Shown piece after piece: positions 1 through 64,000 of a stretch of 64,000 nucleotides of DNA (positions are counted from its first letter, which is position 1; each line of letters opens with the position of its first letter). The position numbers and the translations under genes were made by a program. The notes under the pieces are model-generated. The model did not search any database and was not told where the DNA came from. It saw only the letters and a list, made by a program, of their open reading frames with translations. The stretch is taken from assembly GCA_930367205.1 (NCBI GenBank), contig OV884009.1, forward strand, positions 96,369,189 through 96,433,188. Direction: 5' to 3'. This DNA comes from Acanthosoma haemorrhoidale. Its lineage: Eukaryota > Arthropoda > Insecta > Hemiptera > Acanthosomatidae.

Positions 1-315
1 CAGAATGCTTTGCTTCACCCTACACACGGGCGCTGCTCTCAGCGACTCGGCGTCTCCTTTGGTTATAAGGTCTTCTGCTCGTTTTCCTTATATTCGGGTC
101 ATCAGCCTGTCGCCTCCCTTCAGAAAGTGGTTCAGTTCCCCGATCTCTCCTGCAAATCTCTCCAGTTCAGAAATCGATTTTCTCACGTCTAGGGCCTTAA
201 TTGCTTGAATTTTCATCCACGCCATAGTATTAGCGTGAGCGGCTGCCATAGTTGTCTGGGGCAGCTGTGGTATATCCGCTGCTGCGTTGAGCACCCCTGG
301 TGCTCCATCCAGCAT
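1..315 (-). pseudogene. Ty3/Gypsy gag N-terminal fragment, runs off left edge
   Basis: The - strand frame opens at 315 with an N-terminus (Ala-rich, then QLPQTTMAAAH and ERFAGE) that closely matches the gag starts at 59,348 and 60,878, so this is the same Gypsy family. Gag is the retrotransposon nucleocapsid precursor and forms cytoplasmic particles. A stop codon at about 85-87 replaces the Glu codon seen in the sister copy, after which the frame continues as gag to the window edge. That makes this a nonsense-mutated copy. The rest of the element lies left of the window. Confidence 0.75.
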
Positions 316-800
316 ATTCCCGCAATAGAAGAGAAATCAAAGAAAGAAAAATTGTATACGAGAGACGAAATAAAAGAGAGAAAAAAACGATCGCTTTCGA
401 CACCAGTTATTCACGGCTGTGTAAGATCTGAAAAATAAAAGGAAAAGAGGAACAAAAGACTAACTCAAGTTCTCGAAATAGACTGTTTTATTTCTATCCG
501 TAATCCGACATATACAGGATCATGGGATGTTTACGTCCCATGATCGTATTAGTTTCCAATACAGAGCTGTCTCTGACTTTAACTCCCCCCTGGCAGTTCC
601 CTCCATCCGTCAGGAACTTAACAGGGGGCTATCTACAATTGATAGAGTATCGTGCCCCGATACTCTTTGCGGACAATACAATATTGCCTTACATCATAAA
701 ACAAAAAAAAACAACAGAAACCTTATCACTTCATACACAGACTAAAAATAGTACAACCGAAAACTAAAACAAACAAAAAAAAAATTAACAAAACGAGGTT
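316..800 (-). repeat. Leader/LTR region of the left-edge Gypsy element
   Basis: This non-coding stretch lies upstream of the gag fragment. Bases 481-560 (TTTTATT signal, then GGATCATGGGATGTTTACG) have a diverged counterpart at 59,525-59,600 upstream of another gag of the same family, which marks it as shared LTR/leader DNA. Its exact LTR ends cannot be fixed because the partner LTR is outside the window. The short ORFs in it are not supported. Confidence 0.5.
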
Positions 801-1639
801 TGGTGCCACACTCTACCAAAGAGCTGCGTAACATCAAGAAATACACAAGATCCATGAAATAAATTGATAAAGTTCGTAAGAACATGATTCTGACCAGAGA
901 TCGACTATGTCAGGGTGTTTGTTCATCCAACATGTTTGTTGTATGTCAAGGGGGTGTAGGCCAGTAGGTAGGTTTAAAAGGAGAGAGGCATTTTTAGTGA
1001 AGATAGGCAAAGACAGACTTGAAGAACTTCACTGCGAGTTCGATGATCTACATCCAAATGCCGGATGTTTGGCAGCGAAATCTTCTACCATGATACGGGG
1101 ACCTAGGGATAATATATAACATTGGAGATTATTATTAGTAGAGCAATACCAATGTTTTAGCTTTGTAGTAATATTGTAAGTTAGCCTCTGTTTTAAAGAA
1201 GTCCGTTTGAGCTCCATTGTAGAATGGATAGAAATTTGTAGGGCGGGGAATCATGATCGGGAGGTGGGGCCTGACAGCCTTTATTTTTTGTAATATTTCA
1301 GTAAGTTGGATAATTAATGGTTGTAATTTGGGTCAAGCTGTTGGTTATTGCTATTATATTGTAGTATGATTCAAGTGGTTGAGGAATATGAGAATAATTA
1401 AGTTGCTGTTGGAGTCTAGTAGCAGAAGCGTAAGACCTGTGCGCATAGCTGCTGGTAGGTGAATGGAGAGGGCGAGGTTGTACAAGTTTCTTAATCCACT
1501 AGTGGGCCTGTTAAATTACTGTTGCTAGACAATGGATCGGTCCAAATCACTCCAGCTCAATTTCCAGTAGACCAATGGGAACATCAGAGTAACGTTATAG
1601 AAAATAAAAATGAAATCAACAACACTCTCGTTGTCGGGA
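801..1639. other. No recognisable feature
   Basis: AT-rich DNA between the Gypsy leader and the R1-like fragment. Two ORFs of 60-70 codons occur here, but they show no domain, no codon pattern and no repeat relationship that I can recognise. Confidence 0.6.
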
Positions 1640-3537
1640 CCAGTTTTGTCGGGAGGACCTGGCGACCTGTTATATCGGGTGGAGAGGGGATAAACTAGTG
1701 GTATCCTCCCTCTACCTCCCCAATGACCTGGACCCGTTGGAGCTGCTTGGGACGCTGGAGGAATGTGCCAGGCAAAGAGGACGCAGGGAGTTCCTCATTG
1801 GTGGAGACTTCAACGCCTGGCACACAGCGTGGGGTTCCACACATACTACAAGGAGGGCGGTCGTGGTGGCGAACTTTGCAGCTGCTAACCAGATGATAAT
1901 TATGAACAAAGAGCAAGGACCGCCGACGTTTACGGGGGCGCAAGGTAGCAGCTGGATAGACATCACCATGTCCTCGACCCCCCTCGCAGACGTATTGAAA
2001 ATTGGAGAGTATCCGCCGAGACCAGCAGTGACCACAACTCCATCTCCTTCGATGTGGTCACCGGGGCGCCAGCACAGGAAACAGGCGCCCAAGGATATGT
2101 CACGCGGGGAGTCAGGTGGTCCGCCTTTCAGATCCAGCTGGAGGGAAGACTAGTGGACGACGACTGGGCTATCCTAGGGGATGATCCCCTGCATTTGGAT
2201 AGCCCTGACAGTAAGGTAGCGTCCCTCACTGCGGCCATGAGGGATGTTGCGGAAGCGACCCTCCAGCGAAGGAAGCCCAGGAAAAGGTGTAACCCATGGT
2301 GGACGCCCGCCCTTACATCGGCCAAGAGAGAGCTCTACAGGGCGAGGCGAGCGTTCCAGAAGTGTAGGAACCAGCTGGTCCGGGAGGCCCTACAGGCCCG
2401 ACACAGGTCCCTCCGGAGGGAAACCTGGGACGAGTTCGTCCAACGCGAGTCGGAGAAGAACCCCTGGGGTATTCCGTACCGAGTGGCGATGGCCAGAGGT
2501 GGCCAGTCCAAAACACTCGCCGCGTTTGACATCTCCTCTGCTTTTGACAGGGTGTGGTGGCCCTACATCATGAGGGAATTGCAGGAACTGGAAGCCCCGA
2601 GCAATTTGTACGAGCTCGTGGGCAGCTACCTTAGCGGACGTAGGGCGGTCATCAGAGGTGTGTCCTACGACGTCGAAGCACCAGTGGAGCGAGGGTGTCC
2701 CCAAGTTCTGCAAGCTCAGTTCTGGCCCCTGCCCTTTGGAAGTTAGTTTTTAACAAGGTCCTCGTGACCCTAAAAGACCTCGTGACCCTCGTGGGTTCCC
2801 CGCGGTCGCATATGTGGACGACCTTGCGGCGACCATCGTGGGGAAATCACGAGCCGAGGTAGTAAGAAGAGCGTGTGCCTGTGCCAATTTGGTCAAGGAG
2901 TGGTGCGCCAGAATGAAGATGACCATGGCTGCGGAGAAAATAACAGCGACGTTGATACGGGGCAAGTTGGACCGTGCCCACCCTATGTGGTTGGAAATAG
3001 AAGGAAGAAGAGTTAGGGTGGGCACGGAAGTAACGTACCTGGGGGTGAGACTGGGGAAAAGATTAAGCATCTCTCCCCACATCAAATATCTCGGAGACAG
3101 AATCGTTAAAGTGAGTATAGGGGGGGCGATGTGGGGAGTCAAGTTCCCAGTCTCAAGAACCCTCTACCAGGCAGTCATCTTGGGAATTATCAGGTACGCC
3201 TCGCAGTCATGGTCGGCGCACCTTAACAAGGGCCAGATGCACGCCCTGAAAAGGATTCAGAGAGCGGCTTTGATAAGGGTCACGAGGTCCTATAGGACGG
3301 TGTCTCAGGACGCGGTGGAGGTATTGGCAGCGGCGGCACCAGTAGACCTGGTCCTCCTGGAGCAGCGCCTCAGGTTGAAGATGAAGAGAGGGCACATTGA
3401 AGATCTTCCACCTCCTCTACGGAGAAGAATTGAGGAGGAGCCTGGGAGGTGGAAGGCCCTCATAGGCGAATGGACAATAGAGGCCTGGGGCGCCAGGTGG
3501 ACTGGCACGACCAAGGGGAGCACCCTGAGGAAGTGAG
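1640..3537 (+). mobile_element. R1-like non-LTR retrotransposon, 5'-truncated ORF2 (endonuclease + RT)
   Basis: The fragment opens inside an APE-type endonuclease (GGDFNAWHTAWGS, about 1,800-1,840; SDHNSISF, about 2,027-2,050). It then passes through a basic linker into an RT with AFDISSAFDRVWW (about 2,520-2,560) and the catalytic YVDDL (about 2,808-2,822), and ends in a typical R1-clade C-terminal domain (2,814-3,536). Frames shift near 2,020 and again near 2,710-2,800. The N-terminal part of the RT is missing: the linker runs straight into the A motif near 2,518. The element is therefore dead. R1 relatives copy themselves by target-primed reverse transcription, but no rDNA target lies nearby. 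GC is higher than in the flanks. The 3' end abuts the BEL element without a spacer. Confidence 0.8.
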
Positions 3538-4342
3538 TGGCCACATGATGCATGAGCTTAGCAAGCAGATGGGCGCCGCATAGCTCCAAGCGGGGAAGGG
3601 TAACCGCCTTGCACGGTGCTATTTTGGATTCGGCAGCTAAGAGATGAACAGGAAGATGACCAGATGAAGACGATGTGTGGAGATAGACGACAGCGGCATA
3701 GCCGGATTCAGAAGCGTCACAAAATCCGACTAGGCGATGAACAGACGATGGAGACGCTTCAGGAATAAAACGCGGTATACGTACCTCCGAAAGAGAAGGT
3801 AGTTGCTCCTGAAAGTTCAGCCAGGGAACGGCCCACTCTTGGGGCAATCCTCGGTCCCAATCCAGGTGAAGCAGGCACAGACGACGGAAGAGGATCTTGG
3901 CTGAGAAGGTGACTGGTGAAAGCCAGCCAAGGGGATCGAAGATTCGAGCCATTTGGCTCAGTACGGTGCGTTTAGTGAGTGCGGATTCAGTCAGTCGCAC
4001 GGAGTAGAGGAAGTGGTCAGACATGGGATTCCAGCCGAGTCCTAAGATTTTTAGGACAGGATCGCGATCAAGCAACAGAGGATCAGCAGAGGAAAGCTCA
4101 CGGCAGTGATCAAATGGAATTCCCTGCAACAGAGGGCGATGATTTGTAGCCCATTTTCGCAGCTCAAACCCGCCCGCCATGAGCTGATCTTGCACCTGAT
4201 GGCGCAGATTGGCGGCCTCAACTTCTGATGAGCTTCCGGTCAGGAGGTCGTCAACGTACACTTCCTCCAACAGCACGAGCTGAGCCTCAGGATATCTGGC
4301 TCCTTCGTCATAAACTAGCTGCCGAAGTGTACGAAGGGCCAA
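3531..4342 (-). pseudogene. BEL/Pao pol: RT C-terminus and RNase H
   Basis: The - strand frame reads from the RT catalytic box YVDDLLTG through the BEL/Pao-specific linker (ARIFDPLGWLSPV) into RNase H (GFCDASESGYAAVVY; LPRLELCGAHLLAKLM). It is cut at about 3,531, where the R1-like fragment starts on the other strand, so the integrase and 3' LTR are lost. The segment continues the RT N-terminal frame at 4,315-4,788, separated by a frameshift near 4,378. Pol of BEL/Pao elements makes cDNA from genomic RNA in cytoplasmic particles. Family assignment is secure; the protein is not functional. Confidence 0.88.
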
Positions 4343-4788
4343 ATAAGGAGCAGACGAAACCCCATAAGTGACTGTCTGCGAACGATTCGCTGATAATCCC
4401 GGTGTTCCGGATTTACAAGAATCTGTCGATACATCTGCCTGATGTCGGCTGTAAAGACAAATTGATGTAGCCGGAATCGTAACAGAAGAATGGCGATATC
4501 AGCTTGAAGCTTTGGTCCGGTTAACAGAAGATCATTGAGGGACTTGCCGTTAGAGGAAGCGCACGAGGCGTTGAAGACCACACGAATTTTGGTAGGAGGA
4601 TCATCTGGTCGATGAACCGGATGATGAGGGATGTAATAAGGTTCATATGGAGAAGGGTTGGCGGATTCCGCTACTACCTCCATATGGCCGCTGTCCAAGT
4701 AATCTCGCATGAAGTCGTGATAGGCGGCACGGAGTTCCGGCTGCTTACCGAGGCGATGTTCTAAACGGCTGAATTGCCGCTTGGCCAC
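4315..4788 (-). pseudogene. BEL/Pao pol: RT N-terminal part
   Basis: The - strand frame holds the start of the RT palm and fingers: KIRVVFNAS, then SLNDLLLTGP, and the first catalytic Asp region FTADIRQMYRQI. These are diagnostic of BEL/Pao. The frame drifts after IVRRQ near 4,378, where the real sequence moves into the frame of the downstream RT segment. A frameshift also separates it from the protease region further upstream. Confidence 0.87.
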
Positions 4789-4800
4789 GTTAACTGACGT

Positions 4801-5538
4801 TCAAAGATCACGAGAAGCGAGGGGAAGATCCACGATGTAACGCCCAGTAGGAGAGCGATGGACGCCTGAAAGTTTTCGGAACCTTGTCAAGCTCCCAAAA
4901 CATACGGACAATGTCAGTGAGACTCTCATCCGGAAAATGGGCCTTAGCTGGAAGATAGATGATAGAATCTTGGACAGGGCTTTCAGAGACGGCATCAGAG
5001 GATTGCAAGACTAGAGAAGATTCTGGCGTCGTAGGCGCATGATCAGTGGGATGGCAATCAGATGAGCGGGGAGAGTCTGAACAAAAGCCAGATGAAACAG
5101 AAGGGTCAGATGGATTTGAGGCGAGCAGATGACCAGATGTTTCCGCAGGATGGGAAAGCGATTTCGAACCAGATGACTGAGGAGAGGATGATCGAGGCCA
5201 AAAATTAGGCGAGTTAGAAGAGCTGATGCCTGCCTTGATACGCTTATTGCGTGATTGGCGACGAGTGCTGCCATCAACTGTGCCAAGAGCGAAGGGGACA
5301 TGACAGAGATGGCTTTCGATGGCGAGCATAGGGACCAAGAAACACCCATCCTAGGGTGGTTCGAATGGCACCAGGGAGCTCAGCGGTAGGCGATAATGTT
5401 TCTGGGAGAATCAGGAATGGAAGCACATCTGAGCCCAGGAGGATGTCAATCGTTCGAGGACGATAAAACAAATGATCGGCAAAATTGAGCCGGGTTAACT
5501 CCGGCCAATGGCATCGAAACTCCCTAGATGGCAGCGGG
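4801..5538 (-). pseudogene. BEL/Pao protease-region remnant
   Basis: Three - strand frames in succession (5,274-5,471, then 5,011-5,349 and 4,808-5,338) carry the region between gag and RT. The stretch IDILLGSDVLPFLI and the following TTLGWVFLGP are typical of the aspartic-protease-like domain (DUF1758 type) of BEL/Pao polyproteins. Ser/Pro-rich low-complexity sequence follows. Multiple frameshifts make the domain non-functional. Confidence 0.7.
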
Positions 5539-6821
5539 TCAATGAGTGTATCGATGACATAGGCCTTGACCTTGAAATATGGGGGTCACCCTGATGGAAT
5601 AAGGTGACGTAAGCATATCCTCGGACACGAATCGGATTCGCATTGCTGAGGGTGCGCAGATGCATTGGATCGGACCGTGGACGAAGATGCCTTGAATAGC
5701 CTTGAATGTGGGGCATTGGCGAATGGAATGGGCCTTAACGTCACAATAGGCACAAGTAGCCGGGATCGAAGCACATGAGTGAGATGGAGGCGCCGAGGTG
5801 TAGACAGAACGACGAGCAGACGAATTGTTTTGTGTAGAGCGCACGGGTGACTTGGAACGCTGAGTGTGCTGTTTGAAGGCAGGCGATGACGGGTGAAACC
5901 GACTAGGCGACTTGAGTTTGGATGACGGAGGGCAAGGAGTGCTTTCCAGCACTCGTAGTTGCTGATTAGCGAACTTCAACAGGGTGTCTATAGACGGAAA
6001 TTCATTCGTTGTCAACTGCTGTTCGAAACGCTGACGAGAATCCTCGTCAAGCCTTTGGACGCTCATTGAGAACAACAAAAAATCGGCTAAATCGTCAATG
6101 GGCAAGGATTTGAGCGCATGAATAGCATTTTGATGGGTGGCGATAAAGCCTTTTAGATGCTCAATAGAGGTGGTAGAAGATGCGGGATAGTGCGAAATTT
6201 TCATCAAATACATTTGAGCCAAACGACGATTATTTTTAAATCGTTGTCGCAGGGCTCGATAGGCAAGCGGATAATGAGCAGCGCTGTGCTCGAAAATGGA
6301 GATGACAGCTGCCGCTTCATCGGAGACAGAATATCGTAGAAAAAGGAATTTCTGAGCGTCCGGCAAGGACGCGTTGTCGTGAACTAGTGAGTCATATAAG
6401 GCGATAAATTCAGGCCAGCGTTCAATTTGACCTTTGAACGTTGGCAGCTGAATACGTGGAAGAGGATGATCAACAGAGGGAGTGCTAGTCGTATGATTCG
6501 GTGCGTGGTCCCTAGACAACTGTTTACATCTCATACGAATGGCCAAGATCAATTCGAAATAGGCGGGATGTTCAGACGGATTGGCGGGTCGTTGACCGCC
6601 GGTAGCTGACTAACTGTCTGGACGTACCGGCTGTCCGCCTCAAGAAATTCAGACTTGAGCTCTTTCAATTCATCGAGACAGGCCTCCGCCTAGGGGTAAT
6701 CCATCGACTGAAGTTCCTTAACTGTGTCATGGATTTTCCTGACTGCGGCGAGTAGTAGGTCACGCTCTGTTTTGAGGGCAATTGAGTTAGCCTGCAATTT
6801 CTCGGTGGCTGTTTGGCCCAT
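5539..6821 (-). pseudogene. BEL/Pao gag (DUF1759-type)
   Basis: The likely start is ATG at 6,821-6,819, giving an N-terminal coiled-coil-like segment. This is cut by an in-frame TAG at about 6,688 and shifts frame near 6,600. The long frame 5,539-6,552 carries the gag core: LPTFKGQIERWPEF, FLRYSVSDEAAAVI and LKGFIATHQNAIHAL. A Ser/Pro/basic tail and a Cys-rich segment (CAYCDVKAHSIRQCP) like a nucleic-acid-binding knuckle follow. The gag core is the best preserved part of this element. Confidence 0.85.
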
Positions 6822-7186
6822 GATGAAATATTAAATGACTGTCAGAACATAAAAGGACACGAGGGAAAAGAAACAAAAAAAATAGAGAGTAGAAAAAATA
6901 AATGAAGGTAACCAATTAAATTAAATTCAAGGAAAATTGAAATTAAATTAGAATTAAAATTAAAATTAAAGAAGGCGAAGAAAGAAATTAACATGAAAAT
7001 TGAAATTTCAAAACAAAATAAAATGAAATCGAATTGACGTTAAAATTCGGATTCGACATTAAAATTAAAATTTAAATTGCAGTTCAAATTGAATTTAAGA
7101 TTATAATCAGAGGGGATAAGGCGATAGGATAAACTGCTAGTGTCGATAAGGAGATAATAGAAGGTATCCAAAAGTCTAAAGTTCAG
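6822..7186 (-). other. BEL/Pao untranslated leader
   Basis: A leader of about 365 bases lies between the primer-binding site and the gag start. It is dominated by simple AAATTAAA/AAATTGAA-like repeats (6,900-7,110), which look like slippage-expanded sequence. No ORF is expected here. Confidence 0.6.
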
Positions 7187-7205
7187 TTCCCGGGTTTCGG
7201 CACCA
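7187..7205 (-). promoter_or_regulatory. Primer-binding site of the BEL/Pao element
   Basis: The + strand reads TTCCCGGGTTTCGGCACCA, which looks like the 3' end of a tRNA finishing in CCA. Its complement on the - strand sits immediately downstream of the LTR, exactly where a minus-strand primer site belongs. Confidence 0.75.
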
Positions 7206-7209
7206 AAAA

Positions 7210-7777
7210 TGTAAATCCGACTCTCGAAAGTTACGGTAGATGAACTTTCCGAGAGCTCGTGATTTACACCCACAGGGAAATAAAAGGTGAAAAGAATCAT
7301 GGGGCGAAATAGGTGAATAAATGAAAGAAAACTTACCAAGTCCGGAGTCGTCCCTGCCACTAGGTGACCATCCGAAGCTGGGTCGCAAGCGATGTTTTTC
7401 TCGACGAAGAGATGTGAGGAGGTTGGGAATAATGAGAGGATATGTCGAACCAACACCGCTGGCCGATGACTCCAGATGGAAACAGAAGATTACACAGATG
7501 ATCGACCACTGACTTGGTCATAGTCTAACGGAGAAGTGAGAGAGAGGGGAGGGGCCACCAAGATAGGACTTTCGATCGATCGGATGGGCGAAAACTATCG
7601 ATTATTTTCCCCCAGGGCCACCGTAACAGCCGACGTCGATCTCGACACAACCCCCGCCGCCACGAAAATTCACGGCAGCCACACACGCCCGAACTGTGTG
7701 GTTGGGATCTGAGGAGGATGTGGATGTAGACGGTGGCGTCGCTTGCTGTTCTGCACATAATTGACTGCTCACCAACA
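7210..7777 (-). repeat. 5' LTR of the BEL/Pao element
   Basis: On the - strand this block starts TGTTGGTGAGCAG and ends GGATTTACA, giving the TG...CA ends of an LTR, and it abuts the primer-binding site. The boundaries are inferred from these ends and from the position of the primer site. The partner LTR was lost with the truncated 3' end of the element, so no target-site duplication can be tested. Confidence 0.65.
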
Positions 7778-8689
7778 GCAAATATAATTATATAAAATTG
7801 TATGCAACTAGGTGGGGGCTTGAAAAGAACGTTTTCTTGCTCCCTGTCAAATCATCAAATACAGTTTCGCAAAACAATTGTAATCCTATGGTATATGGTT
7901 CAATTTTTAAGATATGGTATTGTTTACAGTTGTTAATCTGTACTAACCTTTTGGTTAATTTGTTATTTATTAAGAATTAGTTGAAATAAAAATGTGGAAT
8001 ATTGAACATTTACTTACGAAGGGCAGTACGTTATGTATTGTATATCATAAACACTGAACTCTTGTAGCATTCCTTTAGTTGCGTATTTAGTCACTACAAG
8101 CTTTAGTAATTTTTTGTTTCGCATGGCCTTCTCACGGTTCTTTCTTGTCATGAGGCTTTTACAATATTCTTTATCTGACATACGTGCGTGTCTAATTGCA
8201 AGAAATAAACGAAAATATTTGAAAGGAGTCTTTATACAATGGTCTATATTACTACAATTAAATTTTTTATCGATTCCTGTAATAAAATTGAATGAGAATA
8301 TATAGTTTAGTTTGGGACCTGTCCGTTAAGAATAACAAAAATGTAAACTAATATAGAGTGGCAGTCTGGTGGGGTAGTTGGTAAAGTAATGAATCCATAT
8401 AATTATGTTTTAAACGAATTACTTACAACTGAAAAAATAACTAATAAAATATGAAATAATAAGCTTTTGCGAAAAACATATTTTAATGTCTTCATTTTAG
8501 TGACAATAATATTTTAAGATTAGACCAATCTAAAACCATAAGAGATAATGAATGAATGAACAAACAAAAATTAAACATTGTAAGCAGAATTTAGTTGGTA
8601 CTGGGAAAGTACAGAAAGTAGCTAGTTGGAGGTATTGAATTCCATAAGTTGTATGCATGGACGAGAAAGGATTCATGATTTCTTATTTA
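7778..8689. other. AT-rich region, mostly featureless
   Basis: No transposon protein or repeat is recognised here apart from the possible exon at 8,018-8,191. Base composition is strongly AT-biased. Confidence 0.5.
8018..8191 (-). CDS. Possible internal exon of a host gene (weak)
   Basis: On the - strand a 174-base segment is open through 57 codons. It is preceded by a pyrimidine-rich acceptor ending TTGCAATTAG at 8,192 and followed by a GTAAGT donor (8,012-8,017). The translation is Lys/Arg-rich (for example SLMTRKNREKAMRNKK) and matches nothing I recognise. A stop-free stretch this long in such AT-rich DNA, with good splice signals at both ends, suggests an exon. A chance ORF or a decayed element is equally possible. 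Confidence 0.3.
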
Positions 8690-9790
8690 TGAGATGTTTA
8701 TTAAAATTTTCTTTTACAGCATTAATAATTGGGATATATGAATTCATTTATACTTATGTACAGTTTTCGTTCATACACATTATTCCCAGGAGCCCCTTCG
8801 GCAAGCTGATGGAAGGGCCAGGAGCAGCAGGCTCCCCCCACCTTTACCTACCGTTTCACCATGAACCGAAGACTAGGGTGAGAGGAAGAGAGCCACAAAT
8901 GCTCAAGGCATGAGTGGGGATGATGACCAGTGCGAGGATTGCTTTTTTATCAACAAAAGTTGCCAGGGACGTGCTGGGAAAAACAGGGATGTAAATGGTG
9001 TAAGAGTAAATAGGAATGGATAGAGGGTGGTGCCTGGAGGAACTCGTGCTTGAATTGTATTATAGTTGGAATATTTTGATCCACAATGTACTAAAAAAAC
9101 CGGGGTTTGCAGATAGGATTAAAAAAAGGGTTGCGGTAAAGAGATTTTTAGCTTTTTTAGTAAACCTGCGTGGCAGTCGAAAGCCTGAGCTACTTTTAGA
9201 TAAGCACCCGTAAATTCGTGTTTCCTTTCAAGTTCAAAGAATATATGATCAACAACATGGAGGATTAGAGCAGTGGATTGTCCGGAAGGGAAATTGATGG
9301 CTGGGAAGGTTTTAAATTCGATTATCAGGGTCTCATGGGGTCCGCATCAGGGATGGGGTCTCATTAGACGACTTTACATGTTTCCTAAAGAGGGCAATAA
9401 CGGAATATTTTAAAAGAAGTTGCTGGGTACGCTAAGAATACAACTCAATGTATTAGGATAGTAAAACTATTGCTGTTGGTGGGAGTTGTTAAGGTCACAT
9501 TTCTCAGGAGAGAGCACTACAGAGCTCTGATTAAATATAAGAAGCAAACAAGATAAGGAGAGACACAGTCTATAGACGGCGTTGCAAGAGGCAACTTGAT
9601 ATGTTGTACATCTCTTGTATTTGACCGATGATCTTGCTGACATAAGGCACAAACAGCAGGGGATCGGCAAGGCTTCTTACACAGTAGCACGTGACCTTCA
9701 CACTAGGTAGATGGTGATAGTATGATCTACTCTGGCAAAATTCCTGCCAGTTATAGCAATGCACCGTCAAACCTGCCATGCATATTTTTT
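8690..9790 (-). mobile_element. Old, heavily mutated Jockey-group A relic
   Basis: Three blocks align in order with the fuller element at 10,642-15,434. The 3' UTR (8,700-8,950) shares the AATAATTG...CATTTAT and GAGTGGGGATGATG stretches. ORF2 RT sequence (8,950-9,500) is recognisable but full of stops. ORF1 zinc-knuckle sequence (9,570-9,780) reads HCYNWQEFCQSRSYY on the - strand, with Cys/His ligands mutated. The region between RT and ORF1 is deleted. Divergence is much greater than among the B copies, so this is an older insertion. Confidence 0.7.
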
Positions 9791-10633
9791 TTTCCCTGAC
9801 CCTTGTATAACAGAGGTAATTAACCTTATAGAATTTTCCAACACCTAGGGTTTGTTCCTAGTCGACAGTTATAGAAGCACACTCATCCTAAGATGAATAA
9901 AATGATGTCACTTCCCTTCCCTTCCTCTACAACTTTTCTCCCCAAAAGAAATTGTAAATCTTATTCAAAACATTATTGATCTAAATATCCTGGATATGAC
10001 TATTTATGCAGAAGATTATAGGTGATTGTGACCAAGCGGCCCAATTCAATCGATAAATTAGAATTAAACTTAAGGTTTAGGTTAACATTGTGAACTGTAT
10101 ATAGGGTGTGTTCATAAATTGAATAGACGACACTGTCATAAACACAGAATGAAATATATTTACACATGAAATAAATAATAATACAAGAAAAAGTTGCCAC
10201 CCATTGTGAACAATTAATATTAATACTAATAAAAATAACATATTAAGAACTAACTAAAATACTAACTATCAATTGAAATGAATGTTTCAAACTTAATGTC
10301 TATTAATTGGCTAATTTAAATGAATGAAATATATTAGATAACACATCTGTCCCAAAGATTTCGTTGTGAGCTGCGTGTTCAAGATCGTACCCCTCCGGAG
10401 ATACTTCCCAGCTGGAGATAGAAATATGCCCATTTGAATGTTGAAGTCCCGAAATATGTTGATTTGGTCCACAGACGAAGGGGAGAAATAATATTGAATC
10501 ACACCGTATGAGGCTAGAGAGAGGGAATTTAGGAGAGGGGGAAGTAAATGAGAAAGGGGTTCTCTCCGAGCGCGAGAACACACACACGACATTCAATTCG
10601 CGCACATATATAAATAAAACAGACATACTAAAT
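9791..10633. other. No confident feature
   Basis: AT-rich DNA. The longest - strand ORF (10,303-10,626, about 107 codons) has no recognisable domain. It overlaps another open frame and a CA-rich simple stretch, so I do not call it a gene. Confidence 0.5.
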
Positions 10634-10641
10634 AATAATAA
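10634..10641 (+). repeat. Target-site duplication candidate of Jockey A (left)
   Basis: AATAATAA directly precedes the poly-T end of the Jockey-A element. The same eight bases follow its 5' end at 15,435-15,442. The sequence is low complexity, so chance is possible. Confidence 0.45.
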
Positions 10642-10657
10642 TTTTTTTTTTTTTTTT

Positions 10658-11010
10658 GGATAAAAATATTGAAAAAAAAAATTTTATTGAAAAAATTACA
10701 ATTTGCCTTTTCCAGCATTAATAATTGTGCTGAGAGATCATTCATACCTTATATACAATTCCATTCATACCTATATACAGTCCATTCATACCTATATACA
10801 TACAGATTCAGCCCAGGAGCCCCCCCGCCCCCGAAGCCAATCCCCCAGCAAGCTGGCGGAAAGGCCGGAAGCAGCGAAGCTCCCCCCGCCCCCTCTCCGG
10901 CCGTGGCGCCATCCGGCGCAGGCCACAGAGAGGGCAAGAGAGCCACACACGCTCAGGACATGAGTGGGGATGATGGCCAGTGCCAGGACCCCATGACATA
11001 GAATGTATAT
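10658..11010 (-). other. 3' UTR of Jockey A
   Basis: GC-rich non-coding tail between the ORF2 stop and the poly-A tract. It includes GTATATAGGTATGAATG-like short tandem repeats at 10,750-10,800 and a polyadenylation signal. The same tail is recognisable at 8,700-8,950 and as a scrap at 16,865-16,921, which confirms that it belongs to the element. The + strand ORFs here are shadows. Confidence 0.75.
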
Positions 11011-13715
11011 TTATAATAGGTCGCGAGGCCACCGCCGTTTTAGGCGTCGAGGAGGATTGTAAGGATGAATGTTACTGGATATGGAGTCGACCAAAGGATT
11101 CGGATGTGCGGAAAGGTTTTGGTGAAATTTGGAAAATCTTGAGGGTATAAGGTCGAGGACAGTTGGTACATGGAGATCTCTGTGAAGGGATGAGTTTTTA
11201 ATATAAAAGGGTGCGTTGACTATGGTTCTGAGGACTTTGGATTGGAATGTTTGGATACGTTTGATGTTCGATGGTTTGGCTGTCCCCCATAACTCTATTC
11301 CGTAAGTCCAAATTGGTTTTAATAACTGTTTGTATACGTGGAGTTTGTTTTCTAGTGTGAGGTTAGAGTTTCTGTTCAGTAGTCTGTCCAACTCTAAGAG
11401 GAGTATAACTGTCCAAACCGTCTGTTCGATTCTTGTCTTTTAAGTCTTGTGTGAGGGTTCCAAGTCAGTCTTTTGTCTAGATGAAAACCTAGATATCTAA
11501 CTGTATTGGACATGGGAAGCGGAATTGAATTGAAGGTTACGGACGGGCAGGATCCTCGACGGAGAGTAAATGTGGTGTGAACGCATTTGCCTTCATTGAC
11601 CTTGATGTGCCAGATGTTGCACCACTTCTCTATCTTAGTGAGGTGATTTTGGAGGTTGTAGGATGCCGTTGACGGATTGGGATGTGACGAGAGAATTGCT
11701 GTGTCGTCAGCAAAAGTTGCAAGGAAGGTGCTAGGACTTAACGGAATGTCAGCAGTGAAAAGGGTATACAGGATAGGGCCAAGGACGCTGCCTTGAGGAA
11801 CTCCTGCTTCTATGGGGTAATAATCGGAGTATTCTGAACCACAACGGACCCGAAAGAACCTGTTAGACAGATAGGATTGAAGGATTAGATAAAGGGTCTG
11901 CGGTAAGGAGATTTTTAGTTTGTAAAGCAAACCTGGGTGCCATACCCGGTCAAAAGCCTGAGCTACGTCCAAGAAAGCACCCGTGTAGTAGTGTTAGCTT
12001 TCAAGTGCGGAGGATATATGGTCAACAACGCGAAGGCCTTGTTGAGCAGTGGAGTGTCTGAAGCGAAAGCCAAATTGATGGTTAGGAAGAAGGTTTTTGG
12101 ATTCAACTATAGGCAAAAGGCGTTTGAGTAGGATTCTTTCAAAAACTTTTGAAAGGATTGGAAGTAGACTGATTGGGCGGTAAGATGAGGGATCATTTGG
12201 GGACTTTCCAGGTTTCTGAAAGAGGACGATAATGGAATATTTCCAGAGAAGTGGGTAGTGGGTGGTTCTAAGGATACAATTAAATATATAGGTGAGGAAA
12301 ATTATTGCTTTGGGTGGGAGTTGTCGAAGGATCTGAGCAGTGAGAAGATCGTATCCAGGAGATTTACGGAGTGGTAGGTTTTTTAAGTGGTATTGGACCT
12401 CGGAGGGATTGACTGCCTTTGGAGGAAGTGAAAGAGGAATCGGAGAAATAAGGAAATCTTCGACCTTCGTATCGTGGGATGGATTATGCTGGTTGGGATG
12501 AGGTGTGAAAGTATGTGAGAGGTGCTGTGCGAATGCTTCAGATCTCTCTCCATCTGACGCAGTCCAGGACCCATCGCCACGACGAAGTGGATGTGATACA
12601 TAATGGTATTTTAGGATATTTTGGGTAGCTCTCCAGAGAGAGTTGTCCTGAGTGGATAAAGAGGATAGGTAAGAATTAAATGTTTGGGATCGGAAGGTTG
12701 CCAACTCTCGCTTTAACAATTTACAGTTTTGATTGTAACAGCGGCGATCGGCAGGGTGTCGGGTTCTTTGCCATAAGGCTTTGGAGCGGCGTTTGATGTG
12801 GATAAGGTCGAGTAGGTTTTGAGGTAAAGAAGTTTTGTTCTGGGCATACGGGGAAGGTCGAGGCTTTGAAGCATTCCATGCACATTGTTGGATTAAGGTA
12901 GTAAGGGAATGTACGGCATGGTCTAGATCATGAGGTGTTTTTAGGGTAACTTTGAGGTCAATGGAATTAGTTAGAAGTTCACGGAAGTGGTCCCAGTCGA
13001 CTGGACCTCTGATGAATGAGGGAGGAGGTAGTTTGGGGATGGGGTGTAACGAAAGAGTGAGGAGTAGAGGGCTATGGTCGGACGACAGGTCATCGAGCCG
13101 TGTAGTGGACGAATTTATCGATCCTATTCCATGGTGGATGAAGAAATCAAGGATGTCAGGATTTCGATAGGGATCTGCAGGCCAATAGGTAGGAGTCTGA
13201 GGAGGGAGAGGGGTGGAGTTTGTGGATAAGAGTGCAGATAACAAAGCTCGCCCTCGGGAGTTGGTGGTTCTAGAGCCCCACTGTTGGTGCTTTGCGTTGA
13301 AATCTCCACCCACAAGGTAGTGATGTCCAATTGAGTTAAGAAAGGAGGTAAATTGTGAGTTGGAAATAGACTTGTTAGGTGGACAATACGCTGCAGCTAT
13401 GGTGAGGGGGAAGGAAAATGTGCGGATTGACACAGCTGTGGCTTGTAGGAAATCATGGGCAATCAATGGGACGATGTGGTGGGAAAGGGAATGGTGGATA
13501 AGGACAGCAGTACCAGCATGTGATGTTCCATCAGGGTGGTCTGTTCTGTAAACCTGGTACTGTGGGATTTTGAGGGATCTGTTAGCAGTCAGTCGCGTTT
13601 CAGTAATGAGTGCAACGTCAATGTTTTTTTCATTTAGTAATGTTGTCAGTTCGTTTGTGTGATTTCGAACACCATTGGCATTCCAAAGAAGGATAGTTAA
13701 GGGTTTTTTATTCAT
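11011..13715 (-). pseudogene. Jockey A ORF2: APE endonuclease and reverse transcriptase
   Basis: The protein begins at the ATG at 13,715, which overlaps the ORF1 stop as ATGA. The endonuclease (residues about 1-220) shows ILLWNANGV, TETRL, GGDFNAKHQQWGS and SSDHSPLLL. The RT shows YRPISLLPILSK, AFDRVW, PQGSVLGP and the catalytic FADD (ATFADDTAI), followed by the C-terminal domain ending in WPRDLL. Two lesions are visible: an in-frame TAA at about 11,991 just before AFDRVW, and a frameshift at about 11,392. The enzyme nicks target DNA and copies the element RNA at the break. It is otherwise full length. Confidence 0.9.
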
Positions 13716-15022
13716 TTGGGAGAGCTTGGAATGAGGTGGGAAACAAGGTTGGTGAGCAGTGAAATAAGAGGAGTGATAAGAGTTCTGAAGTCGGTGAGAA
13801 AGGATGTAAGAAGGCTAGTGAGATCTGTGGAGTTGGGAGGGGGAGGAATTTGGTGTATGTGAGGCTGAGGTAAATGCTGTGGTTGAGGGAGGGGAGGAGG
13901 CGGTGCCTCGGATAATGTCTTGCGTCCACCTGACACTATGTTGGCGAATGAAGTGGAGTCATTCACTTCTCTGGCTGGAACGCTTCGCGGTTTCACTGCT
14001 TGTTCTACCACGAGTGGGCGGCGTTGTTGTTGGAGGCGGTTCTTCAGCACTTTATATGCCTCGCAGCCTTTGTAGTTGGCAGGGTGGTCTTGCTGACACA
14101 AGGCACATACAGCGGGGGATTGGCGAGGCTTCTTGCAAAGCTCGCTCTTGTGCTTGTCTCCGCACTTCACACACCTAGGTATGTGGTGACAGTACGAACG
14201 ACTGTGGCCATATTCCTGGCAGTTGTGGCACTGAACTATGTCACGCCTGGGATGTGGTTTTTCCACCTTTACTCTAGTGTAGTAGAGGTAGTTCACATTG
14301 TAAATTTTTTCAACTCCTGGCGTTTTTTCGAGGTCAACGAAAAATAGTGGGAGTGGCGTTTTCACCGGAGTGTCCATGTCCTTGTCCTCCCTGAAGACAT
14401 TGACTACCTGTCTTGCATTGAACCCTTGGGCACTCAGTTCTTCTATAATTATATCAACTGGGGTCGTCGGGTGAAGGTTCCTAATAACAACCCTCAAGGA
14501 TCTATCTTCCTTTAGCTGATATGTGTGAAACTCAGCTTTTGTATTTTCCAGATACTTAACAATCGCTCTATAAGTATCTGAATTGTCTGGCGTGATCCTA
14601 GTATCTCTGCTTCTATTGAGGCAGGTAAACTTACCAACCCCAACAATTTTTTTTAATTGATCGCATAGTATTTTAAAAGCCCTAATATTTTTTATGAATA
14701 TTGGAGGTGGCTTAGGGGTTTTAGGGGTGGTAGTTGTCTCCATGTCATTATTTGTTGCATCTTGCAACAGTGGCTGGAACGGATTCGGGGTGAAGAACGG
14801 AGATTCTGCTGGTGACGGAGCAGTAGACGGTCCTGGTTGAGGTGAAGGCAACTCTTCCATGGATCTATTGGTGGGTGTGACAGATGGTGGCGGCGGCGGC
14901 AGGTCTCTCTTACTCGGTCTTCCTCTACGAGCCTTTTGTTTTGGTGATGTTGTTGGTGTGGTGGTATCAACGGACCGAGATCTTTTTTTATTATTATTCA
15001 TCGCCATATGATGAAAACGCAT
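13712..15022 (-). CDS. Jockey A ORF1: nucleic-acid-binding gag-like protein
   Basis: An intact 436-residue frame. It has a Lys/Arg-rich N-terminus (nuclear-signal-like, KKRSRS), a Pro/Ser/Thr-rich region, and a conserved middle domain from PPPIFIKNIRAFK to RVVIRNLHP that resembles the domain preceding C2HC fingers in insect Jockey ORF1. Three zinc knuckles follow at residues about 265-325 (CHNCQEYGHSRSYC, CVKCGDKHKSELC, CALCQQDHPANYKGC), then a Pro-rich tail. It is expected to coat the element RNA and deliver it to the nucleus. The start ATG lies 410 bases inside the element, after a 5' UTR. The stop overlaps the ORF2 start. Confidence 0.9.
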   Translation of the reverse strand: MRFHHMAMNNNKKRSRSVDTTTPTTSPKQKARRGRPSKRDLPPPPPSVTPTNRSMEELPSPQPGPSTAPSPAESPFFTPNPFQPLLQDATNNDMETTTTPKTPKPPPIFIKNIRAFKILCDQLKKIVGVGKFTCLNRSRDTRITPDNSDTYRAIVKYLENTKAEFHTYQLKEDRSLRVVIRNLHPTTPVDIIIEELSAQGFNARQVVNVFREDKDMDTPVKTPLPLFFVDLEKTPGVEKIYNVNYLYYTRVKVEKPHPRRDIVQCHNCQEYGHSRSYCHHIPRCVKCGDKHKSELCKKPRQSPAVCALCQQDHPANYKGCEAYKVLKNRLQQQRRPLVVEQAVKPRSVPAREVNDSTSFANIVSGGRKTLSEAPPPPLPQPQHLPQPHIHQIPPPPNSTDLTSLLTSFLTDFRTLITPLISLLTNLVSHLIPSSPK

Positions 15023-15434
15023 AATGAAATATTCTGCCTAGCAGAAATAATTTAATTATTTAAAAAAAAAACCAAAAAAAAACCGATGACTACTCCCAGT
15101 ATCGAACGCACGACGTGCGGTACGAGAGCCGCCGACGGTAGCTCTGAGCTATGAACGATCTATGAGCTATCACTCGGCCGGTTAGCCAAGTGGGGATTTG
15201 TCCCAATATGGCTGCCGTGACTATCCAATTGTCTATGCACTAGCACTTATGAGTATGGTTCAATGAAATACATTTACTACTCACCTTCAACCTTCTCCCT
15301 CGAGATGAGTTCCCGTAAATAGTCTGTTGGGACTGTTTTTCGCACCGTTACACTTCCTACGAAAGGTAATAATGATAGTTCAGTTGCAGAGCGATGTAGA
15401 CACGTTAAACTAATGGCAGCGCAGGCGCAGAACT
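15023..15434 (-). promoter_or_regulatory. 5' UTR/internal promoter of Jockey A
   Basis: A 5' UTR of about 410 bases. Its first bases carry GCGCCTGCGC (read on the - strand), a palindrome also found at the 5' ends of five other copies in this window. A GTTCGA box resembling a pol III B-box lies near ORF1 (15,100-15,110). Non-LTR elements carry their promoter in this region. Confidence 0.55.
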
Positions 15435-15442
15435 AATAATAA

Positions 15443-17340
15443 ATTCTAAACATAAAGAAATGATGAGAGTCGTCAACAGATGACAATATACAACCGCTAT
15501 TAGTAAAAAACTCAAGCAGAAAAACAATTCTACACATAAGCAAAATGTTTATCTACTTATTGACATTAAATCACTTCCAGATTAGAAAACTCTAACTGGC
15601 ACGATTAACCAGCGCTCATACCGATTTTACAAAGAATCTGAAACAAGTCTTATTTATTATTGTTATTTTATTTACTATCGATATTTTATATGGTATTATT
15701 ATTTTATTTAGTATTATTCTTATTTTATTTTTGTTTTATTATGTATGTTTTCGTTACGTTTTTTCCTACTGATAGATATTTATCATGTGTTACATTAAAA
15801 AAAAAAAATGCATGCTCTGTACACATGTATACGGTCTCAGTGACCAAAGCATGTAATAATTTTAATTTGTGCAAAATTGTAAGATATTTAAATAATAAAC
15901 TTGAAAAAAAACAAGAAATAAAGATAGTGACAAGACCTGTGTTTGAACCAGATCTCCGGCTGGGTGCTTTTCCACTGATCTATCCCTGTCTAATCACTAG
16001 TCCAGTCAATTTCAAATCTGTTTAGGAGTGCTATATTAATATTTGTGATATTTAAACAAAATAACTTGTTTTGGTATTGACTGGGATGTTGTTAAAACTG
16101 TGAAAAAGCACCCTGCCGGAGATCGTTAGTTCCCGTGTTCCAACCACGAATAATTTTTTCTTTGATTATTAATTAGTTAACATTAATGGGTTTAATACCA
16201 CAACTAATAGTTAATAACGTTTGTTAATATTTCCTTGAGAGACAGTACCTAATTTCCCTTTACGATATCCTTTTTTTCTTATAGCTAGTCTGAAAAAAAA
16301 AGTCTTAATTTTTTCATCGTACCTAGCAATCTCCTCAAGGTCTATGAGACGTAGCAACTCGGCCAGAAAGCCTAATTTTGCAATAATATAATAATACCCA
16401 AACAAAATGTAATCATAAGTAGTTGCAATGCAACGCTTCAAAGTCAAACAATAACAGCTATACGATATTTGTTTAAAATGTTTGGTTTTTCTTTTCCAAA
16501 AAGCACCCTATAAAAAAATAATAATAATAAATTGTGTTTACTCTATTGAAATTAACCTTATAACATTAAATGGCTATCTATTACTACCATCTTTTAGTAA
16601 TATGATATAAAAATTAGAATAACTTGTGCTGTAAGAAAAGGCTAAAGTCTACTGAATATGCAATATATCAAGTAAAAAGGGTTTGTATGAAGCTTCCAGA
16701 ATAGCTTCTATCAGTGAAGGTACTCTCACCAAATTTTCCATGGAAAATACTAAAAAGGAATGAAGATGTTTACAACAGATGCTATTCATTAATTTTAGAG
16801 ACCATTATTTTAAATTATCATAATTAAACTAGTGAAAATGCTTACTAGAAAATTAAATTTTGATTGTGCGGCATTATTAATTGTAATGTTAGAGCTCATT
16901 TATTCTTATATACAATTTTCTCACGAAATACAATATGCTCTAAGTAGTTATTGGTTACCTACTGTTTGAGTCTGAGCTCGCTAGTGTTTGCAAAGGAAGG
17001 ACTTAAGTCTGTGTATAAGATGCTATAGGAAGAAAAAACAGCTGTAGTGACTCCTGGAGGATCCTCTCTTGATGCCTTCACCCCAGAACGTAAATTTCCT
17101 TCATGATAAAAGTCCACCATAGTTAAGATAGTTAGAAACGATACGACCGAAAACGCATTTCTGGCATGTGAGGAAGCACTTCGCAATGCGACCTACCTTG
17201 GACACCCAGCAACGGGGGCGTGAATCTCTGGTGTTCAACGCCTCTAAAACCTGAGGTGCTATGGGAAGTCGACGTATTCGTCCCCTCTAGGTTTCTACTA
17301 GAGAAACGACACGACATAGGATCGTAAAGTTCTGGCTATT
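15443..17340. other. Intergenic, AT-rich; one 3'-end scrap of Jockey A
   Basis: Nothing convincing apart from 16,865-16,921, which matches the terminal 3' UTR of the Jockey A element (CATTATTAATTG ... TTATATACAATT). ORFs at 15,660-16,025 (hydrophobic low complexity) and 16,211-16,447 (-, Lys-rich) show no domain that I recognise. Confidence 0.5.
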
Positions 17341-17377
17341 ATGAAATCAGTAAAAAAACTTCAGGCCAGAAGTTAAG

Positions 17378-17570
17378 GGGTGGGCCAACTATATATTTAC
17401 TGACCACAAACCACTGACCTATGTATTTCGGCAAAGTCAGCGCCTATGCGTATTCGGTGGCTATACTATATCTCCCGATTCTCAGGAGGCAGCTATAACT
17501 CAGTGGTGGGTGCTCTTTCACGAGTTGATGAGCTATTATTACACGACGAGGGTTGGTACTAGTCACTGGA
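17378..17570 (+). pseudogene. Ty3/Gypsy RNase H remnant
   Basis: The frame reads IFTDHKPLTYVFRQ, the classic Gypsy RNase H motif. Further on, after a frame drift, comes ALSRVDELLLHDE, which is how the RNase H/integrase linker usually reads. No other part of the element is recognised nearby, so it is an isolated scrap of the same general type as the fragment at 35,309. Confidence 0.65.
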
Positions 17571-17739
17571 CAGGAAAACAATCCAGACTTGCAGAAACTG
17601 ATGTCCCAAGGAAATGTGTCTTTTTAAAAATGTATGCTTTGAAAAGGAGCAGTGCGTGTTTATTAGGCATAATTACCTGGAGTAATATAAACTATTCACA
17701 GTTATAACAGAGCCGTTCAGAGGTTTTCTCTCTAGTGCA

Positions 17740-18670
17740 TTTTTTTTTTTTTTTTTTTTTAACTTTATATATAACTTTTTTACTGTGCTAAAATTACAAT
17801 CTGCCTTATTAGGCAATAAGTTATTTAGATAAATGTTCTCATTAATGCCATATTTACAATTCATCATTCACTCGCTTATTCATACAATATTTACAAAAAA
17901 CCCACATGTTTGTCACCTCCCTCACATGCGAATGAAAAAGCGGAGTCTTGGGAAGTCCCCCACGCTCCTCCGTCAGCCGCGTCACCGGATACGAGCTAGT
18001 GGAGGCTGAGAAAGAGCGCGAGAGCCGCAGACGCTAAGGACATGATGGAGAAACTGGCCATTGTCAGGACTCCCACTGTCACGCATTTATAGCAGGTCAC
18101 GAGGCCGCTGCCGTTTCAGTCTTCGAGGAGGATTATAGGGATGAGCGGTGCAGTGCAATGACTGTGCTACGGGATTAGGGTGGTTGGATAGGTTACTATG
18201 GAATTTCATGAACTTGGAAGGGATGAGTTCAAGAATGTAGGGTATATTAAGATCGTTATGAAGGGCTTTGTTGCTAACGTAATAAAGGGCATTTACTATT
18301 GCTCTCAGGACTTTTATTTGAAAGGATTGGATACGCTTGATGTTTGACTTGTTTGCTGTCCCCCCATTGCTCTATTCCGTATGTCCTGATTGGCTTAAGT
18401 ATAAATTTGTAGATTAGTAATTTATTTTCTATTGAGGGATGGCATGTCCTTCGAAGTAGTCTGAACAGTTGTCCAAAGCGTCTGTTTAGTTCTTGTCTTT
18501 TTAGCCATGTGTGTGGGTTCCATGTCAGCATTTTGTTGAGATGGAAGCCTAAATACAGTACTGTCTCGGATACAGGAAGAGGAATGGAATTAAAAAAAAA
18601 ACTAGTGGACAGGACTTGCGGCTGAGGATAAAGGTAATGTGGATACATTTTGCTTTATTAACTTTGATTC
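17740..18670 (-). mobile_element. Jockey-B copy 1, 3' half (inverted junction at 18,670)
   Basis: On the - strand this runs from the RT C-terminal domain (SIPLPVSETVLYLGFHLNKM, 18,274-18,648) through the element's 3' UTR to a poly-A tail (T-run at 17,740-17,760). It starts exactly where the + strand 5' end of the same family begins (18,671), with no spacer. Together the two halves look like one insertion with an inverted 5' part. The RT fragment is itself frameshifted after about 18,300. Confidence 0.75.
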
Positions 18671-21385
18671 GAGTTCTGCGCATGTGCTATTATCAACATT
18701 CGCCTCTCTTTTTCGTTCTCCCTTTAAACACCTTATACTACTGTTTATAGGCCGTACTTCTCAGCAGGCAACTTACGTGAGCTGGCCACGAGGGAGCCCT
18801 CAAGAAGTGAATGAATCATTTGTTATATGTGTGTGGGAGTGTAATAAGTGATATCAAACCGAGAAGTCGGCCATATTGGACGACCGAACGATTTGCCTCT
18901 GCCGGATCAGAGATAACCTAAAGCAATAGATATTGTGACCCAGACGTCTCTGTTAGCCGAGAGCCAAGACCGGCGACTCACCCCTGGAATTCGTGAGTTC
19001 AAACCCAGGGGCGTAACCTATTTTTTATTAATAATAAAATTAATTTAAATATTAATAAATATCGTTATATGATAAAATGTGATTTTATCAGGAGTTGATG
19101 TCACAAAAAAAAAAGATCAAGGTCTCTAGGGCCAACTTCGACACCATCGCGAAAGGGTTAAGCGAAAACCAAGACGTTTAAATAGGAACGTCTAAATATC
19201 CTCTGCAGCTCGTTCCATGGAAGAGATACCGCCACAGGCCAGGACATCCAAAGACGAAACCGCCGTAGAGTCCCCTAATAGCTTTGGGGCGTTGAAACAT
19301 ATTCACGCAGCTGAAATGGAAGTTAACAAAACACCTACACAGCCCAAGCCGCCGGCTATATTTGTTCGTAATATAAGGAACTTTAAGTTACTATGCTCAC
19401 AAATGAGTGAAATAGTAGATACGGTACAATATACGTGCCTCAATAGGTCGCGGGACCCTCCCGATACTTATCGGGCCATTATCAAATATTTGGAATAAAC
19501 TAATGCCGACTTCCATACTTATACTGAAACAAGAACGATCGCTCCGAGTAGTGATCAGAAATCTGTAACCAAACACACCAGCTGATGAAATCGCAGACGA
19601 ACTCTCAGCTCTCGGATTCAAAGTTCGCCAAATAAGAACGTATTACGTTAGGATAGGCAACTAGATGAATCAATCAAAACGGCGTTACCATTGTTCTTTG
19701 TCGATCTCGAGTGAACACTAGGAGTAGAGAAGATATATGACCTAACACACCTGTATTACACAAGAGTACAGGTTGAAAAACCGTATCCCAAACGCGACAT
19801 CGTCCAGTGCCATAACTGTCAGGCATATGGGCACACAATGTCGTACTGCCTCCACCCTCACAGGTGTATATATTATAGTGGTCAGCACAAAAGTGAATTG
19901 TGCAAACAGCCCCCGAAATCGCCTGCTGTATGCGTGCTCTACCAGCAAGGCCATCCGGCCAGCTACAAGGGCTGTGAGGCTTACAGAACGCTGAAGTCCA
20001 GGACCGAACAACGTCGTTGGCGAGGAAAGGAAAAACTAGCAACAATAAGCGGTCCAGCCAGACATTTGAGGCCTTCAGTCTCTTTTGCCGATGCCGTATT
20101 GCAATTCCTTCTTACAAATCTTGTCTCCTACCTTATCCCCGTTAAAAAAAAAATCCATAAGTGGATCCTTCTGACTCCTTATCCATTCTCCTTTGGAAAT
20201 CGAATGGTGTTCGCACCCACACTAACGAACTGATAGCACTACTCCACGACAAAAACATTGACTGAAACAAGACTTACGAGTAAACGACCATTTACCGTTC
20301 GACAGTACCAGACTTATCGAACTTACCACCCAGATGGAAGATCTCATGCATGTACCGCTGTCATTGTCCATAACTCCATTTCTCATCAAATAGTTCCTTT
20401 GGTAGCACATGATTCCCTTCAATCCACTGCAGTGTCAATCACCACCCTCACCTTTCCCCTTACTCTAGCATCAGTGTACTGCCCTCCCAATAAATCCATT
20501 CCCGATTCCCAATTCATTTCCTTTCTAGACTCCATTGGACATCGTTTCCTTGTGGGTGGGGACTTTAATGTGAAGCACCAACACTGGGGGTCAAGATCCA
20601 CGAATAAACGAGGACGTGCTTTGCTGTCTGCACTCACACGGAAACATTGCTCCACGATGTCTCCTGACACAGCCACCTATTGGCCATCAGATCCCAACCA
20701 AAATCCAGATCTCCTTGACTTCTTCTTCTACAACAGTTTAGGAAAACTAAACTATTCACTCACGCGCCTCGCTGACCTCTCCTGCGATCATAGCCCTTTA
20801 TTATTAACCATTTCCCAAAGAACTATTCACAAACTGCCTCCTCCTTCATTTATTAGGGGCCCAGTCTATTGGGACCACTTCCACCAACTTCTTACAGGTT
20901 CCGTGGACCTCAAAATGTCCCTGAAAACATCTCAAGACCTAGAAGATGCAGTGCTTTCTTTCACTACTCTGGTCCAGAGGTCGGCTTGGGAGGCATCATC
21001 GCCCCACCGTTATCCAAAAATTCACAATCAAAAGCGTTTACCTCAGCACCTCAAAGACCTAATCCAATCCAAACTCCGCTCCAGAACAGTGTGGCAAAGA
21101 TCCCGACATCCTCCCTGATCCTGCCGCTCGTACAATCAGTACTTCAGATTGGTAAAGCGGCAATTGGCATTCTTCCGTTCCGATTATTTCAATTTCCACC
21201 TCTTCTCTCTGTCTACTAGGGATAACTCCCTGTCGAATGTAACTAAAAAAATTCTAAAGTATCATCCTGTTTCATACCCACTCCGTCGTGATGATGGGTC
21301 CTGGGCGGCTTGGGCTGGGGATAGGTATGAAAAATTCGCTCTCTATCTTTCCCATACTTTCACACCTCACCTTTCTCATCAGTAG
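18671..21385 (+). mobile_element. Jockey-B copy 1, 5' half: 5' UTR, ORF1 and ORF2 relics
   Basis: It begins with the element's 5' terminus (GTTCTGCGCATGTGC). The ORF1 relic starts at 19,077, where codon 2 is already a stop; it retains PPAIFVRNIRNFKLL, the C2HC middle domain and knuckles at 19,800-20,000, all broken by stops. ORF2 follows (20,161-21,384), with the endonuclease GGDFNVKHQHWGS and SCDHSPLLLT. It ends abruptly after TPHLSHQ, before the RT. Three deletions here are shared with copy 2: one in the ORF1 tail, and two at the ORF2 start near 20,197 and 20,256. Confidence 0.85.
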
Positions 21386-21429
21386 TTGTATTTAACGGGT
21401 TGAGGAAATGAGCAGAATCGAAAGTAGGT

Positions 21430-21990
21430 CAAAGTCGTTTAGCAGGGTGAGGGGGGGTGTGTGACCTTGACCGACTGGAGTAGGTAAAACGCAAGATTTG
21501 CCAACGTTGCCACCAATTGGCAACGTCGCAGGGGTGATTGACCATGGGTGATTGAACTACAACGGCTCGTCAGCCATTCTTGACCTAGGCCAAGTTTTAT
21601 TTTCGCTAAGTAGCTCGTTTCATTCATTGGAGTGGTTTGACCTTGGCTGACTTCTGCTCGACTGGCCTATATTTGTTTACTTCAGCGGCCGCGTCATTCT
21701 CGTTTGCTAATGTGTTCTTGACCTAGATCAAGTTATATTTTCGCTAACTAGGTCGTTTCATTCATTGGATTGGTTTGACCCTGTGCCCAAATTGACAACG
21801 TTGCAGGGGGGATTGACCTTGGATGACGTTCGACGACTTGTTTGTTTATGTGTTCTTGACCTAGATCAAGTTATATTTTCGCTAACTAGGTCGTTTTATT
21901 CATTGGAGTGGTTTGACCTTGGATGACGTTGACTGGTCTTACGGCCTATATTTGTTTATGTGTTCTTGACCTAGATCAAGTTTTTTATTT
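21430..21990. repeat. Tandem 110-140 bp repeats bordering the viral block
   Basis: A unit beginning TTCTTGACCTAGATCAAGTT and continuing CGCTAACTAGGTCGTTTCATT recurs near 21,576, 21,711, 21,849 and 21,959. A second module (GGCAACGTCGCAGGGGTGATTGACC) appears at about 21,518 and, diverged, at about 21,795. They sit immediately outside the first viral gene, so they may be terminal or subterminal repeats of the viral element. They have no coding potential. Confidence 0.6.
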
Positions 21991-22189
21991 TCGACTTTAC
22001 GTGAGTTACGTCACGCCTCGCATGTCCCAGGAGCCTGGAGCATTAGCGACTCGAGATGCGAAATGTAAAAAGTTAGTTACCAATTACAGGCAAGATATAA
22101 CGGAGTTAACTTATTTCATAAAGGTATTTAACATAAAAAATCTAAATTCTCTTCCAATACAATTCCCCCTCCTCGTATAACTGTGTGGA

Positions 22190-22280
22190 TATAAAGAGCT
22201 TGGACTTTTGCAATTTTCAAGCATTCAGTATCTGGAGTGTCGAGCAATTTTTCCTAAACGTAAGTCTTTATACTATTTGA
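22190..22280 (+). promoter_or_regulatory. TATA/Inr promoter and leader of the BIR gene
   Basis: TATAAAG (22,190-22,196) lies about 35 bases upstream of an arthropod-type initiator TTCAGT (22,224-22,229). The 78 bases 22,203-22,280 match 27,009-27,086 at all but three positions, including a GTAAGT donor-like site (22,260-22,265). An in-frame TGA at 22,278 precedes the BIR start codon. Confidence 0.6.
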
Positions 22281-22283
22281 TCT

Positions 22284-22616
22284 ATGGGGAAGCGAACAGG
22301 TTGGAGCCTGAGGTATGAGGATGATCGTCTGTCTACGTTTGTTGGATGGTTTTCACCGGCGAGTGCCGTTAAGTTTGCATCAGCAGGATTTTATTATTTG
22401 AAAAAATCAGACCGAACAAGGTGTCCTTTTTGTGGAGTAATATTATATGAATGGTTGGTATATGATGACCCTTTTGTAGATCACAAGAAATGGTCTAAAT
22501 ATTGTCCGTTTATCGATTACTTGGAACAACTAGAGAAGCTACCATTATTAATAATAGATGAAGTTGATAATAAAAAAGAACAGGAAAACACCTGTGGGTG
22601 CTGCCAATATGCGTAA
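22284..22616 (+). CDS. Single-BIR inhibitor-of-apoptosis-like protein of viral type
   Basis: A 110-residue frame from ATG 22,284. Residues about 12-75 form a BIR domain: RLSTFVGW, then SAGFYY, then CPFC followed 16 residues later by DH and 6 residues later by C. This is the exact CX2CX16HX6C zinc pattern, with the conserved Trp and DDPF. BIR proteins bind caspases or IAP antagonists and block cell death; large DNA viruses often capture them. No RING finger follows, and the frame ends in a short Cys-rich tail (CGCCQ). It stands just inside the viral block, next to a promoter shared with the gene at 27,139. Its intact reading frame is unusual here. Confidence 0.82.
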   Translation: MGKRTGWSLRYEDDRLSTFVGWFSPASAVKFASAGFYYLKKSDRTRCPFCGVILYEWLVYDDPFVDHKKWSKYCPFIDYLEQLEKLPLLIIDEVDNKKEQENTCGCCQYA

Positions 22617-22915
22617 GAGGTTTACACGTTTTATTCAACAACTTTCTCATTTAAAAAACCAAATAGTTTTATATGAAATTAAAAAAAACGAGATAAATCA
22701 ACTAGTAAAAAAAATAGAAAAACTTCATCTTTCCCCACCTCTCTGTTAAATCTTTTAGTCTCAACGTTGAAGCCTAGCAAGATGGAGGGACCACGACGAT
22801 TGGAACTAGTGACTGATTACCCCATCACTTGTAGCAAACTAGTCAGAGTCGGTCTTTGTGATTTTGTGCCACTGTCGCTGTCAGCTATTCATATGACAAG
22901 AAAACTACAGTGTAT
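22617..22915 (+). other. Spacer after the BIR gene with a short Lys-rich frame
   Basis: A short open frame (to 22,749) encodes a Lys/Glu-rich, coiled-coil-like segment (NEINQLVKKIEKLH). It is out of frame with the BIR domain and could be a lost C-terminal extension. The following bases contain an open frame that probably supplied the N-terminus of the next ORF before a frameshift. Confidence 0.35.
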
Positions 22916-23392
22916 ATGGATACAGAAGAATGGAAATTCATCGTCGACCAAGTTCCAAGGATGTTGTCTCTTTTGCAAAGCAGACCCCAGAAAGTGGAGG
23001 TCGAAGACCGAGTAGGATGTAAAAATGTAAATTGCATATTTTCCAAGAGAGGGAGGAACAGGATCGTGAAAATTGAACAGGTAATTCTTTGTTTCGCAAT
23101 GTTTAACCAGAGTCCATCAACCCTTCAGCTGAATACACCTTCGGCATGTTTTAACAAAAATGATGTGACAAAGCTTTGTAGAGACGTTAAGAAAATCAAC
23201 GACTCATTGGACTTGATAACCAAGATGGCTGAAGTCTTTAAGAAAAATGAAGAATGTCAACTCATCGAACCTGTGGATTGTGTTCCGATTGATTTCGGCA
23301 TCAATACCAATACCCTTTTTAATAATTTAAATGAACTCGAGAAAATGTGTAATAATACCCACATAAATTGTAATTTGAACTATATTCAATAA
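22916..23392 (+). CDS. Unknown protein in viral block
   Basis: An open frame of about 158 codons with ATG at 22,916. It is rich in Cys, Asn and Lys (for example VGCKNVNCIFSKRGRN), with a predicted helical second half. I do not recognise the family. Coding-like sequence continues upstream in another frame (22,790-22,910), so the true start may lie further left behind a frameshift. It is convergent with the - strand genes beginning at 23,546. Confidence 0.45.
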   Translation: MDTEEWKFIVDQVPRMLSLLQSRPQKVEVEDRVGCKNVNCIFSKRGRNRIVKIEQVILCFAMFNQSPSTLQLNTPSACFNKNDVTKLCRDVKKINDSLDLITKMAEVFKKNEECQLIEPVDCVPIDFGINTNTLFNNLNELEKMCNNTHINCNLNYIQ

Positions 23393-23545
23393 ATAATTGT
23401 TATGTCTATACATTTATTTTTTTATTATTATTGAACCTTTCCCTAAGTAAAAATGAGAATAAAGGTAAATAAAAAAAAAAAATTTTAAATTTATATGGTT
23501 TATTTGAAAATAAAACATGAATAAATTATAGATATAATATTACAA

Positions 23546-23767
23546 TTAATAATTAATATATTCATTGAGGTATGAGAGTCTTCGTTTCTGGATAAATTCC
23601 TCGTCCTCTCGCCATTCCTCAGGTAAGTAGTCCCAGATGTAGTCTAATGTGTAGTCGAAAAGGTACAAAAGTAATGATCGAGGTAAAACTCTCAATTCTT
23701 CAGTAGTTAAAGTTTCGATACCTTCCTCTCCCAAACGACGTATCGCCGACTCCATTCTATCCGTCAT
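23546..23767 (-). CDS. Small acidic unknown protein
   Basis: A 73-residue frame starting with ATG at 23,767. It is acidic, with many aromatic residues in its middle (LFDYTLDYIWDYLPEEW). Its position, last in a - strand series behind capsid-type genes, supports a real viral gene. No family recognised. The flanking DNA is very AT-rich. Confidence 0.45.
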   Translation of the reverse strand: MTDRMESAIRRLGEEGIETLTTEELRVLPRSLLLYLFDYTLDYIWDYLPEEWREDEEFIQKRRLSYLNEYINY

Positions 23768-23833
23768 ACTGATGCAGGTTTTTTTTTTACTAGGAGGTAT
23801 TTATAAATTCTCCTCCTCCTCAAACCACAAACA

Positions 23834-24454
23834 CTAAGGACTATTTTTTTTATGGTACCTGAGAGGGTTGACTAATGATTTGCTGTCAAATACCAGTTCA
23901 CAGTATACACACTTAACTCTATCCTTGACTCCTCGAATAAATCCAGCATATGAAAGCAGATGTTGAGGTGAGCCAATGTTTTTAAATGTTTGCCTTCTTA
24001 TCTCTTCTTTTTTCAAATTTACAGCTTCAGAATTTTTTCCGATCCATGCAGCCAGACGATGAGCTTGATTTAATGAACAAACAAAGGAAGTGTTTAAATG
24101 AAAATGACAAGTCATCTGGTCATTATCTAATTGTTTCAAGTTTGGACAGCCGAAATCATGAAGATCATAGACTGGTTTATCAATGAGTTCTTCTATGAAA
24201 TGACACTTTTCCCCATAATGTGTCAAAGTCTTCCGTGATGGATAGTAAGAAATATTTCATAGCCTCATATGGTACATTACCATAGTTCCATTCCAGTCCG
24301 TGAATATGTTTCTTTACCCAAAGATTTGTTTTCGACTCACCCACTTCTCCTACATCTCGAGATGGTTTGAAAAACGAATGCCACGATGAATCATGGCTGA
24401 TGGAGATTACAGATAGTTCTTTAACGATCAATGAGTTAGAAGCCGAGCGATAAC
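23834..24454 (-). pseudogene. Second BIR-like gene, frameshifted
   Basis: Two - strand frames (24,180-24,454 and 23,834-24,226) overlap at a frameshift near 24,215 and together give a protein of about 200 residues. The last 50 residues resemble a BIR domain: RRQTFKN, LLSYAGFIRG, then VKCVYC and a His 16 residues on. The Trp and the final Cys region are missing or altered, so zinc binding is doubtful. The N-terminal 140 residues are not recognised. The segment begins after a good acceptor (TTGATTTTCAG at about 24,455-24,465), so an upstream exon may be lost. It lies downstream of the hexon-like gene on the same strand. Confidence 0.5.
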
Positions 24455-24562
24455 CTGAAAATCAATGACCGCCGAACGCATTATATGCTTGAGTCAATGT
24501 CTTACGGTGAAGTGATATTTTTGCAGTCGACGTAATCTCTATATATAGATGTATGTGCTGTT

Positions 24563-25777
24563 TCAGTACATTTTACGAACAAGACCTGTGCCCACCTCAT
24601 ATTCTACAATTTTATCGTGGAGAATAAGGCAGTATGCCTTAGTATTTGGCGGAATGTTCTCACTCGCCTGTAGTAATACACGAATATCAATAGTCGTACT
24701 CTTTATCGCATCAGATTGTTTAGAACAATCTATAACGACTATAGGTGCTATGATCTCAAAATCACATCGTGACAGCAGAGGTTGAGAATGTCTATTGCCA
24801 TAATAACTCGTTTGAAATTCTTTATACATTTCGTAGAGGAGAGCCACTTTTTCAAGCTCGAAATCTATATTCAAATCATCATAAGGATATTGCTCGCTAT
24901 TCAGATAGAGTTTCAAAATTTTCAATTTGCAACTATCAAACTGACTGTTAACTTTGCTAGCGTTTCTCATTCGATTTTTCTGGAATGCGATAATAACATA
25001 CCGTGGCTTTTCTAAATTTGTCGATGTTTTTACAGTCCAGTTTTCTTGCTGTGATGCAGTTAAATTAGGATATGCGTAAAGATCCCACGATCTGAATGGA
25101 ATAGAGATGACCTTGTTTTTATCTACCATTTTTAACAACCTCAGCCGTTCTTGATCAGAAACACGAACATGAGGCATTCTCCAAATCACTTTATCTAATT
25201 TTATTACAACATCATCGTCACCCTTTACGCAGTTCAAGTCAGTACTCGATCTGATCAAAACGAGTTCTTGCTTAAGATTAATTAAAATTTTTCGATAGTC
25301 CTCACATATCCCTAAGAGAATATCCAGTGGCAGACACAGACTAAAAAAACCGTTTTTATCTATTGAAAGAGTTTTGTCTGAACCTGGGATTACCCATCCT
25401 GCATTTTCTAGACCTTTGACTTGATTAGGTGAAAATGACGCATGGCCTTTAAGCGTTGTAGTTGTTCCTGGGTTTCTCACTCTATCAACTTCAATGCCAT
25501 TCAATTCATATCTGATCTCATCAAACAAAAACGCAAAAGCGTTATTAGTCAATTTTGAAGTAGCTCCAGGAGTACCATCTTTTTTTTAAATTCGTCCTTC
25601 AAGATAAACATAACTTAATGAAGGAAACGTGTAGACATCTTGTTGATGTATAGGTTTTCTGATTTCGTCAGAGCTGTTAAAGGTGTTCCCCGCATACGGC
25701 TGATGTGAATGATACTGGAATTTCGTAAGGGAATCATCAAATTTTATATCTGATGTAACGCTTAGTATGTTATTCAT
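24563..25777 (-). pseudogene. Hexon-like major capsid protein (left lineage), one nonsense codon
   Basis: One - strand frame of about 404 codons from ATG 25,777, interrupted only by TAA at about 25,586-25,588. Motifs conserved with the right-block copy include CLPLDILLG, LKQELVLI, WRMPHVRVSDQERLRLLK and PFRSWDLY. The C-terminus reads HDKIVEYEVGTGLVRK. Position and partners (penton-like and protease genes just upstream) point to the double-jelly-roll capsid protein of polinton/adintovirus-like elements. I infer the fold from context and family resemblance; no catalytic residue can confirm it. The start overlaps the previous gene by four bases. Confidence 0.62.
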
Positions 25778-25947
25778 TTTTTCTTATTTTGTAACCGAGA
25801 ACCACACTGTTTCAAAAAGTTAGCGTTTGCAGTTGTTAACTGTCTCGTCAATTTAGGATTACTAATTCTTAAAATGGTTTGCTCTCTCCTTTTATAACGA
25901 GCTACACTATTATTCTGCACACCATCCATGGTAAAATCAATCCCCAT
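25774..25947 (-). CDS. Small basic protein between penton and hexon genes
   Basis: An intact 57-residue frame not listed among long ORFs, with ATG at 25,947. It is strongly basic (ARYKRRE, NPKLTRQL, QNKKK), as expected of a DNA-condensing or cement-type minor virion protein. Its start overlaps the penton-like stop by 11 bases and its stop overlaps the hexon-like ATG as ATGA. A diverged counterpart sits at the same place in the right block (42,082), and again at 46,700-46,860. That synteny is the main evidence that it is a real gene. Confidence 0.65.
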   Translation of the reverse strand: MGIDFTMDGVQNNSVARYKRREQTILRISNPKLTRQLTTANANFLKQCGSRLQNKKK

Positions 25948-26644
25948 TTTTCTTCAAATGTATTCGCAATGTAACAGTTTCCCCCCTAAAGTCAATAAGT
26001 TCTCCGTCTTGATCCACTAACCGAACGGTAATATTGTCAACAGTCCTCACGTTAGTAGGAAAGTAAATGACAGGATTCGGGGTTTCTATTATTTTATATC
26101 CTGGTTCTACAGCCGGGAGGAATTGATGTATGCTATGATCCGGATCTCCATTGACGTAAGACCCTGATGCGATGTTACAATGAATCGAAATAGTGTTTAC
26201 AGAAAGAATTTTCACAATGCCATCCGATTCGCTGTACCGATGCACTGGGTTAATGACTTGATTGGGACGATGAAAACCTAACAGTGGACCAATAGAATGG
26301 GGCTTGTCGGGGAAGTTGAAGTAGACCGGCTTCGTTGTTCTAAGTTCAGCCTTTAAAGTATTCTGATTTCCTCGCAGCATAAACCCCTCACCAGGTTCCT
26401 GGTGATCAATTTCTTCGTGAAGAAAAGAATTTAATGCATCGATATCATACGATCCTTCAGGTATCTGGATCGTCAAATTTCCAAAATAAAACTTATCGTT
26501 AACATCCTTTCTTATATTAGGAATAGTATTATATGTGTCAAAAGATAATAACCCAACTGTATAACTTGAGCGTAATTCCAGCGGAGGTGAAAAGTTTGCA
26601 TGAAGAACACTAGAATTTCCTGTAAACGTAACTGTATAGCTCAT
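25937..26644 (-). CDS. Penton-like capsid protein (left lineage), intact frame
   Basis: An intact 235-residue frame starting at ATG 26,644. Conserved with the right-block copy are GLLSFDTYNTIPN, IPEGSYDID, SGSYVNGDPDH, EPGYKIIETPNP and TNVRT. Order protease, penton, small basic, hexon is kept in both blocks, which supports a minor capsid (penton-type, single jelly-roll) role. That role is inferred from order and size. It is remarkably intact for an endogenous relic. Confidence 0.6.
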   Translation of the reverse strand: MSYTVTFTGNSSVLHANFSPPLELRSSYTVGLLSFDTYNTIPNIRKDVNDKFYFGNLTIQIPEGSYDIDALNSFLHEEIDHQEPGEGFMLRGNQNTLKAELRTTKPVYFNFPDKPHSIGPLLGFHRPNQVINPVHRYSESDGIVKILSVNTISIHCNIASGSYVNGDPDHSIHQFLPAVEPGYKIIETPNPVIYFPTNVRTVDNITVRLVDQDGELIDFRGETVTLRIHLKKNGD

Positions 26645-26656
26645 GATTATGAATGA

Positions 26657-26839
26657 TCAAAATTTATGAAAAACGTCAGCTAAATACTTTAAGCAGAGAT
26701 GTCCACAAATCAGAGTATTCCACTTCTGATAACGACGTCTGTTGTAAGTTATTTTTGAACCCTTGAAATAGTCAAGTAGCTGTGGTGGTGATTTCAAATT
26801 TCCAAACGAATCAAAAGCGATAAAGCATTCAAAGTACAA
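26657..26839 (-). pseudogene. Adenain-like cysteine protease, C-terminal remnant (left lineage)
   Basis: The frame retains the acidic-residue box AFDSFGNL and the active-site cysteine box CGHLCLKY of adenovirus-protease-type enzymes, which process capsid proteins. The N-terminal half with the catalytic His is missing; it stops near 26,839 where unrelated sequence leads into the next promoter. The surviving part matches the right-block protease at 40,150-40,482 in the same order relative to the penton-like gene. Confidence 0.72.
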
Positions 26840-27000
26840 AAAACGTTATACGGATAGATAACTATTGGTGAATTGATTAGTCATTAAAAGAAAATTATAG
26901 CAATACCTCTGAATCTAATGCGCCTCCCTTGCGGTTCTCACGGTTTTCGCACGGATGGCTGTCTGTGATGTTAATGTGCACTCAGCTTAAAATGTATCCC

Positions 27001-27138
27001 TCCTCATCGACTTTTGCAATGTTCAATCATTCAGTATCTGGAGTGTCGAGCAACTTTTCCTAAACGTAAGTCTTTATACTATTTGAACTAATCCTAGCAT
27101 AATGATAACTAAATATTGTGATTTGTTAAATATTGCAG
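27001..27138 (+). promoter_or_regulatory. Repeated leader with Inr and an intron
   Basis: 27,009-27,086 repeats the 78-bp BIR-gene leader. TTCAGT at 27,030-27,035 fits an arthropod initiator. A strong donor GTAAGT (27,066-27,071) and the acceptor TATTGCAG ending at 27,138 define a 73-base intron that ends immediately before the ATG at 27,139. Confidence 0.6.
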
Positions 27139-27390
27139 ATGTCTTTAATCAATAAATTAAACAGGCTGACAGTCTATAAAACAATTGGGGAGTTGAAGGA
27201 GGGAACAACATACAGAATATTGGAGTTGTCGATAAAGTCGACGGAATACGGAGAAGCATTACAAGCTATCTTAGAAGGAGAAAGCGGTGAAAGATTTCGT
27301 ACCTTTTTACCAAAAAGGTATCGCGAATGCTTTTCAGACAGAGACATAGAACAATATGATGGTGAGTTTTCATATTTATTTATTTTTTGA
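27139..27390 (+). CDS. Small spliced gene, possibly OB-fold ssDNA-binding-like
   Basis: The frame starts at ATG 27,139 right after a splice acceptor and reads SLINKLNRLTVYKTIGEL, then YRILELSIKS, then FRTFLPKRYRECF. A GTGAGT donor at 27,362-27,367 suggests the true coding exon ends at 27,361 and that the last residues of the open frame are intron. A downstream exon is not found because a solo LTR begins at 27,464. The beta-rich pattern with FLPKRY is reminiscent of small proteins that accompany viral polymerases in insect genomes. The function is a guess. Confidence 0.45.
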   Translation: MSLINKLNRLTVYKTIGELKEGTTYRILELSIKSTEYGEALQAILEGESGERFRTFLPKRYRECFSDRDIEQYDGEFSYLFIF

Positions 27391-27459
27391 AATAATAGCA
27401 TTAATTAAAATTGTTTGTAATAGACAACTAACATAAGCTTTAATTTAGGATCATTAAAG

Positions 27460-28518
27460 ATGTTGTAGCAACCGCTAACTATATATGTAAATTACCCTAC
27501 ACTCTGGTTCATAATGTATTATAATATAATGTAAATCTTGTAAGCTTCTTTGGAATAAATCAGGGTCGCGGCACGTAGTAGGAACAGGCAGACATACGGA
27601 CACCGACAGACGGTAATAAATCATAGAGAGGTCGGAAGTCGTAGACAAGTAACTCAAAGGGTGCGGCAATAAACCTACGCGAATTAGCCACCTGACTGCC
27701 ATAAAACCCGAAAGCAAGGACACTTACCCCTATCATAATAGACCTTGAGTCACTTCCCTTGGTCATAAAAGCATGCTAGGAACCCTTTTGGGACCCATGG
27801 GATAATAACCTTGCTATAGGTGGTCAAATAACCCTAGGGGGTGAGCCCTAGCATGGCCCTATGGCCCTAGCAGCCATATAAAACACACCCTTGTACCCCA
27901 ACGGTCATAAAACTAAAAGGAAGTGACTACCTGTGTATCGTAAAACTTACTCCGGGCAGACAGACCCGGCCTTCCACGAGGGAGGGGGTTATCATATTTA
28001 TATCAGTAAATTTCACTCTTCATCCCACTTTGTCGCTTAGCTTCATAGCTGCATGACTTATCACTTACCCCAGGGCCACCTGGCCCTGGTGGGCTCACTC
28101 TGTTTACTAGTCTCCACAGCCGATTACCTCGCGATATGCCAGGGCCTCGGGGCCCTGGGAGTAAGCCCCCCTCAGCCTTCCGCTAATCGACTCTCACTAT
28201 GCTACACCTATACGACGGCACTTCGCCTCACAGCCTATAGCAGAACCCTGACGAATTGTACTTATTACGCTGCCGATCTCTCGCCCGAACTCTGAAAACT
28301 GGTCTTATTCTTTATGAACCTCTGAACCTCATCCTGAACACAGTGTCTTGTCGGGACACATCCCTATCAATAAATGGAGTCAGATATTAACGCCTACATG
28401 GAACATGGTCCATGTTATTAACTACAGCAATCCGACAATTGTTGACCTCCGACAATTGTTCACCTTTTCCGACAATTGTTCACCTCCGACAATTGTTCAA
28501 CCAATAACCCGACAATGT
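27460..28518 (+). repeat. Solo LTR with ATGT target duplication
   Basis: The LTR runs from TGTAGCAACCGC (27,464) to AACCCGACA (28,514), flanked on both sides by ATGT. It contains a TATAAAA box near 27,875 and AATAAA near 28,368. Four tandem CCGACAATTGTT units (28,437-28,500) lie before its end. The copy at 49,236-49,914 shares both ends. It has no protein-coding capacity and separates the 27,139 gene from the polymerase. Confidence 0.8.
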
Positions 28519-28581
28519 CATACGAGGGGAAGGAGAAAAAATCGTACCAAATTAAGTTTATGTAATTTGTACAATTGAATA

Positions 28582-31000
28582 ATGGCAGAGGGAAAAGGTA
28601 TGAATGTTTTATTATGTTCGAAATGTGGACTATTATTATTAAAATCGAGTGCACATAGATGTAAATGGCAGTTTTATGTATGTACACTCTGTAGTCGTGA
28701 ATTCAAATCCAAATTTAATTATGAACGTCATAAAATCACATGCGAAAAAAAACGTTTCAGTTCCCCTCAGGCATTCGTCGATATTGGTAGTCAGTTATCA
28801 ATGAAAAACTTTCAAACCCCAGCTGGTCCATCTTTGAATCAATCACATTTGCCGTTTAAAAAACGAACGTACTCGGGCATTCCGTATTTATCGGAACCTA
28901 ATATTGCAAATATAGGAATCAGCCCTCCAAAGAAACATCGATTCTATAATGAGGAACAACTAGAAATTTTAACAACGAACGAACAAGGTATTAAAAAGAC
29001 AGCATTTGGTAATACACTCATAGACTTATATATTGAAAATCACGATTTCAACGTTGCAATTCGCTTAAAGCAGTTAGAGCAGAGTTCCCACGCGATGACA
29101 AAATTAAATTAAAAAAGTTCCAGAGTACATAAAGAATTAAAATTGTAGCTTACGCTGATTTTGAATGTTACTTAGAAACAATCGAAGGTCCTTGTCAAAA
29201 TCCTTCAATTTCATGGTCGAAATCCGTGCACAACCATAAAATCTTTTGTGCATCATTAATGGTTAAAGCCGATATTCCTCTATTTGATCTTCAACCTTCT
29301 GTTTATACTGGTGCTAACTGCATGGTGTTCTTTATGGAAGCTCTTCATAAATTGGCAAAAAAGGCTGATGAAATATATTGAAAAGTCCAACCTATGGCTC
29401 AAATGACTGAGCAAGAAATGTCGTATTATGAAAAAACAGATAAGGGCGTTATTTGTCTTAAGACATTATATAACGAAGAAAAAGTACGACATCATGATCA
29501 TGTAACATCCAAATTTATTGGTGCTGCTCATTCCTATTGCAACTTGCAAGCAAAAACGCCAGATTTCATACCAGTGTTTATGCATAACTTACAGGGTTAT
29601 GACTCGCACTTCATCGTTCCTTTTCTAGCCAATCAAGAGGGAGAAGTAACAGTTGTTCCGAGCAATTCGGAAAAATACATCAGTTTCACCAAATCCTTTC
29701 ACGATTGTAAAACTAAAATAAGATTCGTTGATAGCTATACATTTTGAGCTGCCAGCCTTGATACGCTTGTTCAAAACATGAAAGCAGTTTCTGATGATCT
29801 CTCAACCATTTTTCCTCACTTGTACCAGTTAATACCAGAAAAAAATAAAGTTGAATTGCTTACAAAAAAAGGAATTTACCCATATTCTTATATAAATTCG
29901 TTAGAGCGATTAGATGAAACAACTTAACTTCAGAAAATATTTCAGAGACAGACTATCAACATGCTCAAGCCATTTGGAAAAATTTTAATTTAAAAAATTT
30001 AAAGGAATATACCGAAATGTACATTAAAACGGATGTTATTCTTTTATGCGAAATATTTGAAAAATTTCGTAATCTGTGCATGGAGATATATTGCTTAGAT
30101 CCCGCCTATTTTATGTCTTTTCCAGGGTTAAGCTACGAGGCAATGTTAAAAACAACAAATATCGAGCTGGAAATCATTAAAGACGTTGATATGATATTAT
30201 TTATTGAAAAAGGAATTCGAGGAGGCATAACACAAGTAGTCAAGCGCTATGCCAAAGCAAATAATATTTACACAGATGATTACAACCCAAATAAGCTCGT
30301 TAGCCACCTTATTTACGCGGATGTAAATAATTTATATGGATATGCCATGAATAGCTTCCTCCCATATTGTGACTTTAAATGGTTAAATGAAGAATTAGAC
30401 GTGTTAAACGTCCCGGATGAGTCGGAAATCGGGTATATACTTGATGTTGATATAGATTACCCAGATGAATTTACATGATTTTAATTCTCAATTACCCTTA
30501 TTACCTGAAAAATCAAAGCCCCCCAGCAATAAAACTACCGAAAAATTGCTGACAACTCTCACAGCGAAAACCCGTTATATCGTTCATTATGTAAATCTGA
30601 AACAAGCACTAAATCTGGGTATTAAATTAAGAAAAAATCATAGAATTCTAAAATTCAAGCAAAAAAATTGGCTGCTTCCATACATAAATTTAAATACTAA
30701 ACATAGAGCTATGTCGACCAACCCTTTTGAATCTGATTTTTTCAAGCTGATGAACAACTCTTCTTTCGGTAAATTCATGGAAAATGTTAGGAAACGTATA
30801 GACCTAAAATTGTAACAAATAAAAGATCGCTAAACAAACTAGTTAAAAAACCTAATTTCAAAGAGAGAATAATTTTCACAGAAAATGTAGCGTCTGTCCA
30901 GTTAGAAAAGGAAAGAATTGTATTTGATAAGCCCCTTTATGTTGGCTTTAGCATATTGGAACTATCAAAGGTGTTAATGTATAAATTACATTATAACGTA
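28582..31000 (+). pseudogene. Protein-primed family B DNA polymerase relic
   Basis: The first frame (28,582-29,112) carries two Cys/His finger-like pairs (CSKCG, CTLCSREF). Exonuclease motifs follow: ADFE near 29,155, NLQGYDSHF near 29,590 and YIKTDVILL near 30,020. Polymerase motifs are the A box DVNNLYGYAM near 30,320-30,350 and the B box KLMNNSSFGKFMEN near 30,750. Frameshifts occur near 29,090, 29,925 and 30,460, and stops at 29,380 and 29,745. The catalytic C box is absent because a Jockey-B element replaces the sequence at about 31,001. This polymerase type replicates linear genomes with terminal proteins in polintons, adintoviruses and relatives. It is the replication gene of the left block. 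Confidence 0.85.
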
Positions 31001-31397
31001 GTTTCTGCGCATGCGCTACTATTAACAACCACGTACAACTATTGCTCTCCAAATCAATACCGATAACTACCGTTTATAGACCCTTTTTCGGCTTTGGGAT
31101 TGTGTCAACTGGCAACTTAAGTGAGGTGGCCACGAGGGAGCCCTCAATAAGTGAGTAGATCGCTAGTTCATTGGTGTGAAGTGCAAATAATAGTGACATC
31201 GGACAGAGTAGTCAGCCATCTTGACTGAGGCATCAGCCGTCGTTCACGATACATAGCCGTTCTGAGCCAGACCTGATAGGTGGCTCAGAGCCAAGACCGG
31301 TGACTCGCCACTGGAATCCCACCGGCGCTACGTATTTTATTTATTTTATTTTATTTTATTTTTTTTTTAACTAACAAAAATCTTAGCTAATGACAAA

Positions 31398-32487
31398 ATG
31401 AGATTTTATCAGCAGCTAATATCACAAAATAAAAAGAAAAGATCTAGGTCCTTAGGTCCAACTCCGCCAACGTCGCCAGTAAAGCGAAAACCCAGACGCT
31501 CAAATAGGAACATCCCTATAAACTCATCTGCTGCCAGCTCTATGGAAGATCTACCACCACTTGCCAGCACTTCAAAAGAAGAAACTGTAGCAGAATCTCC
31601 ATTCTTCACACCGAATAGCTTCAAGGTACTGAGAAATAGCCAACCTGACGACATGGAAGTTATTCAAACACCAACACAGCCCAAGCCGCCTGCTATATTC
31701 GTAAGGAATATTAGCAATTTCAAACTATTATGCTCACAAATGAGCAAAGTTGTAGGTACCGGAAAATATACGTGCCTCAATCGCTCTCGGGATACAAAAA
31801 TTTCCCCAGACACTCCGGATACTTATCGAGCGATCATTAAGTATTTGGAAGAAACCAATGCAGACTTCCATGCATATCAGTTGAAACAAGAACGATCGCT
31901 TCGAGTAGTGATAAGAAATCTGCACCCGACCACACCAGCTGATGAAATTGAAGACGAACTATCAGCTCTGGGATTTAAAGTTCGGCAAATAACCAACGTT
32001 TTACGTGAGGACAGACAACAAAACGAATCCACCAGTGGAGAAAATTTATGACTTAACAACCCTGTATTACACAAGAATACAGGTCGAAAAACCTTACCCC
32101 AATAGAGACATCGTCCAATGCCATAATTGCCAGGCATATGGGCACACAAAATCGTATTGCCACCACCCTCCTAGGTGTGTAAAGTGTAGTGGGCAGCACA
32201 AAAGCGAATTGTGCAAAAAGCCCCTAAAATCGCCTGCTGTATGCGTGCTCTGCCAGCAAGACCATCCGGCCAACTACAAGGGCTGTGAGGCCTATAGAAT
32301 CCTCAAGTCCAGGAGCGAGCAACGTCGCCGGCCAGAAGAAGAGAAGCCAGTAACAGGTAGCTCAAGAAGCGTCCCCACCAGAAATTTGAGGCCTTCAGTC
32401 TCTTTTGCTGATGCCGTTCGGAGCAGAGAGCAGTCACAGGCACTGCCCACTTCTCGTCCGCAAAAAGACGGCAAGTGGAAAAACTAG
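31398..32487 (+). pseudogene. Jockey-B copy 2 ORF1
   Basis: ATG 31,398 opens a basic N-terminus (KKKRSRSLGPTPPT), the conserved PPAIFVRNISNFKLLC domain, and then a frameshift near 32,020. The second frame holds zinc knuckles CHNCQAYGHTKSYC, CVKCSGQHKSELC and CVLCQQDHPANYKGC. The tail is cut by TAG at 32,485-32,487, after which a 34-base segment (32,385-32,418) is repeated at 32,512-32,547. The normal Pro-rich C-terminus is deleted compared with copy 5. Confidence 0.85.
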
Positions 32488-32599
32488 CAACAATAAGCGG
32501 TCCAGCCAGACATTTGAGGCCTTCAGTCTCTTTTGCCGATGCCGTATTGCAATTCCTTCTCACAAATCTTGTCTCCTACCTTATCCCCGTTAAAAAAAA

Positions 32600-35281
32600 A
32601 ATCCATAAGTGGATCCTTCTGACTCCTTATCCATTCTCCTTTGGAAATCGAATGGTGTTCGCACCCACACTAACGAACTGATAGCACTACTCCACGACAA
32701 AAACATTGACTGAAACAAGACTTACGAGTAAACGACCATTTACCGTTCGACAGTACCAGACTTATCGTACTGATCACCCAGATGGAACAGCTCATGCAGG
32801 TACCGCTGTCATTGTCCATAACTCCATATCCCACCACATAGTTCCTTTGGTATCACATGATTTCCTTCAATCCACTGCAGTGTCAATCACCACCTTCACT
32901 TTTCCTCTTACACTTGCATCAACGTACTGCCCTCCCAATAAATCCATTTCCGACTCCCAATTCATCTCTTTTCTAGACTCCATCGGACATCGTTTCCTTG
33001 TGGGTGGGGACTTTAATGCGAAGCACCAACACTGGGGGTCAAGATCCACAAATACACGAGGACGTGCTTTGCTGTCTGCACTCACACGGAAACATTGCTC
33101 CACTATCACTCCTGACACAGCCACCTATTGGCCATCAGATCCCAACCGAAATCCTGATCTCCTTGACTTCTTTTTTTACAATAGTTTAGGAACACTAAAC
33201 TATTCACTCAAGCGCCTCGATGACCTTTCCTCCGATCATAGCCCTTTATTATTAACCATTTCATTAAGACCAATTCACAAACTGCCTCCTCCTTCATTTA
33301 TTAGGGGCCCAGTTGACTGGGACCATTTCCGTCAGCTTCTTACAGAGTCCGTAAACCTCAAATTATCCCTGAAAACATCCCAAGACCTAGATGATGCAGT
33401 GCATTCCTTCACTACTCTGATCCAGGGGTCGGCTTGGGAGGCATCGTCACCCCATCGTCACCCAGAAATCCATAATCATAATCGTTTACCTCAGCATCTC
33501 AAAGACCTAATCCAATCCAAACGCCGCTCCAGAACAGTGTGGCAAAGATCCCGACATCCTGCTGATTGCCGCTCGTACAATCAGTACTGCCGATTGGTAA
33601 AGCGGCGATTGGCATCCTTCCGTTCCGATTCTTTCAATTCCTACCTCTCCTCTCTGTCTACCAGGGATAACTCGTTGTGGAATGTAACCAAAAAAATCCT
33701 AAAGTATCAACCTGTTTCACATCCACTCCGTCGTGATGATGGGTCCTGGGCGGCTTCGGATGGGGATAGGTTGGAGGAATTTGCTCTGCATCTTACCCAT
33801 ACTTTCACACCTCACCTTTCTCATCAAAGCCATACTCACAGCACAACTGTGAAGATTTCCTCACTTCACCTATTCCTCTCTCTCTTCCACCAAAAACCGT
33901 TAATCCCTCTGTAGTCAAATACCTTCTGAAAAACTTACCTTACCGAAAATCCCCTGGATATGATCTCCTTACTCCTCAAATTCTCAAACAGCTTCCTCCT
34001 AAAGCCATAATCTTTTTAACCTATATATACAATTGCATTATCCGAACGACGCACTTTCCTCTCCTCTGGAAACATTCCATTATTGTCCTATTCGCCAAAC
34101 CCGGTAAACCACCCAATGAAGCCTCATCTTACCGTCCAATTAGCCTACTCCCTATCCTCTCAAAAATATTTGAGAAACTCCTACTAAAACGTCTACTTCC
34201 AATTGTTGAATCCAAAAACCTTTTTCCCACACACCAGTTTGGTTTCCGCCAACGACATTCCACTGCTCAACAAGGCCTTCGCGTTGTTGATCACATCTCC
34301 TCAGCCCTTGAAACCAAACAGTATTGCACTGCTGCCTTTCTCGATATAGCTCAAGCTTTTGACAGGGTTTGGCACGCAGGTTTGCTTTACAAGCTCAAAA
34401 GACATTTACCACAGACCCTTTTCCTAATCTTACAGTCCTACCTTTCAAATCGCTTCTTCCAAGTCCGCTGTGGTTTAGAATATTCTAACTACTATCCCAT
34501 AAATGCAGGAGTTCCACAGGGCAGTGTCCTAGGCCCCATCCTCTATAACCTATACACTGCTGATGTCCCCTCTACTCCCAATACCTTCTTGGCCACATTT
34601 GCAGATGACACTGCAGTCTTGTCATCCCACCCAGACCCCGACATAGCATCCCATAACCTTCAAAAACACCTTGACGAGATCGAGTATTGGTGCAACCAAT
34701 GGTGGATCATGTTAATGATGCAAAATGGTCTCACATTACCTTCACCCTCCGTCGCAAGTATTGTCCAATAGTTTATTTTAATGCCATCCCTCTCCCTGTA
34801 TCCGAGACAGTACGGTGCTTAGCTTTCCATCTCAATAAACGACTGATCTGGAACCCACATACGAGGCTAAAAAGACAAGAACTAAACAGAGGCTTTGGAC
34901 AACTGTACAGACTACTTCAAAGGACATCACACGTCTCAAAAGAAAATAAATTACTAATCTACAAATTTATACTTAAGCCAATCTGGACATTCGGAATAGA
35001 GCTATGGGGGACAGAAAAAAAATCGAACATCAAGCGTATCCAATCCTTTCAATTAAGTCCTGAGAACAATAGTAAATGCTCTTTATTACGTCAGCAACAA
35101 AGCCCTCCATAACGATCTTAATATACTCTTCATTATTGAACTCATCCCCTCCAAGTTCATGAAATCCCATAGTAACCTATCCAACTACCCTAATCCCATA
35201 GAACAGTCATTGCACCGTTTCACTCATCCCTATAATCCTACTCGGAGACTGAAACGGCAGTGGCCTCGTGATCTGCTATAA
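32600..35281 (+). pseudogene. Jockey-B copy 2 ORF2
   Basis: It lacks a start codon: two small deletions near 32,642 and 32,705 remove the NANG and VALIT segments of the endonuclease. The rest of the endonuclease is open (TETRLTSKRPF, GGDFNAKHQHWGS, SSDHSPLLL) to 33,914, with a frameshift near 33,855. The RT follows in another frame (AFDRVWHAG, PQGSVLGPIL, FADDTAV near 34,600), with a further frameshift near 34,710 before the C-terminal domain. The protein cannot be made as such. If this subfamily moved, it must have used enzymes from an intact relative. Confidence 0.87.
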
Positions 35282-35308
35282 ATGCGTGACAGTGGGAGTC
35301 CTGGCAAT

Positions 35309-36797
35309 ATACAATATAGATACAAGAAAGGAAAAGAGAACGAGAACGTCGATTGTCTGACCCAGGCACCAGTCTCTACAGCTGGCGAGTAACCAGAAAT
35401 GTCAATTGATCAGGAGGTCGACGTGCTGTATGCCGAAACACCGCTCGAGATTTCCAGTTGGTCTGGACACAGTCTATCACTGCAGACACAGTCGCCTAGG
35501 AAACTGCGATAGACCCAAAGTTGCAAGCATTACTACAGGAGCTGAAGACCAGCCGCAAGGATAGCTCGTATACTGTCTCTGGCTACATGCTATTCCGTTC
35601 CAATCGAGCAGTAATTCCAAAGTCTCTCCAAGGGCCAATTCTCATGCATTGCCTTTGGGAATAATTAAGATGAAGCGACTTGCCAGGAGATACGTTTAAT
35701 GGGAAGGATTAGACAAAGACATAGAACGTCTTGTGAAGAGTTGTGAACCCTGTGCCAAAGTCCATCACAGCCCGCAGAACGAGCCAATTCATCACTGGGA
35801 TCAGCCTGATGAGAATTGGGAGAGAGTGCACATCGACTATGCGGGGTCTTTCGATGGCCATTTCTTTCTTATGTGTGTGGACGCAAAGTCGAAGTGGGCA
35901 GAAGTTCGCATGATCCGTGATGCTCCGTCCTCTTTTTCAACAATCACTCTGCTTGAAGGCATCTTTTCGGTGCATGGTTACCCCTCGGTGATGGTTTCAG
36001 ACAACGCTGCTATCTTGAAAAGTGAAGAGTTCCAGAATTATTGCAAAGAGTGTGGGATATTCCAAAAGTTCAGCGCGCCAAATCATCTAGCCACCAATAA
36101 TCTGCATAACGCAGCATCCAGACGTTGAAAAGAAGACTCAAGGCTGCTGCTGATGATCCTGTTCCGCTGTTTTCTAAGCTGCGGAACATAATTTTCCGCA
36201 ACAGGGCAACACCCTTAGCCTCAGGTCTATCTCCTTCGGAATTGTACCTAAAGAGAAGGATCCGTACTCGTCTTGATGCTCTGCTACCCAACAGCAAACC
36301 TCCAATGCAACAGCAATGCTACAACTGCGCCTACTGCATTACGGGTTTGTAGTCTTCAAGTGGGGGAGAGAGTGCAGGCGAAGATTCACTTAGGGAACCA
36401 AGACGTTTTGCAGTTAGGCACCATCAGGAGGAAACTCGGCCAATACCATTATATTGTGGACACAGGTCGTACCCTGAAACGCAATATTAATCAGCTGGTG
36501 GCCACCTTGGTTCCGAAGAAAAAAGTCTCCTTCACTCCTTTGGTTCCACAGCACAGAATGAGTGTGCCATTCAAAACAGAATCTGCAAGCTTGCCACTAG
36601 ACCACCAACACCTCCTTCGTCACATGTGAGTGGTCCAGGTACACAGTACGACTTCCCTGGTCCATGTCATCCAAGGACACCACCTGTTCAGCCTGGTCTG
36701 TCTTTGCCTCCATTGCCTAGGCCTACCGGGAGGCAGAAAAAGCCTGTGTATCTCAAGGATTATGTCTCCAATATGTGCTCAGCTCCTTAAATAAGTG
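35309..36797 (+). pseudogene. Ty3/Gypsy fragment: RNase H end and integrase
   Basis: The sequence opens in the RNase H tail (KKGKENENVDCLTQAP), passes a broken HHCC zinc region (CEPCAKVHH, about 35,745) and enters the integrase core: HIDYAGSF with the first catalytic Asp, then VMVSDNAAIL with the second. A frame shift after HLATN near 36,105 puts the Glu region and the C-terminal domain (GERVQAKIHLGN, 36,366 on) in other frames. This integrase has the Gypsy HHCC-DDE layout, so it is not evidence of a polinton-type integrase for the viral block. 5' parts are missing. Confidence 0.8.
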
Positions 36798-36799
36798 GG

Positions 36800-37009
36800 A
36801 GAGAATATAGTGAAGAATCAGTTATAAATAACAGTGTATTTAGACACACCTCTCCTGTGTTCGGACGGTTTCAGTTAGTTAGTATGTGTTACAGATATCT
36901 ATACCTGTGTCTCATGTCTCTCATGTTTTAACGTGTTTTGTTTAAATAAAGTATGTGTTATTCAGTTAATCATAAAATGTGTCTCATTATTCGGTCCCTT
37001 GTCACAACA
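36800..37009 (+). repeat. 3' LTR of the Gypsy fragment
   Basis: A purine tract (AAGTGGGAGAGAA) is followed by a short repeat-like block with AATAAAG near 36,945 that ends CACAACA at 37,009, exactly where packaging-ATPase sequence resumes. The start is uncertain by about 10 bases, because no second LTR is present for comparison. Confidence 0.5.
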
Positions 37010-37843
37010 GGGGTGTTTATTAATTCCTGTATTTGACTCATCAAAGGCTCTTCGGACTTTTTTCTTAGCGTTTCACTAGTTTTTAATATGTCGTGAGTTA
37101 CTTTAGAATACATTTTTCCTAATGACCGATATGATTTGCACGCAGGTCTTTAATAAGTGTACAATCAACGTGTCAAGACATTTTCTAAAGCGTCCATCGT
37201 TGACGCCTCTAGTCTTATCGATAACAAGATAATCGTATTGTTTCTCCCAGCACAATGAACATAAATTTTTAAACTGTTTAAAACTGAAATTGGAATTACT
37301 CACATGTTCATCATAAATATTTTTAAATATAATTCATCTTGTTTAAAAACTATAAAAAAATTTACATTACATCTGATAAGGTGCCTCGGTATGCAGACAT
37401 AACTCTGCGTCAAATATGATAGAAGCAGTCGAGGCCATTTATGTCGTCCATAACTATAGTAGCCCTTAATGTCTCCTTGATCATCCATTGTCACATCGTC
37501 AAAAACGCAGACAGTGTTTGGTTTTACATTCTGCTCAAAGTCTTACTACCTGAGAATGTGTAAAAACCTATTTCAGGGACTCTATTTAGAACAGTATTCA
37601 AATATTGATATTTAGTTTGATGTAATGTTTTTCCAAAAATGTAGACGTTTTCAAATTTTAAACCGTTGGAGTGTAATAAAAGAGCGAGCATAACATTAGT
37701 CTTTACAAATCCGCTAGGACTGCATATAACAGCTCGTAAGCTGTTTGGAAATAATTCACCATGTTTTCGGTGGACGGGATTCGTATCTTCCGGCACTGTC
37801 AAGACATTTACAGCTGGAAAACGTTCCGTATGTTCTACCCAGT
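37010..37843 (-). pseudogene. A32-like packaging ATPase relic (right lineage, copy 1)
   Basis: The - strand carries, in order, a degenerate Walker A box (SPSGFVKTNVML, near 37,715), a Walker B region (FDDVTMDDQGD, near 37,480, partly in the next frame), YSYGRHKWPRL, a conserved IPRHLIRCN, and a C-terminal VIDKTRGVNDGRFRK. Frames change near 37,520 and 37,300. ATPases of this FtsK/HerA-like class pump viral DNA into capsids. A Jockey-B element cuts the 5' end at 37,844, and the Gypsy LTR cuts the 3' end at 37,009. Divergent to the minor-protein gene at 39,769. Confidence 0.75.
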
Positions 37844-39690
37844 TTTTGCGCATGCGCTACCTCCTAGAACATCTCTCTACTTCGCTCGTCATTCAAATAC
37901 TATATACTACCGTCTATAGGCGATTGTTCAGTTACAAATTGTTCCAGCAGGCAACTTGAGGGAGCTGGCCACGAGGGAGCCTTCAAGAGTGAGTAAATTG
38001 CTTATTATATTTAGGTGAAGTGTAATAAGTGATATCGGACTGAGTAGTCGGCCATATTGGAACGCCTTGCTAGACGTTCTGGAACTGTGGAAGATTTCCT
38101 CACTTCATCTATTCCTCTCTCTCTTCCACCAAAAGCCGTTAATCCCTCTGAGGTCAAATACCTTCTGAAAAACTTACCTTACAGAAAATCCCCTGGATAT
38201 GATCTCCTAACTCCTCAAATTCTCAAACAACTCCTAAAGCCATAATCTTCCTAACCTACATATATAATTGGATTATCCGAACGACGCACTTTCCTCTCCT
38301 CTGGAAACATTCCATTATTGTCCTATTCGCCAAACCCGGTAAACCACCCAATGACGCTTCATCTTAACGTCCAATTAGCCTACTCCCTATCCTCTCAAAA
38401 ATATTTGAGAAACTCCTACTAAAACGTCTACTTCCAATTGTTGAATCCAAAAACCTTTTTCCCACACACCAGTTTGGTTTCCGCCAACGACATTCCACTG
38501 CTCAACAAGGCCTTCGCGTTGTTGATCACATCTCCTCAGCCCTTGAAACCAAACAGTATTGCACTGCTGCCTTTCTCGATATAGCTCAAGCTTTTGACAG
38601 GGTTTGGCACGCAGGTTTGCTTTACAAGCTCAAAAGACATTTACCACAGACCCTTTTCCTAATCTTACAGTCCTACCTTTCAAATCGCTTCTTCCAAGTC
38701 CGCTGTGGTTTAGAATATTCTAACTACTATCCCATAAATGCAGGAGTTCCACAGGGCAGTGTCCTAGGCCCCATCCTCTATAACCTATACACTGCTGATG
38801 TCCCCTCTACTCCCAATACCTTCTTGGCCACATTTGCAGATGACACTGCAGTCTTGTCATCCCACCCAGACCCCGACATAGCATCCTATAACCTTCAAAA
38901 ACACCTTGACGAGATCGAGTATTGGTGCAATCAATGCGGGATCAAAGTTAATGAAGCAAATTGCTCCCACATTACCTTCACCCTTTGTCGCAAGACTTGT
39001 CCACTAGTTTATTTTAATTCTATTCCTCTCCCTGTAACCGAGACAGTACGGTACTTAGGCTTCCATCTCGACAAACGGCTGACCTGGAACCCACATATGA
39101 GACTAAAAAGACAAGAACTAAACAGACGCTTTGGACAACTGTACAGACTACTTCAAAGGACATCCCATCTCTCAATGGAAAATAAACTACTAATCTACAA
39201 AGTTATACTTAAACCAATCTGGACATACGGAATAGAGCTATGGGGGACAGCAAAAGTCGAACATCAAGCGTATGCAATCCTTTCAATCCAAAGTCCTGAG
39301 AACAATAGTAAATGCCCCTTATTATGTCCGCAACAAAACCCTTCATAACGACCTTAATATACCCTACATTCTAGAACTCATCCCTTCCAAGTTTATGAAA
39401 TTCCACAGTAGCCTTTCCAACCACCCTAAACCTGTAGCACAGTCTTTGCACTGTGCCACTCATCCCTATAATCCTCTTCATAGACTGAAACGGCAGTGGC
39501 CTCGTGACCTGCTATAATCGCGTGACAGTGGGAGTCCTGGCAATGGCCAGTTTCTCCAATCATGTCCTATTGTATGAATGAGCGAGTGAATGATGACTGT
39601 AAATATGGCATGAATGAGATCATTTATTTGTATTATTATTGCCTTATAAAAGGCAGATTGTAATTATTGCACAATAAAGATTATTATGTA
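37844..39690 (+). mobile_element. Jockey-B copy 3, internally deleted, in the ATPase gene
   Basis: It starts with TTTTTGCGCATGCGC, keeps about 235 bases of 5' UTR, then jumps at about 38,083 straight into the RT part of ORF2 (38,083-39,517), so ORF1 and the endonuclease are gone. Lesions include a 4-base deletion near 38,230 and a stop near 38,366. The 3' UTR ends in AATAAAG. CTACCCAGT (37,835-37,843) and CTACCAGT (39,691-39,698) flank it as a probable target duplication. The RT shows AFDRVW, PQGSVLGP and FADDTAV. Confidence 0.85.
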
Positions 39691-39730
39691 CTACCAGTCA
39701 CATTTTGACTAGATACGTGCTGTGTACCGT

Positions 39731-39739
39731 ACATATAAA
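39731..39739 (+). promoter_or_regulatory. TATA box upstream of the minor-protein gene
   Basis: CATATAAAG lies 30-38 bases before the ATG at 39,769, in the short gap between the divergent ATPase and minor-protein genes. Confidence 0.4.
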
Positions 39740-39768
39740 GCCCCGTGGATTTATTTAAGCATAATAGT

Positions 39769-40138
39769 ATGCCACGAAACGTGCACAAAGGAGACAAAGG
39801 AGGAAAGAGGTCTCCTATGCTTCCACGCATCCTCCCAGAACCTAAGTCAGGGGGGGTTCTTGTCATTTATCATGCCCATATTGGCCGGTTTATCGGCAAT
39901 AGGATCTCTAGCAGGAGGTGCTGCAAAATCGGCCAATGAACCACAAGACGCTAAAAATAAATTGGATGAATTAAAATGCCATAATCTGGCAATGGAAGCT
40001 CAGAAGATTGGAAAAGGTCTGTATCTCAAACCATACAGGAAAGGTTATGGACTGTTTATAACACCACCTTCTACTGCTACTGTAACTACTTTTAAAAAGA
40101 GAAAAGGGTCGTTTACAAACTACTCCGTAGAGCGCTAA
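39769..40138 (+). pseudogene. pVI-like minor virion protein (right lineage)
   Basis: ATG 39,769 starts a basic N-terminus, and the frame slips at the G-run near 39,850. Downstream is a hydrophobic, glycine-rich segment (LAGLSAIGSLAGGAA), a helical stretch, and KGLYLKPYRKGYGL, then a basic tail. A membrane-active segment beside a maturation protease is what adenovirus-type pVI proteins look like. This assignment rests on layout and composition, not on a recognised domain. The stop is at 40,138 and protease coding sequence overlaps or follows directly. Confidence 0.5.
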
Positions 40139-40149
40139 CGGTCCTCGAG

Positions 40150-40482
40150 TTGAATTATTACGCTAAAAATGTTTTGAAAATACCATATTTTAGCGGCGTT
40201 TTCATGATTGACTCCCTTCCGGATCGCCAGCCATATATGTATGAATATGCAATCGTCAAATTGGAACCGAGTTCAAAGAAGGGTTCCCATTGGGTATGTT
40301 ATGAAAAAAAGAATGATGTTGTAAATTATTTTGATTCCTTTGGGAACCTGAAGCCTCCTCATCAGCTATTAAGATATATGAGAGGTAATAACATATTCTA
40401 CAACCGAGAGCGTCATCAAAAAGGGCATACACTTTACTGCGGTCATCTTTGTCTACAGTACTTCATGCACAGTTCTAGTTAA
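40150..40482 (+). pseudogene. Adenain-like cysteine protease (right lineage)
   Basis: The open frame contains the catalytic His box GSHWVCY, the acidic box NYFDSFGNL and the nucleophile box CGHLCLQYF, in the order and spacing of the adenovirus protease family. Such enzymes mature capsid precursors. No ATG begins the frame. Open sequence in the same frame extends upstream into the end of the pVI-like gene, so the true start was probably an overlapping one that has been lost. It lies 18 bases before the penton-like gene. Confidence 0.75.
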
Positions 40483-40500
40483 AGGTCCTTCATTTAAATA

Positions 40501-42055
40501 ATGAGTTTCACAGTAAATCTATCTGGCGCTGAAAGCGTCCTTCAAGCAAATTTATTACCTTCCATCGAACTGAACGGGGAATATGCCATAGGTCTTTTAA
40601 CATTCGACACTTACAATACTATTCCCAATATTGTTAAAGATGTGAACGACAAGTTTCATTTTGGCGGTGTTACCATCACAATACCAGAGGGGTCCTACGA
40701 TATCGACGGTGTTGTGGCCACCTCTTTATTATGAATAATTACTCTTTTCGATCGGATCATATCTATGACTGTTTCCATATGTTTAATAAAGATTATGACG
40801 TCAGTCGGAGTGGTGGAGAAGCTGGAGGGGGGAACAGCCACTGGTGGGGATGGCTCCCCACTACGGCTAGCCTGCCTATATAAGAAATATGATGATATGG
40901 AAATCAGAAAGAAACAAACCGGCACCTTGAAAACTTCTCTCTCTCTCTCTCTCTCTCTGCACTGGCGCTTGCTGCTCTACTCAAAACCATGGTCTTCTCA
41001 TTCAACTACATATTCATCTCTCTCTCCTAACCTCGTTATGTTTTAGTCCGGCGTTGTCAGACCCCACACCTTCCTAGTGGGTGGGAATCTCTGCCTTCAT
41101 TTCGCTAAAACTAACACCTCCTTGGGAGAGACCTCTCCCTTGCGGACGATGGTTGCCGTGGCCCTAAAAACTTACCTCGTAACGTCTCCCATGGCAATCC
41201 AGTCTGCATCTCACCGGTTCACACTCGCCTTTGGGATCCGACGATTTTCGCCTACCCTTAGATACCAAGTGTGAATTCGTGGTCATTCCAAGACCAAATA
41301 AACTACCTATAAACCTACCCTGTTATTCTTCTCCTGAACATAGTGCTTTGTCGGGGCACACACCTTCTAAATATCTTATGGAGTCAGATCAAAGTGAACT
41401 ATGCTGCCCACCGACTAGGCCGGCAGTCAGGGTGAAAGACCACAGGTCCGCCCGCCTTATCTCTTTCTGGGCGCTCACCGGACGTTGGCTAAGAGGTTGT
41501 AGCGACCCTAGCCCACGGTGGGCGTCTCCTCCCCACTTTGGGGATACTCAGTTATCTGAGCCCGACAGACGGTATTAATTTATTTTTGCGAGAAGTGATT
41601 GCCCACCATATACCAATAGCCACTTTATCTCTGAGAGGAAATACGAGCACGCTCAAGTTTGAATTGAAAACCAGCGAGAAGGTTTACTTTAATTCCTCCA
41701 AGGACCAACCACATTCTTTAGGACCGGTTTTGGGATTTACAAAAGAAAACACTGTCATAGTGCCTGGAATACGCTTCACGGTATCAGATGATATCGTTAA
41801 AATTATTAAGTTGAACATTGTATTGATACAATGTAATGTAGTGTCTGGCTCATATGTCAACGGGCAGCCGGACCATAATATTCACCAATTCTTTCCCTCT
41901 GTCGAACCTGGGTATAAAATAATAGAAACACCGAATCCTTTCATTTACCTTCCGACCAACGTTAGAACTATAGAGAACAAAACAGTGAATAGTAGATCAA
42001 AACGGTCAACTAGTTAACTTCAGAGGTAAAACAGTTACAGTTAGACTTCACTTTA
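40501..42055 (+). pseudogene. Penton-like capsid gene (right lineage), split by a solo LTR
   Basis: ATG 40,501 opens a frame homologous to the left-block penton-like gene (FDTYNTIPN, IPEGSYDID). At 40,710 it is interrupted by an 858-base solo LTR and resumes at 41,573 with the next conserved blocks (SGSYVNGQPDH, EPGYKIIETPNP, TNVRT). A frameshift near 41,988 disrupts the last 35 codons. Amino-acid identity with the left copy looks roughly 60 percent by eye, so these are distinct lineages. The role is inferred as for the left copy. Confidence 0.6.
40705..41572 (+). repeat. Solo LTR with perfect GACGG target duplication
   Basis: The LTR runs from TGTTGTGGCC (40,710) to GCCCGACA (41,567). GACGG flanks both sides (40,705-40,709 and 41,568-41,572). 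Inside are a TATATAAG box near 40,877, a CT repeat at 40,938-40,958, and a block TGTCGGGGCACAC...TATGGAGTCAG shared with the other LTRs. The perfect duplication and the interrupted penton frame make this the cleanest insertion in the window. Confidence 0.88.
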
Positions 42056-42081
42056 GGAAGACAAAAACAACAACAGCAACG

Positions 42082-42261
42082 ATGGGAATTGATTTTATAA
42101 CACTACCTTACAAGACGAAGATTAACAGTAGCAGTAGTAGAAGACGACAGTAGGACACGATGTTGCATATAAAAGGGCTCTTCTCTCATCTCGTAGAATT
42201 AGGAAGGTCAAAACGTTTAACCAATTGACAGCAGATAACAAGAAGTTTTTAAAACAGTGTA
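42082..42261 (+). pseudogene. Small basic protein gene (right lineage, copy 1)
   Basis: It starts with MGIDF, as does its left-block counterpart, and is followed by basic residues. A stop interrupts it near 42,148, and the conserved end (LTADNKKFLKQC) is in another frame. The sequence between about 42,120 and 42,261 recurs at 46,705-46,851 with about 90 percent identity by eye. The gene is cut by LTR sequence at about 42,262. Confidence 0.55.
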
Positions 42262-42969
42262 TATAAACCACCGGCTATATAAACCACGCGCCCTCAGACA
42301 GAGGGCATAACGAACCGGACCGTTACTTGGAACACTACTCTCTCCTCTCTCACTGCACTGGCGCCTGCTGCTCTACTCAAAACCATGGACTTCTCATTCA
42401 AATACCTCTGATCTCTATCTCCTAACATCGCTATGTTTTAGTCCGGCGTTGTCAGACCCCACACCTTCCTAGTGGGAATCTCTGCCTTCGTTTCGCTAAA
42501 ACTAACACCTCTTTGGGAGAGACCTCTCCCTTGCGGACGATGGTTGCCGTGGCCCTAAAAACTTACCTCGTAAAGTCTCCCATGGCAATTCAGTCTGCAC
42601 CTCACCGGTTCACACTCGCCTTTGGGATCCGACGATTTTCGCCTACCCTTAGATACCGAGTGTGAATTCGTGGTCATTCCAAGACCACATAAACTACCTA
42701 CAAACCTACCCTGTACCTCTTCTCCTGAACATAGTGCTTTGTCGGGGCACACACCTTCTAAAGATCTTATGGAGTGAGATCAAAGCGAATTAAAGCTGCC
42801 CGCCGACTAGGTCGGCAGCTAGGGTGAAAGACCACAGGTCCTTATTCCCCCACATTATCTCTTTCTTGGGCGCTCACCGGACGGCGGCTACGAAGTTGTA
42901 GTGACCCTAGCCCGCGGCGTGCGTCTCATCCCCACCTTGGGGATCCTCAAATGTGATAACTACCGACAA
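42262..42969 (+). repeat. 5'-truncated LTR of the GACGG-LTR family
   Basis: From its TATATAAA box to the ACCGACA end it follows the LTR at 40,710-41,567 closely (shared CACTGCACTGGCGC, TCCGGCGTTGTCAGACCCC, TTGCGGACGATGG). The 5' third is missing, and no target duplication is seen. It lies between the first right-block gene set and a second ATPase fragment, suggesting a recombination joint. Confidence 0.7.
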
Positions 42970-43219
42970 ACCTATTTTAGGGACTTTATTTAGTATCAAT
43001 ATCAAATATTGATATTTAGTTTGATGTTTTTCCAAAGATGTAGACGTTTTAAAATTTTAAACCGTTGGAGTGTAATAAAAGAGCAAGCATAACATTAGAC
43101 TTTCCACATCCGCTAGGACTGCATATAACAGCTCGTAAGGAAATAATTTACCATGTTTTTGGTGGACGGGTTTCGTATCATCCGGCACTGCTAAGACATT
43201 TACAACTGGAAAGCGTTCC
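42970..43219 (-). pseudogene. Packaging ATPase fragment (right lineage, copy 2)
   Basis: This DNA repeats the 37,570-37,826 segment (AACCTATTT..., TTGATATTTAGTTTGATG, AACCGTTGGAGTGTAATAAAAG) with scattered substitutions and several small deletions. It is cut at 43,219, where Jockey-B sequence starts. It proves that the right-lineage gene set is present twice. Confidence 0.72.
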
Positions 43220-43494
43220 GTTACTATTGTTCTCAGGATTGAAAGGATTGGATACGCTTGATGTTCGACTTTTTTGCTGTCCCCCATAGCTCTATTCCGT
43301 TTGTCCAGATTGGTTTAAGTATAACTTTGTAGATTAGTAGTTTTAGTAGAGCGTCGTTCAGATAATGCAATTATAGATGTAGGTTACGAAGATCATGACT
43401 TTAGGAGGAAGTTGTTTCAGAATTTGAGGAGTAAGGAGATCATATCCAGGGAATTATCATATCGGTAAGGTAAGTTTTTCAGAAGGTATTTGAC

Positions 43495-44866
43495 CTAACA
43501 GGGGTAAACAGCTTTTGGTGGAAGTTTGAGAGATATGGGTGAAGTAAGGAAATCTTCAACAGTTGTGCTATGAGTATGGTTTTGATGAGAAAGGTGAGGT
43601 CTGAAAGTATGGGAAAGATGGAGAGTGAATTTTTCATACCTATCCCCATCCGAAGCCGCCCAGGACCCATCATCACGACGGAGTGGGTATGAAACAGGAT
43701 GATACTTTATAATTTTTTTAGTTACATTCAACAAGGAGTTATCCCTAGTAGACAAAGAGAAGAGGTGGAAATTGAAAGAATCGGAGCGGAAGAATGCCAA
43801 TCGCCGCTTTACCAATTTGAAGTACTGATTGTACGAGCGGCGATCAGCAGGATGCCGGGATCTTTGCCACACTGTTCTAGAGCGGCGTTTGGATTTGATT
43901 AGATCTTTGAGATGCTGAGGTAAACGATTATGATTATGGATTTCTGGGTGACGATGGGGTGACGATGCCTCCCAAGCCGACCCCTGGATCAGAGTAGTGA
44001 AGAAATGCACTGCATCATCTAGGTCTTGGGATGTTTTCAGAGGTACTTTGAGGTCTACAGAGTCTGTAAAAATCTGGCGGAAGTGGTCCCAGTCAACTGG
44101 GCCCCTAATAAATGAAGGAGGAGGCAGGTTGTGAATTGGATTTAGGGAAATGGTTAATAATAAGGGGCTATGGTCGGAGGAGAAGTCATCGAGGCGCTTG
44201 AGTGAATAGTTTAGTGTTCCTAAACTATTGTAGAAGAAAGTTAGAAAAGTCAAGAAAATCTGGATTTCGGTTGGGATCTGATGGCCAATAGGAGGCTGTG
44301 TCAGGAGAGATAGTGGAGCAATGTCTCCGTGTGAGTGCAGACAGCAAAGCACGTCCTCGTTTATTTGTGGATCTTGAGCCCCAGTGTTGGTGCTTTGCGT
44401 TAAAGTCCCCACCCACAAGGAAACGATGCCCGATGGAGTTTAGAAAGGAGATGAATTGGGAATTGGGAATGGATTTATTGGGAGGGCAGTACACTGATGC
44501 TAGAGTAAGGGGAAAAGTGAGGGTGGTGATAGACACTGCAATGGATTGAAGGAAATCATGTGCTACCAAAGGAACTATGTGATGGGATATGGAGTTGTGG
44601 ACAATGACAGTGGTACCTGTATGAGCTCTTCCATCTGGTTGATCAGTTCGATAAGTCTGGTACTGTCGAACATTAAATGGTCGTTTACTTGTAAGTCTTG
44701 TTTCAGTAATAAGAGCTACATCGATGTTTTTGTCATGGAGTAGTGCTGTCAGTTCGTTAGTGTGGGTACGAACACCATTCGCATTCCAAATTCCAAAGGA
44801 GAATGGATAAGGAGTCGGAAGGATCCACTTATGGATTTTGTTTAACGGGGATAAGGTAGGAGACAA
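43495..44866 (-). pseudogene. Jockey-B copy 5 ORF2 (endonuclease part)
   Basis: The endonuclease is intact in its NANG (GIWNANGVRTHTNEL), VALITETRL and GGDFNAKHQHWGS motifs. A frameshift near 44,230 moves it into a second frame (SSDHSPLLLTISL, 43,495-44,418). The RT begins but its catalytic centre is absent. It has the segments that copies 1 and 2 lack at the ORF2 start, so it represents the less damaged form of the family. Confidence 0.85.
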
Positions 44867-46163
44867 GATTTGTAAGAAGGGAAATGAGAGGGGTAATTAG
44901 GATTCTGAACTCTGTAAGGAATGAGGTTAAAAGGCTGGTGAGATCTGAAGAGCTTGAAGGTGGCGGGATATGCGAGATGTGTGGTTGAATATGGGATTGA
45001 GTTTGCCGGTGGCTGGGATGAGCGGAGTGCTGAGAAAGAAGAACTTGCGGAGGAGGAGTGGGCAATGCCTGTGACTGCTCTCTGTTCTGAACTGCGTCAG
45101 CAAAAGAGACTGAAGGCCTCAAACTTCTGGCGGGGGTGCTTCTTGGGCTACCTGTGGCTGGCGTTTCTTCTTCTGGACGACGACGTGGTTCACTTCTGGA
45201 CTTCAGAATTCTATAAGCCTCACAGCGTTTACAGTTTGCCGGGTGGCCTTGCTGACAGAGCAAGCATACAGCAGGTGATTTTAGGGGCTTCTTCCACAAT
45301 TCACTTTTGTGCTGCCCACTGCACTTTACACACGGAGGGTGGTAGCAGTATGATTTTGTGTGCCCATATGCCTGGCAATTATGGCATTGGACGATGTCTC
45401 GTTTCGGGCTAGGCTTTTCGACCTGTACTCTTGTGTAGTATAAGTGGGTAAGCTCGTAGATTTTCTCTACTCCAGCTGTTGGCTCTAGATCCACAACGAA
45501 TAAGGGCAGTGGTGTCTTGATACTTGCATCATTTTCTTGTCTTTCCTCACGGAGGACATTCGTAATTTGGCGAACCTTGTATCCTAAACTTATCAGCTTC
45601 TTTTCTATCTCGTCCGCTGGTGTTGTAGGATGCAGGTTTCTAATCACAACCCGCAGCGATCTTTCTTGCTTTAGTTGGTAGGTATGAAAATCAGCCTTGG
45701 TTTCTTCTAGGTATTTTATAATTCCTCGGTATGAGTCAGGAGTGTCCGGAGAAACTTTTGTATCCCGAGATTGATTGAGGCAAGTATATTTGCCTGTACC
45801 TACAATTTTGCTTAATTGAGTACATAGTAATTTGAAATTACTAATGTTGCGAACGAATATCGCTGGTGGCGTGGGCTTTGTGGGTGTTGTTGTAGAGTCC
45901 ATGTCCTCTACCTCAATATTTTTCAACACCTCGTAACTATTGGGTGTGAACAAGGGAGACTCATGAGTTATTGTAGTTTGTTTAGATGTGCTGGGTTGTG
46001 ATGGTATCTCTTCCATAGAGCTGCTGGGTGCTGAAGAATTTACTGGGATATTTCGATTAGATCGCCGCGGCTTACGTTTGACTGGTGACATAGTGGGCGT
46101 AGGTCCCAATGATCTTGAGCGTTTTTTCTTATTTTCTGATATAACCTGTTGATAGAAACGCAT
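44829..46163 (-). CDS. Jockey-B copy 5 ORF1, full-length frame
   Basis: A 444-residue open frame from ATG 46,163. The N-terminus is basic (NKKKRSRSLGPTPTM), and the middle domain runs from PPAIFVRNISNFKLLC to RVVIRNLHPTTP. The first knuckle is intact (CHNCQAYGHTKSYC). The second has lost its last Cys to Trp, and the third has changed spacing. A Pro/Ser-rich tail with LLTSFLTEFRILITPLI ends the protein. This tail is the part missing in copies 1 and 2. RNA chaperone/packaging role as for other Jockey ORF1 proteins. Confidence 0.87.
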   Translation of the reverse strand: MRFYQQVISENKKKRSRSLGPTPTMSPVKRKPRRSNRNIPVNSSAPSSSMEEIPSQPSTSKQTTITHESPLFTPNSYEVLKNIEVEDMDSTTTPTKPTPPAIFVRNISNFKLLCTQLSKIVGTGKYTCLNQSRDTKVSPDTPDSYRGIIKYLEETKADFHTYQLKQERSLRVVIRNLHPTTPADEIEKKLISLGYKVRQITNVLREERQENDASIKTPLPLFVVDLEPTAGVEKIYELTHLYYTRVQVEKPSPKRDIVQCHNCQAYGHTKSYCYHPPCVKCSGQHKSELWKKPLKSPAVCLLCQQGHPANCKRCEAYRILKSRSEPRRRPEEETPATGSPRSTPARSLRPSVSFADAVQNREQSQALPTPPPQVLLSQHSAHPSHRQTQSHIQPHISHIPPPSSSSDLTSLLTSFLTEFRILITPLISLLTNLVSYLIPVKQNP

Positions 46164-46590
46164 GTTTCATATTCAGCGGCACTTTTCAGAATAGTAAATA
46201 ATTTTCAATTGAATAAAATAATTCAAGATAGTGTAGCCTCGAACGCAGGTATTTGTGCTAAGAGCTTGCGACATTGCAAGGGGCCTGAATAGAGTGTACT
46301 GAGGGCCATCTGGACTTCCCACTCCTATCCCCACTCTCACCATAGCTACTACCGTCGCAATATGGCCGCCCTCTGTATGAATTGTGAGATGAAAAAGTTA
46401 CGTTGGCAGTAATGCCCACTGTTCCTCTTTCCACTCACCTGTACACCTGACAGTCCACCGCGAACGGTTCACCCAAGGGTCGGTTGGAACAGTTTTACGA
46501 ACTAGGCACTTCCTACGAATGGTAACAAAAAACAGTTTGTCGCAGAGCGATATGAAAACGACTTCTATAGTTAGCGCAGGCGCAGTACTC

Positions 46591-46860
46591 GTTGAAATTA
46601 TTAAGGGTATATCGTTACAATGTAATGTAGCGTCTGGCTCATATTTCAACGGGCAGCGGGACCACATTATTTACCAATTCTTTTTTTTTTTTTTTTTCAC
46701 CAAGACGACGATTAACAGGAGCAATAGTAGAAGACGATAGTAGGACACGATGCTGCTTATAAAAAGGCTCGTCTCAGGCCTCGTAAAATTAGTAAGGTCA
46801 AGACGTTTAACCGGTTGACAGCAGATAACAAGAAGTTTTTAAAACAGTGTGGATTTATGT
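46591..46860 (+). pseudogene. Second penton C-terminus and small basic gene (right lineage, copy 2)
   Basis: The frame resumes with CNVASGSYFNGQRDH, matching the penton-like gene at 41,830-41,890. After a run of about 18 T (from 46,681) it continues in small-basic-gene sequence (46,700-46,860). About 190 bases present in copy 1 are missing at the T-run. The copy then leads into the hexon-like relic. Confidence 0.65.
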
Positions 46861-47385
46861 TAAAATATGGGAAATACACGTAGTGGTATGTTCCCCGTTC
46901 AGTTCGATGGGCGTAGTTTTCACTGTATGTTTACCCTTGGACATTTTGCTCGGATTCAGCGATAATTATAGAAAGATTTTAATTGATCTTAAGCAGGAAC
47001 TTGTTCTAATAAAATCTAGTAGTGATCTAAATTCCATTTACCCGATGAGTGCTACAGTCGATGCCCAGATCAAATTAGAGAACGTAGTTTGGAGAGTACC
47101 TCGCGTAAGAGTTGGTGATGAGCAGAGACTACGCCTGCTGAAAATGTTGCACAAAAACGTCACAGCAGCGGTTCCGTTCAGGTCGTGGGATCTCTACGAG
47201 TACCCTTCCTTACCCTCAGCGAGTGCTTGACAAATTTAGAAAAACCACCATTTGTTATAGCCGATTTTCTCCGCTTCAGTTTGAACTTCCGTAAACTTCC
47301 AACACTAATGCATACTGCCTCACTCTTCACGGCAGGACAGTAGAATATGAAATGGCTACCGGACTGGTACGAAAATTGATCTAAC
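46861..47385 (+). pseudogene. Hexon-like capsid protein relic (right lineage)
   Basis: The frame 46,917-47,230 carries FTVCLPLDILLG, LKQELVLIKSS, WRVPRVRVGDEQRLRLLK and PFRSWDLYEYP, co-linear with the left-block gene. The last residues (TVEYEMATGLVRK) reappear after a large internal deletion at about 47,235-47,330. The N-terminal 100 or so codons are missing. Differences from the left copy are spread along the protein, so it is a separate lineage. Its own start is lost. Confidence 0.62.
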
Positions 47386-48555
47386 TTCTCCTGTGTTCAC
47401 CATAATATAATATAAGACCACAAGATATGAAGAAATATTTTGTTATATTATAACCTGCACCTTGTTTATTTATTTTTTTAAATAAATGATACTACAACAT
47501 GACTTTTTTTATTTACCTTAATAAGGAGGAGGAAAAAAATAAAAACAACTTTTTTCTTTAATTTCATTTATTGTTTATACATGATTAATTACATTATTTG
47601 TATTCAAACTAAAACAATCTAATGCTACATTTTCTACATTAAGTAAAAAAACAATCTGAGGGATTCACATGTTGATTATAAATATGCTAACCCGAGTCCC
47701 TCCAAAGCACTTTATTCAACAAACTCAGAGAAATATTAATTTTCTCAATTAAAGACACAAATTTAACACTTTCCATCTTGCTGAAACAGATAAAAGGAGA
47801 TGAAATTATTATATGGGGTGGTGATGGATCATTGACGAGGTTAACGAACCAAGGATATGCGGTTTCGAGTCTAATTACTTTTTTTCTACCGCGTGCGGAA
47901 AATAGGCAAACAATGGTTTTAGATTTTACTATATCATCCGACTGCTGCTCACCCTTCTTTTTTCAGTTCTGTAGTTGAGAATCCTGTCACTGGCACCCGT
48001 AAGAACCTGCCATTCTTCACTGCCTATGTTAAGGTAATTCTTCTTTTTCTTATTTTCCGCGAGACTCGCAGCAGGTCAGTGATGAAATGAAACAAATCCC
48101 CAGAAGGCGATAACCTTGGAGGGGTGTTGTAGAGGACAATTACAGCTACGACGTTATGATGGGCTTGGGAGGTTCACCTGCTCCTGTAGGTCAGGAATAA
48201 ACACGTAATCCCAAGTTCCACTAAACACCTGCAGGAGACCTCAGATAAAAAAACAATCACACCCTCAAGTAGAGCTACAGAGGCAGGTCGACATCCTCGA
48301 ACGAGGCAGGGGATACTCACCGCTCACCAAAGGTCAATGACCCACATGACGTCAACTACCCAAATGTAAACAAACATTAATCACGAGGTCGACGACCAAA
48401 ACAAACAGTGTTGCCATGCCGTGCACCATGTTGCCACATCGTGCACTTAGCCACATCCAACACCTCAAGGTCACCCCCCCTGTCCTTCCCCTCGCCTGCG
48501 AACTACTCTGCACACTTGACCTACGGCACAATCCGGGATTTATAACTACTCAGGA
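47386..48555. other. Right flank of the viral block, little recognised
   Basis: AT-rich to 47,780, with a - strand segment (47,640-47,780) of coding character but with stops. A + strand frame (47,778-47,978) followed by ENPVTGTRKNLPFFTAYV in another frame near 47,980-48,030 looks like decayed protein-coding DNA of unknown kind. From 48,290 to 48,540 the sequence is rich in GGTCAATGACC/GTTGCCA-like words resembling the reversed left-border repeats. Confidence 0.35.
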
Positions 48556-50600
48556 TGTAGGATTTTTTAGTGTGTATTTGCGTTTGGATTGGATTAGCTA
48601 TTTGAGATAGAGGATTTTGATTGTGAATTTTTGGATGACGGTGGGATGACGATCCCTAGCTGACCCCTAGAACAGAGTAGTGAAAGAATGCACTGCATCA
48701 TCTGGGTATTGGGATGTTTTCAGGGACATTGAGGTATACAGAGTCTGTAAGAATCCGGCGGAAGTGTTTCCAGTTAATTGGGTACCTAATAAATGAAGGA
48801 GGAGGCAGTTTGTGAATTGGTTTTAGGGAAATGGTTAATAATAAAGGTCTATGATTGGAGGAGAGGTCATCGAGGCGCGTGAGTTTACACATAGTTTACA
48901 CATCTGGAAGGGCGGTGACAGTACGATTTTGTGTGCTCATATGCCAGGCAATTGTGGCATTGGACGGTGTCACATTTGGGGTAAGGTTTTTCGACCTGTA
49001 CTCTTGTGTAATATAGGTCAGTTCGTAGATTTTTTCTACTCCAGGTGTTCGCTCTAGATCGACCAAGAACAAGGGTATTGGCGTTTTAATTGCCTCGCCT
49101 TCTTGCCTATCCTCACGGAACACGTTGGATATTTGGCGAACCTTGTATCCTAAACTTGAGAGCTCATTTTCTATCTCGTCAGCTGGTGTGGTTGGATGCA
49201 GGTTTCTAATCACCACCCATAGTGATCTTTCCTACTGTCGGGTCGTCACTAGGGAGGTGCCTGATCACCCTAGCCCTGGTGACAATTGCGGATTGTTCGA
49301 GTTTATAACCTGGACAATCGTTCCATGACGGCGTTACTAACTGACTCCATTTTTGATAGGTATGTGCCCCGACAATGCACTATGTTCAAGAGACGAGGTA
49401 CAGAGGTTTTTCATAAAGAATTAGTCAAGTTTTCAGAAGTCGAGCGGAAACCAAGCGTCACCGAGTGAAGGTCGCGAAAGACTAATTAACAGGGCCAGGA
49501 GCCCGACTTAAGTACACTCTCCCCTTGCCTGCTGGGAGGGCTGCAAGGTTGCCTAGGCCAGAGGTTGGTTTTCACACATGTGGTGAGGAACCGCGACCGA
49601 CGCCTAATTACCTGGCAGCCCTGTACCCTGGAGGTAGAGAGGCCCCAAAAGGGTTGTTTATGTTTATGACCTGTGGTACACTCGCCCATCTGGCTCTTTG
49701 GCCCCTGCGGGTACCTGACTGACAGCTGTTGACCTTTCTCGTGTGACTTTGGCTTCCGCCTTTTATTGCTTAACACATTTACAATGATTTATATTTGTTC
49801 ATGTTATTTACATTTGTCTATAATACATTTAGTTCATGTTATTTTACTTTTGCTTGCAATATATATGGAATAGAGTATAGGGTGATTTATCTTATGTAGT
49901 TAGCGGTCGCTACACCTGCTTTAACTGATAAGTTTGGAAGTCTTCCTTCATGTTTTCTAGAAATTTAATAATGGCTCTGTATGTATCTGGAGATATTTTG
50001 TTTCTCGAGACCGATTGAGATATGAGAATTTTTCAGTGCCTAGGATTTTCGTTTATTGAGAGCATAGTAATTTAAATTTACTTATGTTTCGGACGAATAT
50101 TGCTGGTTTAGGCTGTGTAGGTGCTTGAGTAGAGCCCATGTCGTCTACTTTAATATTTTCCAACACCTCGAAACTGGTGGGCGTGAAGAATGGAGACTCA
50201 TCGATTGTTGTTTGTTGTAGATGTGCTAGCTTGTGTTGGTAATTCTTCCATAGAGCTGCTGGCTGCTGACTAATTAACAGGCACATCTATTAGATCTTCG
50301 TGGCTTTCGCTTAATTAGTGAAGGTGGTGTAAGTCCCAGAGAGCTTGACCGTTTTTTTTTTGTTTTCCTACATTAGTTGTTGATAGAAACGCATGTTTCA
50401 TTATCAACAATATTTTTCGGATATTTTTTTATAAATAAGAAATATGATGTTTGAGGTATGCATCAGACGCACGAATTCAGCACCAGAGATTACAACGCTA
50501 CAGTTCACTCAATAGTCTGTTGAAACAGTTCTACGACCGAAACACTTTCTGTGCAGAGCAACACGAATGCGATTTGTTATAGTTTAGCGCAGGCGCAGTA
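48556..50600 (-). mobile_element. Jockey-B copy 6, decayed, with nested solo LTR
   Basis: On the - strand, from the 5' end (50,600, GCGCCTGCGC) there is a 5' UTR, an ORF1 N-terminus (50,053-50,390: PAIFVRNISKFKLLC), ORF1 middle and first knuckle (48,896-49,216: RNLHPTTPADEIE, NATIAWHMS), then a jump into ORF2 endonuclease sequence (48,556-48,890: DDLSSNHRPLLLTISL). The element has neither RT nor 3' end. An LTR splits ORF1 at 49,236-49,914. Many substitutions show it is older than copy 5. Confidence 0.8.
49231..49919 (-). repeat. Solo LTR nested in Jockey-B copy 6
   Basis: On the - strand it starts TGTAGCGACCGCTAACTA (49,914) and ends GACCCGACA (49,236), the same ends as the solo LTR at 27,464-28,514. 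The flanks CCTAC (49,231-49,235) and CCTGC (49,915-49,919) are a five-base target duplication with one substitution. The interrupted ORF1 sequence can be followed on both sides. Confidence 0.82.
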
Positions 50601-51940
50601 CTACTTGTAGAGCATTAGGATATTTTCTTCGTTCATGAACATGCGATTTCCATTGGCATAATCATGCTACTTCAATAAATTTTTTTCTTAACACACAGTT
50701 AGTGTTTATTGGTAATTTGTACATAAAGGCCGTATTTAAAAAGATAATATTTATAATTAATATTGGGTGGTAATTAGAAGCTATATAAACAAAATCAGGA
50801 CCGGATGAGGGTGCTCACTTCCGGTTTGCATTCTGAAACCAACGAACTAACCCCGCTTCGGCCACCTGTTGCAATCGATGGGGAAAGATTGACGGTTTCA
50901 TTTTGAACTCAGGAAGGGTTAGGGAATTATCCCTATTATTATAGGGTTCGTAAGCATGAATTTCACATACTTACAATGTCTTGGTGTAGTTTCTGGATTG
51001 ATGTGTGTTGAACCATTTCCATAAGTATTTCTATGAAGTTGTTAGAGCCGTTGACCGTAATTCGGCGACTAAAATGCTGGGCTCCGTACAGCAAAGCCGA
51101 CAGAAGGACATTATTGCATACCATCGGGTTGAGACTCGGTGATGAATTGGGTGAATTCAGCAAGTGTAGGAACATGTGAGACTACGTGCAGACTTTGCGT
51201 TTTTTCGTGAAGTGTTGTGAAACCGGTACAGGAAATAATCCAGACAATGAAGCCAAAGTTCCCACTTGTTGTGATAAATTCTACATCACTTAATCATAGA
51301 GATATTATTGCAAACCTTAAATCAAAACTGAACGAGGTTAACATCAAATATGCTGGAAATAAAACCAAATTTTATTTGGAATAGTGACTATTTCGCTGTG
51401 TAAAAAATATATAAAAAGAAAAAAAAATTAAACTTCCACACCGACATACCAAATCACGAGTTGAAACCGGAAGTGGTTTGAAGGGCATGCTACCAAACTT
51501 TCCTCCCGAAGAAATCATAACGGATCATAAAGCTTGGCGGTAAGCAGTACATACCAAATAATAAAAAAATCGGATGGAATCTAGAAGAAAAGCCTATATC
51601 CATAGTAATAGTAAAATAAATTACAACTTGTACAAATTTGAGCATATAAAATATTGTTGTCTGGCCGTCACTGAGGGGGTCGTACTTACCTAACTCTGAT
51701 GGCGGAGAACGCCTCTATAATCTGCTGATTGAATATTATTATTTTATGTTAGTACAAGTTATTATTATCAGCGTTAAATAAAATTATTTTAAATGAATTA
51801 TGCAAATTAAAACTGCTAAATTAGAATGTTCATCACTAGCCAAAGAGATGAATCCAAATTGTTTTTGAAACTAAAATGGTACGGGTGCCAGATCTCACCG
51901 ATGGGAACAATGGAAAGAACTGAGAGTTTTAATCCACACA
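50601..51940. other. Mostly featureless; faint ORF1-like stretch
   Basis: AT-rich DNA. Near 51,250-51,385 the + strand reads FPLVVINSTSLNHRDIIANL, which faintly resembles the middle domain of Jockey-type ORF1 proteins and would fit with the RT relic downstream. A - strand ORF at 50,963-51,175 is not recognised. Confidence 0.35.
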
Positions 51941-51949
51941 AATGTGTAG

Positions 51950-52335
51950 CAAAAATTTTCGCCGCCCTTTAAATCATCCTGATCCAACTATCAACAATGA
52001 AACCGTACCTTGGAATGATTAAAATAAAGCTGTAAGGTAACTGGGTGTCCATCTTGGGGATCGCCGTTTGACATGGAAGAGTAACATAAATAACAAACTT
52101 AGCGAGGAATATTGCAGGCTTGGTGTACAATACCCCACCATAAATAGGGAATTGCACCTGAAGCCTGATGTTGCCATTTTGATCCTTTGTACTCCTTATG
52201 TACAGTTGTGAAGTATGGGTCTCGGCTACCAGCTCTCAAAAGCTCTATTATCTCAAAATAATGGAAGATTTCATCGAAATGAAATTCATGAAGTACCACC
52301 ACCAATTGCAATACGTTGATGGAGTAATCAAATAT
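51950..52335 (+). pseudogene. Ancient non-LTR RT C-terminal relic
   Basis: The + strand reads QLGVHLGDRRLTWKSNINNK, the hallmark following the catalytic domain of Jockey/CR1-type RTs. It is followed by a diverged NRELHLKPDVAIL and a region equal to the ILKPIWTYGIELWG segment. Stops and frame changes are frequent. It is not close to families A or B, so it is an old, separate element. Confidence 0.6.
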
Positions 52336-55183
52336 AACATTGGAACCATGTTTTTTAATATAAAATTGAAACCAATACTCTTGCTGTAAAAAAATAAAAT
52401 TTTCTGACAAAATTTCAGTTTTTTTAAAGTTTTGTATGGGTTATATAAATAGAAAGTAATCATTAATTTAGTTATTATGTATTATGTAAATTATTTTATA
52501 TTGTTATTCTTATCAATTTACATCCAAACATACATATTATGTATTAATCAACTCCTTTTTCAACATTAATTCTTTTGTTACAAAATTATATTTCGTTAGG
52601 GGTGTTTCTGAATGGGAACATAATCCATTCTGTGCAGTGTTATTTTATCTCTTGTATTCATGTATGGCTATAAAGCCTGGCGGGAAATAATGATATCTAA
52701 AAAAAAAGAAAAGACCATTTATAAAACCAGATTCTTAGAATATAAACAAGCCAGAACTCAACGAATTCCCTTCAGTGCCGAAATGGATTAAAAAATATAT
52801 TACAGAAGAAAACGTGTGAGCGGGCCATCCAAAACATTTAAAGAAATTAATAGTAGGCATGTTTAGTTTCTTTATTTTTAATAATATTGTTTTGAAATTT
52901 AACAATATATTGAATCAAACAACTGATGATAGTATGCCAAAAATATTTATTTTAATTGAAGGAGTGATTTCATTCCTTGACGAAGGGACAATATATTTAT
53001 TTGCTATAAATTATTTTCTTATTATTATTTAATCTGGCATATGATAGTGATTGTACTCAAATCCATACTCACAACCTTCAAACTACAAAATCTTCATTCA
53101 TTATATTTTAACACTCTTACACAGCACAATAGAAATGTATTCACCAACATTTTGTCACATATTAACTTATACAGATCCACTCTCGTTGCCGACCAAGACA
53201 ATACTGGTGATAATCTGTTTACAATAATATCTTTCCGTAAACAATAACAAGTTCAATAAAAACAATCGTTTTCTAATATTATTTTGAAGATTTTCTTAGA
53301 TTTCTATGAGTGTTTTCAAACGGTTCGACAATGGAATATGTACATTCACGTGTGAAGTACTGAAGTAAGTGAATAATAAACAGTTCAATTTTTACATCAG
53401 AAACCAACTGGAAAAATGAAAACTAGTAGCGCACTCTAATCTGAGCACTAAATGAATTTCGCCCAGGAGAAAAAATCTTTATAAAATACATATATAAAAG
53501 TTTTACTAACATCAAATCGCGTATCAGCAGTAACTTGAACAAGGCAGTAATATATATAATCTTATCATTACCAAATGGTATGTTTGTCAGTAACATCCTG
53601 TGTACTAGATGACATCCAGTGAGATGCAGATGTAGTTGAATATGAATGTTATGGTTCGAGTAGAACAGCAAGCGCCATTGCAGAGAGTGCTGTGTGTTCA
53701 CTTCAGGTGCCGGGTTCCGAGAGTCTGGGAAATTTTTTTTTTTTTTGTTCTAAACCCCTTGAATTTATACAATGAAAAATATTTATAAGATACTTTGCAA
53801 ATTACTCCTCATTCTGCTATGCGCAGATGCATTTGAAGGAGTTCGGGTTACACAACAATACAGGTTGTGGTTAAAATACAATAACGTGAAAACAAATCTA
53901 GGTAATGGGGCTCACCTTCAGTTTAAAAAACCATCTCTGTCTGGGGAAAAAACCCACTGGGCCTTATATAGGCAGGTCAGAGGCGGGGGGGGGGGGTAGC
54001 CCCACCGCGGCCCCTCTTAACTGACGCCTTTTGAAGGTTTTTATTAATAAAACATGGAAACATAGGTGGATATTTTCTGGACTGAGAAGAAAGGAACTTT
54101 TATTTATTCGTGGTGAAGAAGTTGGCGCAACAACCATCATGCTAATAGATATAAAATTACCTGCAATTTAGCATTTTGTACACACCCAGACGTAAAATTT
54201 CTTTTTTCTAGCTTCCATATCCGAACGAAAACTCATTAATAAGAGAAGTAGGCATTTACAGTAAGCATTTCCTTAAAAGACAAGTGCACAAAACATATAT
54301 TGTCGCAATAACATTAAATTAAATATATATCTACTTAATTGATTTTGTTAGCTTAGTTTCATTTTAATATTATTATCTTATTTAGTATTATCATTATTTT
54401 ATTATATTTTTATTTTTTTTATTATGTAGGTTGCTATAACGTTTTTTCTACTGTTGTAAGCTATTTAAATAATGAACTTTATATGTATTGAAAAAAAAAA
54501 GGCTAAGTAGACAATACTGCTCGACAAGGTATTTTGTTGATTCCCTATTGTATAGAATTCAGACATTGGTTTCTTCCCTTTCTGAAATGAAATGATAACA
54601 AAGACAGTCTATATATGCCTTTCAGACCGGAAATTGAAAACCAGATTGATCTTCACTTTCTATTCATGTATTATTTTGTTTTTTATTTCCTGATAATTTT
54701 AATTTTCCTCATTGTTTATCATTTAACTTATTATTGTTTCAACTTCACTCCTCTTTCAGCAAATGCATTAATAAACCCACAGCTACAACCATGCAAAGGA
54801 GTAACCACTAATCTTTATTTATATGTTTTTAATTTAGTCTTATATTAAACTGTTTCTTTTATTAAAACATTTTCTTCGATGATATTTTTTAATTTAATGT
54901 ATGCCACTTATTTCCTCCACCTCTCTCCCAATGTTTCATTGTTAGTTAAAGTTTATTGAGTGTGGTATACGTAGTATTTAAACTACGTTGTTATTTATAG
55001 GGGACATATATTGAATATATATATGTAATTTTCGAATTCAGAAACTTAAAGGAGGTGGAGGTTCTCAGGTTATAAATCGAACACTTGCAGATGTAGTCTA
55101 GAACTGTAATAATAAACATATGTACACATTAGCTAGCGCTACAAATATTACAATAAACAAATAAAACTTATAACTAAGCTGAA
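52336..55183. other. AT-rich, no confident feature
   Basis: Long AT-rich stretch. The ORF at 53,772-53,999 begins with a signal-peptide-like hydrophobic segment but ends in a G-run (53,986-53,997), and I cannot place it. The ORF at 54,615-54,848 is hydrophobic low complexity. No LTR end could be fixed for the Gypsy element that begins at 55,184. Confidence 0.45.
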
Positions 55184-56190
55184 TCAATACAATTGTCGAT
55201 AATAAGCTTTGACCATTGTCTTAACAAGAGTACTTTGGATGGTCACCAAATTGTGTTCACGAATCACCCGGAAGGGACCCTCATAACGGGACACCTCCTT
55301 ACTCCTATTGGAACCTATCTTACGGTACACTGTAGTGCCTATCGCGTCGCACCCTTCTAGTGGTTTGACACCCGCGTTCTCTCTCAACACCCTCCTGGAT
55401 TTTTCCGTGGTAGTTTTTGCATACACCTTCCCCCATAATTTCCCCAGTTCCACGTGGTTGGTGGTGAGTTATGCGGACGTCTCGTCTCCCACCACCGTTC
55501 TACTCATGTCCCGGCGACTTCCACGAAGTCCGTAAAGGATTTCAAGGGGTGAAAACCCGGTCGTCGTGTGAACAGAATGGTTATACGCAATGACCGCCCT
55601 AGGCATTGCCTCTGCCGGCTACAACCCTTTGTCGGCATTGTAGACGCGGAGATGATCGCCCAAGGTACTGTGGAGACGCTCAATTCCTCCTCGGCTCTTT
55701 GGATGCCCTGGGGTATTGACGTGCCACATCACGTCCAGAGCCTTCATCTCTTCCCGCACGTCGGCGTTATCGAACTCCTTTCCACCGTCCGACGCTATCT
55801 GATCTGGGACGCCGTAAAATTGGAACCACCGCCTCAGCGCGCCTAGTACTGCTTCCGATGACTTTTCCCGAATGGGGTATGCCACAGTCGTTTTGCTACA
55901 GAGGTCAACCACGGTGACCTACTTGTGTCACCGCCAAGTGAAGGTATCAACTTGAAGGCTAGTGAGTGGTGTTTGCGCCGTGGGAGTCTCGACTTGTTGC
56001 CCGGTCGGTAGGTGCATGTCATAATTGGTACGGTGACAAACTTCGCACGCAGCTAGTGTTTCCTGGATCGTCTTTCGCATCCCCTGCCAGAAATACTTCC
56101 GCCTCAACGTCTGAGCCGTCTCTTGTTCTCACCTGTGATTTGTTTTGTCCTGATGGTACGCTAGCGTGATCTCCTTCTGCGTTGGCTCAT
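55184..56190 (-). pseudogene. Ty3/Gypsy G1 integrase
   Basis: On the - strand there is an HHCC zinc region (YHQ and NHR, then CEVCHRTNYD near 56,040), a core with SLQVDTFTW, SDGGKEFDN (near 55,770) and GGIERLHS (near 55,690) giving the D,D,E triad, and a C-terminal domain (RYEGPFRVIREHNLVTIQS) ending at 55,184. Integrase inserts the cDNA into the chromosome. Stops replace residues near 55,910-55,925, and frames change several times, so it is inactive. Confidence 0.85.
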
Positions 56191-56668
56191 CCGGGATGGT
56201 CTCTACCATCATGGTACACCGTAAAAATCTTCGGTCAACCCCAATCTGCTCCGCCCTCCAAAGACGCTTAATTTTTTCCCATATGGTTGCGTTCTCGACG
56301 TCAAGAAAATGGGTCTTCCCTGGTGTGGAAGCATCATTAAGGGCACAACTAATTTGGTCATTGTTCACCCCTAGAGCCGACCATATTGTCGTGTTGGTCG
56401 ATCGTGGAGAGCTATGATGTGCTATTTTCATGGGGACGAAGGTCTGCAGGCGGTGCTTATCATTGATAATTTCTTCCCGCACTTCCATGTCCGCAGGCCT
56501 GTCGTCCGTTGAGCTCCCTCCTCACGCCGACGTTACCAACTCCGTAGATCCTGGTTCCTGTTGGTCTTCTTCTCTCTCCGGCGTCCATTCTCGCAAGAAC
56601 TGCCTTCCGTCCCGGGAGGATTTCCCCTGATCTTGGTCGAGTGCGTTGACCACCATCGCCCGGGACAG

Positions 56669-56983
56669 TCAGTCCGCCACGACGTTTTCCTCACCGGGCT
56701 TATATATTACCTCCAAGTTGTATTGGCTGAGGAACTCCTTCCAACGCATGACCCTCGCCGACGACTCTTTTAATTTACCGACCCACTGTAACGGTCTGTA
56801 GTCAGTGTGCACCCGGAACCTTCTCCCGAACACGTAGGGCCGAAAATGGTTTATCTCCCAGACTATCCCTACTAATTCCCGCTCTAGCGCACTATACCTA
56901 CTTTCCGCCTCGGTGAGGTGCCTACTGGCGTACGCTACGGGACGGTCCCCTGTGCCCCCCGCCTGTGACAGAACCGCTCCCAA
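56669..56983 (-). pseudogene. Ty3/Gypsy G1 RNase H
   Basis: The frame reads GAVLSQ, PVAYASRHLTEAESRYS, ALERELVGIVW and FRVHTDYRPLQW, and ends IYKPGEENVVAD: a full Gypsy RNase H signature, including the catalytic acidic positions (E in ERELVG, D in HTDYRPL). It is separated by a frameshift from the RT C-terminus at 56,935-57,444. Confidence 0.88.
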
Positions 56984-57970
56984 GGCGTATTAACTGGCAT
57001 CCGTCGTGATTGTGAACTGCTGCGTGAAGTCGGGAAATGCCAGAACCGGGTGTTCCTGGAGACGATCCATGCACTTCCGAAAATTCGCCTCGATATCTGG
57101 GGTGATGACCACCTTCTGACCTTTTTTAGAAGATTGTTTAGGGGTACCAAACAAGCCGCCATTTCGGGGACAAATCTCCTGTAATAGTTAAGCGTACCCA
57201 GCAGGCGCCAGATCCCTTTAACGTCCGACGGAACCACCATCTTCTGAATCGCTGCCACCTTCCCGGCATTGGGTCTCACTCCCTCCTTAGAGATCGTATG
57301 CCCCAAAAAATTGATAACCTCTTGGCGAAGATGGGATTTTTCGTCTGAAAATTTCAAGCCAAATTGCTTCACGCGATCGAAGACCATCCGCAGGTGATCT
57401 GCATGTTGTGCCTCGGTCCCACTGAATATCAAGAGGTCATCCATATATATTTGGCACGGACTCGTCTATCCCTCGTAGAAACTCATCTATGAGCCGCTGG
57501 AACGTAATGGGTGCATTCTTCAGGCCAAATGGCATCCTCGTAATCTCATAGTGGCCTCTCTCAAACGTGAATGCCGTCTTGTGTCGGTCACTAGGGTGCA
57601 TTTGAATATGGTGATACCCCGCTTTAAGATCAAGAGTGCTAAGTATCTTCGCCCCGATTAGCCTGTCCAAAATGTCGTCGAACTTGGGGATTGGATATTT
57701 TTCATCAACCGTATTCTCATTAAGTTTTCTGTAGTCCACTACGACTCTATATTTGTCTGGGCCCCCACCTTCCTCAGTCTTTTTCTTAACCACCCACAGG
57801 GGGCTGTTATGTGGCGATGTACTGTCCACTATAATCCCGTGCTTCTTTAGGTTGTCTAGCTTCTCCCGAATGTGGTGCCTCAGAGCCTGCGGATACCTGA
57901 GCTTCTTCACATAGCACACCCTGTCTTGCTTGAGCGGAATCTCGTGTACAGTTCTACCTGTGAGCCCCAA
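56935..57970 (-). pseudogene. Ty3/Gypsy G1 reverse transcriptase
   Basis: The N-terminal frame (57,970-57,437) has HNSPLWVVKKK, YRVVVDYRKLNENT, STLDLKAGYHHIQM and MPFGLKNAPITFQ. The catalytic YMDDLLIFSG box lies at the start of the next frame (57,444 down). A single-base frameshift falls inside this box and separates its Tyr from MDD. The thumb/connection follows (FLGHTISKEGVRPN, NYYRRFVPEMA). The polymerase would copy the element RNA in cytoplasmic particles but is broken at its active site. Confidence 0.88.
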
Positions 57971-58119
57971 TCGCTCGCCTTACTTGAAGAAAATATCTAT
58001 GTATTTTCTCTTAAGCTCCCCTTTCCAATCTTCTGCTTGCCTTAGCGCTCCTACTTGCGCCCCCCCCCCATCTCGCCCTACTTCTCTTCCTAGTCCTAGG
58101 CACCTATACCTTACCTTAC

Positions 58120-58371
58120 CTATTCGAATGTCCCATCGCCCCTTTTTGTTCCTAACCTTTGCTCTATCACTGCCTCTCCTTCGACCTTACAGGGGTCCCC
58201 CAGGTTGATTAAGTTACAAGAGCATACCTGTATTTGGGGCATCCTCTCTCCTTCACATATCCTCTCTAGTGTCTCCCGACACATTATAGTGTTGGTACTC
58301 CCAGTATCCACGTGACACTTCACTCCCCTCACGACTCTGATAATAGGCAGACCGCTATCCACGACTTTCAC
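58120..58371 (-). pseudogene. Ty3/Gypsy G1 aspartic protease
   Basis: HVDTGSTNTIM contains the catalytic Asp-Thr-Gly of retroviral-type proteases, preceded by LPIIRVVRG. The frame is short and joins the zinc-knuckle end of gag upstream and the RT downstream only through frame changes. The same DTG box recurs in G2 near 60,195. Confidence 0.75.
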
Positions 58372-58671
58372 ACTATTGTTTACTATCGTGCGGTCGCCTC
58401 TCCGCCACCACTCTGCTCAGATATCACGTTCTCCCGTCTCCTCTGATGTTTGTCGTCGAGTGGTACTCCAAGCACTGCCGCTTCTCCAGCCCATTCGGTT
58501 TCCTGGTTCTTCCCTCTCTTCTTCTGTCTTGGAAGTTTCCGAGGTCTCTGACGCTTCTGGTTACGGCCTCTCCTTCCTCCGCATCTTCTGAGCGTCTATC
58601 TCCATCGGTTCAGGTCTGTTTCCGTCTCTGCGTAGGCTCATATAAGGGCACTGCCGGGCTACATACCCTTC

Positions 58672-59348
58672 TGTACCACATTCAAAGCACCTAGTGCGTG
58701 GGCACTGTGCTACCAAATGTCCTGCTTTCCCACACTCATAGCACTTCCAGTTTCCTTCGCTAGCTGTACTTCCAGGATAGTTGATAAGAACGCCATCCTG
58801 GCTTCTACTTCCGCAGCACTTACTGTCTCCCGCATCTCCTGCGTGATATTGTTGTATCTTGCCAGCATCGTTCCGGCGTACTGCCCATTCGTCTGCTGGT
58901 GTCTCTTCGTTTCCCTGAAGAGTTTAAAAATGTCCTCTTCCGGGGTCCATCTTCCCCCACCGAACGCTTTCTTCAGCTGCTCCTTCACTACGTTCCACGA
59001 GGTCTCCTTGTTGGCCTGGATCATGTTCAGGACACTCCGCTTCACTCTGCACACCTAAGCTGCCCTCAGCGATTCTGCGTCCCCTTCCGTTATCAGGTTC
59101 TCTGACCGTTTCCCCTCTATCCGCGTAATCAGCCGGTCGCCCCCTATAAGGAAATGATTTAGTTTCGCGGTCTCGCCTGCGAATCTTTCCAGATCCGAAA
59201 TCGACTTCCTCATGTCCTGAGCCGTAATCGCCTGGATCTTCATCCACGCCAATGTATTCGTGTGAGCCGCTGCCATGGTCGTTTGAGGTAACTGTGGTAT
59301 ATCTGCTGCTGCACTAAGCACCGGGGATCGTAACACTCCCTCTGGCAT
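58672..59348 (-). pseudogene. Ty3/Gypsy G1 gag with zinc knuckles
   Basis: Starts at ATG 59,348 with QLPQTTMAAAH and SDLERFAGE, and includes a capsid-like helical region (58,710-59,054: NKETSWNVVKEQLKKAFGG). It ends with paired CCHC knuckles at 58,672-58,750 (CYECGKAGHLVAQC). A frameshift near 59,050 splits it. Gag packages the element RNA. Confidence 0.8.
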
Positions 59349-59612
59349 TTTATTGAGAGAGAAAAAAACCGTGAAGCGAAAGAACGAAAAAAAAATAAAG
59401 AAAAGAAAATTATTACTTTAATATTATAATATATCTATATAAGTTAGCCGCCGGTGGTTAAGATAGAAAAAAGATAATAACGAAAGAGGGAAATGCACGG
59501 ACACACTCTGACTCTAGTAAAAGACTGCTTCATAGTGGAAGATAATCAGACATACAGAGGATCATGGGTTGTTTACATTTTATGATCGTATTAGTATTCG
59601 ACTACTCCACGA
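59349..59612 (-). repeat. G1 leader/LTR remnant
   Basis: Sequence upstream of the G1 gag: an AT-rich leader, then GACTGCTTCATAGTGG and GAGGATCATGGG, the counterpart of the region near 490-540 at the left window edge. It is cut at about 59,612, where RT sequence of G2 begins, so the LTR is incomplete. Confidence 0.5.
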
Positions 59613-60878
59613 AGCAACTCATCCATGAGCCTTTGGAATATGATGGGTGAATTTTTCAATCCAAATAGCATCCTGGTGACCTCTCTCAATAGTGAAGGCT
59701 GTCTTATGTCGGTCCCTAGGATGCATCCGTATCTGGTGATACCCCGCTTTAAGATCTAGGGTGCTGAAGATCCTGGCCCCACTCAGCCTGTCCAGAATGT
59801 TATCGAACCTAAGAATTGGGTACTTCTCGTCCACCGTATTCTCACTAAGTCTCCTGTAATCTACTACCACCCTCTACTTATCTGGGACCCCACCTTAAGT
59901 AATAATAAGCGAATGTCCCATTGCCCCTCCCTGTTATTAATCTTCGCTCCCACTTTCCTAACAGATCACATCCTATGATCCCTCCATATTCCCGGGACAT
60001 CTTTTTCACCACATGGACCCGCAATTTCTCCTCACTACGATCCCATCTCTCTAACCCAATTATGGCTTCCCCTTCGACCCTGCAGGGGCCTCCAGGGTGA
60101 CCAAGCTACAAGAACATACCTGCATTTGAGGCATCCTCCCTCCTCCACACATGCTCTCCAATATCTCCCGACGCATTATTGTGTTGGTACTCCCCGTATC
60201 CACTAACCACTGCACTCCACTCGCGACTCTAATTATAGGCAGACCACCATGTGTGCCTTTTAAAATATTATTTATTAACGTGCGGTCGCCTCTCCACTCC
60301 TACTCTTCTCAGATCTCACGTTCTCCCCTCTCTTTCATCGCCTGTCGTCGACCGCTCCTCCGGGCTCTGCCACTTCCTGGTTCTTCCCTTTCGTTGTGCG
60401 TTTTGGAGGTTTCCGAAGTCTCTGAAGCCTCCGACTGCTGTCTCTCCCTCGTCCACACTCTCTGAGCATTTATTTCTATTGGTTCGGGCCGGTTCACGTT
60501 TCTGCGTCGGCTCATATATGGGCACTGTCTTCCTACATGACCCTCCGCGCCACACTCGAAGCACCAGGTGCGTGGGCACTTTGCTACCAGGTGTCCTGTC
60601 TTTCCACACTCATAACACTTCCTGTCTTCCCTTCTCAGGGGAGTCCGCGTTTCCTCGGCTCTTTTCTCCCATTGCTGCTCTCTCTCTTCCACCGAACTCC
60701 ACCTCCATTTTCCCTCTATCCGCATCATCAGCCGGTCACCCCCCTTAAGGAAATGATTCAGTTCCCCGGTCTCACCCGCGAATCTCTCAAGATCGGAAAT
60801 GGACTTCCTCATATCCTGAGCCGTGATTGCCTGAATCTTCATCCACGCTGTCAGTTTCTCTGTAAACAAAGTAAGCAA
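59613..60878 (-). mobile_element. Ty3/Gypsy G2, truncated copy (gag, protease, RT piece)
   Basis: From 60,878 the gag frame carries the WMKIQAITAQDMRKS and SDLERFAGETGELNHF blocks and two knuckles (CYECGKTGHLVAKC, CFECGAEGHVGRQC, near 60,550-60,620). A DTG protease box follows near 60,195. The RT fragment (59,619-59,870) ends after FTIERGH. The gag lacks its normal N-terminus (replaced before AWMKIQ), and its middle is deleted. The family is the same as G1, and the two copies lie head to tail. Confidence 0.82.
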
Positions 60879-61140
60879 TTTTATTCATTATATTTTATAT
60901 TATAACAATTATTCATATTATTTACCTAATTTTACCTGTGAACAAAGAAACGACAACTGCAGTTTATAACTATCACTTCTCTATTCACAAGTTTTGTTAC
61001 TTAATATAACCTTCTCTATATCATCTCACATTTTATTGCTGATGGCTTCATCTAGTGGGGGCCAGTAGAAGTAACGCGGCAAATTCAAATATTAAAATTA
61101 AAGAGAGAATACTTTATTTACATCTCCCCTCTCTGAGGTA

Positions 61141-61181
<41 letters not shown>

Positions 61182-61187
61182 ACTATA

Positions 61188-61232
<45 letters not shown>

Positions 61233-63013
61233 CTTAACTCCCGGCTAACGATCGCGCTTAAAAGGGGTTGGTAGGTGTAATCAGAAGGCAGACTAGAACT
61301 TAACTAACTCTTTATTTCGATCTCTCTCCTATATATACATTATGAGTTAGGATTAGCCCCACTCTCTATTATTGTTTACAATAATCCGACAGTAATCCTG
61401 TCTTACAGGATAACTTATATATATATAACTTATGCTCCGGGCAGCATCAGTATCCATCCTTAATCCTCAACGTCGGGATGTAAACATCCCGAATGTAAAT
61501 GTACTGTATTGTATATAAATTATATTGTATATAAAGATTTATTCTATAACAGGAGTTTGGAGGGTATTTTGATTGTAATTTAATAACGTTTTATCATATT
61601 TTTGCATTTTCGTTTAAATTAAGCCTATACATTGTTTTTAGTTTTTTTATTAATTTTGTAAGTGTTGTGACCCTGCTTTGTAACCACTAGGGAACCTACC
61701 TCCTGTTGTTGTGTGTTATGTATTAGTTAGCGTTGAAGGTGAAGCAATGTCATGATGTTAAATAAAAGTGTAATCAGTAACTGTGTTAATTACTTTATCG
61801 AAAAGCCAACAGTAAGGAACAATTTTTTTTAATAATTAGAGTATTATATATTTTAATGCAGATTTTGATATGTGATAGTACTTGTAATTGCTTATCTTGT
61901 GATGTTTTGTAGCCTGAAGATGAAATGATAACGTAGATTTGTTGAAAGTGCATCAGCACATAAGTACCTGAATAGGGGAATATACTTTTGTTAGTGGGGG
62001 AGGGGGATATTATTGATTTCAAATTAGGACTTGTCAAAGTTTTTCACTGAAAAAATGATTTTTAATTGATTGTTTGGACTACTTACCTTAGATATCTTAC
62101 TTTATTACTTACTAAATATACCTTAGATACCTTACTAAATACCTTAAATTAAAATGTAACAAATGATGATAGAGAGTATTTGATCAATGTTATGTTTATG
62201 TTTGGAACTATCAATTAAGGGGGGCGATAATAGTTCGATCAACAATACCCTTAATTGGTAACTCTTGCCTAAAGTTTTGTCGATATACTAATACAAGTAA
62301 TTTCACCAACACTATATTTTTTTTTTTTATATATATATATAAGTTAATGTTTATTGAATTACAATCTAAGAAAGGTTGGTAATAAGAACACGTAGAACGT
62401 TGTTACAAGACTGCTTTATTTATTCCCAGATACCTCTATCTATCGGTATTACATGTAAGCATATATACAGATAACATATGTTGGGGATTAAGGCTGGGCA
62501 CTAGCGGCGCCTGGACTTAACTTATATATGTATATATATAACTTATGTGTATCGGACCGTGAAACGTAAAAAAAAAGAATAAGTTGGGAACGAAATAACA
62601 CTCTTGAAGGCTGGTTAAGAACTAACTTTATTTCAATTATAATCCTCTATATATGTATTTACAATGTTTATCAACGTAGTTTGGAATTAGTGGCTATACT
62701 CCCGTAGGTCACATCTTAACTCTCTCCTGCCAGTTTACGAACATCCTCGTAAACTCAAAACACAAACAAAACAAAAACAAAAATAAATTGTACATCGTTG
62801 GTTAAAAATAAAATAAACGAAATTACAGCTTCTTCTATATACATAACTAACTTAATCTAGAATTTCACATAATACACAAAGATTAAACTAGGGTAATTTA
62901 CCCAAAACTCTATATACCAAAAATAAAAGTTATATTGCTCTATTCTAGAAAAACGTAACATAACATGATAGTACTAAAATACACTCTTACGATCTGGCTT
63001 CTCCCACCGGAAA
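60879..63013. other. LTR debris and AT-rich simple sequence
   Basis: Contains several TTTATT/AATAAA-bearing blocks in the same context (CTTAACTAACTCTTTATTTC near 61,300; GACTGCTTTATTTATTCC near 62,410; GAACTAACTTTATTTC near 62,620), each followed by short TATATA tracts. I read them as pieces of LTRs from the Gypsy family on the - strand. No coding region is seen, and the short ORFs here are low complexity. Confidence 0.45.
61136..61232. repeat. (TA)n microsatellite
   Basis: About 95 bases of nearly pure TA dinucleotides, broken by a short AACTATATAACTA island in the middle. It can extrude a hairpin, and its length is likely to vary between individuals. Confidence 0.9.
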
Positions 63014-64000
63014 CTAAAGTTGCTCGATATGTACAGTTCTCCGTTTCCTGGGTTCAGCTAGACTCTGAACGGTGACAAGATTGTTTTCCCTGATCGTAAT
63101 CACTTTGAACGGACCCTCATACCTCGGACTTCCTTTGCACGATTCGACAGGATCTTCCTTTAAACAATAGTGCCTATCCTAACGGTACCCATAATGTCTC
63201 TTACTCCCACGTTCTCCCTCGCTACTCTCTCGCTTTTCTCCGCGACCATTCGCCCATACGATTTCCCCTGCAGTTTCTCGAGCTCTACTCTATTTGAGGT
63301 TAGCTGTTCCGCCATGCTCTCGTCTACAATCGTCCCTCCCTCGTTTCTCCTTCGTGTGCGTAAACCAAAAAGAGCTTCGAACGGGGAAAACCCCGTGGCC
63401 ATATGAATAGAATGATTATACGCTGCTATGGCTCAGGGCATCGCCTCATCCGCTTCCAACCCTTTATCGGCATGGAAAACTCTGAGATATTCTCCTAACG
63501 TATTGTGGAGCCGTTCGATCCCTTCCCTACTTTTGGGGTGATCGGGTGTATTCCAATGCCATGTAACCCCTAACCGTTTCATCTCTTGTCTCAACTGAGC
63601 ATTATCGAATTCTCTGCCTCCATCCGAGGAGATCGTATCTCTGGGACTCCGTAGAATTGAAACCAAGTTTGGAGGGCGCCACTCACCGCCGCTGCCGATT
63701 TCTCCTTCACCGGGTGGGCCATGGCTGTTTTACTAAATATATCCACCACCGTCACCCACTTAAAGCCTCTCCACGTAAAAGTGTCTATCTGCAGGTCTGT
63801 TAACGGTGCTGTAGGAGTACCCGTCTCCGTTTGTAACCCTACCTGAGGATGGCGGTCATACTTTGTAGTATGGCAAATGACGCATTCTCTCACGATCTCT
63901 TCCACCATTTTTCGCATCCCTACCCAATAGTATTTCCTTTTTAGTGCCGCCAACGTCTCATTGATCCCCCGGTGGTTCGTCTTCCCTTGATGGTATGCGC
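63014..64000 (-). pseudogene. Ty3/Gypsy G3 integrase, runs off right edge
   Basis: On the - strand there are a zinc-region end (CVICHTTKYDRHP, near 63,870), LQIDTFTWRGF (near 63,790), SDGGREFDN (near 63,615) and EGIERLHN (near 63,510) forming the D,D,E triad, then the GFSPFEALFG region and a C-terminal domain RYEGPF...IRENNLVTV ending at 63,014. Frameshifts fall near 63,650 and 63,440 and around 63,160. It is clearly related to, but diverged from, G1. RNase H and RT should lie beyond the right edge. Confidence 0.83.

Follow-up and report, generated by a model that had tools for sequence, protein, structure and literature searches.

Polintons (Mavericks) are DNA viruses of animals that were once classified as Adintoviridae and are now placed in the Eupolintoviridae. 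The copies in the host genome studied here, probably that of an arthropod, resemble Eupolintoviridae in encoding DNA polymerase B (PolB), an rve integrase, a double jelly-roll hexon, a single jelly-roll penton, a putative adenain-type protease, a putative P-loop ATPase and a pVI-like protein, and, in the one copy tested, in having terminal inverted repeats (TIRs) with a 6-bp target duplication. They differ from Eupolintoviridae in having a pair of BIR genes, a pVI-like protein with a PLA2-like domain and, at the N terminus of PolB, a weak match to a C2H2 finger; the available part of PMC8905726 describes no polinton-encoded IAP/BIR genes. The adintoviruses treated in the excerpt of PMC11071296 at hand have an N-terminal OTU domain in PolB and an integrase chromodomain, neither of which was detected here. 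According to the accessible portion of PMC8363768, Drosophila-associated adintoviruses 1–3 measure 13.3–14.6 kb and adintovirus 1 encodes PolB, integrase, capsid, protease and FtsK, a size and a gene set that the copies here appear to share. An adintovirus 2 protein matches the penton by fold, at 11% identity. The mavirus and Sputnik virophages show ~8–12% sequence identity in these alignments, and, unlike them, the elements here have BIR genes and an animal-type host.

Two polinton relics in opposite orientation

Within the window, the whole 64,000-nucleotide stretch analysed, pieces of penton, protease, hexon, a small ORF and gene X each occur twice, in two collinear and mutually inverted sets (Table 1). 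We read the stretch, with a probability of about 0.92, as the debris of two separate, related polintons in a genome that also has many better-preserved and partly near-identical copies. Element A (21372–31000) is an internally deleted copy; element B (37073–48075) lies in the opposite orientation, belongs to a different lineage, and is partly duplicated and shredded by retrotransposons. B is probably the older of the two.

The preliminary description had recognized the fossil of a polinton- or adintovirus-like DNA virus in the host genome, which the hexon, penton, PolB and BIR genes bear out; its start at 21430 has to be moved to about 21372, where the remnant of the left TIR begins. Neither element has a readable target duplication in the window, the outer end of A being cut by a LINE and the ends of B not found; the right side gave no clear match to the TIR. 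An 82-bp repeat (22203–22284/27009–27090) was rejected as a terminal repeat; its second copy falls in sequence upstream of the small ORF, a region also present in L038–L040.

Table 1 Features of elements A and B and of the retroelements in the window (L numbers, copies elsewhere in the genome; nt, nucleotide and aa, amino acid identity)
Feature	Position	Strand	Basis or remark
A: TIR remnant, tandem units 138 bp apart	21372–22094	+	outer end cut off by presumed Jockey-type LINE; 76–83% to end of C4:47.29 Mb copy (L044), 85–97% in patches to L009 TIR
A: BIR gene 1, open 110 codons	22284–22616	+	PF00653 E 1.9e-16 on 22281–22616 (+); 91% aa to L009/L011 counterpart; only 2 protein-database relatives, 82% and 79%
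A: conserved gene X, broken, two frames	22782–23392	+	97% and 86% aa to 198-aa L011 gene
A: small ORF, 84 codons	23546–23800	-	70% aa to L009, 96% to L044
A: BIR gene 2, broken, two frames	23804–24461	-	91% and 79% aa to open 230-aa L011 gene; PF00653 E 4.2e-5 on piece 23834–24256 (-)
A: hexon	24563–25777	-	PF21738 E 3.3e-116; stop; fold; one-frame match 25777–24566 to open relatives
A: small basic ORF, 59 codons	25774–25953	-	93% aa to L010
A: penton, open 235 codons	25940–26644	-	447 relatives, best 92%; mavirus penton fold
A: putative adenain-type protease, C-terminal part, cut at deletion junction	26660–26815	-	90% aa to L010
A: fibre-like gene, 34 bp, far side of internal deletion	26816–26849	+	97% to L010, 100% to L037
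A: small conserved ORF, 86 codons	27130–27390	+	94% aa to L043, 68% to L038–L040, 47% to L010
A: ~1.05 kb insertion, absent from L043	27464–28514		partly repeated at 49282–49446
A: PolB, broken, several frames	28579–31000	+	PF03175; matches to 1225-aa L010 PolB
LINE, presumably Jockey type, later insertion, limits approximate	31363–35308	+	repeated in window; gag- and RT-like ORFs
Retroelement fragment with integrase, presumably Gypsy type, non-viral, limits approximate	35500–36790	+	PF17921 and PF00665 on 35700–36125
B: putative packaging-ATPase gene, broken, and start of next gene	37073–37856	-	71% nt to L037; 40–49% aa to L012 ATPase
LINE fragment inside B, presumably Jockey type	38083–39544	+	93% to 33845–35308
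B: pVI-like minor core protein, C-terminal part	39814–40135	+	71–75% aa to L012 and L010 genes, in pieces
B: putative adenain-type protease piece	40096–40482	+	68% aa to A over 44 residues; 60% to L010
B: penton, broken, insertion at ~40735–41540	40498–42060	+	67%, 61% and 58% aa to A penton, three pieces
B: small basic ORF, copy 1	42111–42260	+	89% nt to 46701–46850
B: second, duplicated ATPase fragment	42968–43221	-	88% nt to 37564–37829
LINE inside B, presumably Jockey type	43348–46170	-	ORF list; in-window repeat comparison
B: duplicated penton fragment	46573–46683	+	46589–46683 82% nt to 41794–41894; 51% aa to A penton over 35 residues
B: small basic ORF, copy 2	46701–46865	+	comparison with A; in-window repeat
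B: hexon pieces	46919–47378	+	60% and 69% aa to A
B: gene X piece	47690–48075	-	32% aa to A gene X over 77 columns, E 9e-11; 38% to L002–L004; part above 47962 set by eye from ORF list

Between A and B, pN was 0.285 and pS 0.760 over 571 codons, giving a pN/pS of 0.37 (bootstrap 0.33–0.43), and a joint A+B clade was rejected for the hexon (p = 0.009) and borderline for the penton (p = 0.0497). The preliminary description had seen one single virus genome, of a possibly undescribed, integrase-less group with duplicated capsid genes. We give that reading very little credence: a remnant of the family integrase is indeed absent between 21 and 49 kb, and the part of PMC11071296 at hand reports some adintoviruses with duplicate penton or hexon ORFs, yet the two sets here are collinear and inverted, their synonymous sites are near-saturated, the hexons do not form a joint clade and, at the family level, relatives in the same genome carry an integrase. 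A single insertion, copied as an inverted duplicate once inside the host genome, would explain the same genes in mirror order, and an inverted hexon pair does exist elsewhere (C2:42.904–42.908 Mb). Such an origin is nevertheless highly improbable, as a decaying duplicate should give pN close to pS rather than the values seen between A and B. The duplicates within B diverge little and without a synonymous excess, on short pieces (pN 0.106 and pS 0.156 over 40 codons; 0.177 and 0.078 over 30 codons), and A joins other sequences before it joins B.

Gene identities and the missing integrase

The penton-like and hexon-like capsid genes of the preliminary description were confirmed by both families and folds, the hexon having a double and the penton a single jelly-roll as in polintons; in B, the hexon piece 46829–47230 (+) matches PF21738 with an E value of 5.4e-24. 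A hexon of ~400 codons, previously called small, is of the usual size, with 118 of the 120 listed relatives measuring 396–421 aa. Scans of IMG/VR with the hexon gave no relatives, nor did a search of phage records with its relative P0001. The BIR genes are likewise present as described. They do not mark an undescribed subgroup, since BIR genes occupy the corresponding position in the left ends L009, L011, L045 and L046; the first is absent from copy L044.

Other assignments held in part, mainly through the better-preserved relatives. For the proposed adenain-like proteases, the pieces 26660–26845 (-) and 40096–40482 (+) had no Pfam match, and the L010 gene has an HW / FDSFG / CG..C pattern, which we take to be the adenain-type signature. 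The pVI-like protein matched Adeno_PX weakly in the window (0.0065) and better in L012 (E 5.5e-5, just below the curated cut-off). The A32-like packaging ATPase was tentatively identified through the 232-aa L012 gene, which has Walker A- and B-like motifs (GPSGCGKT and IFIFDD), the window pieces 37160–37769 (-) having no Pfam match; against NCBIfam the L012 protein gave only 0.013, to an anti-phage protein, and against PDB weak matches, the best (E 0.002) to a P-loop resistance protein. A candidate ATPase at L010:2807–3508 was rejected, being the C-terminal part of a 345-aa gene (46%). Rfam and tRNA scans of the window returned nothing, PHROGs gave weak matches only, and PDB sequence searches gave none, or weak or chance matches.

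A family B polymerase is present: PF03175 matches the window pieces 29918–30478 (+, E 1.1e-8) and 30456–30815 (+, E 4.6e-9), 29382–29744 at only 0.004, and the 1225-aa L010 gene at E 7.2e-33. Protein priming, also claimed earlier, is putative; L010 PolB has no Pfam hit for TP or OTU domains and lacks a simple OTU motif. Most of the N-terminal region is gone from the window copy, as are ~830 bp at 29053 and the C-terminal end with motif C. Assigning the PolB at 28.6–31.0 kb to B, suggested by the opposite orientation of PolB in L010 and by a middle piece only 58% alike, was rejected because L043, at 96–98% nt, places it in A; over 28515–29343 A and L043 are 97.6–97.8% identical.

The earlier statement that no viral integrase is present holds locally: tblastn searches of 21–49 kb with two integrases of the family turned up no remnant in A or B, where retroelements fill the space. 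The integrase piece at 35700–36125 (+; rve E 5.9e-8, Integrase_H2C2 E 3.9e-6), from what we take to be a Gypsy-type retroelement, was rejected as viral because it carries the H2C2 domain and the two family integrases have no match there. Relatives in the same genome do carry the gene (rve E 6.8e-17 in L010 and 7.3e-15 in L012). Among nine stretches taken on the penton/PolB side of a hexon (L010, L012 and L037–L043), six contain a whole or partial integrase gene (L010, L012, L037, L041, L042 and L043); none was found in L038–L040, whose 5.1-kb stretches end inside PolB. Pfam's chromodomain had no match in the two integrases scanned. Because better-preserved siblings have the integrase, its absence from the window is damage, not biology, and the locus is a further example of a known element type, not of an unknown group of viruses. 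The three reasons given for a possibly undescribed subgroup all fail to support it: the integrase is absent only locally, the hexon size is usual and BIR genes are present in relatives.

Copies elsewhere and the probable spread of a deleted form

Hexon searches of the host genome gave 126 scored matches from 460 candidates, and by our own count from the match table 48 of the 126 are open, with at least 392 codons and no stops. Compared with 15 other loci (two of which are the same copy), the A hexon has a pN/pS of 0.14–0.46. Three pairs among four copies (C4, C5, C6 and C6) are 99.67–99.98% identical over 3954 bp. The copy at C4:30.29 Mb spans 13,296 bp, with a 537-bp TIR starting AGTAGTAC and the target duplication GTTAAA on both sides; in A, only a TIR remnant is left. 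A and B themselves would have been inserted by such a family integrase; the elements may have been packaged into particles, and their BIR proteins may block apoptosis.

What element A kept is a remnant of the terminal repeat, both BIR genes, the hexon, the penton and some of PolB; the protease start, pVI and the ATPase are lost, and so is the fibre gene except for a short piece. The copy at C4:47.29 Mb (L043), which lies on another chromosome-size contig, has the same deletion junction (26815/26816); the defective form was therefore multiplied before it decayed. Separate losses by decay in each copy, with no mobilization of a deleted form, are unlikely: other deletions do exist (L037 retains the ATPase, and the parts of neighbouring genes, that are missing from L010), and the C4:47.29 Mb copy lost further parts of its own, but it aligns with A unbroken across the junction, in one 864-column match at 96.4%. 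Duplication of host DNA could also have produced the shared deletion. Most likely, the deleted form would have been multiplied in trans, with the integrase and other proteins of better-preserved relatives. More tentatively, this host may now harbour a spreading polinton lineage, complete and either infectious or transposing, that is equipped with two BIR (IAP-like) genes and a core protein bearing a phospholipase A2 and that takes along defective deletion derivatives such as A, which use its proteins in trans. Capsid-gene cassettes would be shuffled between co-resident lineages, and copies would accumulate on a third of a single chromosome; this broader picture is possible, though doubtful.

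A fossil read alone can mislead, as the absent integrase, a result of damage, illustrates. This host genome, which has open hexon genes by the dozen, a number of sublineages and, in part, near-identical copies, is suited to asking whether polintons are still mobile, whether defective forms are propagated in trans and what role their apoptosis-inhibitor-like genes play.

Divergence of the two polinton relics

The preliminary description took this stretch for a single virus. We find two elements instead, A and B: the penton, protease, hexon, small ORF and X (a conserved gene next to the first BIR gene, BIR1) of the left half recur in the right half, collinear and inverted, and a joint A+B clade was rejected for the hexon (AU P = 0.009; 26 rows, 106 columns); for the penton the test was borderline (P = 0.0497; 25 rows, 139 columns). 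Between A and B, pN was 0.285 and pS 0.760 (pN/pS 0.37, bootstrap 0.33–0.43), over 571 codons in which the A small ORF is counted twice, against each B copy, and a short duplicated penton fragment is left out. The contrast was weaker in the X (pN 0.437, pS 0.788) and small-ORF rows (pN 0.37–0.40, pS 0.44–0.55) than in most penton, protease and hexon rows. The pN/pS ratio over these codons and the joint-clade tests argue that A and B split as working lineages, with decay coming later.

Features of the window and state of the genes of element A
Feature	Coordinates	State or setting
Window	C6:96369189-96433188	genome assembly 865.6 Mb, 72 contigs
Element A	21372-31000	
Element B	37073-48075	opposite orientation to A
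A hexon		broken, one stop
A X		broken, frame breaks
A BIR2 (second BIR gene)		broken, frame breaks
A PolB		several breaks, ~830 bp missing, end missing
A protease		start missing
A BIR1, small ORFs, penton		open

At 22284–26815, A is 86–92% identical to family copies elsewhere in the genome at the nucleotide level. The closest among those sampled, at C4:47.29 Mb (L021, L043, L044), is 95–98% identical in the gene part and 76–83% in the terminal inverted repeat (TIR), and shares with A a junction between the cut protease and 34 bp of the fibre gene. Compared with copies L005 and L010, A is 95–98% alike in penton, protease and hexon N terminus and 84–87% in most of the hexon body; synonymous differences from L010 are 0.073 in the penton and 0.369 in the hexon. 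A is a mosaic. Just upstream of BIR1 lies an 82-bp segment (22203–22284) that recurs, 95% identical and in the same orientation, upstream of the small ORF preceding PolB (27009–27090); it is perhaps a common promoter of early genes.

The viral parts of B are 63–76% identical to sampled copies among the matches listed; an 86% match to L012 falls within an inserted repeat. The loci sampled yielded no close relative of B; most of them were drawn from the stronger hexon matches, and older copies may be underrepresented as a result. Neither a BIR gene nor a terminal repeat was found in B. Its ATPase, penton and small-ORF pieces are repeated internally (82–89% nucleotide identity). Synonymous change shows no clear excess in the penton and small-ORF pieces (30 and 40 codons), a pattern that duplication after insertion would produce.

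LINEs, Gypsy-type elements and further retroelement fragments crowd the window; we take the types to be Jockey (LINEs) and Gypsy. Coding stretches at 57462–60630, presumably Gypsy-like, are present as duplicates, the longer matches 76% alike.

Copies in the host genome

With the hexon profile PF21738, 126 of 460 candidates from the genome scored, as against none in 14 control genomes in the same search. By our count from the match table, 48 of the 126 have a stop-free open frame of at least 392 codons. Three pairs among L005 (contig C4), L006 (C5), L007 and L008 (both C6) are 99.67–99.98% identical over 3954 bp. Contig C6, 15% of the length of the six large contigs, carries 27 of their 71 hexon matches (binomial P = 2.7e-6). 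Of these 27, 19 fall within the final 33 Mb of C6 (P = 1.5e-6, with the cut-off set after the data were seen). Small contigs make up 2.6% of the assembly, hold 55 of the 126 matches and are perhaps redundant haplotypes. L013 (C2:42.9005–42.9104 Mb) belongs to a sublineage at 48% identity whose hexons have 417 codons; it holds hexon and BIR2-like genes as an inverted pair, the hexon ORFs ~1.2 kb apart.

Gene order and ends of the family

The family order, a composite from stretches of different copies, runs TIR, BIR1, X, small ORF, BIR2, hexon (L009, L011); small, penton, protease, pVI (L010); and ATPase, a 345–379-aa gene, a fibre-like gene and integrase (L037, L041). PolB and a small ORF occupy the opposite end (L010). 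The integrases match rve (L010, 6.8e-17; L012, 7.3e-15) and the L010 PolB matches PF03175 (7.2e-33). The pVI-like core protein (L012:7632–8456) has a phospholipase-A2-like domain (PF08398, residues 23–80, 1.2e-12), and a region homologous to this part was also matched in L037–L041. L038–L040 deviate, with small ORF and ATPase adjoining PolB and no integrase within the stretch. The PolB-bearing block is in opposite orientation between sublineages (L010, L037, L038–L040). L010 has lost its ATPase, yet its copy retains TIRs and target duplication (TSD). The fibre-like genes (L010:3546–3983; L012:5224–5745) match the phage T7 tail-fibre N-terminal model (PF03906; 3.6e-12, 1.1e-7).

The traits first read as signs of a possibly undescribed subgroup did not hold up as such. 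The missing integrase is a local loss, with a Jockey LINE and a Gypsy fragment occupying the PolB–ATPase gap; the supposedly small hexon has the usual length, 396–421 aa in 118 of the 120 relatives listed (named sources Rhodnius, Agrilus, Macrosteles, three ants and one bee, which makes an arthropod host likely); and BIR genes are carried by L009, L011, L045 and L046 among the left ends sampled. L044 lacks BIR1 and has a broken BIR2, and BIR2-like matches reach only 27–29% in L013 and L048 and 35–43% in L047. One paper mentions anti-apoptotic homologs for mammal-associated adintoviruses (PMC11071296), another describes a polinton gene kit like that of the family copies (PMC11071308), and a third gives Adintoviridae as renamed Eupolintoviridae (PMC12451622).

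One copy is 13,296 bp long, with a 537-bp TIR, ends AGTAGTAC/GTACTACT and the TSD GTTAAA. Polintons are marked by a 6-bp target duplication and AG ends. The gene kit of this family and the TIR, ends and 6-bp TSD of this copy are marks of polintons.
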